NCBI GenBank assembly: GCA_963922205.1 | Contig: CAWUHX010000070.1 | Location: 558,001-622,000 of the forward strand | Length of the DNA stretch: 64,000 nucleotides | DNA from: Romanomermis culicivorax | Taxonomy: Eukaryota; Nematoda; Enoplea; Mermithida; Mermithidae | Direction: 5' to 3' | Shown: positions 1 through 64,000 of the stretch, in pieces | Layout: the number at the start of each line of letters is the position of its first letter | Numbering within the stretch: the stretch's first letter is position 1 | Translations under genes and position numbers: made by a program | The notes under the pieces: model-generated | Database searches by the model: none | Told to the model about the DNA's origin: nothing | Seen by the model: the letters and a program-made list of their open reading frames with translations, nothing else

Positions 1-1494
1 GCGCTCGCGTAGGGGTTGGTCGGCGGCTACGCGTTCGGTCCAAAGATCTTCAACTTCGTGAGGGAGCGGCGGCAAGTTGGGGTCGTTGTAAGGCATACGA
101 TCGCGGACGGCCAACTTGTATATTGGTGAAAGCGGAAAGTTGAGCAGCTCGATGATTCGATGGATGATATTGCTTTTCATGGCCGACGTGACGGCTGCTT
201 GAAGACGTTTGGGATCATCGAACACCGATTGGGGTTTTAGAGCCGGGTCTTCGTCATCGGAGACGTCTGGTGACTTGTTCCATTCGTCCTTCTGTTTCTT
301 TTTCTTCTTTTTCGGCACTTTCGGAACGGGGAGAAGCTTCGGGTGAGTTGTTTGCGTCAAGGGTTTGACGTCCCGGAAGCCGTTGGGAACCGTTCCTAAA
401 CAGAAAGACCGACCGTGGTCGGACGATGTGCAATCATACATAAAAAATTTATAAGCCGAAAGAACTTCATCTCGCATGATTGCAGGCAAGGCCACTTGCG
501 ATGTCGTCGGGTATATCCGGTTGGCGTAGTCGGGAGGTAGGACATCCGACAGCGCGACGTTGTGAAAGGTGGCGATGACGTACTCGGCTAGATGGTCGAT
601 TTCGGCGGCGTCCAACGAGTCGTGGGGAAACAACGCGGGCGCGTTGTAGACCTCGGGGATGAAGCCGTAACGACCAAATGCCAAGAACAATAGCAGCGGA
701 TAATAGGCGTCGAGAGCCGCGTATGCCAGGACGTCGGATTGTAGGAACGACGTTGTTGGATTGTTGAAAAAGCGGAGAGCGTGGGGAAAGCGTAAAGTGA
801 GCTTTGACACGTCTAGCGCCCACATTGCAGAAACTGTGGCTTTGAGCGTGCGTTTTTCCGGAAGGAAACCGATTCGTCGTGCCAACTCGTACAATGACGG
901 GGATATGTCGATGTTGCGAATAACGCGATACGCGTCGAAGTGGATTGCTTTTACGACGGGGTCTTTGTTTTTCTTTTGCCGGTCGGTTCGAAATTGAGTG
1001 CCCAGAAGCGCGTAGATTCCCGCCCAGTCGTCGGCTCCATCGAAAGAGACTACGATGGTGTGGTCGCTGTCGACTAGGGCGAAAAGCGCGGTCCAGTCTT
1101 CTGGGGTGGCGGTGAACGTTTCGAAGACGAACATCGTGCCATTCGGAAACGCGAGTTGAACGTAGCGGGGGTAACTAGATGCCGTGGGGTCGGCTGGCAT
1201 TTGAACGGTGCATTGAAATTGTTTGAAGTCGGCGGCTGAGATGGATTCGGTGTCGAAGCCGACCAGCATGTATCCACGGAAGTTTGGTGTGGGTTGGGCG
1301 GCCAAGGCCTGCCCCAAACTTCCGGGTGAAAGGAAAATCGGTGGCGGCAAGACGTTCGGGGGTCGCGCGTACATGGAAATGTACCACGACTCCAAATCGG
1401 CGAAGCGAGTTAGGCGTTTGACGTTGTTTTCTAAACAAGAGCGAATGCGATACTCATCAATGACACATGGGACACCACGTCGAATGAACGACAT
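1..1494 (-). CDS. TE-A ORF2: DEDDy 3'-5' exonuclease domain protein, 3' partial
   Basis: The reading frame is open from the ATG at 1494 to the window edge, about 498 codons, and is open further upstream to 1739. Numbering from that ATG, Exo I is FDTES (D81, E83), Exo II lies in FDGADDW (D155 or D156) and Exo III is YAALDAY (Y258, D262). This is the layout of RNase D/WRN/EXD-type exonucleases, which remove nucleotides from 3' ends of RNA or DNA. After the domain come a conserved RYGF block, a lysine-rich stretch at about residues 385-400 followed by acidic residues (NLS-like), and a helical region. TE-B carries the homologous ORF in the same place. Exact substrate is unknown. The domain call rests on motifs and on the alignment with TE-B, not on a database search. 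The true start may be the upstream exon or the ATG at 1569. Confidence 0.82.
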   Translation of the reverse strand, partial: MSFIRRGVPCVIDEYRIRSCLENNVKRLTRFADLESWYISMYARPPNVLPPPIFLSPGSLGQALAAQPTPNFRGYMLVGFDTESISAADFKQFQCTVQMPADPTASSYPRYVQLAFPNGTMFVFETFTATPEDWTALFALVDSDHTIVVSFDGADDWAGIYALLGTQFRTDRQKKNKDPVVKAIHFDAYRVIRNIDISPSLYELARRIGFLPEKRTLKATVSAMWALDVSKLTLRFPHALRFFNNPTTSFLQSDVLAYAALDAYYPLLLFLAFGRYGFIPEVYNAPALFPHDSLDAAEIDHLAEYVIATFHNVALSDVLPPDYANRIYPTTSQVALPAIMRDEVLSAYKFFMYDCTSSDHGRSFCLGTVPNGFRDVKPLTQTTHPKLLPVPKVPKKKKKKQKDEWNKSPDVSDDEDPALKPQSVFDDPKRLQAAVTSAMKSNIIHRIIELLNFPLSPIYKLAVRDRMPYNDPNLPPLPHEVEDLWTERVAADQPLRER

Positions 1495-1844
1495 GGGGTT
1501 TGAAGGATGATGTAAACATGAACGAAGAGGGAAGCGGTGTGGTGTTGTCAATTCGTTAGAAGTACACATGCTTTGAGGCGGCGTTGGCTTGGGCGGCGAT
1601 GTCACCTTGATGGGCGCACTTGGACAACTGGATCGGGCTACGATAGCGAGATAACGAGAGTTGTGGTATGCGGAAATCAAGGCAGCGGCCGGTTGTGGGC
1701 TGAGAAGGCCACAACTTGACGATGACGGGATCGCGGCGGCTGACCATGGAACTCTGACCCAAGACTACAGAGGGGGAGATACTCATGGGGTCCCAAGCAA
1801 AAGCATGCAAGTATAAGCAGCAAAAGCATAAAATGAGAAAATAC

Positions 1845-1983
1845 CGTCGCAGGCGAAACTTAAATCGTTCTGGTGGGGCTGCTGTTCGGCCCAGTGGACG
1901 TAACGTTCGTTGACGTTTATCGATTCGCGATACGGCGGAGGGTCGTCGGCCGTGGAGGATGATGCGGTCGACGGCGTCGTCAT
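1845..1983 (-). CDS. Probable first exon of TE-A ORF2 with PPPY motif
   Basis: An ATG at 1983 opens a 46-codon stretch rich in Thr/Ser/Pro, containing DDPPPYRES. A GT donor follows at 1844 (ACG|GTATTT). A CAG acceptor at 1742-1740 joins it in phase to the main ORF2 frame, which is otherwise blocked by a TAG just upstream. The predicted intron is 105 nt. The acceptor context TGGTCAG/CCGCCGCGA recurs in TE-F at 47064, which supports real use. PPPY is the classic ligand of NEDD4-type WW domains and a late-budding motif in retroviral Gag; whether it works that way here is inference. Alternative: ORF2 starts at an internal ATG and this exon is fortuitous. Confidence 0.5.
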
Positions 1984-2491
1984 TTTGAGAAAATAAAATT
2001 TTTGAGAGCGGCTTGAAAATGTGACTATTGCTGATGGAAGCGAAAGATGGAAATGAAATAATAAGAGAATGAGCCGCTGAAAGGTGAAGAAAGTGTAAAG
2101 TAGGAAAATGCAAACACTATCATTACGAAAAGCAACACAAACACCACTATGTTAATGGAGAGTAAAGTCAACCTTTCCCAATTAGTCTTATGAGAGTGAT
2201 AACGGCCAGGGTCGGGCGGAATTAAACCGAATGGCCTCGCGCCAAACAGAACCTAACATTAAAGAAGAAACCCCCTCCTATTGCGAAAGTATGGGGACCG
2301 GGGCAGGATGTAAAGTGACATTGTAAAGTCGGCTGAAGGCAAAAACGACGGATTGAGTGGAAGCGTGTTGAAACTGCCGTGCATCCTTGCTCGTTATCGA
2401 GGTCGCCATGATCTAAATTAAACAAACGTAAAGATTATTTACAACGCGGCGTGATGAGCGCCGTATCACAAAAGAAAAATTTCAAAGCGAA
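1984..2491 (-). other. TE-A spacer between pol and ORF2
   Basis: This is about 0.5 kb between the Gag-Pol stop and the proposed ORF2 exon 1. Several short ORFs on both strands overlap it but none resembles a known protein. It is a plausible location for subgenomic RNA signals. TE-B has an analogous 0.7 kb gap. Confidence 0.5.
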
Positions 2492-5400
2492 CTATTGCGG
2501 GCGAGAAGTGTGGGGCGTGCGGGGTCCACCTTCCTCGTTGTCAAATGCATTTTTTGCCGGTCGTGGGACGAACGGTTTTAGACGTGTGATGGAGACTGTC
2601 TGCGGGCGGCCGGGCGCGTCAAGAGAGTCGATGGTAACAACGTTTTCGGCTGCGCGGGAGGCGTCCGTAATGAGGAAAGGCCCGATGAAGTCGGGTTGAA
2701 TCTTGTTGGCTTTTCGCGTGTTTGTCAAAAGAACTAAGTCGTTGACGGCGAAGTCGCGTCTTCGAGCTTTGCGGTCAAAATATTCTTTGCTGGCGGCGGC
2801 TGCGGCATCGAGGTTAGTTTTGATCTTTTCGTGCATCTTGAGTTGGGCTTGCGTTAGAATGTGTTGATAAGCGTCGTAATTCAACGGCAAGGTGAGGCGG
2901 CGGGCGCAGTCATAGTCGAAGGTGATGCGCGGTTCATATCCTCGTAATAAACTGAACGGCGAATGGCGTGTGGCTGTATGCGGCGTAGCGTTGTAAGCGA
3001 ACACGGCGTATGGCAGGTAGCGCTCCCAGTTGTCTGGATCGTCGGCGGTATACTTTTTGAGTTGGGCGATCAATGTTTGATTGAAACGTTCGACCATTCC
3101 GTTGCACTGGGGGTGGTACGCCGTTGTTTTGACTTTTCGAATTTTGAGAAGTTCACAGATATCTTGCATGAGTTTCGACGTAAAGCATCCACCTTGATCG
3201 GAAAGGAGTACAAGTGGGCTACCGTGCGTGAGGACGACGTTGTTGATAAAACATTCCACTATTGTTGAGGCTTTTTGATCTGGTATCGGATGCGCGGACA
3301 CGAATTTTGTAAAGTAATCCTGAAAAACAATAATGTAGGGACGCTTCTCACCTACTGGCGAAATGTTGACGATGTCGGTTGCCACGATTTCGAATGGGTG
3401 TTTGGGTTGAATTGGCAACAAGGGCGGAGGCGGTGACGTGCGCGGCGTTGTTAGTTGACAAATTTTACAGGTTTTGATCCAATCCCGAACGTCCTCTTCC
3501 ATGCGGGGCCACCAAAAGTGAGCTTTAATGGCTGCTAGCGTCCGATTTGTCCCTTGATGATTCAAAAGTTTGGTGCCGTGGAATTGGTGAAGAGTTTGGT
3601 CGACCATGGAGGCGGGTACGACTAATTGCTTGACATCTTTGATTTGCCAGTATAAGAGTTGATCTTCGAGAAAGAAAATCGGCGGGTGTTTGGCGGCGTT
3701 ATCCGTTTTGAGAGAGGCGATGATTTTTGTTATGGCCGGGTCCGCGGCTTGCGCTTTCAAAACTTCTTCGTGAGCGGCGATCGTAATGACCTCGGTTGGT
3801 GGCGGTTCGTGATCGGCGTCTTTAGGCATTGAATTAGAGAGTGTGGGTGAACTGATGGTCTTTCTCGTCATTGCACGGGTGATGGCGTTGATTTCGGCGT
3901 CGACCTCCGTGGATAGTGAAGCCACTGCTGGGCGTATTTCCGGTACCGTTAGGTCGGCTTCCGTAGTTGCACCAGCAGGGTGAAAATTTTCACGGAAGAT
4001 CTTTGCGGTCAAGTTTTCTGCGTTCTGGATCGGGCATTTGTCGCGGTCATCTTTCCTAGACAGAAAATCGGCGCAAGCGTTATCCTTACCTTTAACATAT
4101 TCCACTTTGTAATCGTAATCTTGTAGGCTGATCGCGAAGTGCTGAAGTCGTGAATTGCGGTGTTTCTCGTCTTTGAGCCATTCGAGCGGTTTGTGATCGG
4201 TGCGGACGATAACTTTCTGGCCGTACACATAGTGGCGATACATCCGGAAGCCGTATACAATGGCGAGGCATTCACGCTCAGTTGTACTGTAGCGGGTTTC
4301 GGCATCGGTGAGTACGCGACTATTGTAGGCGATGACCCATTGATCTTTTTCGTTTTCTTGATACAAAATAGCTCCGATGGCGGTCGTACTAGCGTCGGTT
4401 TGAATAACGAATTGAGCTTTGCCGTCGTAGACGAGGTAGCGGAGAAATGGCGAAGACGTAAGGGCTGTCTTGATGCCTTTGAATGCGGCGTGGTGTTCAT
4501 CCGTGGCGAAATATTGGGCGTCTTTGCGTAAGAGTCCGTACAAAGGACTGGACAAGGTCGCCAAATTCGGGATGAATCGTTTGCACCATTGAACTAGGCC
4601 TAAAAAACTCTGCATACCTTTTTTAGTCTTCGGGAATTCGTATTCGGCGATCGCTTTGACTTTCTCGGGATCGGCGGCGATTCCGCGGGCGCTAAGAAGA
4701 TGTCCCAGGAATTTGACTTGCGGCGGCAGGAACTCGCATTTGTCTGGTCGAAGCATAAGGTTGGCGGCGCGGAGGGCGTCAAAAACGATTTGAAGGTGTT
4801 CCAAATGCTCTTCAAACGAGTTCGAGAAAATGATGATATCGTCGATGTAGACGAGGCAGATTTTCCAGATATACGGGCGGAGAATTCGTTCCATTAAGCG
4901 TTGAAACTCGGCGGGCGCGTTTTTCAAGCCGAAGGGCAAAACTTTGAATCGAAACAAACCTTCTTGACAAATGAAGGTTGTTTTATCGCGGGAGTCGACG
5001 TCAAGGGGTACTTGCCAATACCCAGCTTTGAGGTCGAGCGTGGTGAAGAATTTTGCGTGTCCCATTGTGTCCAGGTAGTCGTCAATGCGCGGGATTGGGA
5101 ATTTGTCGCTCGGCGTAACATCGTTGATGCCGCGGTAGTCAACAACGGGTCTCCATGAGCCGTCTTTTTTCTTTACCAAAAATAGCGGTGCGGCCCAGGG
5201 CGAGCGGGATGGTTCGATAAAATCGTTGTCGAGCATTTCTTGAATGTGGCGACGGACAATCGGTCTCTGTTCCATTGCGGCGCGGTAATAATGGCGGGAA
5301 ACTGGTTTTGCGGTGCCGGTGTCGATGCTGATGGTCAACTCGCTAGTTATGGTTGGTTTATCGCCGGGGAGGCTGAAAACATCGCGGTGCTGTCGGAGCA

Positions 5401-8400
5401 TCCTGAGGGCTCTTGCTTTTTGCGCGGTAGAAACGTACGTCTTTTCTGTCATTTTGTTCAGGGCGTATTCCAGCTTTTGTTGTGCGGTGTTGCCGGGGAA
5501 TGATTTGTCCAATGCGGCCAGCTCGTGGTCGGTTAAGTCGCGGTCGGCGGCAGCGGTTGCTATCTGACAATCGGCGTGGGTTTCGGAATACTCCAGCGTG
5601 TGCTTTGCCATCGCAATGAGTTGATTTGGGCGGAGTTTGATACTGTTCGGCGTATTGTTGATGAAAAGGAGCGGGCAATGGCCGTTGGTGATGTTGACCA
5701 CTGCGGTTTCGACCGGAAGCTCTGCGGCAACGTTATCCGTGGCGAGTGGTTGTACAATCACATCGGGCACTGTCGCCGATGTTGTGGGAAAAACGCTACT
5801 TTTGACCCATTGTTGGCAGTGCGGCGAGATCGAAACGGAAACTTGGGGGACGAGAAAAATCGGTTCGGCGAGCTCAGTAACCTCCAGCCGCCGAGGGGGC
5901 GGTTGGTGTGGACTAGGTTGAGCGTGCCGTATCGGTTGTTCAACTTCGATTTCTTCGGGTTGACTAAAAATATCAGATTTATCATCATAACAGCTTACCC
6001 GTTCGTCCTCTGGTATTTCTTCTAAAACGTTATCGTTAGCGGCGTTGAGAAATAATTCCGTTTGCGGGCGGATCGAGGCGATTACCTTGAGCGGCAGTTT
6101 AATGTCTTGAATTTCGATGTAATTGTCTTTGAAATTTAAAATGGCGTGGATATCGGGATGCGCGAGGAAGTCGGTTCCAATGATGAATTGATTGTTTCCG
6201 TCGTCGTCAAGGATTACGCATTTGATCATGTGCTCCCCGAAGGCGGATTCCATCGTGACAACTACCGGGCCGTGAGCGTTGACTACGGCGCCGTCGGCTA
6301 CTTTAATTTTTCCACAAACCGGGAGCTGAAGCGATTGCTTGTCGAAAGCGCGTTTGACCAAACCTGATGAGAGGACGGAACATTGGGCACCTGTATCGAT
6401 GAGCGCGTGTGCTTTGACGGCTCCAATTTTGATGGGGATTTGAAAGGCTCTCGTAGAAGCGTACTTGCGAACAAACGATTTGGAAGATGGCGTGAGATTA
6501 TCAATTTGACAAACGGACGAACGAATATGACAGGGATCTTGAAAGGCGCGGCCTGTTGCGTTCCAACGGACGATGCCGGGGCTGACAATCGGCGCGGCGG
6601 AAGCGATTTCTTTGGATGGAACAACCATATTGGCCGCGGACGTTGAATGATTGTTAACGCGTGTTTCGAGCGCAGGTACTGGCGCCGTGTTTGGTGCCGG
6701 AAGGGCGGGTAGGGTGATTTGCAATTCTGAAGATTGAGAACTAGCGCGCGATGAATCCGTCGGCGTTGTGACGTATGGGGCCGGTACCGCGTTGTAATGA
6801 ATATGTTGTTCCCACGGCGCCGGAAATTGATGGTTCGGGTAGACGGCGTAGGTATTCTGAACAAAATCATTTGGGCGTTGTATAGAGTTACCTTCATAGA
6901 AATGGTTTCGCGCGCCGCGGGCGTAGTTCGCTCCTCGTTGGGGCGGTCCTCCGCGGCGGGGTCGCCAATCCCGTTGTCCGCGGACGTCGTTTGAATTGTT
7001 TCGGAAATCTACTTGCCGTGGTTGGGCGGCGTAGTTTGGGCGATTTGGTTCAAGTCGGGCTGATTGTTGAGCGTTTTGCCGTTTGAGCCAGACGCAATCT
7101 TCAGTGTTGTGGGTGCGGGATTTGTGAGCGTCGCACCACAGACCTGCAGGTTGCGTCGTGCGTGCGCGGTCTCTGCTGGTGGATCGGTCGAAGCGGTTTG
7201 CGGACGGCTCTCTGTTCTGAGATGGATGGCGCGGGCTTTGTTGCCTATTGCTGGATATCGTTTCTTCAGGGCGTTGTCGAGATTTTCGTTCTTCATAGTC
7301 GCGGTTGTATCCTTGAATCAATTGTTCCAAAAGCATCTCCGTGCGCGGCGGTTGCGGCGGCAGTGGCTCAATTGCTTGTGGTTGGAAAGAGACGAATTTA
7401 GTGGGTTGCATCGCCGGGTTTTGCGTCCTGCGGTCCATTGAGGGAGAGCGCTCGCGGTAGCGATTTTGAGGACGGTCCATGCTGCGGCGGCGTTCGAAAC
7501 GGCGGTCAAATGGTTGCGGTGACTTCGGTGGTGGCGCATCTTGCTCGGCTTGATTTACCAGAATGGGTCGTTCCGCGGTTCCGATTTCGGCTTTAGTTGC
7601 GTTGAGGACACTACGGGCTTTGGCTACGGCGTCGGCCAGTTGTTGAACATTTGTAAAACCCTTTGCTTGTTCGCCAATTGTGAGTTGATAGAAAACAGGC
7701 ATTTTGGTCAAAAAGGTATCAATTACTTGTTTATGCCGGAAAGTTTGATCTTCATGCTGATACAATAGTTGTACATAAGTCATTACCTTACTCAGGAATG
7801 CGGCGGGTTCCTCTCCGGCTTCTGGCGTGATTGACGCAAGTTCGCGTTTAAGAGTCATTGGATTGCAATCGGGCGCCAACTGGAACATGAGCAAATGTTT
7901 GGCGTCTTCATACCGCGTCATATCTTGGATCATATCGCTCGGCGTATCGCGGGTAAGTCGGCGAAGGGCACTCATCTTTACGTGGTTGGAGGCGTCGTAG
8001 CCGAACTCATTTTCCAGTCGTATGAAGAAGCGTAACAGGCGTTTATTTGTTGCGGCGCCGTCGATGATCAGCGGGTGCATATTGTCAACGATTGTTTTGA
8101 TGCGGCTATCTTCCTCACGATGAGACGTGCGCGGCATGTCGTACCGAGGATGCGGGTGCTCATAATAATCCTCGGGTGGATAATCTGAGAAGCCAAATTG
8201 GTTTGCCGCGGGCGGTGGGCGTCTTTGAAGCGCGGAACGGTGTAAATCTTCATCGGCGCGCGTATTGCGGGCGAATTCGTTATTATATAGGGTATCCGTT
8301 GACGGTGCTTTTGGTTTTACTTGGTTTGGTAGCCTGCCAAAGACTGGAGCCGGTTCAGTTTCACGGAGAGTTTCGTTAGGGATATAAATATCTCTTGTTT

Positions 8401-9115
8401 CCTCGCCGTGAAACCGTGAGGACACCGGCGGCGGTCTTGGTGTAGGCGGATTACGCGCGTGCGTTGCGGCGGCGGTTGTGGAAATCAATTGTTGCATTTG
8501 TTCGGCGAGCGCGGCGAAACGCGCGTTAGTGGCTTTTGTTTGTTCTTGAATTTCGCGTTGAACGCGTAATTGCTGGGCTTGGAATTGATCGGAGACGGAG
8601 CCGATAATTTGATCGATGGTTTGTACTGTGGGGACATTGTTGGTTATACGCGCGGCGGCGGTGTTGAGTTGTTCCAGCGCGTCACGTGCTTCAATTCGAA
8701 AATTTTGGACTTCGTTGGCGTTTGCGATAGCGAGACTGCTGCGGTGATCGTTTACTGAAGCACGGGTGGCGGCTGGGGCTCGCGGTGGTTCAATATTGAC
8801 AAAGGATTCGGAAGAGTCGGTTCTGGCGACAATTTGGTCATCATTACTTCGAGCCGGCGCGGGCGGTGGCGGCATTTGCGATGGGGGCGGCGCGTTGGGG
8901 CGATTTTCGGCGGCGGCATGAAGGTTTTGGTTTACAAGCCGCGGAGTTTGGGAAATATTCGTCGCCGCAGTTGCGGGAATGAGCGGTGCTTGCGGCTGTG
9001 CCGTCCCGTCCAGCGCGGGAGTGCTGAAATTAGACAAGGGCGGGTTATGGGGCGGGAGGCTTACGGTGGGTACCGCTGTCGATTGCGTAATATTTGACGG
9101 TCGCGGCAACATCAT
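2492..9115 (-). CDS. gag-pol: TE-A Gag-Pol polyprotein, intact
   Basis: One frame of 2207 codons starts with ATGATG at 9115. The N-terminal third is Gag: a Pro/Ala-rich leader, a retrotransposon capsid-like helical region (about 340-520), Arg-rich stretches and a zinc knuckle of the CX2HX4HX4C type ([14 protein letters not shown], about 659-672). Then come a retropepsin with IDTGAQC (about 907), reverse transcriptase with YIDDIIIFS (about 1423), RNase H with TDHKPLEWL (about 1636), and integrase with an HHCC zinc finger (about 1840-1885) and the D, D, E triad (VATDIV about 1910, SDQGG about 1971, MVERF about 2005). A basic C-terminal tail follows with no chromodomain seen. Gag and Pol share one frame, so no frameshift is needed. 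All catalytic residues I can check are present, so this copy could be functional. Confidence 0.95.
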
Positions 9116-9337
9116 CTAGTCAAAACTTAAGGCGCGGCGTGCGGCTGTGGCGGCGTTCGGAGAACTGGAGCGCGACAGAAATCGAGTGAAGTCCGGCGGT
9201 GTGTGGCTTACCGTTGGCATCTTTTTTCTCAAGGTATAATAACCTCGTTTGTACCCTTTGGCGCAGCTACGGCGGGGTCGAATTTTGAAGTCTTTGGAGT
9301 TTTCAGATGCAACGCAACAGCGGGGAGCGGCAACGTA
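9116..9337 (-). other. TE-A 5' leader
   Basis: This stretch lies between the primer-binding site and the Gag ATG. I see no ORF of note. It is expected to hold packaging and translation signals, but none can be identified by eye. Confidence 0.5.
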
Positions 9338-9355
9338 CAGTCCAAACGGTCACCA
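9338..9355 (-). promoter_or_regulatory. TE-A primer-binding site
   Basis: Four bases inside the LTR, the minus strand reads TGGTGACCGTTTGGAC. Starting with TGG, it would pair with a tRNA 3' end of the form GGTCACCA. TE-F has TGGTGAACGGTCTGGC in the same position and TE-D has TGGTGACCGTGCC. The tRNA species is not identified. Confidence 0.6.
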
Positions 9356-9359
9356 GTGT

Positions 9360-9951
9360 TGTATCTTGGTTTGTGTCGGGGCGGGAATGATGCGGCGTGA
9401 GCAGGATTGGGATTCCGAGGTTGCGTCCTTAATGTACGTGCGTCCCACGCCCACGTTTACCCGATTACCTAATTACTAGTACTTAAACCCCGACAATAAT
9501 TATCCCCAACAATTAAAGAAAACCTAGTTTCTTTAATTGTCTCCCTACTTTCTCACTAACTAAAAATGAAAGGGCTTTCCTACCTATTTATTACTATACA
9601 ATAAACGTACGAAAACTTACGTGACAAAACGCGACGGGCGAGGCGAAGAATAAAAATAACAATGATAAATCTACTCCCACGCACGGGCGAGCAAAGACGA
9701 AAAGGCGTGGTGGGAGGCAGCTAATACGTACTAGTGGTGGCCGGCGGGGCACACAACTAGTAGAGAAAATAAAAACACACGTAAAATATACGTAACGAAT
9801 AAGCGAAGAAAGAGACCAGCGCACGCGTACCGGCGTGCGCTACAGTAAGATGGCCACTGGTGGTCCGCGTTGCTCTCTCCACTTGCCACCTGCGGGCCTG
9901 TGACGCGTTTTGACAAAACAATAAAAAATCGGCGGAAAACACACTACAACA
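9360..9951 (-). repeat. TE-A 5' LTR (592 bp)
   Basis: In element orientation it begins TGTTGTAGTGTGTTTTCCGC at 9951 and ends in CA at 9360, next to the primer-binding site. The first 30 bases closely match the LTR start of TE-F, so the boundary is well supported. The partner 3' LTR is outside the window. Short ORFs across this stretch are fortuitous. Confidence 0.8.
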
Positions 9952-10271
9952 TTCAGCTTAGGCTGCGGATTAAGATATCCTGAAGTCCCTGTGGCTCTGT
10001 GCACAGGGACGAACCGAAGGATCTGCGAAGCAGGGAGGAGTCCGGCGTTTGTGTTCACGTATTTTGGCACTTTGCATATTTGTTTCCCATTTACTTTCAC
10101 TGTTGTATTCTACTACACTTTTCGTTTGCTCAAAATAATTATCTTCGTACATCAAGTCTCAGCTAACTGCAGTAGGATAGTAATTAGTACCCGGTTAGCA
10201 TCAGGGGCCGTACCAGATTGGATCTCTCAAGAACTGCCGGTAGGCAGCCGAGGGCATATGAGCACGCAATA
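9952..10271 (+). repeat. TE-B 5' LTR, distal part only
   Basis: This matches 22784-23102 with about 96% identity. It begins abruptly at the TE-A LTR edge, while the 3' copy continues about 512 bp further upstream. The missing part is therefore predicted to lie left of TE-A, beyond the window. LTR end is at the CA at 10267-10268 or a few bases later; TTCA at 9952-9955 is the candidate TE-A target duplication. Confidence 0.85.
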
Positions 10272-10277
10272 GGACAT

Positions 10278-10295
10278 TGGTGAATTGTACAGCTA
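10278..10295 (+). promoter_or_regulatory. TE-B primer-binding site
   Basis: TGGTGAATTGTACAGC lies about 7-10 bases inside the LTR, at the expected place. Its first six bases are the same as in TE-A, TE-D and TE-F. The remaining leader to 10415 shows no other feature. Confidence 0.5.
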
Positions 10296-10415
10296 CAAAG
10301 GTAAATTATGAAGAAATTAGCGAAACCAAAATTAGCTGTGCAGAAACAGCCGGGACAATGACCGAAAGTAACATTATCGCAAACGGAATTGACTAAAGAA
10401 GATCACGCCGAATGA

Positions 10416-12473
10416 ATGGCAAATATGGAAGCAACCATCGAACAAGTAGCAAAGAAATTCGCGAATGTACCCAATGATAGGGACAAATATCAAACTATTG
10501 ACGCAGAAATATATGATTATGCGGATCATGGGATACAAATGTCCTCTGATTCAGTGTTATTCTTCGAGAAAATTAGTTTATCTCCAGAAACGAATGTGGT
10601 ATCATTTTATAATTCAAGATATATGCCTACAATACCGAAAATTGAAGCGAAAATTGATATTGAAACAAAATTGAAGAAGGAAACAGAAAGGGTAACGAAC
10701 GGAAATATCCAGGATGTGGCCACTTTAGCCATCCTGGAATCAATGCAAAGAGCCGTTGACAAATTGACGAATGCCGTTAATGTAGAAAGAACAAAAGCGG
10801 CACTTCCGGAACAAGAAATACTCGAGCAACTCATGCGAGAAAGAGCAGAACGTAAGTTATGGGAAGAGAAGTTTCGAGAACAAGAACAGCAAAACTCAAG
10901 AAAGATAATGGAAGAAGTTGAGAAACAAATGCGAGAATTGATGAAGAAAATGGATAAGAGAACCGACGAAAGAATATCGAATCCTGGAGATATGGAAATA
11001 CTTCCGTCTGAACCGGTCAAAGATCATTTAGACAGGAGTTTAGAAAGAAAAGTCAATTGGTTTGAAAACCATTTCGGCCAGGCCCAGGCTCAAGGTACCC
11101 AACATCGAATGATTGAAGATGAAATACCAACCACCTCATGGAATACCGGAACAGAACAACCCATAGCAGCAGGCATTCCTCGAAATCGACAGGAGTATGG
11201 ACAATATTGCGAAGATCCCGAAAAAAGAATGAAGATAATTCTAAGTCGAATGAAAAATAAAGAAATATCGGATAAAATGGAGGCTGCAGAAATACTCAAT
11301 TTTTTCCCGTGTTTGGAAGGCACATTCAAGCCTGAAGACACAGAAGACCTAAGAATTGAAGTACTCTGGCGTTGCTGCGATTTTGAAACTTCGACATATG
11401 TGGATAAGAACTGCAGCTATGAAGAAGGAAAAGCAAGCGTGATTAGAATGATCGCCCCCAAAATGGACATTCCTGCACTCAGAAGGGAGCTACATGATAA
11501 GAAAAAACGAAAAGGGGAGAGTACAAAAGATTTTTTGCGATGAATAAAGACTTATGTCCATTTATTAAATTACGAAAAAACGGAAAATGAACGAAATCGA
11601 ATTGTTATCGAAACGTATTTTCACAGAGCTTTAGTTTACTTCCAAACTCAAATGGAGGGTCAGCTTCAAGAATTCAAAAATATCACCTCTTTGGCAGAAT
11701 TCGTAAATAAATTGAAAGCTGATACGACAGTCTGGAAGGAATTTAGCGAGGATCAAGAAGACGGCAAAGACGATCAGTTGAATCGAGTCTATGAAAATAG
11801 AAGATTTAATAATTTACAAATTCGTCAGCAGGATAGCGGTACTGGTCAACAACAGCAAATTTCGCGGCCTCAGCAAATTTTTCCACTGCCACCACCATTT
11901 CAGGCCCCTTTATCTCAACAGGACATTATGAAAATGGTTAATGACGCAATTAGGAATCAGGGCCCTCCAGCTCTTAATCCTTGGGGAGTCAATAGTAATC
12001 CTAATAATGTATCATACAATAATTTACCTGATAGAACTTTGGGAAATCCCTATTGTTCATACCATAAATCGAATAGTCACTCATCCGAAAATTGTTTTAT
12101 TGTCCACCCTGAATTGATTCAACCAACGGATCAGGGGAGGTCGTGGAATCGTGGTAACAATTTTTATAATTGAAATTTTGACCAGCGTGGTGGCTTTGTA
12201 AATTGTGGACGAGTGGGTTTTGTTAATTTTGGTCAATGGGTGCCATATCACAATAATAATACGGAACAAAATCCTAACGTGGCATATTATTATCGCCAAA
12301 ATAATGTCCTGCAGCCACCGTCAAATATTGTACCATCAACATCATCGCAAACGACCAATAATCCTACAAATAATTCCATAAACGTTATAAATTCACAGGA
12401 GGCTAAAAAACAAGATAAGCCGGAAATTATAGCCTTAGATGGAGTTCTTATAGAAAATTACAAGTTAAGTTAG
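10416..12473 (+). pseudogene. gag: TE-B gag, interrupted by three in-frame stops
   Basis: A single frame begins at ATG 10416 and shows a long charged coiled-coil (roughly residues 125-195) and a capsid region alignable to TE-A (LRREL...KTYVHLL beside LKREL...MTYVQLL). A Gln/Pro-rich linker and a CX2HX4HX4C knuckle (CSYHKSNSHSSENC, about 12057) follow. TGA at 11541, TGA at 12171 and TAG at 12471 interrupt it, but sequence on both sides stays in frame and homologous. This is point-mutation decay rather than separate genes. The first TGA aligns to a lysine in TE-A, so an ancestral Arg CGA codon is plausible. Confidence 0.85.
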
Positions 12474-12539
12474 GCGAATGTTATCAATTCTACTTCAGAA
12501 GCGAAACCTAGACTCGCCAATAATAATGAACATCTATTT

Positions 12540-14960
12540 TTGGAAAACTTTCACAAATGCCAACCATTATTAATACCTGTTAAACTATGCAGAGAAGAAT
12601 TTAAAGCCTTAATCGATACGAGAGCACAATCCAGCTTTATGAGGACAGATACAGCGTGGAGACTACTGAATACACCAAAGACAAAATTCTCTATCTTAAA
12701 TTCAGTAGTAACAGCTGTAGGAAAACGTGTAACAACATATGGTCCTACATTTATAAACGTTGGAACCGGTTTTGGAAATTTTCTTGCTAGATTCGCATTG
12801 CTAGATAACCTGAACGAAGGTATTATATTGGGTCTAGATTTTCTAACCCATCCTAGTATACAGGCGTCTATTGATTTTGGGAAAGGTCATATATGTTTAG
12901 CAAATGTAGAAAGACAGATAATTAGTGAAACATTATTCGACAATGCACAAATACCGTCGCGGTTGCCAATTCCTACAAACCCGATGGTTTCGGATTATGT
13001 ACCTATAAAGGAAGAGGTTAAGGAAGAAGATCTGCCTGAATTAGAAAGCGATGATGAACAAGAACAAGTTATGCGAATAACCGAAATGGAGGAAGAAACT
13101 TTTATCTGGACAAAAAATGGGACATATATTCCTCCAAATACCACTTCTTTTGTGCAAGCTGTGGTTTGGCCACAGAAAAATTGGACAAAGAGTCCCATAG
13201 TCGTAGAAGAAACAGGGAGGGACACTTTATTCGACGTTGACGCCTCAATTGTGGATGCTAAAGACAATAATTTCCGAATTCTACTCATAAATGAAACAAA
13301 TAAAGGGATAAAGCTGCGTAGCAATGAGTTGATAGCAAAGTCCAAAACGAAATTCATGGGGCCCGAATTTGATGAGAAAATACATAAACTTCAGACAGAA
13401 CCTCAAATTCAACAACACAGTGAACCAGAATTTATCAAAATTGTGACGCAACTAGTGGAAGAATCAAGTATCGATCGAGAAGGGCAACAGCAACTTATGA
13501 ATGTCCTACTCAAACATAGGCATGCATTCAGTATGAAAAATGACCCTTTAACGATGACCCATGAGGCACAACATAAAATCGATACAGGAGACACATTACC
13601 CGTTCAAAAGCACTATTGGAGAGCCCCTATCATGCAAAGAGATATTATTCGTGAACATGTGAAAGATATGATGGAAAAAGGTGTCATCGAGCCCTCTAGA
13701 AGCCCTTGGGCTGCACCATTGTTTTTAGTGGGCAAGAAAGATGGCACTTGGAGACCAGTAGTTGACTATAGAGGAATCAATCAAGTAACGAAAGAGGATA
13801 AATTCCCGATACCACGAATCAATGATTACTTAGATGCGTTGGGAGGTGCACGCTATTTTTCGACTTTGGACTTAAAGTCCGGGTACTGGCAGGTGCCAAT
13901 GCACTCCGAATCGAAAGAAAAGGCAGCATTTATATGCCAAGATGGTCTTTTCCAGTTCAAAGTAATGCCATTCGGGCTTAAAAATGCTCCCCCAGACTTT
14001 CAGCGTCTCATGGAGCAAATTCTGTATCCATATGTATGGAAAATATGTTTAGTATATATCGACGATGTAATAATTTTTTCAAAAACCCTCGAGGAGCATT
14101 TAGAAAATATAGAGACCATTTTTCGATGTTTAACAAATGTGAATCTTACATTGAAACCTGACAAATGTTCCTTTATGCCAGCCAGTGTAAAATTTTCAGG
14201 CCACATATTGGATAAAAATGGAATGTCAGTCGATCCACAAAAAATAGAAGCAGTAAAAAATTTTGAAGTACCTAAATCCATCAAGCAGCTACAGAAGTTC
14301 TTGGGATTGGTACAATGGTCCAAACGGTTCATACATAACTTAGCTTTCATCGCCCAGCCTTTATTTAAAGCCCTCGTAAAGAAAAATAGGAAGGAGAAGT
14401 TTGAGCTTTCAGAAGAACAGTTAAAAGCTTTTGAAGGTATAAAAAATGCCCTAATGACGGCACCCTTCCTTCGATATCCAGTATTTGACGGATCGGCGAA
14501 ATTTGTCATCCAAACTGATGCCTCAGGGACAGGGATAGGTGCGATTTTGTACCAGGAAACAGAAAGTGATCGCTGGACAATAACCTACTTGAGTAGAGTT
14601 TTAAACGACGCCGAAACAAGATACTCCACTACGGAAAGAGAGTGTCTAGCCGTAGTCTACGGGTTCAAGCAATACCGACACTATGTTATGGGGTTTAGGG
14701 TCACAATCAGTACAGATCATAAACCACTTACATGGCTTTTGGCCGAAAAACAACAAAATCAAAGGTTGCTGAAATGGGCCTTATATCTTGGGCAATTTAA
14801 TTATACATTCAAATATGTAGCTGGACGTGAAAATGCCTTCGCAGATTTTTTATCAAGATCTGACGAGAAAGAAAAGATTCGAAACAAAAAACGGGAAAAG
14901 AAAGAACAAATTGGGGACGAGAATGTGAACATGGAACCGGAATGCATGGCAGTAACGTGA
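12540..14960 (+). pseudogene. pol: TE-B pol: protease, reverse transcriptase, RNase H
   Basis: This continues the gag frame. The protease motif reads IDTRAQSS at about 12612, where TE-A has IDTGAQCS, so the essential Gly of DTG is Arg, explained by one G-to-A change; protease should be inactive. Reverse transcriptase is complete with [19 protein letters not shown] (about 14054) and the FLGLVQW region. RNase H has the TDASGTGIG start, the ERECLAVV block and TDHKPLTWL (about 14715). The frame ends at TGA 14958 and resumes at once in the same frame with integrase. Confidence 0.92.
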
Positions 14961-14963
14961 GCC

Positions 14964-16328
14964 ATGACAAAACAAATGCTTGAACCTGAGACACAGGAGA
15001 CATTTATCGACCCACCACTGCCGACGCAACAGGAAATAGATCAAATGCCGGAGGAAGCGAAAAAGGAGTCCGAATTATTTTCATTGGAATTGATTAAGAA
15101 ACAACAGCGACTAGATTCGAAATTGGTGGATATTTTTCGGAATATTGGCAAAAATAGTTCGAAAAAATACTTTAACAGTTTTCACTTGGAAAATGAAGTA
15201 TTATACCGAGAAAATATCCATGGAAAAAACCAATTAGTAATTCCATCAAGACTTAGACATCTTGTTTTGCATCAATATCACGGCGACACCTTAATGGGAC
15301 ACCAAGGAATAGATAGAATTATCGCTGCAATCGGAAATAAATTTTGGTGGTCGAATATGGAGGACGATATTATCAAGTGGATAAAATCTTGCATCGTATG
15401 CCAATTATGTCACCCCATATCAAACCCGATTCAACCACTCAATCCCATACCCGTTTCTTACCCTTGGGAAATAGTAGCTACAGATGTGGTTAGTATTTCG
15501 CCTCTACGGGAAAAAAGACCATACGTTATCGTATTTATGGATTATTTTACGAAATGGGTCGAAGCCAAATGTATCCCGGACCAGAAAGCCGATACCATAG
15601 TAAAAGCATTTATGGAGAAAGTTATTTATACCCACGGGACGCCGAAATATTTGCTGAGCGACCAGGGCTCAGCATATATGTCTCAATTAATGCGGGACGT
15701 TTGTGATCTTTTGAAAATAAAGAAGATAAATAGGACACCATACCACCCGCAATGCAATGGTATGGTGGAAAGATTTAACCGAACCCTAATTGAACAAATT
15801 AGGAGGGTGGCGATAACCGATCCAGATGATTGGCCTCATTATCTGGAGCAAATTTTATTTGCTTATCGGATTACGCCCCATAAAACCACAAAAACCTCCC
15901 CTCATAGTTTGTTGTACGGGCATGAGGCGAGATTTCAGATAGACAACGATATTGCGAGGCCAATAATTGTGCAAAATGATTACGAGACCTATAAATACAT
16001 GTTAATGGAACATCTCCTTAACACATACAAATTTATAAACGAAAATCACAAAAAAACGGCGGCCGAACGAAAATCACAGTACGACAAGAAGGCTCGCGAG
16101 AAAACATTCCTAATTGGTGAACTTGTGCTCTACCAAAAAGGAATCATTAAAGGGAAAGCCGACACAACGAATGACGGTCCCTATGAAGTGATAGAAACAC
16201 AAAATTTAGACAAAAATGTCATAAAAATACGCCGCGCTGGGAAACCAGATTCGCGAGTACAAATAGTTTCCATAAATCACGTAAAGCCTTTTGTTACGCG
16301 GACACCCGATTTTTACTGTAGCTTATAA
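14964..16328 (+). CDS. TE-B integrase, in frame after a TGA
   Basis: 454 codons. The N-terminal HHCC zinc finger (HQYHGDTLMGHQG ... CIVCQLC) is followed by the catalytic core with VATDVV, LSDQGSAY and MVERFNRTL, the DDE triad. The C-terminal segment ends with a basic domain and SINHVKPFV, matching SITRLKPFV in TE-A. Only the upstream TGA separates it from RNase H, so it was part of one Gag-Pol polyprotein. Core residues are all present. Confidence 0.93.
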   Translation: MTKQMLEPETQETFIDPPLPTQQEIDQMPEEAKKESELFSLELIKKQQRLDSKLVDIFRNIGKNSSKKYFNSFHLENEVLYRENIHGKNQLVIPSRLRHLVLHQYHGDTLMGHQGIDRIIAAIGNKFWWSNMEDDIIKWIKSCIVCQLCHPISNPIQPLNPIPVSYPWEIVATDVVSISPLREKRPYVIVFMDYFTKWVEAKCIPDQKADTIVKAFMEKVIYTHGTPKYLLSDQGSAYMSQLMRDVCDLLKIKKINRTPYHPQCNGMVERFNRTLIEQIRRVAITDPDDWPHYLEQILFAYRITPHKTTKTSPHSLLYGHEARFQIDNDIARPIIVQNDYETYKYMLMEHLLNTYKFINENHKKTAAERKSQYDKKAREKTFLIGELVLYQKGIIKGKADTTNDGPYEVIETQNLDKNVIKIRRAGKPDSRVQIVSINHVKPFVTRTPDFYCSL

Positions 16329-17020
16329 TTCATTTTTATCGTTTTATTTGTGCGTTGTGTTCGAATTTTGTTTTATGTGTCTTTTTTAACGTTCTATGTA
16401 TTATATCTTTCCCATTTTTTCCCTTTTTCCCTTCAAATTTTTTAATCGTTCTGACTTATTTTTGGCAATTTTATGGCAATTTTAGGCATTTATCAAAAAT
16501 TACGATGCTGGAAAAATTTTAATGGGCAAAATTATATTTTTTCACGCGCTTGATGTGAGAAAATCAAAATGCTTATAAGTCCTGAGAAAATCCTCCCAGA
16601 GTTAAATCCCATAAATTCGAGGTGTTATGGAGCTGCTTTTTAGATTTGATTTGCAAAATATTAGTATATTGATAATTTTCGTCGATTGGAGATTTTGTGA
16701 AATTCGAATGCGAACACGCTATGGCTACCTCCAGTATCGTCGAAGTCGATAATAGTTTTGGGCAGCCACAAGACCGCCAAGATAACACCAATTTCCAAAT
16801 TAGTAGTAAGTTGTAAAAAGGGTAGAATATGTGGTAAAAATTTTTTATTTGAAACAGGACTCTAAATTGACTGGCAGGCAATTTATATGCCGAGGATTTT
16901 GGGTGTTCGAAAGCCTGATCAACTCCCCTATGTCCAAATTTATTCTTGAGCAGTTGAGTCATTTTTGTTTTGGAGTTATTGTAAAAAAAGAGTAGGTAAA
17001 AAATTGTGTGAAAATTTTAA
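16329..17020 (+). other. TE-B spacer between integrase and ORF2
   Basis: AT-rich, about 0.7 kb, no convincing ORF on either strand. Its position equals the TE-A spacer that contains the proposed splice signals. The first ATG of ORF2 lies at 17114 while the homologous frame opens at 17021, so a splice acceptor in this spacer is plausible but I could not pin it down. Confidence 0.5.
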
Positions 17021-18061
17021 GATTATAACGTTCGAGGATTGGTGTGGTCGACAGACATTTTCAATTATTTTACATCGTTGTTTGGTGGGCCACACACGGC
17101 CATTGAAGAACCTATGTTTCTTGCGCCCGAAAATATCAAAGCATTTATCAAAGCGGTAAATCAATCGAAATTCAGAGGACGGATAGTTATTGCGTTGGAT
17201 ATGGAAAGTGGAAGAAAACCAAAAACACCGGGTTCGAAACCCAGCGACACGTTGAGGCTCCTAACAATTTCTACTATGTGCGGGAAAAATTTCATAGTAG
17301 ACTTGAAATTTTGGGATAAGGAGCATTTCCACAAAATATACGGGACCATTTTTCGCCAAGAAAATATTATTGTTGGTTTCCAAATCCGCGAAGATATCAC
17401 CCTAGTCCTGACTAAATTCAGTTATTTAGATCAGGAGAGAATGCTAGCTCGAAAAAGGCGTGATAATATCGATTACATTTTATCGTGTTGCGTTTATGAT
17501 CTGGAAATTGTACTGGCAGAAATGAAAGATAAATCAAAGACAAGAATGATAGGAATTAGCCTCGAAGCCCCGAGCTTAAAAGCTCTTATGACGGAAGTTT
17601 TGTTCCTGTGGGCTGACGCTTTCAAAATCTCGTGGGGGCAATTGAGCTCCTTAGAATTTCGGCAGCTTATGGAAGCGGACAAACTTAATATGGAAGTTTT
17701 GCGATACGCGAAGCTCGACGCGGGCGGATCCCTTCTATGTTTCTTAGCGTTGCTTCGTTACGGATTCGCTACCGATATACAAAATTGTTTTCAATTATAT
17801 CCACATGACACAATGGAACCAGAATTGGTTGCCGATTTAGCGCGAAGATTTCGAGAAACTTTTGAAGATAAGTATACGGATCAACAGCGGAAAGGCGCAT
17901 ATGGAGTGGAAGAAATAATGGACAATATTAACGCCTTATATTGTATGATGCGTGGGGAAGCGATAGCCACCTACAAATTATTGGAAGAAATGGCGCCAGG
18001 GACTTTCTATTGTCCCCCGCATTTTTCCAATAGCGATATTAAACCGCAACCAGTACCCTGA
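17021..18061 (+). pseudogene. TE-B ORF2 N-terminal part: DEDDy 3'-5' exonuclease domain
   Basis: The frame opens after TAA at 17018; the first ATG is at 17114. Counting from codon 17039, Exo I is ALDMES (D54, E56), Exo II is VGFQIREDI (D119) and Exo III is RYAKLDAG (Y223, D227). The full DEDDy set is kept. The protein aligns to TE-A ORF2 from FLAPENI/FLSPGSL through KFRG/NFRG, the RYGF block, the L.PHD motif and a conserved MRGEAIATYKL/MRDEVLSAYKF segment. The TGA at 18059 ends this block, but the same frame reads on for about 40 codons into a Lys/Arg-rich then acidic stretch like the one in TE-A, so the stop is likely secondary. Function in the element is unknown. Confidence 0.82.
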
Positions 18062-19515
18062 GGTTGGTTTCCGTGGGTGGAAAAGAAAGTAAAAGCGCCG
18101 AGAAAAAGGAAAGATACCGACGATTCAGAAGAGGGGCCTATCAATGACTGGGATTTAAAGACATTTTGGCGGTGGGGCGATTCGGACGGCCGATAGAACC
18201 CAAAGAAATTGAAATAAAGCAAGGAAAATGGCCGAAGGGAGTAATTCAATTTACGACAAACATTTTACGAGACCAGGTATCACACCTGAGGGACTACTAC
18301 CATCCGAGAATCAACTGAACAATTGTGCCTATAGTCAAAGAACTATATGAGAAAAACGTAAATCCTCTTATTTATTTCTTGTGGCCTCATTCGGCACAAG
18401 AATGGAAATCGTGGGTTCCAGGATTTACGTCCGGTATGTGGTAATCCGTGTGGAGAAACGAACAAGAAAGAATCGAATTTATGAAGTGGATGGGCCAGGA
18501 CTTGTTGAACAATAAAATAACCGATCAGATGGAACAAATGTTGGAACAATATCCAAAGGTACGTACGCAAAAATCGATCCAAAATATTTTTTGCGTACTA
18601 CCGATAAAATGGATACCACGGTCTTTAAAAGAGCCCATAGAAGAGATAGAAACGAATTTGCGCGAAAACTCCATTTATTTTATGAATCGTAATTTTTATA
18701 ACGTTTTTCACTTTTTGAATATCCCCACAGCCAGTCAAAATCTAATTTATTGGAATGTCTCCGCTTCTATATTCGAGGCTAAGGACCTATGGGTCCCCAG
18801 CACTTCTACAACTTTCAAATCCGTAACTAAGTGGGACGACTCGGATCTGATTCCTCAAGTAGAAGTTGTGGTCCTGGCTAGCCAGGGTCCTATAGAAAAA
18901 ACTTCGAAGGAACAGACGGAAACTGTACCCGCTAAAATAGATATTTTGAATGTTTCAGGTAATCAAATGGAGCAAGAAAAGCCCGAAATGGTAATTATCG
19001 AGGACCCTCCTATTGCCGATACACCCGCTACTGGGAGTAAAGGTGCCACAGAGGAGGAAAAATTAATGGAAATAGTCCAATCCGAAAGCGAGAAACAACC
19101 CGAATTGGAAAAGCTAACCAAGCAAATAAAGGAAACGAAAGAAAAGATAGAGATATTAGAAAAAGAAAAGTACGGAAAAGTGGTGATCGAATTGGCTAAG
19201 CAGCTAGAAAGTATTAATGCCGAAGAAGAAGGAACTAGCGAGGAGCTGTTCGTGGAAGTGGTGTCCGAAATTGGGAGTGACGAAGAAATTCCTGAAGCTA
19301 ATGTTTTGCCGGCTCCGCCAGTATATGCAAAGGCTGGTGGGCAAAATGTAGAGAACATTACGAACCCCGAAAAATTCGCGAAAGTAATGTATAATAAGAG
19401 ACAAGCAAAGGAGAAACGGACAGCTCAGGAGGAAAATAAAGCCGAACTGGATAAAGTCAAAAGTGGAAACTTCCAACAACCAGCCAGAAATCCAAACGAC
19501 AATCTCAAATATTGA
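18062..19515 (+). pseudogene. TE-B ORF2 middle part: basic linker, IYFLWP block, coiled-coil
   Basis: After the stop at 18061 the frame gives a basic stretch, shifts frame near 18190, and continues with stops at about 18316 (TGA) and 18440 (TAA) into a long open stretch to TGA 19513. The block LIYFLWP at about 18375 has a counterpart, ILYYLWP, in TE-C at 33.9 kb. Further on is a Glu/Lys-rich predicted coiled-coil (about 19060-19260) and a Lys-rich tail. No known domain is recognised. Sequence continuity across the stops argues for one ancestral protein of roughly 1050 residues or more. Confidence 0.65.
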
Positions 19516-20244
19516 AGAGGCCTCGGAAAATGCAGGCAAGTTCTGAATAAAGCCTTGAAAGAAGGGAAATATGTCGTGGATTTCCAATACGGGAGGGTAT
19601 CTCTTTCGAACCCGTGTGTTCAGAAATACCTCGTGCACATGGTTCCCACTCTGGACAAAGAGGTAGCCCTCATGACAACGGATTTGATAAATCGTATATA
19701 CCACGAAGCAGGAATCGAAATAGAAACGATACGATACTACGAATTGCAGTTTCACGTGCTGCAGGCGAATTTCCCCGAGAAATTGTGGAATATTTTGGAA
19801 CTTCAATTAGCCGAATGGACAATGACTCGCCCTCCGTGGAAAGCATACGAAGCTGCCGTGTGGGCCTGCGCTTGTTTATTTATGAAATTGTCGCGATTGG
19901 GGAGAATTCCTCAGAATTTCGCGGGATTCCATTATCAGGCCCACGCCTACGTTACGATGAAATTGCGTCGCGAATTTAACACAAGACAAGAGGGAGCAGG
20001 CAGTAACTTTCACGCTTTATACGCCTCATGCCAGTCCAAGGCAGCGGGATTAGCGTATACAATTGCCAAGGCCGTCTTACAAGATAAGAAAGATCCGGAG
20101 CCGAAATATGCGAATATTCAAGTATGGAAGAAAGAAACTGACAACACCAATCCCCATATATGCTTTTGGGAGGTAATTGATCGAAAGAAAGCTCATGATA
20201 TTTTGGAAGTCAAAAAAAGTTTGAAAAAGAAAATCAGATACTGA
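19516..20244 (+). pseudogene. TE-B ORF2 C-terminal helical domain
   Basis: It is in the same frame as the preceding block; one TGA at 19513 separates them and there is no frameshift. The sequence is rich in aromatic and aliphatic residues (for example YYELQFHVLQ and AYEAAVWACACLF), predicted helical and without a clear membrane anchor. A similarly placed and similarly patterned ORF exists in TE-C at 26213-26590, suggesting a conserved element-specific domain. I do not recognise the family. It ends at TGA 20242, after which the frame stays open about 70 codons. Confidence 0.6.
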
Positions 20245-20311
20245 GTTAAGCACGCCCACAATAGGCCTGCGACAAGTAAGGTATCCAAATGGTGGGCCAG
20301 AAAAGATAGCC

Positions 20312-21052
20312 ATGTGCGAAAAAGAGAGAAATCGGCCAAGCCGGACAAAGATAGGAAAAGGAAACAGGAAAGTTCGGCATCGAGACGAAAGCTGCCACGA
20401 AAAATTGATGTCCAGGGAAAAGAAACGAAGGGAGATGGAAGAAGAAAGTTGGCGTAATGAAATGGATGATTATGAAAAGGCCTACGAAAGAAAAGAAAAA
20501 GAGAAAAGAGAATCGAAAGAGCATAAAGAGAGTCGAAAGTCACGAAGTAGAAAGAGGACTCCAGGTTACTACCAGCAGGATGATAGATTGGACGTGTCCT
20601 ACTCCAGTCGAGCAGCTTCACTGGATAGGCCTAGAGCCAATGAAATGACTCAACAAGGAGTACCGATGTCCGACCCGAATGCAATGATGCTAGTGCAACA
20701 ACAACAGTTACCGTATTTGCCGCCGAACTACCCAGGATTGCCCATGGTAGGATTTGATTGTTTGAGTCGCCCTCTTTTTTCAGGCCAAATATTGCCAAAT
20801 ACGATGGTACCACCGCTGGCACAGTACCAAGTGCCGCAATTCCCGATTATGCAATTTCAGCCGGGTCAACCGCAATATTACCACCAATTCTTGGTTCCGC
20901 CCGGCCTCCAAATGCCGCCGCCTACCATAATCCTGCCAATTCGTAACGTACAAAGCGAGGAGAGAATGGACATTCCTGGGACTTCGACGGCTAGGCAACC
21001 CCCCCCCAAAGACCGCCGTCGACGGGAAATCCTGATTACATATCGCCATTGA
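20312..21052 (+). CDS. TE-B ORF3-like charged/proline-rich protein, possibly the shifted end of ORF2
   Basis: 246 codons. The first 90 are Lys/Arg/Glu-rich with SRKSRSRKR; the rest is Pro/Gln/Met-rich with low complexity (LPYLPPNYPG, QVPQFPIMQF, QPPPKDRRRR). The preceding ORF2 frame overlaps it in another phase and is also basic there, so one frameshift could unite them. This composition fits a disordered nucleic-acid-binding tail. No homolog is recognised, and TE-A cannot be compared because it runs out of the window. Confidence 0.5.
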   Translation: MCEKERNRPSRTKIGKGNRKVRHRDESCHEKLMSREKKRREMEEESWRNEMDDYEKAYERKEKEKRESKEHKESRKSRSRKRTPGYYQQDDRLDVSYSSRAASLDRPRANEMTQQGVPMSDPNAMMLVQQQQLPYLPPNYPGLPMVGFDCLSRPLFSGQILPNTMVPPLAQYQVPQFPIMQFQPGQPQYYHQFLVPPGLQMPPPTIILPIRNVQSEERMDIPGTSTARQPPPKDRRRREILITYRH

Positions 21053-22257
21053 AAAGAGAACCAGATATTGGTCAGCCGGGGCGGGACCACAGTGGTCACA
21101 GACAGAAGTAAATTTTTTGTTAAAAATGACCCCGCTCTTCGTGAGGTCACCATAAAGTAACTATCTCGTTGTGTAATTTTTTCCGATAATTCAAAAGTCA
21201 CTTATTTTTCTTTTCGAGCATCAGTATTACAAATTGGAAACCCGTTGTGCCACACTCATTATGCCTTAAAATTGCCTCTTTTATTAATCTCAGAAATTTG
21301 TCTTGGTTATTTTCTCGTTTGCATTGCGTTTTATTTAAATCTGTACAAAGATACCTTGTATTTCTTTTTCGGTAAATCTGTGTAAATTATCATCCAATTC
21401 TTGTATTTTTGCAAATTGATTATTCTTTTCCTTTCCAAGAAGTAGTCACCAACTAATGTCGTGCAGGGTGTAGGCAGCTTCGCGCTACCATGATTTTTTT
21501 TCTCTACCTTTTTTCCAAAACATATATTTTCATTTCAAAACTTTTTTTTGTGTGGCACAGACCGTGTTATGGGTTTAAGTTTACCTTTTAATAAGGCAGA
21601 TTCACTTTAACAACAAATACCATAAATATTTTGGTTCAAAATCTAGACAGCCAAAGGGCCAGAGGATTCGGTCTTCGGGCATCCTTTCTCCCTGGGGGCA
21701 GATAATACCAAAGGCGTTGGGGGGCCAGTGTCCGGCCAAGGGGCCAGGGGAGCAGCGGTGGCGGAAAATTTGAAAGTCTTGTGGGCTCTCCACATTTAAC
21801 AACCCCCCTCCAGAGAGGACGGAGACGAAGGCCACAATCGGTGATGGAGGAGCCGCCGATACCAAACACATCGACGGCAGTGGGGAGCGGCCCACAACCT
21901 AAAACGGGCACCACCGGGGTCGCCGCTGATCAAACGATTTTTATTTTGTCAAATTCGGCCCGAGTGCCGCGAACGCTATTTGTTCAAACTTTTTATTCTT
22001 TTTATTCGGGTCAACGGGCCCACTGGGCATTTTATTGGCAAACTTTTTCGTGCCGGGGTAGCATCCGGCGCCATTGGCCCCATAGTTGTAATAATACCGT
22101 TCGATACAGGCGTTTTATTTTTTATTGGTTTTATTGCGTCAATGGCGCGTAGCGTCGTTTTTTGAACGTTTGGAGTCGCCGGTCGTCGGCATCGTTGGTC
22201 TGGGGCCCTTGGGGGACCTCCTGACTTTTCCCTTCGCTGGCGGGAAAAGTCTTGAAT
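21053..22257 (+). other. TE-B 3' untranslated region
   Basis: 1.2 kb with no convincing ORF. The first half is T-rich; the second half is GC-rich with G runs. Short ORFs here on both strands look fortuitous. Confidence 0.5.
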
Positions 22258-22271
22258 TTGGGGGGGAGGGA
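22258..22271 (+). promoter_or_regulatory. TE-B polypurine tract
   Basis: A run of G with GAGGGA lies directly before the TG that starts the 3' LTR. It is the expected plus-strand priming site. Confidence 0.65.
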
Positions 22272-23099
22272 TGTCAGAGGGTCAATTCCTCTGACCTTTG
22301 GTCCTCTAATTACCTCATTTTCATTTCCTAAAGTCTCTTTGTTGTTAAAGTGTTTCCATTTATAATTAGGTAAACAAACCGATAAAACGGTTTGTGTCAC
22401 ACATATTTTCAGTCTAAAACAAATAATGGTGGGCGCGAAAGTTTTGCATGCAACTTGCAAGTTGATGTTAGGCGCGTTGCAGTGTATTTTTTCATTCTTA
22501 TTATTATTGTCGTTTTTATTATTGGTGGAGAATCGTCTCCTGTTTTGCATATTATTGTCGTCCTATCCGGAGGATCGGACGTTCTGTGATTATTTGCAGT
22601 GACTTGGAGATGAACCTGTTCGCAATCGCCGCTTTCATCTATTGCCTATTTTGGTATCACGTCCCGGATTAGTCTTGAGAGTCTACGCGGCCTGAGGAGT
22701 TTTCGATGCTCAATTTTGGTCAAGACAAGTAGTGAGTTGTTGTTCTGGAGCCAGGTTCATTTGTTTCGTCTTTTGATAAGTTTTCAGCTTAGGCTGCGGA
22801 TTAAGATATCCTGAAGTCCCTGTGGCTCTGTGCACAGGGACGAACCGAAGGATCTGCGAAGCAGGGAGGAGTCTGGCGTTTGTGTTCACATATTTTGGCA
22901 CTTTGCATATTTGTTTCCCATTTACTTTCACTGTTGTATTCTACTACACTTTTCGTTTGCTCAAAATAAATATCTTCGTACTTCAAGTCTCAGCTAACTG
23001 CAGTAGGATTGTAATTAGTACCGGGTTAGCGTCAGGGGCCGTACCAGATTGGATCTCCCAAGAACCGCAGGTAGGCAGCCGAGGGCATACGAGCATGCA
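22272..23099 (+). repeat. TE-B 3' LTR (about 828 bp)
   Basis: It begins TGTCAGAGGG after the polypurine tract and ends TGCA at 23099 (or a few bases later). Its last 316 bp match the 5' copy at 9952-10268. The first 512 bp have no partner in the window because TE-A interrupts the 5' copy. Confidence 0.75.
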
Positions 23100-23102
23100 A
23101 TA

Positions 23103-24229
23103 CGACAAACACCTGAGACCAATAAATTTTTCTGATCCATTGCCAAGGTGTTGTATAGCATGTCCACATGTTCCACTCTCTTTCTCTAGCCATTCGATTG
23201 ATATTGATTCTGATGAAATGACCTTTTGAAAACTTTTGTGATTTCTGGGGAGCCAATGATCGAGGTGTCCTGTTGGTGTTGGCATTGACTGGGCCCACAG
23301 ATACAACGCATCAAAATCTAAGCCGATTATGGTTTTGACAGTTTGTTGTGGATTATTTCTAATGAATATTTTATCCTTGATTGCTAAACGTGTCATCACC
23401 ATAGTTAATCCACCTCACATACTTTATTTTAGTGAATAGTGAAGATCCTCTGATTTTTCATTAGAAATTGCAAAGTGTGTATCTGAGATGCATTTGAACA
23501 AATATTGTTCAGTAACTCCAGGCAATGACATGGTTTGCCAGAAAATATCAATCCAGTATCTTTGACATTGTGCATATTCTTCTTTGATAATGAGTTGTTT
23601 CCTGAGGTTGCCAAGAACCACTCCTATGGTGGCAGCTGATGTTCATCCAGTTCATCAAATGCAGCCAAGTATTCATAAGGGAAATGAGCCTTGATAAATC
23701 TTGCTTTATGAGCTTTCATGAAGGTCGAGACTAAAGCCAGGAGTGGCATACACACAAGCGTCTAAAAATTTCAATCTAGTGATATGGATAAACAAAGTTG
23801 TGGTCCATTTTGTAATATGGGCTTTGGTCATTTGACATCTTTATCCATACACTCCTGTTCCACAAGGGCCGAAAATAAATTTCTCTTGATTAAGTTAATA
23901 TCATACTTCCCAGAATTGAAGCCCAAGCAATTCAGCTGCTCACAATATTGAGCTAATCTGCTTTTAACATTGATAATAAAATTAATGAAGCCTTTCTCAC
24001 GCCGAGTCTCTATTTTATCTTTCACCAAAGAGTTAATGTATATTGCACAATCCTTGATTCTAGCATCTAATTTGGTGAATATTGCTGCAAATTGTGTAGT
24101 CAACAAATCATTTTGGATGTTACTAATTATTTCAAGATGATCTATTATTGATTGTACAAGTGAATCTATATCATTTCTATAAAACATACAGGCTCTTTGA
24201 ATCCTAGGACATTCGTGGTAATAGCACAA
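23103..24229 (-). pseudogene. Polinton/Maverick-type DNA polymerase B remnant
   Basis: Reading leftwards on the minus strand, frame-broken pieces give GFNSGKYDINLIK (23.9 kb, exonuclease-region motif), FPYEYLAAFDELDEHQLPP (23.7 kb), YWIDIFWQTMSLPGVTEQYLF (split here: YWIDIFWQTM, 23.55 kb) and GLDFDALYLWAQSMPTPTG (23.3 kb), then EWLEKESGTCGHAIQH. These are hallmarks of the protein-primed family-B polymerases of Polinton/Maverick transposons and kin; the LDxxxLYLWA block is the polymerase metal-binding motif A. Several frameshifts and stops make it inactive. It ends exactly where TE-B's LTR begins, and TE-C's LTR lies at the other side, so the older gene was cut by both. Family call is from remembered motifs, not a search. 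Confidence 0.72.
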
Positions 24230-24242
24230 GAGACTGGTATTT

Positions 24243-24739
24243 GTTCAGTTGTGCTTGTCTGAAACCTGTGCGGGTTTCGTGCTCAATAATGATTTAAAGT
24301 CAAAGACTGTTGCAAGATATGGTAAATGGTTGTTGTTGATGATTATATGAAAGTTGTTGGAGGGGGAGGAGGTTTGGTTAATGGAGGAGGCTGTGTGGGG
24401 GAGACTAAAGTTTGAGTGTTTGTGGATAAAGGCCCGGGTAAGATATGGTAAGACTTATAAACACCAATCAATAATCAAACACTTATCTGCTAGTCAGGCA
24501 GGAAAATGCAGGTGGCAAAGAACAACCTTTTATTAGATAAGAAAAACATGACGACTAAATGTGTGGCCTTTATGGCCAAAAACAACAAAATGATTCATGC
24601 AAATATATTACAAGACACAAGACGAAAATATGAAAGCAAATATACATTTTATTGAAAATGTGTTTAATGGTGACGAGTTTACTTTAATTAAAGAAAACAA
24701 GTGGATAATACCAATTTAGCTAAGGTGTAGTATACTACA
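24243..24739 (-). repeat. Probable 3' LTR of TE-C
   Basis: On the minus strand a purine tract (AGGGAGGTG) is followed by TGTAGTATACTACACC at 24739, the usual polypurine-tract/LTR junction. The other end is placed at the TG near 24243, where polymerase B similarity stops. No second copy is seen, so the left edge is uncertain. Confidence 0.4.
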
Positions 24740-25818
24740 CACCTCCCTGGGGGGAAACAAAATGTGACTAAGGCAGAGAAGGAAAAAATAATAAGAAGGA
24801 GGAATAAGGATGAGGAAATAAGGGAAAGGAGGAGAGGAAGAGAAATGTTGGGGGTCAGGTTCAGAAGTTTAACGTCTAAGGGACAGATAAAAAGGGGACC
24901 TCAGGGGAATCACCAGATGCCAAGTTCTTAGGCCATGGTGACCATCACCACTAGATGGTGACCCCAAAGGCCAGCCACCCTAGGGGCTGCTGGGAGCCCC
25001 TGAGTTTGGACAAAAATAAGAGTGGGGAAAGTAAGAAAAAAAAATTAAGGGAGCATTAGTCATATTTTGCTGTTTTGAATTTAGAAAAAAAGGACAACTT
25101 AAATATTTGGAGAACCTGGGGACCCTGTCTCAAAACTCTGAACCAATATATTTGGGTGGAAAAAGAAAAATACAGAAACTCAGAGGAGTAACTCCTCAAA
25201 ACATTATAAATGCTAAATTTGAAAACAATTTTAGAAAAAAATTGGAAATGATAATTTGGCAAGAAAATGATAATTTCATGATAAGTTTTTGAAAATATGA
25301 AAAACACAAAAAAAACACAAAATAATAATACCAGTGCAGGAGAAAAATCAGCATTGATGAAACACCAAAATGCAAAAGTTCGAGTTTCTTGTGACTCTAA
25401 TTATGAGTGGGTGAAGTTGTCTTGCTGCAGCAACATTTCCGTATGAAGTTCAAATACTAATCCAACTCTCAAATGGATGTTGGCACACCACAAATGTTAA
25501 ATCAATAACAATAATTTTAATGCCAGCATCGGCGTACTCCAGTGAGAGGTGACATAACAAAAGAAGAAAAAGGCACCAATAATGCGGAGGTTCAATCTTG
25601 GCCTGGTGTACAATCAAGATTGCAAAGTTTTATAGAGGCATAAATTGGTGAGAATCAATAAGGGTAAACCAAGATTATGAATTTTCAATCATGTAACAAA
25701 ATTGTAATGTTCTATGAAGAGCTTGCACTAACACAAGATCCAATTTGAATCTGAAAAACTAGAAAAGGGCAAGATGATGCATATAATCAAGGCACAAATT
25801 TTTTTTGGGAAAGTTTTA
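24740..25818 (-). other. TE-C 3' untranslated region
   Basis: About 1.1 kb without a gene. It contains a purine-rich stretch (24775-24850) and A-rich low-complexity DNA near 25300. Nothing else is recognisable. Confidence 0.4.
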
Positions 25819-27584
25819 TCAGTACAGGTGATGATGATCGACGACGGATCTCGGAATATAGCCATGATAAACAGTTACTCCCATTTTTGAGTGACATGGG
25901 GACAGTGATGGGGAATGGCGTGGACATTGGTGATGCATATAATGAACACTGGGATCATCTTGCGGATGTCTTTTCGATTTTTTGCTGTGTTCTCGACTTT
26001 CACAATGTTGTCTTTTGGTGGAGGATTTGTAATGGTGGCCCACATCCAGATTAGGGGATCGAGTACTTTGTGGAGCTCATTTACTCCCTGTCCTATTAAC
26101 TATAGGTGGGTTTGTCGTTTTCTGGGTAATTGGGGTTTATGGATTTCTTTGATAGTGTTATCTATCATCTGGTGCTCTGATTGTTGTAATTACTCGATTT
26201 GCTCTATAGCATCTAACAGGTGTGGATATTTTCCTTATTGCAAAACTGATCGTGAATAATTAGGCATAATATTTTCTGGGCACTGATAATTAGACCAAAT
26301 TTGATGCAGAGTTGGGTGGCATGGGCGACTTTGTGCAATAATAACACCATTAGTAAATTAGTGCTGGTTAAAGCAGACGTAAGGGCGCATTCACAAAACC
26401 TATTTTGGACAAATGGCTCCATTTGAAGCCAAAGTTTGCTAGTTAAACATTGAGTCCAATAATTTCCATAAGTGGCAAAAGCTCCATATTGTGATTGCAT
26501 TACTTCCAAGCAATAATTATTACTGTTGTAAATTTGCACAACTGCCTGCTGAATCTCAGCCAATTGTTTGTCTGAAAGCAGTAACACCATGGTGACTGAA
26601 AATTCTTGAACGGTGCTTGTTGGTAGAGAAGTTGGCTCAGAATGCTGATCATAAAGTCAGGCCAGGACTGTGTTGTCATGCATTTCCGCTTCTATTTCTT
26701 CCTGAGCCTGTCAGCTAGTTCCCAGGCATTGAATAAGGTATAATAGTCAGTCGATTTGCTCCTTTCTAGCCTGGGCTTCCTTGTTCTTCCTTTCTCAGTG
26801 GTTTTGGGTTCTTTCACTATTTAGTTGCATAGTCAATTGGACTTGGAATTGCTGTGGAGCTGGAGGGAGATTGCTAGCTTCCACTTCTGGGGGAAATATG
26901 GTGGAATTTGTAGTTGAAAAGCTTTGGGATAGGTTCAGTTTGGTGGCCTTAACTGCTGATTGAGGTTGAGCTCTGGGTTGATGAGCTAACAACACAGGTA
27001 GATTCATTTGAACAAGCTCCAAGAGCCTTATTTATTCTTGCCTTTGCAGGTCAAATGTGCATTGGTGACAATCAATTGGGGCTGTCTGCAGCTGATGCTG
27101 TGGCATCAGTTGAGCCATTGGTTGCACAAGAAGTGCACAGCAAACTGGCATCCAATCTCCAGTAGGAGCTGGGGCTGGGGGGGGCTATTCGAAAAGCCTG
27201 CATTGTTGTGGAGCTAATTGAGGGTGCCGGTGAGCCTTGACAGGCGGTGAAAGGTCATAGATTTCCCAAAGTGGCTACGATTATCATATTCCTTTCAACC
27301 TCCATGAGATTCGATTGGGCTATAGTTGTGCAGATTTATTTGAGGATAATTTGCCCATGGAGAATGTTGCACTGCCAAATTTTCCTCTTCGATTTCTGAT
27401 GAGAATTCATCATTGATTTCGACTATATAATCACTTTCAGCCAATTTTTTAATCACAAAATTTGGGACTGGTGATTTAGAAGGTTGTTCAACTACCAAGA
27501 CTGACGGATTGGCAGTTTTATTAGAAGTTGGGGCACTTTCATCTTTATTTGAGCTGGTGGGCACTTGTTCCTTGTTTTTTCCAC
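25819..27584 (-). pseudogene. TE-C ORF2 C-terminal remnants left of the TE-D insertion
   Basis: The pieces are 27564-27295 (acidic, with EINDEFSSEIEEEN) and 26590-26213, a hydrophobic-helical stretch with six or more Cys whose length and pattern (LxLQ, FxECAxxSA) parallel TE-B 19700-19990. A third piece, 26210-25830, is open except for two stops. The reading order continues from 33266 once TE-D is left out. The similarity to TE-B is weak and by eye only. An unrelated env-like ORF is the alternative. Confidence 0.4.
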
Positions 27585-28482
27585 TGTAACGTACCTGCTA
27601 AAGCAGTACTGTAAATATGTAGCATACTGTATGTGATGGACATTTATTAAATATTATTTCATTTTCACATTTTATCGTCTCAAGAGTGTCTGGGATTCAC
27701 ACCCAAACATTCCTATAAAATTATGTGAAGTACTTTATTTTGATCCGTTCACACCCGGGTAGCCCAATTAAGATGCCCCAATTAATTTGCACAAACAGCA
27801 GCTGGCCCCTAGAACCTACACTAGACTACACATTCCTCCGCTACCGTAATCCCCCGTAAAAATTGTAAACAACACCTGCACACAGTAAAATAAGTAAAAG
27901 CCCCGCCAGACAGTAGTCTCAAGTGCAATGGTAGGGACAGCCCCAACAAAACATGTGTATTCAGAGAAACAGATACAGGAAGCATGCACAGAAGCACAGA
28001 GGTGTGGCTAAGCCCACTGTAGGAAGCAAGCAGTACATGAAAAGCATACCGTACTAAAAAAGCATTAAAGGGCGTGACTAAGTACGCATGAAAAGCAAAG
28101 TAGGAAGCGACGATTGGCGGAAGAAGATGGACAGAAGCACGACCTTCCGCGACGCCCAGGGAGTGGCCAAAAACGTCGTATTTAAAGAGAAGCATAGCGT
28201 GATTTTATTATTGTTGTAATTTTCAATTTTCGACCCTGCGCCCCCATTTATTTGCAAGCGTTTTTATATTGCGAGCAAGCATCCTTTTTATTCGGAAGCA
28301 GTTAAGCCGTTGTTGTACTCGCCGCGTTTATCGTTGTCGTATCGACATCTCGAAGCAGCAGTCGATTATTATTAACCGTACCACCCCGCATTGTTGAATT
28401 GCCTATCTCCCCCGCGCCCCGTTTCGTTACCGTAACGTCCAATTGGTTAAAGTAAAGTGCATCACAAAATCTGGTCGTTACA
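27585..28482 (+). repeat. TE-D 5' LTR (898 bp)
   Basis: The ends form a short inverted repeat, TGTAACG at 27585 and CGTTACA at 28482. The last 435 bp or so match 32805-33249 closely. A 124-residue minus-strand ORF inside it is fortuitous and recurs antisense in the 3' copy. Confidence 0.75.
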
Positions 28483-28487
28483 TATTT

Positions 28488-28503
28488 TGGTGACCGTGCC
28501 ATA
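28488..28503 (+). promoter_or_regulatory. TE-D primer-binding site
   Basis: TGGTGACCGTGCCATA starts five bases after the LTR end. It shares TGGTGACCGT with TE-A although the elements differ. Confidence 0.55.
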
Positions 28504-28589
28504 CTGTTAACCACTGGAACCCCCTGCCCCAATTAGGTGTACTCTTATCCGGGCATTTAGAAGCATTAGATAATACAGTAGTAATCATT

Positions 28590-29930
28590 TCCTACAGTAA
28601 GACAGTATTCGTAGAAAGCAAACTGGAAATCCCCTCCAACGAAACATTGAGCGATACATTTAAACGAATACAGCGTGAAGCAAAAATTGAAGCATTTAAG
28701 CAGAAATCCCAGCATAAACCAAGAATGATCTACGAAATGCAAGATCATTTAGGAGAAATCGTTAGAGAGCAGATAAACGATTTATTTTCTGAACATTTTT
28801 GTACTCTACGCACACAATTGAAGCGTTAGACTTCAACAACCCTACAATTATTGATGATCTAAGAACAGCAAACATTCGTAATAACATGGCAAATAATTTT
28901 TACGCGAAACCTACAGTATTCACGGGGGCGTGACCCAACATTTTGGTGAATGGAATAAACATTTAGAACAATTCATGGCACTTCAAGGCATGAAAGATAC
29001 AGACGTACAGTTAAAGTTGGCATGCTTAGAAATTCATTTAGGAGGAGCTGCGTTAGGAAAATTCAAAAGTTTAGCCAATTCTCAAAACCCTCCCCACACA
29101 TACGAGCAGTATAAAGTAGCATTACAGGCCTTTTTCCCAAACAATCAAATAATGAGCTACACCAACAATTTTTACGGGAAAGAAAACAAAAGCGATCAGA
29201 AACAGTAACTGAATTCTTGTTTGATTTAGAACACCTAGCAACCCTCGCCTACCCTAACTTTAACACAGACACAGGAGAAATGATCATAAAACCCCTCTTT
29301 GTAGAAGGCATGCAAAACAAAATCAGGGAAGCAATTAAGTATAGAGGGTTCACGACCCTAAAAGAAAAGCAGCTTACATTGAACAACAAATCCTTAGAAA
29401 CGAGTTGAAGTCTAACCCTCTTCCATTTATGCCCGCAAAACCCGAACCCATCTTTTCCCTAACCAAAAATACAGACCAACAGGATCTCTTGCATCAGTTA
29501 GAACAACAAGTAAAAGATTTACAGTTGCAAATCAAACAAAAACCCCAACCCCCACAACAGAATAGCTACAACAATTTCAGTAACAACACTTACAGTAGGA
29601 ATAATGCTTACAGGAGCAATACTACCCCTAGGCAACCCACATGCTTCCAGTGTGGACAACTATGACATGTAGCTCGTAATTGTAAATCACTAGCCCCCCG
29701 GAAATCATGTGAAATTTGTTTTCATAATAATCACAGTACCCGTGATTGTAAAAGCCGATGCATCCACTGCATCCAAACAGGACATAGATCTGATAACTGC
29801 CTTTCAAAACCTTACTCAAATTTTCAATGTTTTCTATGTAAGCAGAGAGGTCACACAAGTGGGTACTGTCCAATCAACAAAGTCGTAATATTCAAAATTG
29901 CATTGAGTACAGGCAACCCCAACCCCTAAT
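28590..29930 (+). pseudogene. gag: TE-D gag with four CCHC zinc knuckles
   Basis: The pieces lie in different frames with shifts near 28810, 29190 and 29400. The capsid part has HFGEWNKHLEQFMALQGM and, after a shift, VTEFLFDLEHLATLAYP, typical of Ty3/gypsy-type capsids. A Gln-rich linker leads to four consecutive CX2CX4HX4C knuckles between 29640 and 29875: CFQCGQL.HVARNC (a TGA falls inside it), CEICFHNNHSTRDC, CIHCIQTGHRSDNC and CFLCKQRGHTSGYC. Four is more than the usual one or two for gypsy-type Gag. Nucleic-acid packaging is the expected role. Confidence 0.8.
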
Positions 29931-30062
29931 GGAAATTGATGACCCTGCATTTTATTCAACATTACCCGCCATAACTAATGGCCCCCAGACTACTTTAGGA
30001 ACCATTATGCCCACTACCCACTGATGTAGCGAAGAGTACGTCCTCGACCTGGACGTACCTGA

Positions 30063-32414
30063 TTGGTGCGCCATGTCACCACCCCCATGCCCGAAGCCAC
30101 CAAAATCGAAAAATCACCGCCCACTATACCGGCAGGCTACAAGATCCCCCAAAAACAAGACACCAAGTCACCCACCGTCCCCGAAACTCCATGGAAAACA
30201 GGTCGCAACTTGTTGTCCCTCCTCCACGGCCTGACCCCCGAACCCTACCAATTCGGCCACCGCCAAACACTTCTACCGACCCCGACAAGAAAGCAAATCC
30301 AAACTCCATCCCATGACTCAACTTCTAAAGTTTTACAGACTGTTCAGATTGCAAACCAGCCACCCCCCCCCCCCCAGCCCAAAACCGCAAAACACCAACG
30401 GCCACGCCAAACCGGCCAGAACAACAATATACAATGCCCAGCCGCCTCAACTAAAACACTATATTGGCCGTTGTATTGTGTATTTTTATGCAAAATAATC
30501 CCCACATCGTGTAGTGCCCAATTTCAGATGTGTGGAACTTCATTGAGCGGTCACTCAATCAGCATACCAAAACTTGTATCATGCATGCCCCCTTCCACAG
30601 TAGACAAACCAGTACAGACATTCAGAAAAATCTATATCCCCTCCACTAAACCTCACATTACAGATGTATACAAATGCAGTGTTTGCAAACGCAAAATCTG
30701 TACTAATACAGGATTTTTTGGCTCAAAAGGTATTGTCTTGGACCAAACCGAAATGCAAAATCTAACCCCGCATGTTTGTAAGGCAATAGTTATAGACAAA
30801 GAACACAATGGTCAAAAATTATACGAAACTCAACCAGGATTTTGGTCAACAAATAACTCCCTAAGCGTAGAATACACATGGTGTTGTACAGACCACTGTA
30901 CTTCAGTCACTAACATCATCATAGAAATAGGACAAATAGCATTTTTGAATGGAAAATCTATGACAGGTACATTAGGTGACCTGGGGTCATGCAAACCGAC
31001 ATCAGGTCATCGTGTAACGACCGACAGGTCCATTATCTGGAATGAAACAGCATTCAAAAACTTATGCCCCTTTGAATACAAAAATACACATCCCATCAAA
31101 CTCACGCAAACCCACATGATAATAGAAGAGCTACAAGGCGCATTCTCCGTTAAAAACACACTCTTTTCGAACCCCAACTGCCCAGAAATCAAAGACAGCA
31201 TTCCAACCGAACAAGGCATTGTTGTACAGTTAGATAAAAGCACACCACATCGTAACACATTTTTAACCCCAAAAACCAACAAAACTCATACTACACTCTA
31301 CAATTATGACGATTTTGAACCCATTAACGCAAAACTAAACTATCTGGCAGACAAAATCCAAGAATTCGAGATCCAAAATTTCAAAACGTATGGAGTGAGT
31401 TATGCAGACAGGCACAGCGTCACCTTGATCTCATATGGCAAATTTTGCGCCTTCATGCAACCCTTGGGGCGCGTGCATTCCTACAGTGAACCGACATAAT
31501 AGCAGAATTCACAGGAGAAGCCCTCACAATCTGGCCCTGTAAGCAAGTAAACACATCTAAAGTCTTTTACAACCATAAAATCAACCAAACATGCTACAAA
31601 CTTTTACCCATTCTCATCGGAAGCGAACTCATGTTTTCAAACCCAGGAGGCAACGATTTGACCCCTTTCTCACAAGCCGTTGACTGCCATCACATGCATG
31701 TAGCCCTTTACAAACAGAACAATACATGGGTCAGTGAAACAGGATCCCCGCATGTCACAAACCTACCCTTAGAAATCGTCTGGAACCAAAATTTCTCCCT
31801 TTTCCATTTTAACACACCCGCAATTTTTCATGATCAACTCGCAACTATTTCAACCAACTTACTCTTTTTGAAACAATACTTTTACAAAACTCACACACTT
31901 GAAAACTTGTTAAAAAACTCGTCAATTACACCCCCCCCAAATGTCTCTCAACTCAGATACAGTTTACAATATGATCTCAGGCAGTGGCCAAGCAATCGGA
32001 AGTACCCTCTCTGGGGCTGGTCAAGGCATAGAACATGTAATAACCGGTACCACCCAAAGCCTCACAGACGGATTGAATAACTTACTCAAGGGACCCTTGC
32101 AAATCATTATCAATCTAGCCGTTATTACTGTAGTCATTGCAGGCGTCTTTTACTCTTTTCTCATTCTTCGAAAATATTTCTCTTTCCCAAAGCATCAGGT
32201 CACAAATGAACATGCGTATGAAATACCATCACACAACAGACGTTTACATGAGACCATTTCCCCATCATCCGGCCATGCTCTCTTAGAATTAGCTAATCGT
32301 CGTGAGGCACAAACGCAGCAGAAATACGTCCTTGTCGATATCAATACCCCCAGAACACCTGCAATAGAACTCATTAATCAAATTCACCAATCTGGATCAA
32401 ATAAGCCACCCTAG
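30063..32414 (+). pseudogene. env: TE-D envelope-like glycoprotein, broken by two frameshifts
   Basis: A Pro-rich leader (with a poly-C run near 30365) precedes a hydrophobic signal-like stretch (TLYWPLYCVFLCK, about 30455) and a Cys-rich ectodomain with paired motifs such as CSVCKRKICTN and WCCTDHC and several NxT/S sites. Frameshifts lie near 31495 and 31940. The last part has a Gly/Ser/Thr-rich stem and a 22-residue membrane anchor at about 32100-32170, followed by a basic cytoplasmic tail. This layout resembles the class III glycoproteins of chuvirus/rhabdovirus type, which some insect retroelements have acquired. The family call is an inference from overall pattern; a retroviral or other env is the alternative. 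As it stands it is not expressible as one chain. Confidence 0.6.
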
Positions 32415-32417
32415 AAT

Positions 32418-32852
32418 ATGCCTGAGAAACATACCCCTCACATTCCGATCACACTTAATGGCAAGCTAATTACAAAAGGCATGATTGACACTGGTGTCGT
32501 ATACTCACTCATTGAGGTGCGCATCGCTCAAATTCTACAGCTAGATATGAAACCCCTGTTAGTTCAAGCCAAAGCAGCAAATAACCTTCCAATTCACTTT
32601 GTAGGAACAACTTTTGTTACAGTAACTGCCCAAACTATTCAGGAAACAATAATGGTCCATGTCCAAAAAGATTGCACAGCAGATGTCCTCTTAGGCAAAA
32701 ATTTTCTCAGTCGATTTTCGGAATACACTATCAACCATCAGAAGTCCCAGGTCAAATTTGGCAATGTCATACTACCCTGTGATGGCCTAGAATATAGCAA
32801 TACACCAAAAGCATACCGTACTAGAAAAGCATTAAAGGGCGTGACTAAGTAA
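32418..32852 (+). CDS. TE-D retropepsin, running into LTR sequence
   Basis: An aspartic protease domain with MIDTGVVYSL at about 32480 (catalytic DTG present) and a second motif ADVLLGKNFL. It is in the same frame as the glycoprotein's membrane-anchor region, separated by one TAG at 32412. Its last 15 or so codons are encoded by 3' LTR sequence, so the original C-terminus and all downstream pol are lost. A protease placed after env instead of after gag is abnormal. Confidence 0.8.
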   Translation: MPEKHTPHIPITLNGKLITKGMIDTGVVYSLIEVRIAQILQLDMKPLLVQAKAANNLPIHFVGTTFVTVTAQTIQETIMVHVQKDCTADVLLGKNFLSRFSEYTINHQKSQVKFGNVILPCDGLEYSNTPKAYRTRKALKGVTK

Positions 32853-33249
32853 GCATGAAAAGCAAAGCAGGAAGCGACGATTGGCGGAAGAAGATGGACA
32901 GAAGCACGACCTCCCGCGACGCCCAGGGAGTGGCAAAAAACGTCGTATTTAAAGAGAAGCAAAGGGTGATTTTATTATTGTTGTAATTTTCAATTTTCGA
33001 CCCCGCACCCCCATTTATTTGCAAGCATTTTTATATTGCGAGCGAGCATCCTTTTTATTTGGAAGCAGTTAAGCCGTTTTTGTACTCGCCGCGTTTATCG
33101 TTGTCATATCGACATCTCGAAGCAGCCGTTGATTTATATTAACCATACCGCCCTGCATTCTTGAATTGCCCGTCTCCCCCGCGCCCCGTTTTGTTACCGT
33201 AACGTCCATTTGGTTAAAGTAAAGTGCTTCACAAAATCTGGTCGTTACA
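32797..33249 (+). repeat. TE-D 3' LTR, 5'-truncated
   Basis: It matches 28035-28482 of the 5' LTR and ends in the same CGTTACA. The first half of the LTR, including the TGTAACG end, is absent and the protease ORF leads straight in. Similarity fades around 32797-32810. Confidence 0.75.
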
Positions 33250-33265
33250 CCACCAGTTGTGGTAG

Positions 33266-33965
33266 TCATGAGACCATACACATTCTGACTGTTATATTCT
33301 GAGCCCAAAATATATTCATCGAAAGGCGTTTGAGAGGACATGGTGTCCAAGGTGATGAGGGTGTTAACCCTTTTGCCACCTCGGCTTGCATTCTTTTTTT
33401 ATATTCATGCTGGGCAGTTTCTTCCGCCTGTTCATCCACCATTACTTGAATCCTCTCAGATAATTCACCTTCAATCACTTCCAAAATATGAACTTCAGGC
33501 AAGTTTTTATCCCCATAGTAGTCAGGAGTAGCCAAGGATTTTTCAAAAACATGTTCAGCCAATTGCAGCAGGCAGTTTCAAAGAACCAACAGTTGTAGGT
33601 GTACCCATTGTCTATTGTTTTATTATCATCCTCAGGGCGATGTTTACTTCTTGAATCTTTGAATATGAGAGGGACAATTGCCAATCAGCTATACATGAAA
33701 TCGATCCCATGGTGATATCATGGGGTTCCTTCTCAATCATTGAGCCCATGGCGATCTAGTTTCCTCTGGCCGCGGTTGGAGTGGTGCTTTCACAATGTAT
33801 ATGTTTCTTTGTTTGTTCATCAGTCCTAAATTGGTCGAGAATAATCCTAATGTTCTGTTTAAGTTTTAATCCTTCATCTATTGTGGCAGGCCAAAGATAA
33901 TACAATATGGGACTAATTTCATTAGCCTCTCTATTATGGTTCCACATGTAGGATTTGTTAAACAA
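33266..33965 (-). pseudogene. TE-C ORF2 middle remnants right of the TE-D insertion
   Basis: 33965-33756 contains SPILYYLWP followed by QFRTDEQTKKHI, which aligns to NPLIYFLWP and VWRNEQERIEF in TE-B ORF2 at 18375-18475 with similar spacing. 33562-33266 is a Glu/Lys/Gln-rich helical stretch (DEQAEETAQHEYKKRMQAE) like the TE-B coiled-coil. These show that the C-terminal part of ORF2, not only the exonuclease, is shared between the elements. Confidence 0.6.
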
Positions 33966-34599
33966 AATCGGACGTAGGTGTAGTGGATCCTTTCCTAGAC
34001 CAATCTGGAAGGTAGTGGGTTTGGATATTTTATCCCCTCGGGAAAAACGAGGACATATAGCATTCCCAAAGTTAGGGGTTCAGCATCTGAAGGGTCAGAA
34101 GATGAATATCACCCCAAGGCTTCATACTCTGGTAAGGTGACAGGATCAGTATTTCTGCCTTGTTCCATTTTGTCAATGTACGAGTACATTTCATCCTTTT
34201 CTTTTTCTTTTTCTTTTTGCATTCTCTTCAGGTTTCATATTGAAGGCTTCAGTTTATCAGCTTGGTTAACAACGACATAATTGCGAAAACCCATTACAAA
34301 AGGGTCATTATGCAGCATGATATTGTGGTTTATTTTTCAGTATGAGCAGTGAGAACCAGCTGTTTCTTGGTCAAGATGAGTTATATAGCGCTGAGTTGCT
34401 TCTTGCTAAATATAGAAGGTTGCTCACGAAGAAAATGGCAATTTTCTGACTGGAACACAGAACATGTCAGCATCATGATCATCCATCGGCTGTCCTGCCA
34501 ATGCTTGATAAATCCGATCAGCTGTGTATGCAATATTTGAAGCCATTTGAAAATCGTGCACACATGTTGGGAAATGTTTTGTATATTATCGCAAAGGTG

Positions 34600-35260
34600 G
34601 AAGTGAAACATGGTGAAAACGAAGTTAGGGTAAGTCTACTGTCGATAGTGGCGTACCATTAGAGCTGCCTCCTCAACACTGATGATAGCAGTTGATTTCA
34701 AACCATATAGCTCTCGAACCTTACCGAAAATAGGGTTGGGTTCATGCCCAGGAATTCAGAGGCAAGCCCCTTTAGAGCCTGGGCATGTGGAGAAATGCTG
34801 AGTTGATCAAAAGTAGCCAGGGATAATTTGAGTTTTGAGATCATACAAGACTACTTTGATATAAGCTATGATATCATTGGCACGGTCCTCAAATATTATC
34901 TGGTCCCAAATACTCCTGAAAAAACAAATTTGTATGATAGGTAATATATCCTCTTTCATTTGAAAGCCTAATATAACCTACTGTTCCATAAAGATTTCTG
35001 GAGCAATACACTGCCAGGTGGAGGGCGAAATGGTTACAGTGTCAAAGATGAAATTATAACCCCAAGTGGTAGAAAGAGTCACTGAGTGGGCGAACATTTT
35101 GTTGCTTTTTGAAGGCATTTTCTGGTTGTAAACAATACTCACAAATGCCACATATTTTTGACTGGAGACTTGTTCAGTATTTATTGCAATGATTTTTTTG
35201 CCCCAGAACTGTGATTCCTGTAATTACTTGATCATAATAGCATCCATTACTCCAATCTGT
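34600..35260 (-). pseudogene. TE-C ORF2 exonuclease domain, decayed
   Basis: The minus-strand translation from 35222 gives FWGKKIIAINTEQ (Exo I with Asp changed to Asn), a stretch STTWGYNFIFD like STMCGKNFIVD in TE-B, a stop, then ILGFQMKEDI (Exo II) beside IVGFQIREDI in TE-B. Further on come DRANDIIAYI..VLYDL beside RRDNIDYI..CVYDL, and after a frameshift LSISPHAQALKGLASEFLG beside IGISLEAPSLKALMTEVLF. Exo III is visible in another frame as WYATIDS at about 34650. At least two frameshifts and two stops make it inactive. Homology to TE-B ORF2 is clear over more than 150 residues. Confidence 0.72.
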
Positions 35261-36583
35261 GCATACACCCTCTAGGCAGCTAAATGTCATTTCGAAATAT
35301 CAGTCAAAATGGATGAGCCACACAATTCGTTTTCTATTGATGTCTGTAAAAGGAAAATATTTTAAATAGGTAAAATTTAAGAATAATGGAGGTGGAGGGG
35401 GTTGAATTAATAATTAAGGGGTAGAATCAATGTTATATTTACTACAAGCTACCACCAACAAAAGCATCAGGAATTGAAAATGTTTGCACTCATTTCACCT
35501 GACATATAACTTACATTGTCAATAACCGTTACAATTTTGCAAACTAAACAAAAAAAATTCTGTACACACATTCTTAAATGCAACACAAATAAATGCACAG
35601 AGGCTCAAATATAAAGTACAAATGTATGTAGGGGGTATAGGTAGATGGAGGTGGGAAGAGAATGTAGAAAAATGGAGGACGAAATGAAAATTAATTTCAA
35701 GTCATTTTAATAGAAATTGTAATTTTGTGAACTGTTTTTGGAGATGAAAAGAACACCTATTGCTCTTGTTGATCTAAATAACAGATAGTGTTAGTCACCA
35801 TCAGTGTGAAAATGATGATTAGATTAGTTATGAGTCAAGTAAATTGGGTTCAAATAGGGTCACTTACAGCATAGTCAGCCATATAACATACTCGCTTGCG
35901 CTTGCATTTAGGCTAAACAACTTCAGTTTAGGAATTCGGAATAAAATAAGAATTTAGATTTGGAAGGGAAAGTATGAGCTGGAAAAATATTCTACAATTG
36001 GTGAGGTAGAATTGTAGTTTTAAATTGAAGTTGTCAAAATATAATGCATGAAAACCACAAACATATACTTACACTCACGTAAATATTGGAGAAAACATCT
36101 AAATAAGTAGAAAGTCAAGGTAACTGGCATCAAAAAATATAAACCAAATTAAGGCAAATGACACTAAAAATATGAACTTCAAAATCTGTTATATTTTCAA
36201 ATTCTTCTCTTTTATTGGGGACTCTCATCCTTGCGTTGGGCTGGGGCACAAACCCCTTTTGAAACATCAGGAAAACCACTTGAAAAATCAATCTAATTCG
36301 AAATTACTCCAAATTGAGAAATCTTCGAAATTATGAATAATCGCCGCAAGTAATTAGCAGGATGAGTTTATTCAGGGGAACTGACCAGACAGTGGAAATA
36401 TAGAACAAATAATAATTTCACTGACCAATTTCCAGCACATGATGCAATGACTACAGTAATTGCATTGCTCAGTTTGAATTAAGATGGCATGCTGGAGACA
36501 TGCTCATCTTTGGTTGTGAAGGTCAAGAATCTGTAAAGTGACATTAAGACAGTTGTGGTAAACTGGAAAATGCCAGTACAACA
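35261..36583. other. Stretch between TE-C and TE-E, including probable TE-E 3' LTR
   Basis: No gene is seen. AT-rich, many stops in all frames. The right part (up to 36583, ending TACAACA) should be the TE-E 3' LTR because it is followed by a TE-F-like polypurine junction, but its left end could not be placed. Confidence 0.35.
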
Positions 36584-36615
36584 CCCCTCCGCCTTGCAGC
36601 AGATCGCCTTAAGTG

Positions 36616-38308
36616 ATCAAGACTACAAGGTGCGTTAGAGTCATTGTAGTGGGAGAATTTTCCTCTCCTCACTTGTGGAAGAATGAGGGCAAAATGTGAC
36701 AGAATCCAAAATGGCAAGAATGTGGAACTCAGAGATACTTACTTCAACTATGCAAGACACGGCAATGACAAACTGGTTGTGTGAAATTGGTCATCACAAA
36801 TAAAAATGCACACATAAAAGTTTCACAGGGCTGGGCCGAAAACTGTACAAAAGCTCTAAAAAATTAAAGTATAAAGGGGCACCGAGACTATCTTTTGAGC
36901 AGAGAAATTAAGACGAAATGAACAAAACAAACTCAGAAGAACTGAAAATATCAACAGTTGTGGTAGACTGCTGATCTAACAATGAGCAGTGTGGGAATCA
37001 GAATTTCAATGTGACTGGCGAGGAGGATATGGATCACATTGATTATCAGCATCAGTTAGGATGATCAGGAGAACTCTAGAAGATGTATCTTAAGTAAAAT
37101 TATTAATAAGCGGAAGATCACTGAGAGCAGGTACTCAGAGAAAGATACTTAAACAGACCTGGAATTTAGAAAATATAGTTGTTTGACCAAAAATAATAGA
37201 AAATAAAAAGTTAGTTTTTGAATATTTTGGAAAAGAAATTATTTGGGAATATGATGATGAGAATGTTTTGAACTCTGGAAAAATAGTTGTGTTTCTGTTT
37301 TTTGAGAAATTTTAAAAGTTTTGAGTTTTTAAAAATTTTGATATTTTTGTATGAAATTTGAGATTTTTGGACAGATGGCTTTTCTGATTATGGACTCGAG
37401 CATGACCTTCACTACCAGAGGTAACTTGAGATTAACTTCAGAAGCAGTCAGGAGCCCCAGCATCAAAAATTGTGTGAGCTAGGCCAAGGCATAACAATGG
37501 ATCAGGTTGGTGGAAACTAAATACTGGAAGTCCTCTTGGCTCTCAGGCCGTCGAAGAATGACGTAGTGGGAAACTCAAACCAGAAAGACCAAGAAAAAGA
37601 AACATGCACATAAAAGCTTATAAAAATTCATGCAACTTACTATCTGCCGAAAAAAAGAAACATCATTGTGGTAGCGGCAGATCAATCTCAGATGGCTGCC
37701 TACTCTATTCGTAGGTTGGGCCATCAAAAATCCAACTCAATAAAGTTTTTGGAAGCAAAAGTGAAGGAAAAAGTTTTTTGGAATAAAAAATTTGTAAGCT
37801 TAAGATAGAAAAGAAAATAAAGCAAATGCAAAATTCAAAACAAAAACAAGCATCATGCACAAAGTAAAATCCTGAACATCTTCCAAGTTCTGCTCTCAAA
37901 GATTTGAGGGTCAGTGTCAGGCCAAACTGAGCTGAATGACCACTCACAGTTCAGAACCTATAGCTACAGGTAAGTCCCTCTACCTACGTCCATAGGTTAG
38001 ATGCAGGAGTTTACACCAGTAATGCAGTCATGAAGGGACATGTATATACATCATGTTTAGCATGTATAATATACAAATCAAGATTTTGAGTAAGATTTTC
38101 CTACACAGAGGGACAAAAGTCCTGGACAACTCAGACTGCATTTGAGGAAGTAGTCAGCACTGAAAAAATATGGTTGGTGGGGGTACTATATGCATAAACA
38201 CAATACAATGCAGAAGTGAGGTGCCAAAAATGATAAATTTTAGAGCTTTTGGTAATTTATAAAAAATAGATATATACAGAAAATAAACACAGATATGTGA
38301 AAGTTAAC
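36616..38308 (-). other. TE-E 3' region without recognisable gene
   Basis: About 1.7 kb between the pol end and the LTR junction. No exonuclease motif is found in any minus frame. The only longer ORF (37947-37705) is hydrophobic and unrecognised. TE-F has a similar ORF2-less region of 1.5 kb. Confidence 0.45.
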
Positions 38309-40190
38309 TTAATTATTTAGTGATAGTAGATGGCTCTGGGGGACCACGAGCTTCGGCCAAAAAGATTTCTCTAGCAGATCATGGAATATAATTTTTTAGG
38401 CCAGATGTGGATAAAATTTGAGGCCTACCAGGAGAATCTAATAGTGACAAAGTTATGCTCAAGAGTAGGGATATTGGTAATAATGCATGTGCTGATGTAG
38501 TCAGGCTGTATCTTATTATCTTCCTTAGAGTTAACCAGTAACACGAGATAATTTATGGCCATCTCACGAGGTTTGGCTTTCTTATCATGATAGGATTTGC
38601 TGGTAGTTGCAGCTCTTTCCAGGTTTACACTAATGTTTTTCTAAAGATTCAGATGAGATTGAGTGAGAATATGCTGATACATATCATAGTTCAGAGGTAA
38701 AATCAGACATTTCGCACATTCTTAATCAAACTTGGTCAGTCAAAACTAATCAAAAAACAATTTGAAAGGAGAATGGCATGCAGCAGTGTGAAGAGTGGCA
38801 TTATAGGCAAAGACTGCATAGGGTAGGTATCATTCCCAATTATCGGGGTCTTCCCAGGTATACTGTTTAAGTTGAGAAATTAAGGTTTGATTGAATCTCT
38901 CAACCATCCCATTGAACTGAGGATGATTAGCAGTAGTTTGGACTTTCCTGGTTTTCAGTAGCTCACAAATATCTTGCATGAGTTTTGAAGTGAAACAGCT
39001 ACCTTGATCAGAGAGCAGAAACTGAGGAGTTCCATGTTGCAGAATGACATTGTTGACAAAACATTCCACAATAGTAGAGGCTTTCTGATCGGGTATCATG
39101 TGAGCACTTACCCACTTAGTGAAGTAGTCTTTGAAAACGAGGACGTAAGATCTGTGATCACTTACAGGAGAAATATTGACAATATCAGTTGTGACAATCT
39201 CATATGGGTATGTCAGCTTAATGGGATTCAGAGGTCCAGGAGTAGGTAGTTTAGCTGTAGTTAGTTGACAGATTTTACAGGTTTTAATTCAAGTTCTCAC
39301 AGTGTCTTCCACTGCGCAACCAAAAGTGAAGCTTTATGGTATCAAGGGTACAGTTGTGCCCTTGATGGTTCAAAATTTTGGCACCATGGAATTGATGAAG
39401 AACAGTATTGACAACTGACGTAGGAACTATGAGTTGTCTCCATGCCTTAGACTGTTGGTAGAGTATACCATCTTCAATGAAAAAGCAGGTTGGAGACTTA
39501 AGCAAATTATCAGAGGTGAGAGCACTGATAATTTTGACTAAGACATGATTCTCATTTTGAAATCCAGTAATCTCAGCTGGGGAAGCAATATAAGGGGGTT
39601 CTACTGCTGGCAAATGGAAATCATCTAACAAAGTTTGAGGGTTAGAGACAGTAGTTTGCAGATTTTCAGAGGTCTGAATCATAGAGCAGGCAACTGCATC
39701 TATAAGGGGAATATCTGACTCAGTAGTAGTAGGTAAAATAGTCTCTGGGGTTGTGGAAAGCGAACAGATTTCATGAGAAGGAGTTTGAGATTGTTCAGAA
39801 GAGCGAAATTCAGATATAAAGATTTCAGAAGCGAGTTCTTCAGTCAGAGGGATAGAAGCCAGTTTGCAAAGATCTTTGCGGGACGAGAAATCTGCACAGG
39901 CATTAACCTTTCCTTTGACATACTCTACCTTATAGTCATAGTCCTGCAAGCTAATTGCAAAGCATTGCAATCTAGTGTTACTATGTTTCTCATCTTTTAA
40001 CCATTGTAAAGGCTAATGGTCAGCAGGCACTATAACATGTTGTCCATAAACATAATGTCAGTACTTTCAAAACTGTAAACAATTGCAAGACATTCTCTTT
40101 CAGTAGTACTGTAGCGAGTTTCAGCATCAGTTAGGAAACAGCTATTATAAGCCATTAGCTTTCTCTGGGGATGAGGATTTTTCCATTATC
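38309..40190 (-). pseudogene. TE-E pol remnant: RNase H end and integrase
   Basis: From right to left it shows [16 protein letters not shown] (RNase H, 40.1 kb), [20 protein letters not shown] (39.95 kb), [15 protein letters not shown] (integrase zinc finger, 39.4 kb), LLSDQGSCF and GMVERFNQT (second Asp and the Glu of the integrase core, 39.0-38.9 kb). A C-terminal end near 38309 (SAREIFLAEARGPPEP) parallels the TE-F tail. Frameshifts near 40060 and 39300 and a stop near the end make it inactive. Confidence 0.82.
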
Positions 40191-41344
40191 AGGTATGGAA
40201 AGTTGTGGATCTTGGTGAGGATTAGGTAAAAGTTGCATATTTGCATCCGCCATCATCTACAAAACGTCTGGAACGCATCCCTATGTGTATGAGGATAATG
40301 AAATAATTCACATGCGGATTTTATTAAAATAGAAGTATAAAACAAACATAAAAAGTATTTCTCATGATCACATTGTATCCTTTTCAAAACCGAAAGTATA
40401 CTCATATTTACATGAGGTAGACAAAATGTATTTGACGTGACAGAAACCACATTATTCTTTGAAGCTTACCAAAGTCACCAAAACATATACCCTGACACAT
40501 CTGAATAGCGTGTCAAAGTTTTGGTTTGGTCCATAAGTACAAAAAAGCTAAATGTAATAATCAATCCTCAAGAAAACTTTATCTTGATTTTATGAAAATA
40601 GAAATATTTATGATCTCGTGATGGGTGACGGTACTTTTTTGCAAGGTGGCGCCAAACTTTAATTGATGGTAAGAGATTGTGACATATGCAAAAAGATCTT
40701 TCCGAAAAAAGACTATCCATTGTCTCATTTCGACGTGTGATTAAAAATTATTCATCATGATATACTCATCTTAATTTCTTTCATTAATCTAGTGGAAAAA
40801 ATTCATCATCCTGTCAGTGACGTTTATCTCATAAATCATTGCAAAAGGACTTGCTAAAGCCAAGTTTTTCAGGTTAATTCAACATCAATTTATTCTGTCT
40901 TTCAAACTCATGATGCTCCTCATGGGTTTACAAATGAGAAATCTATAATCTGTTCTTCTTGGAATGCTTTTGAACATTAAAACTGGAACGTTTCACATAT
41001 TTTATGTGAATATTTTCTATCTTAGGATTTTTCATTTTACTGAACTAAATGTTACAGAATTCTTGAATGACAATGAGCACCGGGGTTGTCTGTGAATTGG
41101 TAAAATTGTAATGATAAGCATTATAGCCAATTACCTACAGTGCTGTCAAAATTAGCTTTGACAACATAATTTATGCTTCGAAAGTTATTAAGGGATGAGA
41201 ATGTTCACATGGTTCCAGTAGTACACGATTCATGGTTCATAGGGAAAATCAAAAAATGACAAACAGTTGCTATTGAACTTTATTATTGAAATCACTTGAA
41301 TAAACAGACAATTCATTCAAAATATACGTTAGTATCATCGATTT
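40191..41344. other. Host sequence 3' of Hint gene copy A
   Basis: No ORF of note. 40550-41340 is duplicated, diverged, at about 58890-60450, so this is part of the same paralogous block as the Hint exon. Confidence 0.45.
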
Positions 41345-41980
41345 TTATTCCGTGCTATGTGCAAAAATATCTGACATATCGAGAAAGTTGATCAATGAAA
41401 AAGCGATGCCCGAAGAATTTATGGATGGTACATATTTTTCAAAAAAATATGTCATAAAATCAACATATTGAAACATAATTTCTTGCAGATAAACATTCTC
41501 TACATGCGTGAAACATGAAACAAGTATGCCATTCACAAATAAATTACGTGATTCAGTGAGAGGTGCATAGGCACCCAATGCCTGCTTGTATTGAATGTTG
41601 ATCACTGCCGTTTTCCTTAGTGAATCGCCATATCTGACGTAAAGATGGTCCCCAACACGAACATTTGCAGCTCTAGTCAAATTCATTGCGTCGTTGTAAC
41701 CACTTTTGTAAATCAAGTGGTCAGCCGTGATGTGCAAGAAATGTGAATCTTCTAATTGAAGGAACAAAAAACTGACACTAACTTTCGGATCAAAATGGAT
41801 CCAACTTTTCAGCTTCGAATAAAACAGCGTCTGATTTTCATTATAATTTGTAGATGAAAGTGAAAGGATTGATTCTCCTTTCACTATATTCGAAATGCCA
41901 CTAAATTTTTTATATCCATGACTGAAAAAAATGATTTCGTCTTCGCCAGCGAAGCATCCAATTGGAACCCATGTAAGCGA
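41345..41980 (-). CDS. Hint (hedgehog-type autoprocessing) domain, last exon, copy A
   Basis: A CAG acceptor at 41983-41981 opens a 636-nt exon ending in TAA. It begins GCFAGEDEI, the Hint start with its nucleophilic Cys, followed by a Hint core with ITADHLIYK (the TxxH-like block), VRVGDHLYV and GAYAPLTESRNLFVNG ... VSCFTHVEN, the end of a Hedgehog-type Hint module. Such domains cleave themselves and, in Hedgehog proteins, attach a sterol. Nematodes have many Hint-bearing hedgehog-related genes. The upstream exons of this gene are only partly seen. Catalytic Cys and His are present, so copy A could be functional. The N-terminal partner domain is not identified. Confidence 0.8.
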   Translation of the reverse strand, partial: SLTWVPIGCFAGEDEIIFFSHGYKKFSGISNIVKGESILSLSSTNYNENQTLFYSKLKSWIHFDPKVSVSFLFLQLEDSHFLHITADHLIYKSGYNDAMNLTRAANVRVGDHLYVRYGDSLRKTAVINIQYKQALGAYAPLTESRNLFVNGILVSCFTHVENVYLQEIMFQYVDFMTYFFEKYVPSINSSGIAFSLINFLDMSDIFAHSTE

Positions 41981-43039
41981 CTGAAAAAGGAATCAATGGA
42001 GAGTAAATGGGAAAGAAATATCTCATTCTTTAATGTTCACAATTTTCTAATCATTTTAATAAAACTCACCCGTGGGACTTGCATGACAGAAATTTGATAA
42101 GGCAATACTCTCCACTGTTGTTGTCAACAAGAACTAATCTGAGGTCAGTGAGAGGAAGTGAGTCGTCCAGGAGATGTGCAGGGTAGGATTAAAATATTGT
42201 ACATCGACAATTCTTAATTGCTTACAGCATAGATTACAGCAGCCAAAATTGCTTGAGGTAGAGATGTACATTTCACGTCTCTGTTAATTTCTACAAAAAA
42301 AATTTTTATAAGAAATAATGAGCTATGAAGAATTAAGTTACAACTTTTACAAAAAGGGGCGTGAAACATGCGTAAACGACCTGGGTCATAGTGTCAATAG
42401 GTAGTCTGCCCAGACCTTTTCTACGATTCTGCCTCCACGACATTTTATTGATTTTCCAGTATAAAATTTAAACCTAAGCCTAAGCTTAGGATACGACTAC
42501 TATGAACATCAATTATTTCAAAAAAGGTCATAGTGTTAAACCTGTAGAAAAGATCCGTCAGCCGGTAAACCAAATGCTACGCCGTGATTGAAATGATCGA
42601 TGCAGAGAGGTCCCCCATAAATTTTTATTCAAAATTGTGGAAAGCCCATTGAGCACATTCAATAAACTTTTTCTTCGTGATACATGCTTCATGGTGAACA
42701 GTCTTTTCAATGATTTGAAAAATTATCGAAATTGGTTTCCTGATCTCTGGCAAGGCTGTATTTTCTGAAACTTCAACCGCTGCATCAACCATTCCAAAAT
42801 TAATCATGTTTAGTGGATATTCTCTCGTCAGCACTGCTAGTTTTGTTCTGATTCCGTTCCAATTTAGGGATTAGGACGTTGCTTTGCTTTAATTTTTAAA
42901 ATATTAAAATGGGTGATCTGTGAAAAATAGAAAAAACACGCAAGCTGCAAACTCAACCTGGAATAGAATGACAAGATCACTAAGTTGGAAAAAGAAATAT
43001 GATGGCATTATTTGACTAAACAATATAAACAAAACTAAC
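41981..43039 (-). other. Introns and possible internal exon of the copy A gene
   Basis: 42834-42625 encodes MLTREYPLNMINFGMVDAAV and onward to a stop, an ORF of 69 codons that could be part of an internal exon (N-terminal domain). Splice sites were not settled. The rest is intron-like, and the stretch 42370-42430 has a diverged copy near 57960 and 61400. Confidence 0.35.
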
Positions 43040-43093
43040 CTGCATAGGAACTATAAATTTCAGAAAACATACAATGGTAATAAGTAAATTCAT
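43040..43093 (-). CDS. Probable signal-peptide exon of the copy A gene
   Basis: ATG at 43093 encodes 18 residues, MNLLITIVCFLKFIVPMQ, then a GT donor (CAG|GTTAG) at 43039. It is short, hydrophobic and typical of a secretory signal. Homologous exons lie at 58219-58267 (MHVLITTAYFLTVSYA, donor kept) and near 61730 (ATG and donor lost). A secreted product agrees with the Hint exon downstream. Confidence 0.5.
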
Positions 43094-43587
43094 TGCTCAC
43101 TAAGCCGCTCATGCAAAAGTATCATTATTGAAATCGGAATGAAGATCGTATTTATTCCCAAGAAAAAAACTCCAGTTGCCTAAAAAGATGAACCGACAGA
43201 GAAAAAAACTAGGTGTGGGAAGGCACTTCAGAAATTTAATTACATTTCATTTTTCCTGTATTTGATAAATGGAGTAGCAAAGAAATATCTCAAAAGAACG
43301 TTCTATACATCTATGAACAGTATGCCTAAAAGACGCTAAATTTAACACATCGCCAACGCGTTTCAAATAGCTCGCGTTGAATCCTCATTAGCTTGAATGC
43401 ATAAAGGCGAGAGCGACGCTTAGTTAAATATTTTAACACAAGTTAAAATCGATTAGACCGGTTTTCGTAAAAGCTTTTACATCTTCGTTCATAAATGATT
43501 TTTGATACCATGGCATGAATTTTGATGAATCATCAATGCTCTATGATGATTGCTGTATTTTTGAAATAGCATGGCAGTTATATCCAG
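43094..43587. other. Host sequence, nothing recognisable
   Basis: About 0.5 kb upstream of the signal exon, where the promoter of copy A would lie. I could not identify a regulatory motif. Confidence 0.4.
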
Positions 43588-44970
43588 GGAAAAATTTCGT
43601 CTGCTCGATTTATCATTGTTTTTGACGCTGTTGTATAGTTCAAAATATTACAGATTTAGTGAGAAATTTTTGACCAAAATGTCCTCTGAAAAACAATTTC
43701 TACAAAGTGAGTTATCAGATAAAACTGAATTCTACTTTTTACAACACAGGAAGATCCCAAAATCATGCATCAAAATTTTGAGGACCAAATCTTAAAGCTC
43801 GCTGTCCTTCGATAAGTCGAACAGAAAGACGTATTTTTCTTAATTCTAAACCACTAAGCACATACCACTCAACTTTTTTTCTTCAAAGCACACTTCCAGG
43901 TACCAGAAATGCGCCGCCAAAATTTTCCAGGTTTGAGGATATGAAGCAGAATCCCCGGGAAAAATGTAAGAGATTATTCAAAAAAACCAATTCCGACAAG
44001 AAACCTGATTTTTGACAATTTCTAAAAGTTCAGGTAGTGATATTCAGGATTTCTGACAGGTTTTACCCTCTATTTTCTATGCGCAGGTCGCCACAGCTGT
44101 GTAGTTTTCTCGAAAAATCTTACCTATATAAAATGCCTTTTGTCAGGAAAATGATTGAAAAAAATAGTTCTTATTTTTATCTCTGTCCGTCTGATGACCA
44201 GAAGTGCGTTTCTTCCAGATGAGGCTTCAGAAAGAAAAAATATGTTCATCCGAATAATGAACAACCTGCGTTTGGATCTGCCTTTCCTCTGAGATTGGCT
44301 GTAGAAGAGTATTCCGAGATTCATTTGAAAATGAATGGAGTATAACCAAAATGATGCCAATTTGAAATTTCATAGACAAAATATTACACTAAAACTTTTC
44401 CAAGCGTAAAACAGCAATGAAGTGTCATTTTGTTCACTTCTTCTCACTATTTACGTTAACGTAATCAGGGTCATGGACAGCAGAAGCAAAAATTTCTGCG
44501 AGATGAACAAAATAATGTCCAATTCAATATTCCCACAATAAAGCTGGCATGATACAACTAATATCAACAGACAATATTTTTGTTTTAAACTAGAAGTTCC
44601 ATAAAGCTTCAAGAGTAGTGCAGAACGGATTCCACCATCAGTTGGACCAATTTTTTTTCTGTGAGTCATATACCAGATAATTCATCTTGCGATGTATCCA
44701 AGCCTGATCCCGATACTAATTTTCACTGCACGACAGCAATTACTTCAGAAGAGGTAAAAAACAAAGTTTCACTAAACAAAATATTTGACTTCGTTTTCTT
44801 CTCGGAATTCAGAAAATGCGAGTAAATCCATACTCTGATGAGAACGATAAAGGTCTCAATGGTCTATTCCCAACTGAGCGATTTCCAATTGAGCGAATTC
44901 CCAATTGAGGGATCCGAAACGAGCGATCGAGAGTGTAACAACACTTTCTTCATATTTTTCTTCTTTACCT
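43588..44970. repeat. Direct segmental duplication, copy 1
   Basis: It matches 55133-56488 over its whole length with small indels. Short ORFs on both strands (for example minus 44669-44451) occur in both copies and may reflect DNA identity rather than selection. The plus-strand phrase DPDTNFHCTTAITSEEVKNK is open in both. Function is unknown. Confidence 0.75.
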
Positions 44971-45219
44971 AACATTTTTCTTTGTACGTATTTCTTTTTT
45001 CTTTCTTTTTCTGGGTGTATTGTTAATTTTAAATTTTTCGTTTATATATGTTTTAACGTTTCCATCTTTTGTCTCTGCTTTCTTTCCTTTTCGTTTTTAT
45101 TGTCATCTACGTTTTCCTTTTTTGCTCATGAAACAACACATTACAGGTTGTCTTTTGAATAACCGTTGTCTCCTGCATAATTCTTGTTCAGTTCGACATG
45201 ATTGAGTTTTTAATCGTTG
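44971..45219. repeat. T-rich inverted-repeat arm, left of TE-F
   Basis: About 175 bp (44961-45135) resembles the reverse complement of 54960-55130. The two arms formed a hairpin-like structure before TE-F inserted between them. Confidence 0.55.
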
Positions 45220-45223
45220 TAAG
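45220..45223. repeat. TE-F target-site duplication (left), TAAG
   Basis: TAAG at 45220-45223 is repeated at 54645-54648, immediately outside the two LTRs. Four bases is usual for gypsy-type elements. Confidence 0.7.
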
Positions 45224-45804
45224 TGCTATTTTTAAAATAAGATGGGTGTTTGGGGGCGGCTATGACCGATTTTTTGCCTCCTTGATCGGTCAGGTCGGAG
45301 GAAGGGGTGAAAAATCGGCAAGGGGAATTGATGTGCAGGAGAGATAGCCAGGGATCGACCTTAACGCCAGTGCTTCCCTGCGCCTGCCCTAAACCTCGGA
45401 ATGACTCCTCACTCAGGGGCGAGAAGTCACCTTTCCAAGAAATGCCTGACTAAAACTATTCAGACAAGGTAACACACTTTTGGACACAAATAAAATGCTT
45501 TTCTAACTAACCATTTATTTATACAACTTACCTAAAAATTGCCCCTTCCAAAAACATGACGTCTTACCAATATAAAAACCAGGCGAATAATGTACAGGCG
45601 AAAATTATAATTATAATATGAGAGATGAGACGCACCAGAATAATCAATAGAAAACACTAACTGATTCACAAAAATCTTCTTCTACAGTAACTGTCCCACT
45701 GGGCCAGGTCGGGCATGGTTGGATGTGTTGTACTTGTGGGCGTTTTTACAAATTGACAAATCTATTGGAAAATCGTGAAAAATCGGCGGAAACACACTAC
45801 AACA
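45224..45804 (-). repeat. TE-F 3' LTR
   Basis: TG...CA ends, 581 bp. It differs from the other LTR at about 15 bases plus one indel by my count, about 97% identity. About nine of the differences fall in the first 100 bases of the plus-strand text. Confidence 0.9.
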
Positions 45805-47351
45805 CCCCTCCCCTCTTGCGGTAGATCGCCTTAAGCGATCATCATGTGAACAAACAAAACTGACAACGGAGGGACTCCGCCACTACAGGCCATCACCGGG
45901 GAAGCCGAACATGAAAATTGCAGCACACAGTGGAGCGGACAGAGTTGTTGTAGTGTTTTGAGCCGATTTGGTGAGGTGTAGGGTGAGACCTTCCGATGCG
46001 GTGCGTAATTGGCGAGGGTGTAAATTCGGCAACACTGCGGCCCATGTCAGCACTCCATCCACACCCATATACTGGAGTGCACCAGCATATGAGTCTATGT
46101 GGAGGGGAGGGTGAGGCCAGCCACTACCTTCAGGATTCCGAGAGCGAAGGTCTGACCAGTCCCGGGGAGGACGGAAGATAGCAAAAATATTACATGGCAG
46201 GCAAAAAAGACAAACTATCGGCAGCAGATTGCGGTAGAACTTTTCGGGGCAGATTAGAAAGTTGTAGTGGAAAATCTGACTGGTGACGAAAACCAAGCGG
46301 CAGTGCCATGGGAGTTAAACATCCGTAGCAGAGCCAGCAAAGTTATTTTGATCTGATGTTATGAGGAAATCGAAAATCAAAAGCGGTAGAGCCAGCCAAG
46401 TTGAACACCGTAGTTGCATGCTGCGATTAGGGGGGCGTCCATCGAAGATGGTTGACGTTGGAGAAGATGATTGATACAAAACAAACGAGCAAATGAAAGA
46501 TATATACAAAAAAACAGTGAGAAATACGATTATACTATACAGTAAACAGATGAACAATTTTTTGGGGCGATTTAAGGGCTATATTTAGAATAGTTTTTTG
46601 AAATGAAAAGTAAATTTTTGGGAAAACTAAACAGTGATTTTTTGGGAAAACTAAACAGTGGTGACGGGAACAGTCAGCAAATAAGCTGAAAGCTGGAGCC
46701 AGCTCCATAGTTATACCAAAAATAGAGTGCATTTGAAAAATTAGAATAGTGGTGCGACACCATAGAAGGAGACTATGGGGCGGACTTCGCACTCACTAAC
46801 GGAATGAAATCTCGATTTTTGATTTGAAAATGAAAGGAAAATTTTGACAGAAATTGATGGAAAAATTGTAAAAATGATATTCTCACTCAGGCTGTGGTAA
46901 CATTGGGCATAAAATTCACCAAGACTGGGGCGGTCTTGCCATTTTCAAACGTCCCACTTGAGCGAGGCATCGAGAAGGAGGTCTGCCCCACCAGTCGAGG
47001 CAGCGGCGAACCATGGCGTCGGAAGTTGCACGAGCTAGGCCATGGGCGAAAGTCGCGGCGGCTGACCACTGATCTTCCTGTTTGCGGCTGTGGTGAGGAT
47101 GAGTCGAGTGGGAACCCAAGGTTATGAGGCAAGTGAAAATATACATATATAAAAAGTGGAAAATAAACAAAAAATTAGCATGCAAAAAGTAGTTGAAATA
47201 AAAATCGTCCATTGTAGGCATCGACGTTATGGCAGTCGGGATTGGTAAACGATTTAGGCCGCGTTGTAAAATAGGATAGAATGAAGAAAAATGAAAGGGG
47301 AAAGAAGAAAAATCCAGAGGGTCATCCCAACCAAAAATTTGCACTCAGAAT
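45805..47351 (-). other. TE-F 3' region: polypurine tract, splice acceptor relic, no exonuclease
   Basis: The minus strand ends in AAGAGGGGAGGGG, the polypurine tract, next to the LTR. A splice acceptor with the 15-base context TGGTCAGCCGCCGCGA shared with TE-A lies at 47064-47062, followed by a 40-codon open frame. ORF 46296-45883 and other short ORFs are unrecognised. No Exo I, II or III motif is seen, so ORF2 was reduced to a stub. Confidence 0.6.
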
Positions 47352-50300
47352 TTAATGTTGCAGGGCAGCATCAATTTGTTGGCGGTGTGATCGACCGGCT
47401 TCAGCGATGAAAGTATCTCGGGCCGGGTGTGGAATAAAAGGCTTCAACTGAGAAATGGCGACAAGCTGCAATCGGCCAGGCATATCCAAGGCGTCAATCG
47501 TAACGGTATTGTTATCAATATTGCTGACATCGGTGATGGTGAATGGACCTATGAAATCTGGTTGAATTTTGTTACTTTTTTTATTGTTGACCAAAAGGAC
47601 GAGGTCGTTCATGCTACTTTCTCTTTTGCGGGCTTTCTGGTCCTAGTATTTCTTGCTGCCATCGGCGGCCTTATCGAGGTTCAGTTTGATCGATTCGTAC
47701 ATTTTGAGCTGCGCTTGCGTCAAGATGTGCTGGTAGGCATCGTAGTTGAGTGGTAGCATAAGACGGGGAGCACAATCATAGTCGTACCTAATTCGGGGCT
47801 CCTAACCATGTAATAATTTGAACAGCAAATGGCACATTGCTGTATGCAGTGTTGCATTGTAGGCAAAGACGGCATATGGTAGGTAGTGCTCCCAATTGTC
47901 GGGGTCGTCGGCGGTATATTTCTTTAGTTGAGCCATAAGTGTTTGATTGATTTCGGACTTTCAGGAGTTCACAAATTTCTTGCATCAATTTCGAGGTGAA
48001 ACATCCACCTTGATCGGAAAGAAGGACGAGTGGGCTACCATGGGCGAGGACAATATTGTTCACAAAGCATTCGACAATGGTTGATGGCTTTTGATCCAGA
48101 ATGGGGTGCGCGGAAACTCATTTTGTGAAGTAGTCCTGAAAAACAATAACATAGGGGCATTTCTCACCTACCAGGGAAATATTGATGATGTCCGTGGCAA
48201 CAATTTTGAAAGGGTGTGTTGGTTGTATCGGCAACAGCGGCAGAGGCAGCAATGTGCGTGGTGTGGTCAATTGACAAATCTTGCAGGTTTTGATCCAATC
48301 TCGGACGTTTTCTTCCATGCGGGGCCACCAAAAGTGAGCTTTGATGGCTGCTAGTGTGCGATTGGATCCTTGATGGTTCAAAATTTTTGCGCCGTGGAAT
48401 AGGTGTAATGTTTGATCGACCATGGATGCGGGGATGAGTAATTGCTTGATATCTTTGATCTGGCGATACAAAAGTCCATCTTCAGTGAAGAAAATCAGTG
48501 GGCGCTTTGCAATGTTGTGGCTTTGGAGAGAGGCGACAATTGCTGTGATAGCCGGATTGGCGGCCTGTGCTCCTAAGACTTTGTCCGGCTTCGATCAAGG
48601 GCGGCGCGTAATCGGCGGCCAACGGTATAGAATCAGAGAGTGTGGGTTGACTGATGGTGTTTTTGGTCATTGCTCTAGTGACGGCTTTGATGTCAGCATC
48701 GACTTCTGTGGGCGGTGTGGCCTCTGCTGGGAGTATATCAGGTAACATTAAGTCCGCGGCCGATAATGCACCAGCAGGGTGAAAATCTTTGTGGAAAATC
48801 TTGGCGGTTAAGTTTTCGGTATTCGGGATCGACATTTTGTCGCAGTCATCTTTCCTGGACAAAAAATCGGCACAGGCGTTATCTTTGCCTTTGATGTATT
48901 CAACCTTGTAATCGTAATCTTGAAGGTTGATGGCAAAACGATAAGGCTCAAATTTCAGTGCTTTTCATCTTTGAGCCATTCGAGGGGCTTGTGGTCAGTG
49001 CGGACAATAACTTTTTGGCCATAAACATAATGGTGGTACATCCTGAAGCCGTAGACAATGGGGAGGCATTCTGGCTCAGTTGTACTGTAGGGGGTTTCGG
49101 CATCAGTGAGTATGTGGCTGTTGTATGCGATGACCCATTGATCATTTCTGTGCTCCAATGGCGGTCGTACTGGCATCGGTTTGAATAATGAATTGAGCTT
49201 TTCCATCATAGACCGGGTAGGGAAGGAAAGGTGAGGACGTGAGAGCTGTTTTGATACCTTCAAACGCGGTGTGGTGTTCGTCCGTGGCGACATATTGGGC
49301 GTCTTTATGTAGGAGTATGTACAAAGGATTGGACAAGGTCACCAATTTCGGAATAAATCACTTGCACCATTGGAATAAGCCTAAAAAACTTTGCATACCT
49401 TTTTTGGTCGTCCGAAATTTATACTCGGCGATAGCTTTAACTTTCTCCGGATCGGCAGTGATTCCACGGGCGCTAAGAAGATGTCCCAAAAATTTGACTT
49501 GCTGCGGCAGGAATTCACATTTATTGGGCCGAAGCGTGAGGTTGGCTGCGCAGAGGGCGTCGAAAACGATTTGTAAATGCTCCAAATGTTCTTCAAACAA
49601 ATTCGAGAAAATGGTAATATCGTCGATGTAGGCCAGGCAAATTTTCCAAATATACGGGCGGAGAATTCTTTCCATTAAACGTTGGAATTCGACAGGCACA
49701 TTTTTCAAGTCGAATGGCAAAACTTTGAATCGAAAAAAACCTTCTTGGCAGATAAAGGTTGTTTTGTCCCAGGAGTCGGCGTCGAGGGGTACCTGCCAGT
49801 ACCCAGCTTTGAGGTCGAGCGTGGTGAAAAATTTTGCTTGTCCCATCGCGTCCAAATAATCCTCAATGCGCGGGATGGGAAATTTGTCACTGGGCGTAAC
49901 ATCGTTTATTCCGCGGTAGTCGACAACAGGTTGACAGGAGCCGTCATTCTTCTTTACGAGGAATAGCGGTGCCGCCCAGGGTGAACCGGATTGTTCGATA
50001 AAGTCATTGTCGAGCATTTCTTGTATATGGCGGCGTACTATTGGTCTTTGCTACATTGCGGGCAGTAATAATGGCGAGATAAGGTGCCAGTGTCAATGCT
50101 GATGGTCAATTCCCTAGTGATAGTTGGTTGGTCGCCGGGCAGGCTGAAGACATCGCGGTTTTGTCCGAGCATGGAAAGAGCCTTTTTCTTTTGTGGGGCA
50201 GTGACGTAAGTCTTTTCGGTCATCTTGCTCAAGGCGTACTCCAATTTTTGGTTGTCCGTATGAAGTTGTAGCAATTTGTCCAGCGCAGACGGTTCATGGT

Positions 50301-53300
50301 CGGTCAAATCACGATCAGATGCGGCAACTGAAACACGGATGTCGCAATCCTGGGTCGGGGCAGCAACAGACTCCAACGTGTGTTTTGCCCCGGCCACAAT
50401 TTGGTTTGGTCGAAGTTTGATGCAATTTGGCATATTGTTGACAAACGAAAGTGGGCAGCATCCATTGGTGATGCGGGGACGTTGTTGGTGATCAATGGTT
50501 GGACAATCAAATCCCATATTGAAACAAGCATGGAGGGAAAAATGGTGCCAGTTATCCATTGCTGACAGTTTGGCGAAATGGAGACAGATGCTTGAGCATC
50601 GAGGAAGATAGGTTCGGCAAGCTCGGTGACCTCCAGCGACTGTGAGGGCGGTTGGTGTGGACTAGGTTGAGCCCGCCGTATCGGTTGTTCAGCTTCGATT
50701 TCTTCAACTTGATCATCAGCTTCTGAAAAATTATCGCAAATACTCACTTGTTCCTCCGGAGGGATTTCTTCCAAAATATTGTCGCAAGATGTCGGTAGAA
50801 ATAGTTGTGGTTTGATCGAAGCGACTACTTTGAGCGGCATTTTGACATCTTGGATTTGGAGAAATTTTTCTTTGAAGTTGAGAATGGCATTGATTTCGGG
50901 ATGAGCGAGGAAGTCAGTGCCGACAATAAATTGATCTTGATCATCATCATTGATAACAACACACTTGACCAAATGTTCGCTGAATGGGGATCCTATCGTG
51001 ATGATAACAGGACCATGAGCAATGACGGTGGCACCATCCGCGACCATTATCCTTCCGCAGATGGGCAAGCAAAGCATTTGTTTATCGAAAGCTTGTTTGA
51101 TGAGGCCGGATGAAAGGACGGAACATTGAGCACCGGTGTCGATTAAAGCATTTGTTTTGATGTTGCCAACTTCGACTCGTATCATGAAGGCACTTGTCGG
51201 GGCATATTTTTGGATGAATTTTGTATCGGGTAGTGCAGGGTTGTTGATTCGGCTAAGGGCTGATTGAATGATCCACGGCGGGTGGGCAGGTTGAGCGGAG
51301 GCATCCCAGCTGATGATTCTGGGGCTAGTCATTATCTTGGCAGTGATCAATTCGGAAATAGTTGCAGTTGTTGAAGGCTGAGCCACGGCCGCAGCATCTG
51401 ACACTTTGGCCGTGTTAGCAGCTGCATTAGTCAGAGGGGCCGGCAATGCTGGCATTGAAGTTGGAGGTACCTGCATATTATAGTGAATATGCTGTTTGAA
51501 CGGAGGGTTGCCTGTTTGTTGATTTTGCCATGTATCGGAATCTCTAACTTCCTTGCTGTAGCGATGATGGTTGGCGTTGACATATTGACTGTTGTAGGGC
51601 ATCATGCGGTGATCGGGGTTTAGACGATACATCTTCAAGGTGTTGACTTGTTTGAGCCATTGACAATCTTCGGTGTTGTGAGTGGGCGAATTATGGGCAT
51701 TGCACCTGAGATCAGAAGATGGGGTCGGTGGAAATCAATTCAAATTGTAGGTAGCAGATCGGCGATTTTGAGTTTGATACCTGTCGTGGCTATGCGATAT
51801 GTAGCCGTTTTGTCATTCGAAGAGGTCCTTCTCGTTGGTCTGTTTTCTTGATTTGCGGCTTTCTTTGTCGGCATACAAGGCGATTTGATGTTGAAACAGG
51901 AGGTTTGTCCCTTCGGATGGAGAGCCATCACTGAGATGACTCCTACCAAAAGCAGCGGGCAACTCAGCTTGTCGGTGGTCCATTGGATGATCGTGGCTAT
52001 GGCGGCGGTCGAAACATTTGTTCATAGGTAGTGATGTTGATGATTGCAGTGTCACGGCTTCCGGAACAGCCTGATGGACAACAATCCACTGTTCATAAGT
52101 GCCGATCTCTGCTTTCATGGCGTTTAGTTTGCTGCAAACTCTAGTGACTGCATTGGCTAACTGATGTACAAGTGAACTTTTCTGCTTCTTCACCAATAGA
52201 AAGTTGATAAAAAATAGGCATTCTAGTTAGAAAAGTTTGAATAATTGTTTGATGCCGAAAAATTTGATCTTTATCATGGTAAAGAAGCTGTAAATAGGTA
52301 ATTACCCTACTCAGAAAGGTGGCTGGTTCTTCTCCAGTTTCGGGCGTACTCGCCGCAAATTCTCATTTGAGCGTCATTTCGTTGCAATGGGGTGCGAGTT
52401 GAAACATGAGCATATTCTTGGCTTTGATGTATTGGGTTATGTCTTGAATCGTATCACTGGGCGTATCGTGTGTGAGGCGGCCGAGCATACTCATTTTGAT
52501 ATAGTTCGATTCGTCATGGCAGAATTCTTTTTTGAGGCGTATGAAGAATCGCAGCAGTTGTTTATCTTTGATGGAAGCATCCATGTGAAGCGGATGCATA
52601 TTTTCAACAATGACTTTTATTCGACCCTCCTCCTCTTGAGACGTCAGGTGTCGGTTATCCATTGTGCAAAAATTTATGGGTGATGAAGCGGGGAAATCAC
52701 GTTGTCTAGTGGATGCACAGGGTTGGGGTAAAGCACCACCCGCTAACACATCAGCATGACAGTGATTTCATGCGTTTTGATGATTCTTTGAAGGCTGGTT
52801 GGATGCGGCAACTGGCAGCGGTGGACAATATTCCAGAATGGGCTCAGCAAGTGGTGGTGGTCGAGCAGTCGTTAGGACATCATAGGATGGTGATTTCGAT
52901 TTGTCGGCGGCAATTTGTTCCTTTTTCTCTAGCAATGCATTCATGATGATTACTTGTTGTTGTTCCATTTGTTCGAGCTGGCAGGCATATTTTTCCTCGA
53001 GCGCCAAAAATCTTGCTTCGACAACAGGATCGGATGGGTTGGATCGGTCTCTGTTGCTGTCCAAAATGCTTACCTGTCCACTAGGAGGGGGCGCCACTGC
53101 TGAAACTACTTGCCTAGTAGATGCAAAGCTGCAGGCAGAGTTGCTGACAAACCTATGGTAGTTGGCTGATGAGCAATGGTTGCTGACGTCGCAGCCTCTT
53201 GTGGAAAAGCAATTTGATGGTCGGCGCACCTTGCTGACGTCACGGCGCCTTGTGGAAAAGCAATTTGATGGTCGGTGCACCTTGCTGACATCACAGCACA

Positions 53301-53891
53301 TCATGGAAAAGCATATTGATCATTGCTGCTGCTTGCTGACATTGCTGCATCTTGTAGAAAAGGATTTTGATAGTCGCCGCACCTTGCAGATGTCACGGCG
53401 CCTTGTAGAAAGTCGTTTTGGTGGCCATTCATTGTTGATATCACGGGGCCTCGTGGAAAAACGTTCTGGTGATGGGCGCCCATTGCTGACGTCGAGGCGC
53501 CTTGATAAGGAATAGTTTAAAGATGAGCGCCGCTTGCTGACGTCAACGCGCCTTGTTGAAAAACGTTTTGGTGATGAGCAGTTGTTGCTGAAGTTGACGC
53601 GCGTTGTGGGAAATTGTTTCTAAGATGAGCGCCCATTTCTGACCTCCTCGCCTCTCTTTGCAGAGTGTCGGGGTGCGCGGTGTCGCTTGCTGACGTAGCG
53701 GAATGGGCGGAAAAGGGGCGCGTCTGCATTGGAAGATGCGGGGCATCTGAACGAGCAGTAAAAACTGGCTGCGCCAGATTGGGCTGAAAAGAATGACGAT
53801 TAATTGAGGTAGTCACTCCGGGCGTCGAGAATATTGACGTTGCTAGTGTTGGCGTCATCGGGGCGTTGATTTTAGGTGATGCGGCCATCAT
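47352..53891 (-). pseudogene. gag-pol: TE-F gag-pol pseudogene
   Basis: Pieces in all three minus frames align in order to TE-A Gag-Pol: repeat-rich N-terminus (53891-53160), capsid (52750-51810), CX2HX4HX4C knuckle CNAHNSPTHNTEDC (51.67 kb), protease [14 protein letters not shown] intact (51.14 kb), reverse transcriptase YIDDITIFS (49.6 kb), RNase [10 protein letters not shown] (48.99 kb), and integrase zinc finger and first two Asp (48.4-48.0 kb). A small deletion near 47950 removes about 19 codons, including the catalytic Glu block. More than ten frameshifts or stops are visible. It cannot make active pol. Confidence 0.9.
53179..53640 (-). repeat. 51-bp tandem repeat in TE-F gag (about nine units)
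   Basis: Units start near 53179, 53230, 53281, 53332, 53383 and onward, each about 51 bp, with CTTGCTGACGTC-like and TGGAAAAGCAATTTG-like cores. Read on the minus strand they give 17-residue Gag repeats of the type TSARCADHQIAFPQ. TE-A Gag has no such array. A plus-strand ORF over it is a shadow. Confidence 0.8.
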
Positions 53892-54042
53892 TGGAGAAGG
53901 TGTTGGCGAAAACCGCTTTGAAAAATCTTGAAAATTAGTCGAGAAATCGGGAAAAAACAGGCGAAATTTGGCGAAAAAGGGGCAAAAATTGGACGAAAAT
54001 TGGGCGAAAAATCGGGCGGCGCGTTCTAGGGTTGCAACAGGC

Positions 54043-54060
54043 GAGCCAGACCGTTCACCA
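54043..54060 (-). promoter_or_regulatory. TE-F primer-binding site
   Basis: TGGTGAACGGTCTGGC on the minus strand, four bases from the 5' LTR, at the same offset as in TE-A. Confidence 0.6.
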
Positions 54061-54064
54061 GTGT

Positions 54065-54644
54065 TGCATTTTTAAAATAAAATGGGCGTTTGGGGGCGGC
54101 TACGACCGATTTTATGCCTCCTTGATCCATCAGGTCAGAGGAAGGGGTGTAAAATCGGCAAGGGGAATTGATGTGCAGGAGAGATAGCCAGGGATCGACC
54201 TTAACGCCAGTGCTTCCCTGCGCCTGCCCTAAACCTCGGAATGACTCCTCACTCAGGGGCGAGAAGTCACCTTTCCAAGAAATGCCTGACTAAAACTAGT
54301 CAGACAAGGTAACACACTTTTGGACACAAATAAAATGCTTTTCTAACTAACCATTTATTTATACAACTTACCTAAAAATTGCCCCTTCCAAAAACATGAC
54401 GTCTTACCAATATAAAAACCAGGCGAATAATGTACAGGCGAAAATTATAATTATAATATGAGAGATGAGACGCACCAGAATAATCAATAGAAAACACTAA
54501 CTGATTCACAAAAACCTTCTTCTACAGTAACTGTCACGCTGGGCCAGGTCGGGCATGGTTGGATGTGTTGTACTTGTGGGCGTTTTTACAAATTGACAAA
54601 TCTATTAGAAAATCGTGAAAAATCGGCAGAAACACACTACAACA
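54065..54644 (-). repeat. TE-F 5' LTR
   Basis: The partner of 45224-45804. It starts TGTTGTAGTGTGTTTCTGCC on the minus strand and is followed on the plus side by TAAG. Confidence 0.9.
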
Positions 54645-55132
54645 TAAGTGTGAAAATCTTCATAAAAACGTAAACAAAAGAGTGCTGAAACAAACAAAAC
54701 ATCAAGAGAAAGGAAACATCAACAAAAAGTAAACACAGTGACAAGAAAAAAGAAGCAGCAAAGAGAAAGCAGCAAGAAATAAAGAAAAAAATCTGAAAAA
54801 AGTGCAAAAAAGACAAAATCAGGAGAGATTGAAAGCAAAAAACTAATTTGAAAAATGATGAAGAAAAAATCACAAAGGATAAAATTATGTAAAAAATAGA
54901 GCATCCTAATTGTATAGGAACTATACGGGAGACTGTGCTTATTGAAAATGAAAAATTGTTTCAAGAGCAAAAAAGAAAAAATTAGATGAAAAGAAAAACG
55001 AAAAGAAAAGGAAGCAGAGACAAAAGGCGAAAACGTAAAAACATACCTAAATGAAAAGATTAACAATACGCACAAAAAAACAAAGAAAAAAGAAATACAT
55101 ACAAAGAAACATAAAAGGTAAAGAAAAAAAAA
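54645..55132. repeat. A-rich stretch with inverted-repeat arm, right of TE-F
   Basis: 54960-55130 resembles the reverse complement of 44961-45135. The remainder is A-rich low-complexity sequence with no gene. A 167-residue minus ORF (55222-54719) is Phe/Leu/Ser-rich, as expected from antisense poly-A, and is not called. Confidence 0.5.
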
Positions 55133-56488
55133 GGAAAAATTCCGTCTGCCCGATTTATCTTTGTTTTTGACGCTGTTGCATAGTTCAAAAAATCCCGAAT
55201 TTAGTGAGAAATTTTTGACCAAAATGTCCTCTGAAAAATAATTTCTACAAAGTGAGTTATCAGATAAAACTGAATTCTACTTTCACAACACAGGAAGATG
55301 CCAAAATTACGCATCAAAATTTTGGGGACCAAATCTTAAAGCTCGCTGCCCTTTGATAAGTCGAACAGAAAGAAGTATTTTTCTTAATCCTAAACCACTA
55401 AGCACATACCACTGCACACTTCCAGGTGTCTATACCAGAAATGCGCCGCCAAAATTTTCCAGGTTGGAGGATATGAAACGGAATTCCCGGAAAAAATTTA
55501 AAAGATTCTTCGAAAAAACCAATTTCGAGAAGAAACCTGATTTTTGACAATTTCTAAAAGTTCAGGCAGTGATATTCGGGATTTCTGACAGGTTTTACCC
55601 TCTATTTTCTATGCGCAGCTCAGCACAGCTGTGTAGTTTTCTGGAAAAATCGCACCTATGTAAAATGTCTTTTGTCAGGAAATGATTGAAAAAACAGTTC
55701 CTACTTTTATCTCTGTCCGTCTGATGACCAGAGCCTTCAGAAAGAAAAAATATGTTCATCCAAATAATGAACAACCACTGTAGAAGACACAATGTCAGCT
55801 CGTGTCTTCTGTTTATGGATTTTTTTGTATTCCGAGACTCATTTAAAAATGAATGGAGCATAACCAAAATGATGCCAGTTTTAAAATTTCATAGACAAAA
55901 TATTACACTAAAACTTTTCCAAGCGTAAAACAGCAATGAAGTGTCATTTTGTTCACTTCTTCTCACTATTTACGTGAACGTAGTCAGGGTCATGGATAGC
56001 AGAAGCAAAAATTTCTGCGAGATGAACAAAATAATGTCCAATTCAATATTCCCACAATAAAGCTGGCATGATACAACTAATATCAACAGACAATATTTTT
56101 GTTTTAAACTAGAAGTTCCATAAAGCTCCAAGAGTAGTGCAGAACGGATTCCAACATCAGTTGGACCAATTTTTTTCTGAGAGTCATATACCAGATAATT
56201 CATCTTGCGATGTATTCAAGCCTGATCCCGATACTAATTTTCACTGCACGACAGCAATTACTTCAGAAGAGGTAAAAAACAAAGTTTCACTAAACAAAAT
56301 ATTTGACTTCGTTTTCTTCTCGGAATTCGGAAAATGCGAGTAAATCCATACTCTGGTGAGAACGATAAAGGTCTCAATGGTCTATTCCCAAGTGAGCGAT
56401 TCCCAATTGAGCGAATTCCCCATTGGGGGACCCCAAACGAGCGATCGAGTGTGTAATAACACTTTCTTCATATTTTCCTTCTTTACCT
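55133..56488. repeat. Direct segmental duplication, copy 2
   Basis: It matches 43588-44970. Some small deletions distinguish the copies (for example near 55730-55800). No gene is called. Confidence 0.75.
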
Positions 56489-56557
56489 AAACAAAGAAAA
56501 AAGAAATACATACAAAGAAACATAAAAGGTAAAGAAGGAAAATATGAAGAAAGTGTT
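56458..56557. repeat. Perfect 31-bp inverted repeat with 38-bp loop
   Basis: 56458-56488 and 56527-56557 are exact reverse complements (AACACTTTCTTCATATTTTC and onward). The same left arm ends copy 1 of the segmental duplication. Confidence 0.85.
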
Positions 56558-57055
56558 ACCACATTCTCTATCCTGCTGAGACAATATCGTTGTTGACTAT
56601 ATGTTAAGAATCGATTATCGGCGGCGGTAAACTGACTAAAGTCTTAACTTATCTCGATAAAACTTTTAACATTACTTCCGTCGGGTGTGAGAAATGTCCA
56701 AAAAAATTTCGGCACTACAAAAAAAAATATTTGCACCGCACAGAAAAAACTAAGCAAATGATCAGCGCTGCGGCACGATGCGCCGGATTTTGAGATTTCA
56801 ACTTTCGAGGGCATACCAATTGTATCACGATATTAACTCTCAATTTTTTTTCATGAGAAACATGTTCAAAAAATTTTTTCTTGAACATAATTGAACAAGC
56901 AATGTATACTTTATTTCATCATATTTCGGTTACAAACGTCTGAAAAAAACAGACTATAGATATTAGGTACTACTGTCGCATTATGCACAAAGAAGAAAAT
57001 AAACATCGTAGAGACAGAATAAACTACCAAACATTGTAGAGGCACAAAAAAATGT
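56558..57055. other. Host sequence, nothing recognisable
   Basis: About 0.5 kb, AT-rich, with no ORF or repeat that I can support. Confidence 0.4.
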
Positions 57056-57400
57056 TGATGAAAAAAGTTAAGCAACAACTTAAGTTTTGCTAAGCTGCAG
57101 CTTAACTTCCAACGCAAAACATGAAAAAGTTAAGCTGGAACTTGACCTAGTGCTCAGCAACAGCTTCGCTAGGCTGCAGCTTAACTTCTTAGTAATACCG
57201 ACTTAAGCTGTAGCTTAACCAAGTTCCATCTTGACTTTCCACACAAAAGATATAAAAATGTAGTTAAGCAGCAGCTTAATTCGTCTCTCTTGCTCAGCAC
57301 CGGCTTAACTTCTAGTAATACCGACTCAAGCTCCAGCTTAACCAAGACGGTTTTAAGCTCCAGCTTGAACTTGAGATCCAACTTTATAGTAATACCGGCC
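57056..57400. repeat. Interspersed palindromic TTAAGCTGCAGCTTAA-type repeats
   Basis: Variants of AAGCTGCAGCTTAAC or its complement recur about ten times, with TAGTAATACCGACT repeated at 57190, 57313 and, diverged, 57388. Each core is self-complementary. An 80-residue minus ORF over it (KLELE-type repeats) is a product of the repeat. Confidence 0.65.
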
Positions 57401-58887
57401 CCCGAACTTTTATTAATGTTCACAAAATTGTATTCATTCTAAAAAAATTTCACTTTTTCAATGGAATTGTGACTTCTATAATATTGATTGCCATGAACCA
57501 GAATTCTGCTAATGAAGGTGCTTTCCATTTTAATCACCAACTGGAACTGTTTATCATCAGTGCTCAAATTCAGATCAAAAGCTCCTGAAGTTTTTAACGA
57601 CTTTAAAATCTCCAGTGGGAAGGAACCAAGTCCTCTGGAAAGTGTAAATCGTAGGGTTACAGTTTTGCAAATTTATGATTGAATTGTTTTGAAGCTGAGA
57701 GCATAATGTGCAACAGCTAAAACCTGCTCATCCATGAAAAGTGCTCTTACCGGTTTCCTCAATTTTTGCATAATGTGTTAATACAAATTCAACTTTCACA
57801 AAAAGGATGTAGGGCATGTGTGTAAAAAATCATGCATACGCAGCATGAGTATCGTCTGTCATGTAGTGAATACAATAAAATAAGATTTTGAAAATTGAGT
57901 GCCAACTGTCGTTTGACACTGGAGAATTTCCTCCTGGTGGAACCGAATTCTGCATAGCTTCAATAAGCAGTCTGCCAAGAACATACATGAATGACAGTGA
58001 CATGACAGTACATCTCCGAGGAAGGGCGGTTGGTAGATGTGTGCACACATTTTTTCGGGAAAGCCAAACTCTGGCTGCTTGGTATTCTCCACTGCTCCCT
58101 GACAAACTTAAAAAAATAACAGAACCTAAAATCCTGAAATTCAGTCTGCAATAGAATCCATATCCCAAAGCTAAAAATAGGCAGTATCAAAATAAGTACA
58201 ATGATGAAAGGAGCTAACCTGCGTAGGAAACGGTCAAAAAATACGCTGTGGTAATGAGAACGTGCATTTCCACAAGAACTACTTAATAGCGTATTAGTGA
58301 GATTGGAAATAAGAAAATATTCTTTCAAATCCAACAATCTTGAAGGATGAACAGAATATGGGAAAAACAGGTGTGGACAGCATTATCAGAAATTTAATCA
58401 GATTCCAAGTTTCTTTTGCATCATGGACGGAGTACAGTAAGATATCATACAAGACAGCACAAACTAGGGTCCGCAGCTTATTCCATGAGCCCGAACTTGA
58501 CTTTTTCTCCATGAGTGTACGATTATTTTTCGATTTGTCGTTTTTCAATACAAGTAACTCATGGAGATGACAACAAAAGTGGGATAAAAAGTTCGAGTTA
58601 CCAATGCCATTATGGGCTTTCCGAGCTGTTTTCCAATTTACCTTAACTGCGTTGTGAATTGGTACATTACAAACAATAGCTCTTTTGGTTTGTTGTGCAC
58701 TAACAGTACTTAAACATACAGGGAGTAATCAACCTCCACTAGGCGGTAAAGGCACCGGAAGAACGCCTCTCATATAGGTGGGCAATTATATGACTTTATA
58801 GTCCTGCAAAGCCTGCCTTTCCGGCTATAGGAAAATGGGTAGATGTACCCGCACAAACTGAAACAATAAAAATAAATATAATAATTA
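57401..58887 (-). pseudogene. Third partial copy of the Hint-gene 5' region
   Basis: 58267-58219 is a signal-peptide-like exon, MHVLITTAYFLTVSYA, with a GT donor, paralogous to 43093-43040. The stretch around 57960-58080 matches parts of the copy A and copy B introns or exons. No Hint exon follows before 57400, so this copy is incomplete or rearranged. The rest of the stretch shows no gene. Confidence 0.4.
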
Positions 58888-60453
58888 ACCTTCAAAAAAC
58901 ATCATCTTGATTTTATAAAAACTGCATTATTATGATTTTCTTATACGTGACGATATTTTCCGTGAAATGGCGTGAATTTCGAATTGATGATAGGGAATTG
59001 TGACTTATGTAAAAAGGCGTTCCGAAAAGAAACTTCCCATTGTCCCATTTAGGCGTGTGATGAAAAAGCGTTTATCATGAAAATTGATATATTTATCTCC
59101 TTTTCTTTCATTATTCCTGTCGAAAAAAATCATCATCTTGCCAGTGACGTTCATGCCATAGATCATTCCGAAAAAACCAGCTGAAGCTAAGTTTTTCAGA
59201 TATATTCAAAGTTGGCTTATTCTCTCTTCCAAAACGATGATGCTTCCTCATGGTTTATGAATAAGAAATCTATAATCTGTTCTTCTTGGAATGCTTTCGA
59301 ACAATAAAACTGGAACGTTTCAAATATTTCATTTGAATATTTTGTGTCCAGGATTTTCCATTTTACTAAACTAAAAGTTATGGAATTATCGAATGAAAAT
59401 GAGCTCCCGGGTATTTTTTGTAATTTGACGTTCTACCAAGTTTAAAATTGCTGCTTTTAACGTCCAGAAGAACAGAATTTAAATTATTCATGGCAGTAAA
59501 AATACATCAATTAAATTCTGCGCGGAATTTTAATCCCACGCCTATGTTTTACTTGCTGCACAGATTTAAGAATAACCGCCTTCCTCTTCATGACCGTTAC
59601 CATGTTTTCCAAGTTTTACACGAACCCATTAGTTGAATAATCACATGAAGAGCTGGACTCATCAACGATTTAGATGACAGCATGAGTATTTCTAGGAAGA
59701 GTACTAGAGTAATATTTTCCTTCTGAAAACCTTTGTACGTATAGATGAATATATACCGAAGCCTAAACTAGAATAACAACTAAAAAAACAAGAAGTTCAT
59801 TCGAAAATTTCCAGCTAAACCAGTGATCTTACCGATCTAACCTTAAAAATTTTTTGAATATCGAATTGTTGCAAAATTATGTATGTATGAGGAAGTACCT
59901 TTCCCTTTGCTCGGTTGGTTCATTTGATTAGAGGGTGTGGACATAAACAGCTAAATTCCCCGGACTTAGCTTAGCTTTCACTAAAATGATGGACAATGAG
60001 AAAATACTGTCTCAGCAGGTTAGCTGAGAATGTTCACAAACTTCCAGTAATACATGACTCATGGCATTGACAAAATTGCAAAAACGTCAATACTCTGCAA
60101 CCTTATTGTTTAGGCTATTATAGTCTGCTTTTTATAAATTGCTTCCAAATAGAAGAGTGACACAAATCAGTACTGTCGTCAAAATCGTTATCATAGAGCT
60201 GTTATGGAAAATTTTTTCACTCGAAAAATTGTTGAAGGTTAGGTCAGTAAGCTTACAAATTTCCAATCCTATATGATATATTGTTTATCAGAAAATCGTG
60301 AAAATCTGAGATACTACTTGCTTTCTAGTTTCATTATTTAGACGCATTTCAAGAAAAACATAGAAAACAAAAAACAAGAAAACCTAAAAACTATAGTTCT
60401 AAATACTGATCGATCGGATTACATGCGAAATGCATGTTATGGTCATTGATTCT
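58888..60453. other. Host sequence 3' of Hint copy B
   Basis: A diverged duplicate of about 40550-41340 at its start; no ORF is supported. Three-way paralogy shows local duplication of the host gene block. Confidence 0.4.
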
Positions 60454-61089
60454 TTATTCTGAACAATGCACAAACAAATATGACAAATCGAGAAAGTTGA
60501 TCAATGAAAAAGCAATACGTGTAGATTTCAGAGATGGTGTAGCTGTATCGAGGAAATATGTTATAAAACCAGCATATCGAAACATAATTTCTTGAAGATA
60601 AATATTTTCTACATGGGTAAAAGATGATACAAGTATATTGTTGACGAATAAGTTGCGTGATTCAGTGAGAGGTGCATAAGCACCTCATGCTTGCTTTTGT
60701 TGATTTTTGATCACTTTCTTTTTCTGTACTGAATCGCCATATTTGACATAAAGATTATCACCAACACGAACGTTTGCAGCTCTTGTTAAATTCATGACAT
60801 CGTTATAACCGCCTTTATAAATCAAGTGGTCAGCCATGATGTGCAAGAAATGGGAATCTTCTAGTTTGACGGGCAAAAAATTGACAGTAGCTTTTGGGTC
60901 AAAATAAATCCAGCTCTTCAGTTTTTAATAGAAAATTGTCTGATTTTCATTATAATTTGTGAATGAAAGCGGTAGAATTTAGTCTCCGTTCACTATATTG
61001 GATATATTGCGAAATTTTCAGGATCCATGAAAAAAAGTAAAGATTTCGTCTACGCCGGCAAAGCATTCAGAACCGATGAATCGAATCAT
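60454..61089 (-). pseudogene. Hint domain exon, copy B (pseudogene)
   Basis: It is the same length and layout as copy A, with an acceptor at 61092-61090. It keeps ECFAGVDEI, MADHLIYK, VRVGDNLYV and GAYAPLTESRNLFVN, but has in-frame stops (within FHGS.KF, NGD.IL, FY.KLK and QA.GAY) and the late Cys of VSCFTH is Ser (VSSFTH). Loss of function is clear. Confidence 0.8.
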
Positions 61090-61764
61090 CTGAAAAACGA
61101 TTGAATTAGAGTAAAAATAGTTCAGAATGATTTACTCATTCTAATAGAATTCACCTTTCCCATAGAACTTCTGATTTCGGTGGAAATTCTATTGAATAGC
61201 GAGTATATTATGCAACAGTACCTTTCGTTCTTCGTATCAATTTTCAGTTCAGAAATACATAAGACTTCGAAATATGACTGAAATTTGAAAAAAAATTTGA
61301 TGGCTTCCTTGCGAGTTACTTTTGCAAAATATTTTCATAAAAGCTCATAAAAGTGAAATGTTCAGCTTCATGAAAAAGGACGTAAAAGACAAGTATAGAA
61401 CCTGAGTCCAGGGTCAATATGATAGTCTGCTTCAAAAACCATAGGATTATCCGTCTGAGAACATGCATGGCTTAGAGCGACATGACAGCAGATCTGAGTC
61501 GGATGAAGGTAGGTGAATACATTTCTGAGGGATTGGAGGCGCGAATTGAGAGGTTAGAATGTTGCTTTGTCTAAATTTTGTAAATATTTAAATTGGCAAT
61601 ATGTGAAAAATAATCAAATCTGCAATCTGAAAGCCTATCCTGCCATATAAAATCTACAGGAAAGAAATAAGAATGTGAAACACGATAGAGTTACCGCAAT
61701 AAATACGACGATAAAAGGAGCTAATCTGCGATGGAGGTTTGAATTTCAAGAAGTATATGGTAAA
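61090..61764 (-). other. Copy B upstream introns/exons, decayed
   Basis: The stretch near 61720-61740 matches the signal exon of copies A and C, but the ATG is lost and the donor GT is AT. No coding exon is supported. Confidence 0.4.
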
Positions 61765-63385
61765 TAGTTTATTAGAAAACGCCCCGATAGGGCAGAAAAA
61801 AGAAGAATATACTTGCTTGGATAGCTGCGAAGCTAGAAAAAGGATCAAACTAGATTTTTGAGAACTTGGGTTGGAGTTGGAAAAAATTCACTTTCGTTAT
61901 ATTGCATTTTCATTCTTTCTCAAAAAAATTTTTCATGTCTGTGAAAAAGTATATTCTGCAGCTGGGTGCATTTTGTCCTTCCCCTGGCATTAACTACAGC
62001 AATGTTTTTCTATATTAAAATTATATGCACATGATTTCAAATGTAAAGAAATGGTAAACCAATAGCTTTCTAACATCCCACCGATTCGAAACTCCTGCCT
62101 CTCACACTAGCTGAAAAATAGTGAGGCAGGCATATTATAGTCATTTTCAGAACTATAAAGAAACCTGAGGTTGGCTGCACTAACTCAACATGAGGATAAT
62201 CTCAACATCGGGATTAAATTGCTGATCCTGAATTTGAGCTAATCGCAATGTCCGAAGTATTTTCTTCCAGTGCACAAACAGTACTCACTTCAGGATTAAC
62301 TACTACTGAAGTGTAAGTTCGAGTTCGAGAATTGCAGACATTTTTATAGTTATTTGCTCTAAAGATAAGAAAATTATGGGAAGCTGTTGGTCGCTTTTTT
62401 GTTCGAGATTATGTTGAGCTCGAGCTCAGCCCCCTTTAGTGCAACTGGGCCCTGGTTACAGTCATTGGGCACCAATCTGCAAATGAGTGAACAAGGTAAA
62501 GTATACAAAAATGCCCCTGGTTCAGCCGTGCCTATTAGGGGTGTGCGCCAAATACCGTATCCGGTTCTCCCCGACCCTACTCGCACTCCCACTGCAGCAG
62601 TACGACTTTTTGAAAGCAGGACCAGAGCAACAGAGATGGGAGAAATTGCTTCTCGTCTGCAATCCCACAAAAAGCGCTCTTTTTGCTAATTTCTGTTTAA
62701 ATCGAAAAACCGCGAATGATGCTATTTTGTTGAATAGTTAAATTGAAGAGAATAAATTTGTTTATAGCTAGTAATCAGTAGAACTTATAAAGTGAATCCT
62801 ATGCGATATGTTATGTAAAATAAGTGAATTAAACATATCTTGCACAATCGATTTAGTTTTAAGAAGACTTTATGATATAGCTTTTTTCAAAAAAAGCCGA
62901 CTGGAATTTCACGTGCCAATTTTCCGCAGTTGATTCCTGTTTTATTGACGCTAAATTTAGCAAAAAAGTTCAACGCAGATAGAAGCACACATGTGTGAGG
63001 GAGGACATGGGGGTACAAACTAACCCAAAGGTTTTTAAACTGGAAAATTTGTTATGAAAAAAAATTTATGGTCAACTTTTTTTGAATTTTTTGTCTCAAA
63101 AAACGCCAAAAAATAAAGGTCCAGCCCTGTACTCTACTCGAAATTCCGGAGATCTACATGTTTGGTTGGAAAGTGTGTTGATGCACTCAGCTGCAGAATA
63201 TACTTTTTCACAGACATGGAAAAGTTTTTTGAGAAAGAATGAAAATCCAATATAACGAAAGTGAATTTTTTCCAACTCAAACCCAAGTTCTCAAAAATCT
63301 AGTTCGATCCTTTTTCTAGCTCGGCAACTATCCAAGCAAGTATATTCTTTTTTTTCTGCCCTATCGGGGCATTTTCTAATAAACT
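61765..63385. repeat. Foldback structure: 205-bp inverted repeats around 1.2 kb
   Basis: 61765-61970 and 63182-63385 are near-perfect reverse complements (outer ends TAGTTTATTAG / CTAATAAACTA). The interior (61971-63181) has one GC-richer 300-bp patch with an open plus frame (62387-62689, no ATG at its start) that I cannot assign. It could be a non-autonomous foldback DNA transposon or a local inverted duplication; no target duplication could be confirmed. Confidence 0.7.
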
Positions 63386-63650
63386 AGTTCACTTCTTTTT
63401 AGTGGGCTTGAACCATACGAGAAAACCCTCATAGAACCGCATCGAGGTTCCAAATTTGGTCATCTTCACATCAAAGAAACAATAAAAAATCTTAAAGCTA
63501 CGAATTCTCCCTTTCAGTGAAAGTAAAAGATGTTTAAACCGCATAGAACTTGAAACACGTTGTAAACAGAGTGTAAAGTAAAGATTTTCGTTGAATTCCC
63601 CATAAACCTCAACCCAAAAAACCCAGAGAAGTAGCTTTGTTTTAAATACA
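63386..63650. other. Host sequence, nothing recognisable
   Basis: A minus ORF 63772-63389 covers this stretch and part of the tandem repeat. It lacks known motifs and is not supported. Confidence 0.35.
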
Positions 63651-63654
63651 CATA

Positions 63655-64000
63655 GAACATTTTTTTGTGTGTAGTGATTGAATTCCACATGGTCAGAAAC
63701 CCCTCCCCTCAAAAATCGCAGAACAACATTTGAAATAAACTCAATATAATTTTGTGTGTACAGTGATAGCATTCATTAAATTCCCCGTCGTCAAATACCC
63801 GTTCCACAAAAAAATCACGAAAATAAGCTTGAGTACGCCCATAATTTTTTTTTGTGTAGTGACACATCCATTAATTTCCCGCAGCCGAAAACCCCTTTTA
63901 TAAAAAAATCACGAAAATACGCATGTTCACACTGTGAATAAGTTTTATGTAAAGTGATCACATTCATCAAATTCTTCGTATACAAAAACCCATCCCCGAA
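63655..64000. repeat. Degenerate tandem repeat, about 94-bp unit, running off the window
   Basis: Units near 63661, 63748, 63842 and 63937 share TTTTGTGTGTAGTGA..ATTAAATTCC and, in the middle units, AAAAAATCACGAAAATA. It is satellite-like and continues past the edge. Confidence 0.6.

What the first reader, a model, noticed from the sequence alone, without database searches (positions are those of the whole stretch)
1..35260. Three LTR retrotransposons carry a DEDDy 3'-5' exonuclease ORF in the env position
Seen: after pol, TE-A (1-1494) and TE-B (17021-18061) have homologous ORFs with D..E, D and Y...D signatures (FDTES/YAALDAY; ALDMES/GFQIREDI/RYAKLDAG), and TE-C (34600-35260) has a decayed version. 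Known: this signature defines RNase D/WRN/EXD-type exonucleases; env, where present, occupies this slot in gypsy-type elements. I do not recall a described retrotransposon clade with such an ORF2. Inference: captured once in an ancestor and kept under selection, since the catalytic residues survive in two diverged elements.
Basis: partly seen in the sequence, partly recalled or inferred. Interest (0 to 1): 0.92.

Follow-up and report, generated by a model that had tools for sequence, protein, structure and literature searches.

The report
Worm retrotransposons carrying an exonuclease gene
Two families of jumping genes in a mosquito-parasitic worm carry, beside their usual genes, an extra gene that begins with a likely RNA- or DNA-trimming enzyme and that natural selection keeps about as strictly as their integrase; similar captures were already described in rotifers.

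Summary
The window is Romanomermis culicivorax (mermithid nematode). Ty3/gypsy-type elements TE-A and TE-B carry homologous ORFs between integrase and 3' LTR (25% identity) with the DEDDy residues D-x-E / D / Y-x3-D at aligned places. TE-C keeps a fragment; TE-D, a TE-A relative, shows none. In the genome the gene is multicopy (117 and 74 scored copies, lower bounds); TE-B-type exon 2 reads 1,357-1,361 codons in 12 of 12 copies, TE-A's 1,554; integrase lies upstream in 27 of 28 copies. Selection is strong: omega 0.076 for exonuclease and integrase alike, 0.044 for the exonuclease core (15 copies). The exonuclease assignment is likely, not proven: motifs, a homologous ORF matching PF01612 (E 6.1e-5), and two low-confidence models whose fold lists are rich in EXD2-type nucleases. 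TE-B-type genes have a coding first exon and an intron with splice sites kept in 28 of 28. The claim that no such clade is described is wrong: rotifer Juno/Vesta LTR elements carry a DEDDy ORF3 (PMC5408684). Filed as a new variant of that kind; activity, substrate and role are untested.

The parts
9357..9951 (-). TE-A 5' LTR; 595 bp, 99.2% identical to the 3' LTR outside the window; 4-bp duplication TTCA on both sides of TE-A
2495..9115 (-). TE-A gag-pol frame, 2,207 codons (protease, RT, RNase H, integrase)
1845..1983 (-). TE-A ORF2, possible first exon (46 codons and one base)
   Evidence: resembles gene models P0031 and P0035
1431..1844 (-). TE-A possible intron at the same aligned place and phase as TE-B's; acceptor uncertain
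   Evidence: P0031 agrees, P0035 reads another acceptor
1..1430 (-). TE-A ORF2, exonuclease domain and the part inside the window; motif residues D171 (1254-1252), E173 (1248-1246), D246 (1029-1027), Y348 (723-721), D352 (711-709)
9952..10276 (+). TE-B 5' LTR (part to the right of the TE-A insertion)
10416..11543 (+). TE-B gag-like frame
   Evidence: weak match to TE-A gag-pol, E 3e-5
12474..16328 (+). TE-B pol: protease-like, RT and RNase H (12474-14960), integrase (14961-16328)
16721..16805 (+). TE-B ORF2 first exon, 28 codons and one base
   Evidence: begins with ATG in 27 of 28 loci; pN 0.081, pS 0.591 in its frame
16806..17021 (+). TE-B ORF2 intron, GTAAGT...TTTTAAG
   Evidence: both sites in 28 of 28 loci; 208-231 nt (one search prints one less, leaving out the last G)
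17022..18061 (+). TE-B ORF2 second exon, exonuclease domain; motif residues D60 (17198), E62 (17204), D125 (17393), Y229 (17705), D233 (17717)
18062..21108 (+). TE-B ORF2 remainder, interrupted in this copy; uninterrupted copies exist elsewhere in the genome
22774..23107 (+). TE-B 3' LTR
34834..35232 (-). TE-C fragment of the exonuclease domain
   Evidence: E 7e-7
45228..54644 (-). TE-D: TE-A-like element (LTR pair 97.6% over 577 bp) without a match to ORF2

Best explanation
TE-A and TE-B are two lineages of Ty3/gypsy-type LTR retrotransposons of R. culicivorax that carry, probably from a common ancestor, a DEDDy (RNase D/EXD2-like) 3'-5' exonuclease as the N-terminal domain of a long ORF2 protein, in TE-B made from a spliced message. 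Shown: place between integrase and 3' LTR, homology of the two, kept motif residues, purifying selection equal to that on integrase, a coding first exon and conserved splice sites in TE-B-type copies. Inferred: the fold (about 0.88), catalytic activity (about 0.75), that full-length RNA escapes splicing to serve gag-pol and replication, and that the enzyme trims 3' ends of the element's own RNA or cDNA as an auxiliary step of its cycle (about 0.5, the figure given below).
For: Position: integrase upstream in 27 of 28; 3' LTR in 12 of 12. Selection. Residues. Fold: L043, an open frame homologous to both (E 8e-17 and 1e-12 in a comparison with just these two), matches PF01612 at E 6.1e-5 (23.3 bits, cut-off 23.6); a profile of the three lineages has one PDB hit up to E 10, EXD2 at E 0.022; EXD2, apicoplast polymerase exonuclease and Egalitarian stand high in the fold lists of both models; UniRef names P0009 and P0014 '3'-5' exonuclease domain-containing protein'. 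Splicing. Role: the rotifer authors also proposed processing of retrotransposon RNA 3' ends.
Confidence: 0.5

Rival explanations
1. Counter-defence: the exonuclease trims or destroys host silencing RNA, so that the element escapes small-RNA silencing.
For: Strong constraint and high copy number. The host is reported to lack Piwi, and clade I nematodes to have RRF-3-type RdRP; DNA methylation machinery is reported for R. culicivorax (PMC4323106, passages). A viral ExoN is reported to suppress innate immune signalling in arenaviruses (PMC7968707, start of abstract in a listing).
Against: No small-RNA data examined. The related host nuclease MUT-7 is cited as acting in silencing, the opposite direction (PMC5408684, passage).
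Confidence: 0.25
2. RNA-binding accessory protein: the DEDD fold binds element RNA, and ORF2 serves export or packaging of unspliced genomic RNA, as CERV does in Cer1, with or without catalysis.
For: Conserved intron in ORF2; Cer1's spliced accessory protein CERV is required for export of genomic RNA (PMC10309623, abstract and passages); basic tail of TE-B-type ORF2; catalytically dead DEDD proteins that bind RNA are cited for EXD1 and Maelstrom.
Against: All motif residues kept in 27 of 28 loci, more than a non-catalytic binder needs. No CERV relative was looked for.
Confidence: 0.15
3. ORF2 is a degenerate or disguised envelope protein, or a chance ORF with a motif.
For: Env position only.
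Against: Highest 19-residue hydropathy 1.17-1.42 in 12 TE-B-type copies; TE-A's maximum, 1.72, falls on the motif-III helix; no Pfam fusion protein in 4 full ORF2s; omega 0.044 over the motif core; PF01612 match of the homologous ORF.
Confidence: 0.02

Closest known systems
Juno and Vesta LTR retrotransposons of bdelloid rotifers (Rodriguez et al. 2017, PMC5408684; abstract, section 3.1 and passages seen)
   Same: LTR elements with PR-RT-RNase H-IN pol and a DEDDy (RNase D-like) ORF after pol; also absent from some related families
   Different: Rotifers: dUTPase in pol, motif changed to DEED, ORF3s without significant departure from neutrality, ORF shared with Athena/Penelope-like elements. 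Here: no dUTPase match, DEDD kept, omega 0.076, exonuclease followed by about 1,000 to 1,200 further residues, a conserved intron (TE-B type). I did not compare the sequences
Cellular DEDDy exonucleases, EXD2 nearest here (PF01612)
   Same: Motif order and residues; PF01612 match of a homologous ORF; best PDB profile hit and fold matches
   Different: Very low sequence similarity; embedded in a retrotransposon; long unrelated C-terminal part
Cer1 of Caenorhabditis elegans with CERV (PMC10309623; abstract and passages seen)
   Same: Nematode LTR element with an accessory protein from a spliced mRNA
   Different: The word exonuclease does not occur in the paper's main text; CERV's role in genomic RNA export is shown there, ORF2's role is not known

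Membership tests
DEDDy 3'-5' exonuclease (PF01612 type) | D-x-E, D, Y-x3-D in order (signature as recalled and as in PMC5408684) | tested here: met
   D60/E62, D125, Y229/D233 in TE-B; D171/E173, D246, Y348/D352 in TE-A
DEDDy 3'-5' exonuclease (PF01612 type) | match to the family profile | tested here: inconclusive
   TE-A/TE-B proteins: 2 of 28 members at best E 0.13. Homologous ORF L043: E 6.1e-5, 23.3 bits against a cut-off of 23.6; 24 bits, over the cut-off, with its neighbours in the frame
DEDDy 3'-5' exonuclease (PF01612 type) | DnaQ-like fold | tested here: inconclusive
DEDDy 3'-5' exonuclease (PF01612 type) | 3'-5' exonuclease activity | not testable with these tools
   needs purified protein
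Ty3/gypsy-type LTR retrotransposon | LTRs, target duplication, pol order PR-RT-RNase H-IN | tested here: met
   TE-A: LTRs 99.2%, TTCA duplication, Pfam order. TE-B: LTRs 96%, Pfam order; its own duplication was not found
Rotifer Juno/Vesta lineages | dUTPase between protease and RT | tested here: not met
   no dUTPase family in TE-A gag-pol at E up to 1 or in TE-B 12474-14960 at E up to 0.01
Rotifer Juno/Vesta lineages | DEDDy ORF after pol | tested here: met
   architecture; sequence relation to the rotifer ORFs not tested
Env-bearing (errantivirus-like) element | membrane-anchored fusion protein after pol | tested here: not met
   hydropathy; no Pfam fusion protein in 4 full TE-B-type ORF2s

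The most novel reading that the evidence does not exclude
A nematode retrotransposon lineage has turned a captured exonuclease into a retrovirus-like, spliced accessory protein that disarms a host silencing system without piRNAs, with the conserved intron acting as a signal on the unspliced genomic RNA; the other multicopy PF01612 frames in this genome would belong to a wider pool of exonuclease-bearing elements.
Probability: 0.12. Interest if true: 0.88.

Novelty: new variant of a known kind. Interest (0 to 1): 0.62.

Why it matters
It suggests that exonuclease capture by LTR elements is not confined to rotifers and gives a case with strong, measurable selection on the captured gene, which the rotifer study did not report. 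Many uninterrupted copies make it testable what an exonuclease does for a retrotransposon, and the conserved intron asks how an element that moves through RNA keeps unspliced RNA.

Tried and rejected
Relatives outside the species: protein searches gave 18, 33 and 49 proteins, all named R. culicivorax. Candidates need shared 5-residue words and lists were capped (7,996 and 7,995 scored in 20 and 90), so absence elsewhere is not shown.

Profiles: PDB searches (single proteins) found nothing; two gave only pentatricopeptide and alpha-solenoid repeat proteins on one 25-residue stretch (repeat artefact); one gave three unrelated chains and EXD2 at E 2.4; 118 (L043 alone) gave two unrelated chains. 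hhalign of A5 with E. coli RNase D matched only 15 columns around motif I (P 0.13). Sub-cut-off Pfam matches such as DUF4350, CMS1 and FACT-Spt16 were set aside. UniRef's name 'DNA-directed DNA polymerase' for P0025 was not used.

Intron: a common RNA fold is not established (RNAalifold -34.3 kcal/mol, but 1 of 52 pairs with changes on both sides; single-sequence z -0.12 to -1.73; one Rfam match far below its cut-off). A hidden coding exon is not supported: every frame of the block has stops in at least 6 of 27 copies, although one frame shows pN 0.074 against pS 0.194.

I first took AACA as TE-B's target duplication and withdrew it. Not reached: whether L043's frame and the 608-614-aa PF01612 frames lie in retrotransposons; dN/dS for TE-A copies; a tree of ORF2 against pol; comparison with rotifer sequences.

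In print: searches of the paper library listed no title or abstract reporting such an ORF in a nematode; I read only the papers cited, and the library lacks most subscription journals.
Full report
What the window is. Both ORF2 searches returned only proteins named Romanomermis culicivorax (18 of 18 and 33 of 33). The window lies in a genome of 359,112,060 bases in 595 contigs, the figures of the R. culicivorax v2 assembly (359.1 Mb, 595 scaffolds; PMC10879605, passages).

Anatomy. TE-A lies on the minus strand: 5' LTR 9357-9951, gag-pol 9115-2495 (2,207 codons; protease, RT, RNase H, integrase by Pfam), then ORF2, which runs off the window. In the genome the frame read from window 1431 goes on for 1,554 codons, and a 3' LTR 99.2% identical over 595 bp follows. 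A 4-bp duplication, TTCA, shows that TE-A is inserted in an LTR of TE-B type. TE-B lies on the plus strand: LTRs 9952-10276 and 22774-23107 (96% over 325 bp), gag-like frame from 10416, pol to 16328, ORF2 from 16721. In this copy ORF2 is interrupted after the exonuclease domain; in 12 other copies it is not. TE-C keeps a fragment. TE-D (45228-54644; gag-pol pieces 40-87% identical to TE-A) gives no match to either full ORF2.

The gene in the genome. TE-B ORF2 as query: 117 scored copies of 2,802 first-look candidates; by my count 34 of the 117 have an open frame of 1,355-1,361 codons and no stop in the match. TE-A ORF2: 74 scored copies of 3,821 candidates, 96-98% identical apart from the window's own, 52 of 74 with frames of 1,600 codons or more by my count. 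These are lower bounds. I fetched 28 TE-B-type loci: the 8 best (one is the window's own) and 20 picked for long frames. Integrase lies upstream, about 0.7 kb away, in 27 of 28; none is seen in L008, which also lacks exon 1. In 12 copies read further, exon 2 is 1,357-1,361 codons in 12 of 12 and a 3' LTR follows in 12 of 12. No copy away from pol was established, but no other copies were looked at; TE-A-type copies other than the window's were not fetched.

Selection. The exonuclease region is 1,038 nt in 28 of 28, 26 of 28 have no stop, D60, E62, Y229 and D233 are kept in 28 of 28, D125 in 27 of 28. Over 26 copies omega is 0.091; median dN/dS is 0.035 for the 166 of 325 pairs with dS above 0.2. 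In the 15 of 28 loci with both genes full and open, omega is 0.076 for exonuclease, 0.076 for integrase and 0.044 for exonuclease residues 50-250. Between three subfamilies synonymous sites are near saturation (pS 0.65-0.75) while pN is 0.06-0.07. Picking open frames biases frames, the ratio less. In unselected gene models motif residues are often lost, as expected of decayed copies.

Splicing. TE-B-type ORF2 starts with a 28-codon exon, coding by its substitution pattern (pN 0.081, pS 0.591 in its frame, reversed in the others; a stop in 1 of 27 copies), then an intron of 208-231 nt with GTAAGT and TTTTAAG in 28 of 28. Exon 1 and exon 2 joined there would give the reading of gene models P0007 and P0009. 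TE-A has a comparable first exon and a possible intron at the same aligned place and phase; gene model P0031 agrees, P0035 uses another acceptor, and I could not test it across copies. TE-B's intron differs by 0.14 between subfamilies 1 and 2, where synonymous sites of the exonuclease differ by 0.74: constrained, or exchanged between copies. It is not coding and no fold is shown. No transcript was seen. An element that moves through RNA keeps an intron only if genomic RNA escapes splicing (inference); Cer1 needs CERV, from a spliced mRNA, to export genomic RNA (PMC10309623, abstract and passages).

Mechanism. Shown: an element-borne gene with exonuclease residues under constraint. Inferred: an active enzyme that trims 3' ends of RNA or cDNA in the element's cycle (preferred), or attacks silencing RNA, or works through RNA binding and export. 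Rodriguez et al. proposed 3'-end processing for the rotifer ORFs and discussed silencing. ORF2 has no clear transmembrane stretch, which speaks against an env role.

Known or new. DEDDy ORFs in LTR elements are known from bdelloid rotifers (PMC5408684). The nematode elements show no dUTPase, keep DEDD, have a far longer ORF2 and strong constraint. Hence a new variant of a known kind.

Noticed in passing
G000, e.g. C69:277875-278369 (+) and C101:824477-824971 (-): A PF01612 search of the genome gave 116 matches; 14 of 116 lie in open frames of 608-614 aa (by my count), which looks like a second multicopy exonuclease-bearing family. Its surroundings were not read.
   Followed up: no
window 28029-33249: A 5.2-kb unit between 454-bp direct repeats (93%) holds an ORF at 31490-32080 (+) that matches Monjiviricetes_fusion, a viral fusion glycoprotein (E 4.1e-11); perhaps an LTR element with an env captured from a negative-strand RNA virus, or an endogenous viral piece.
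   Followed up: partly
window 41345-41992 (-): ORF with a Hint module (E 1e-27), lying in a stretch that is repeated at 58863-61115 (77%).
   Followed up: partly
window 16806-17021: The TE-B intron is far more conserved between subfamilies (0.11-0.16) than synonymous sites of the neighbouring exon (0.65-0.75), without being coding; cause unexplained.
   Followed up: partly
TE-A and TE-B ORF2 after about residue 350: Long C-terminal parts without Pfam match in four TE-B-type copies and without significant similarity to each other; TE-B's tail is rich in arginine and lysine, both tails in proline.
   Followed up: partly
window 43588-56490: TE-D is flanked directly by a second repeat pair (43588-44972 and 55133-56490, 89%), so it is probably nested in another duplicated element.
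   Followed up: no
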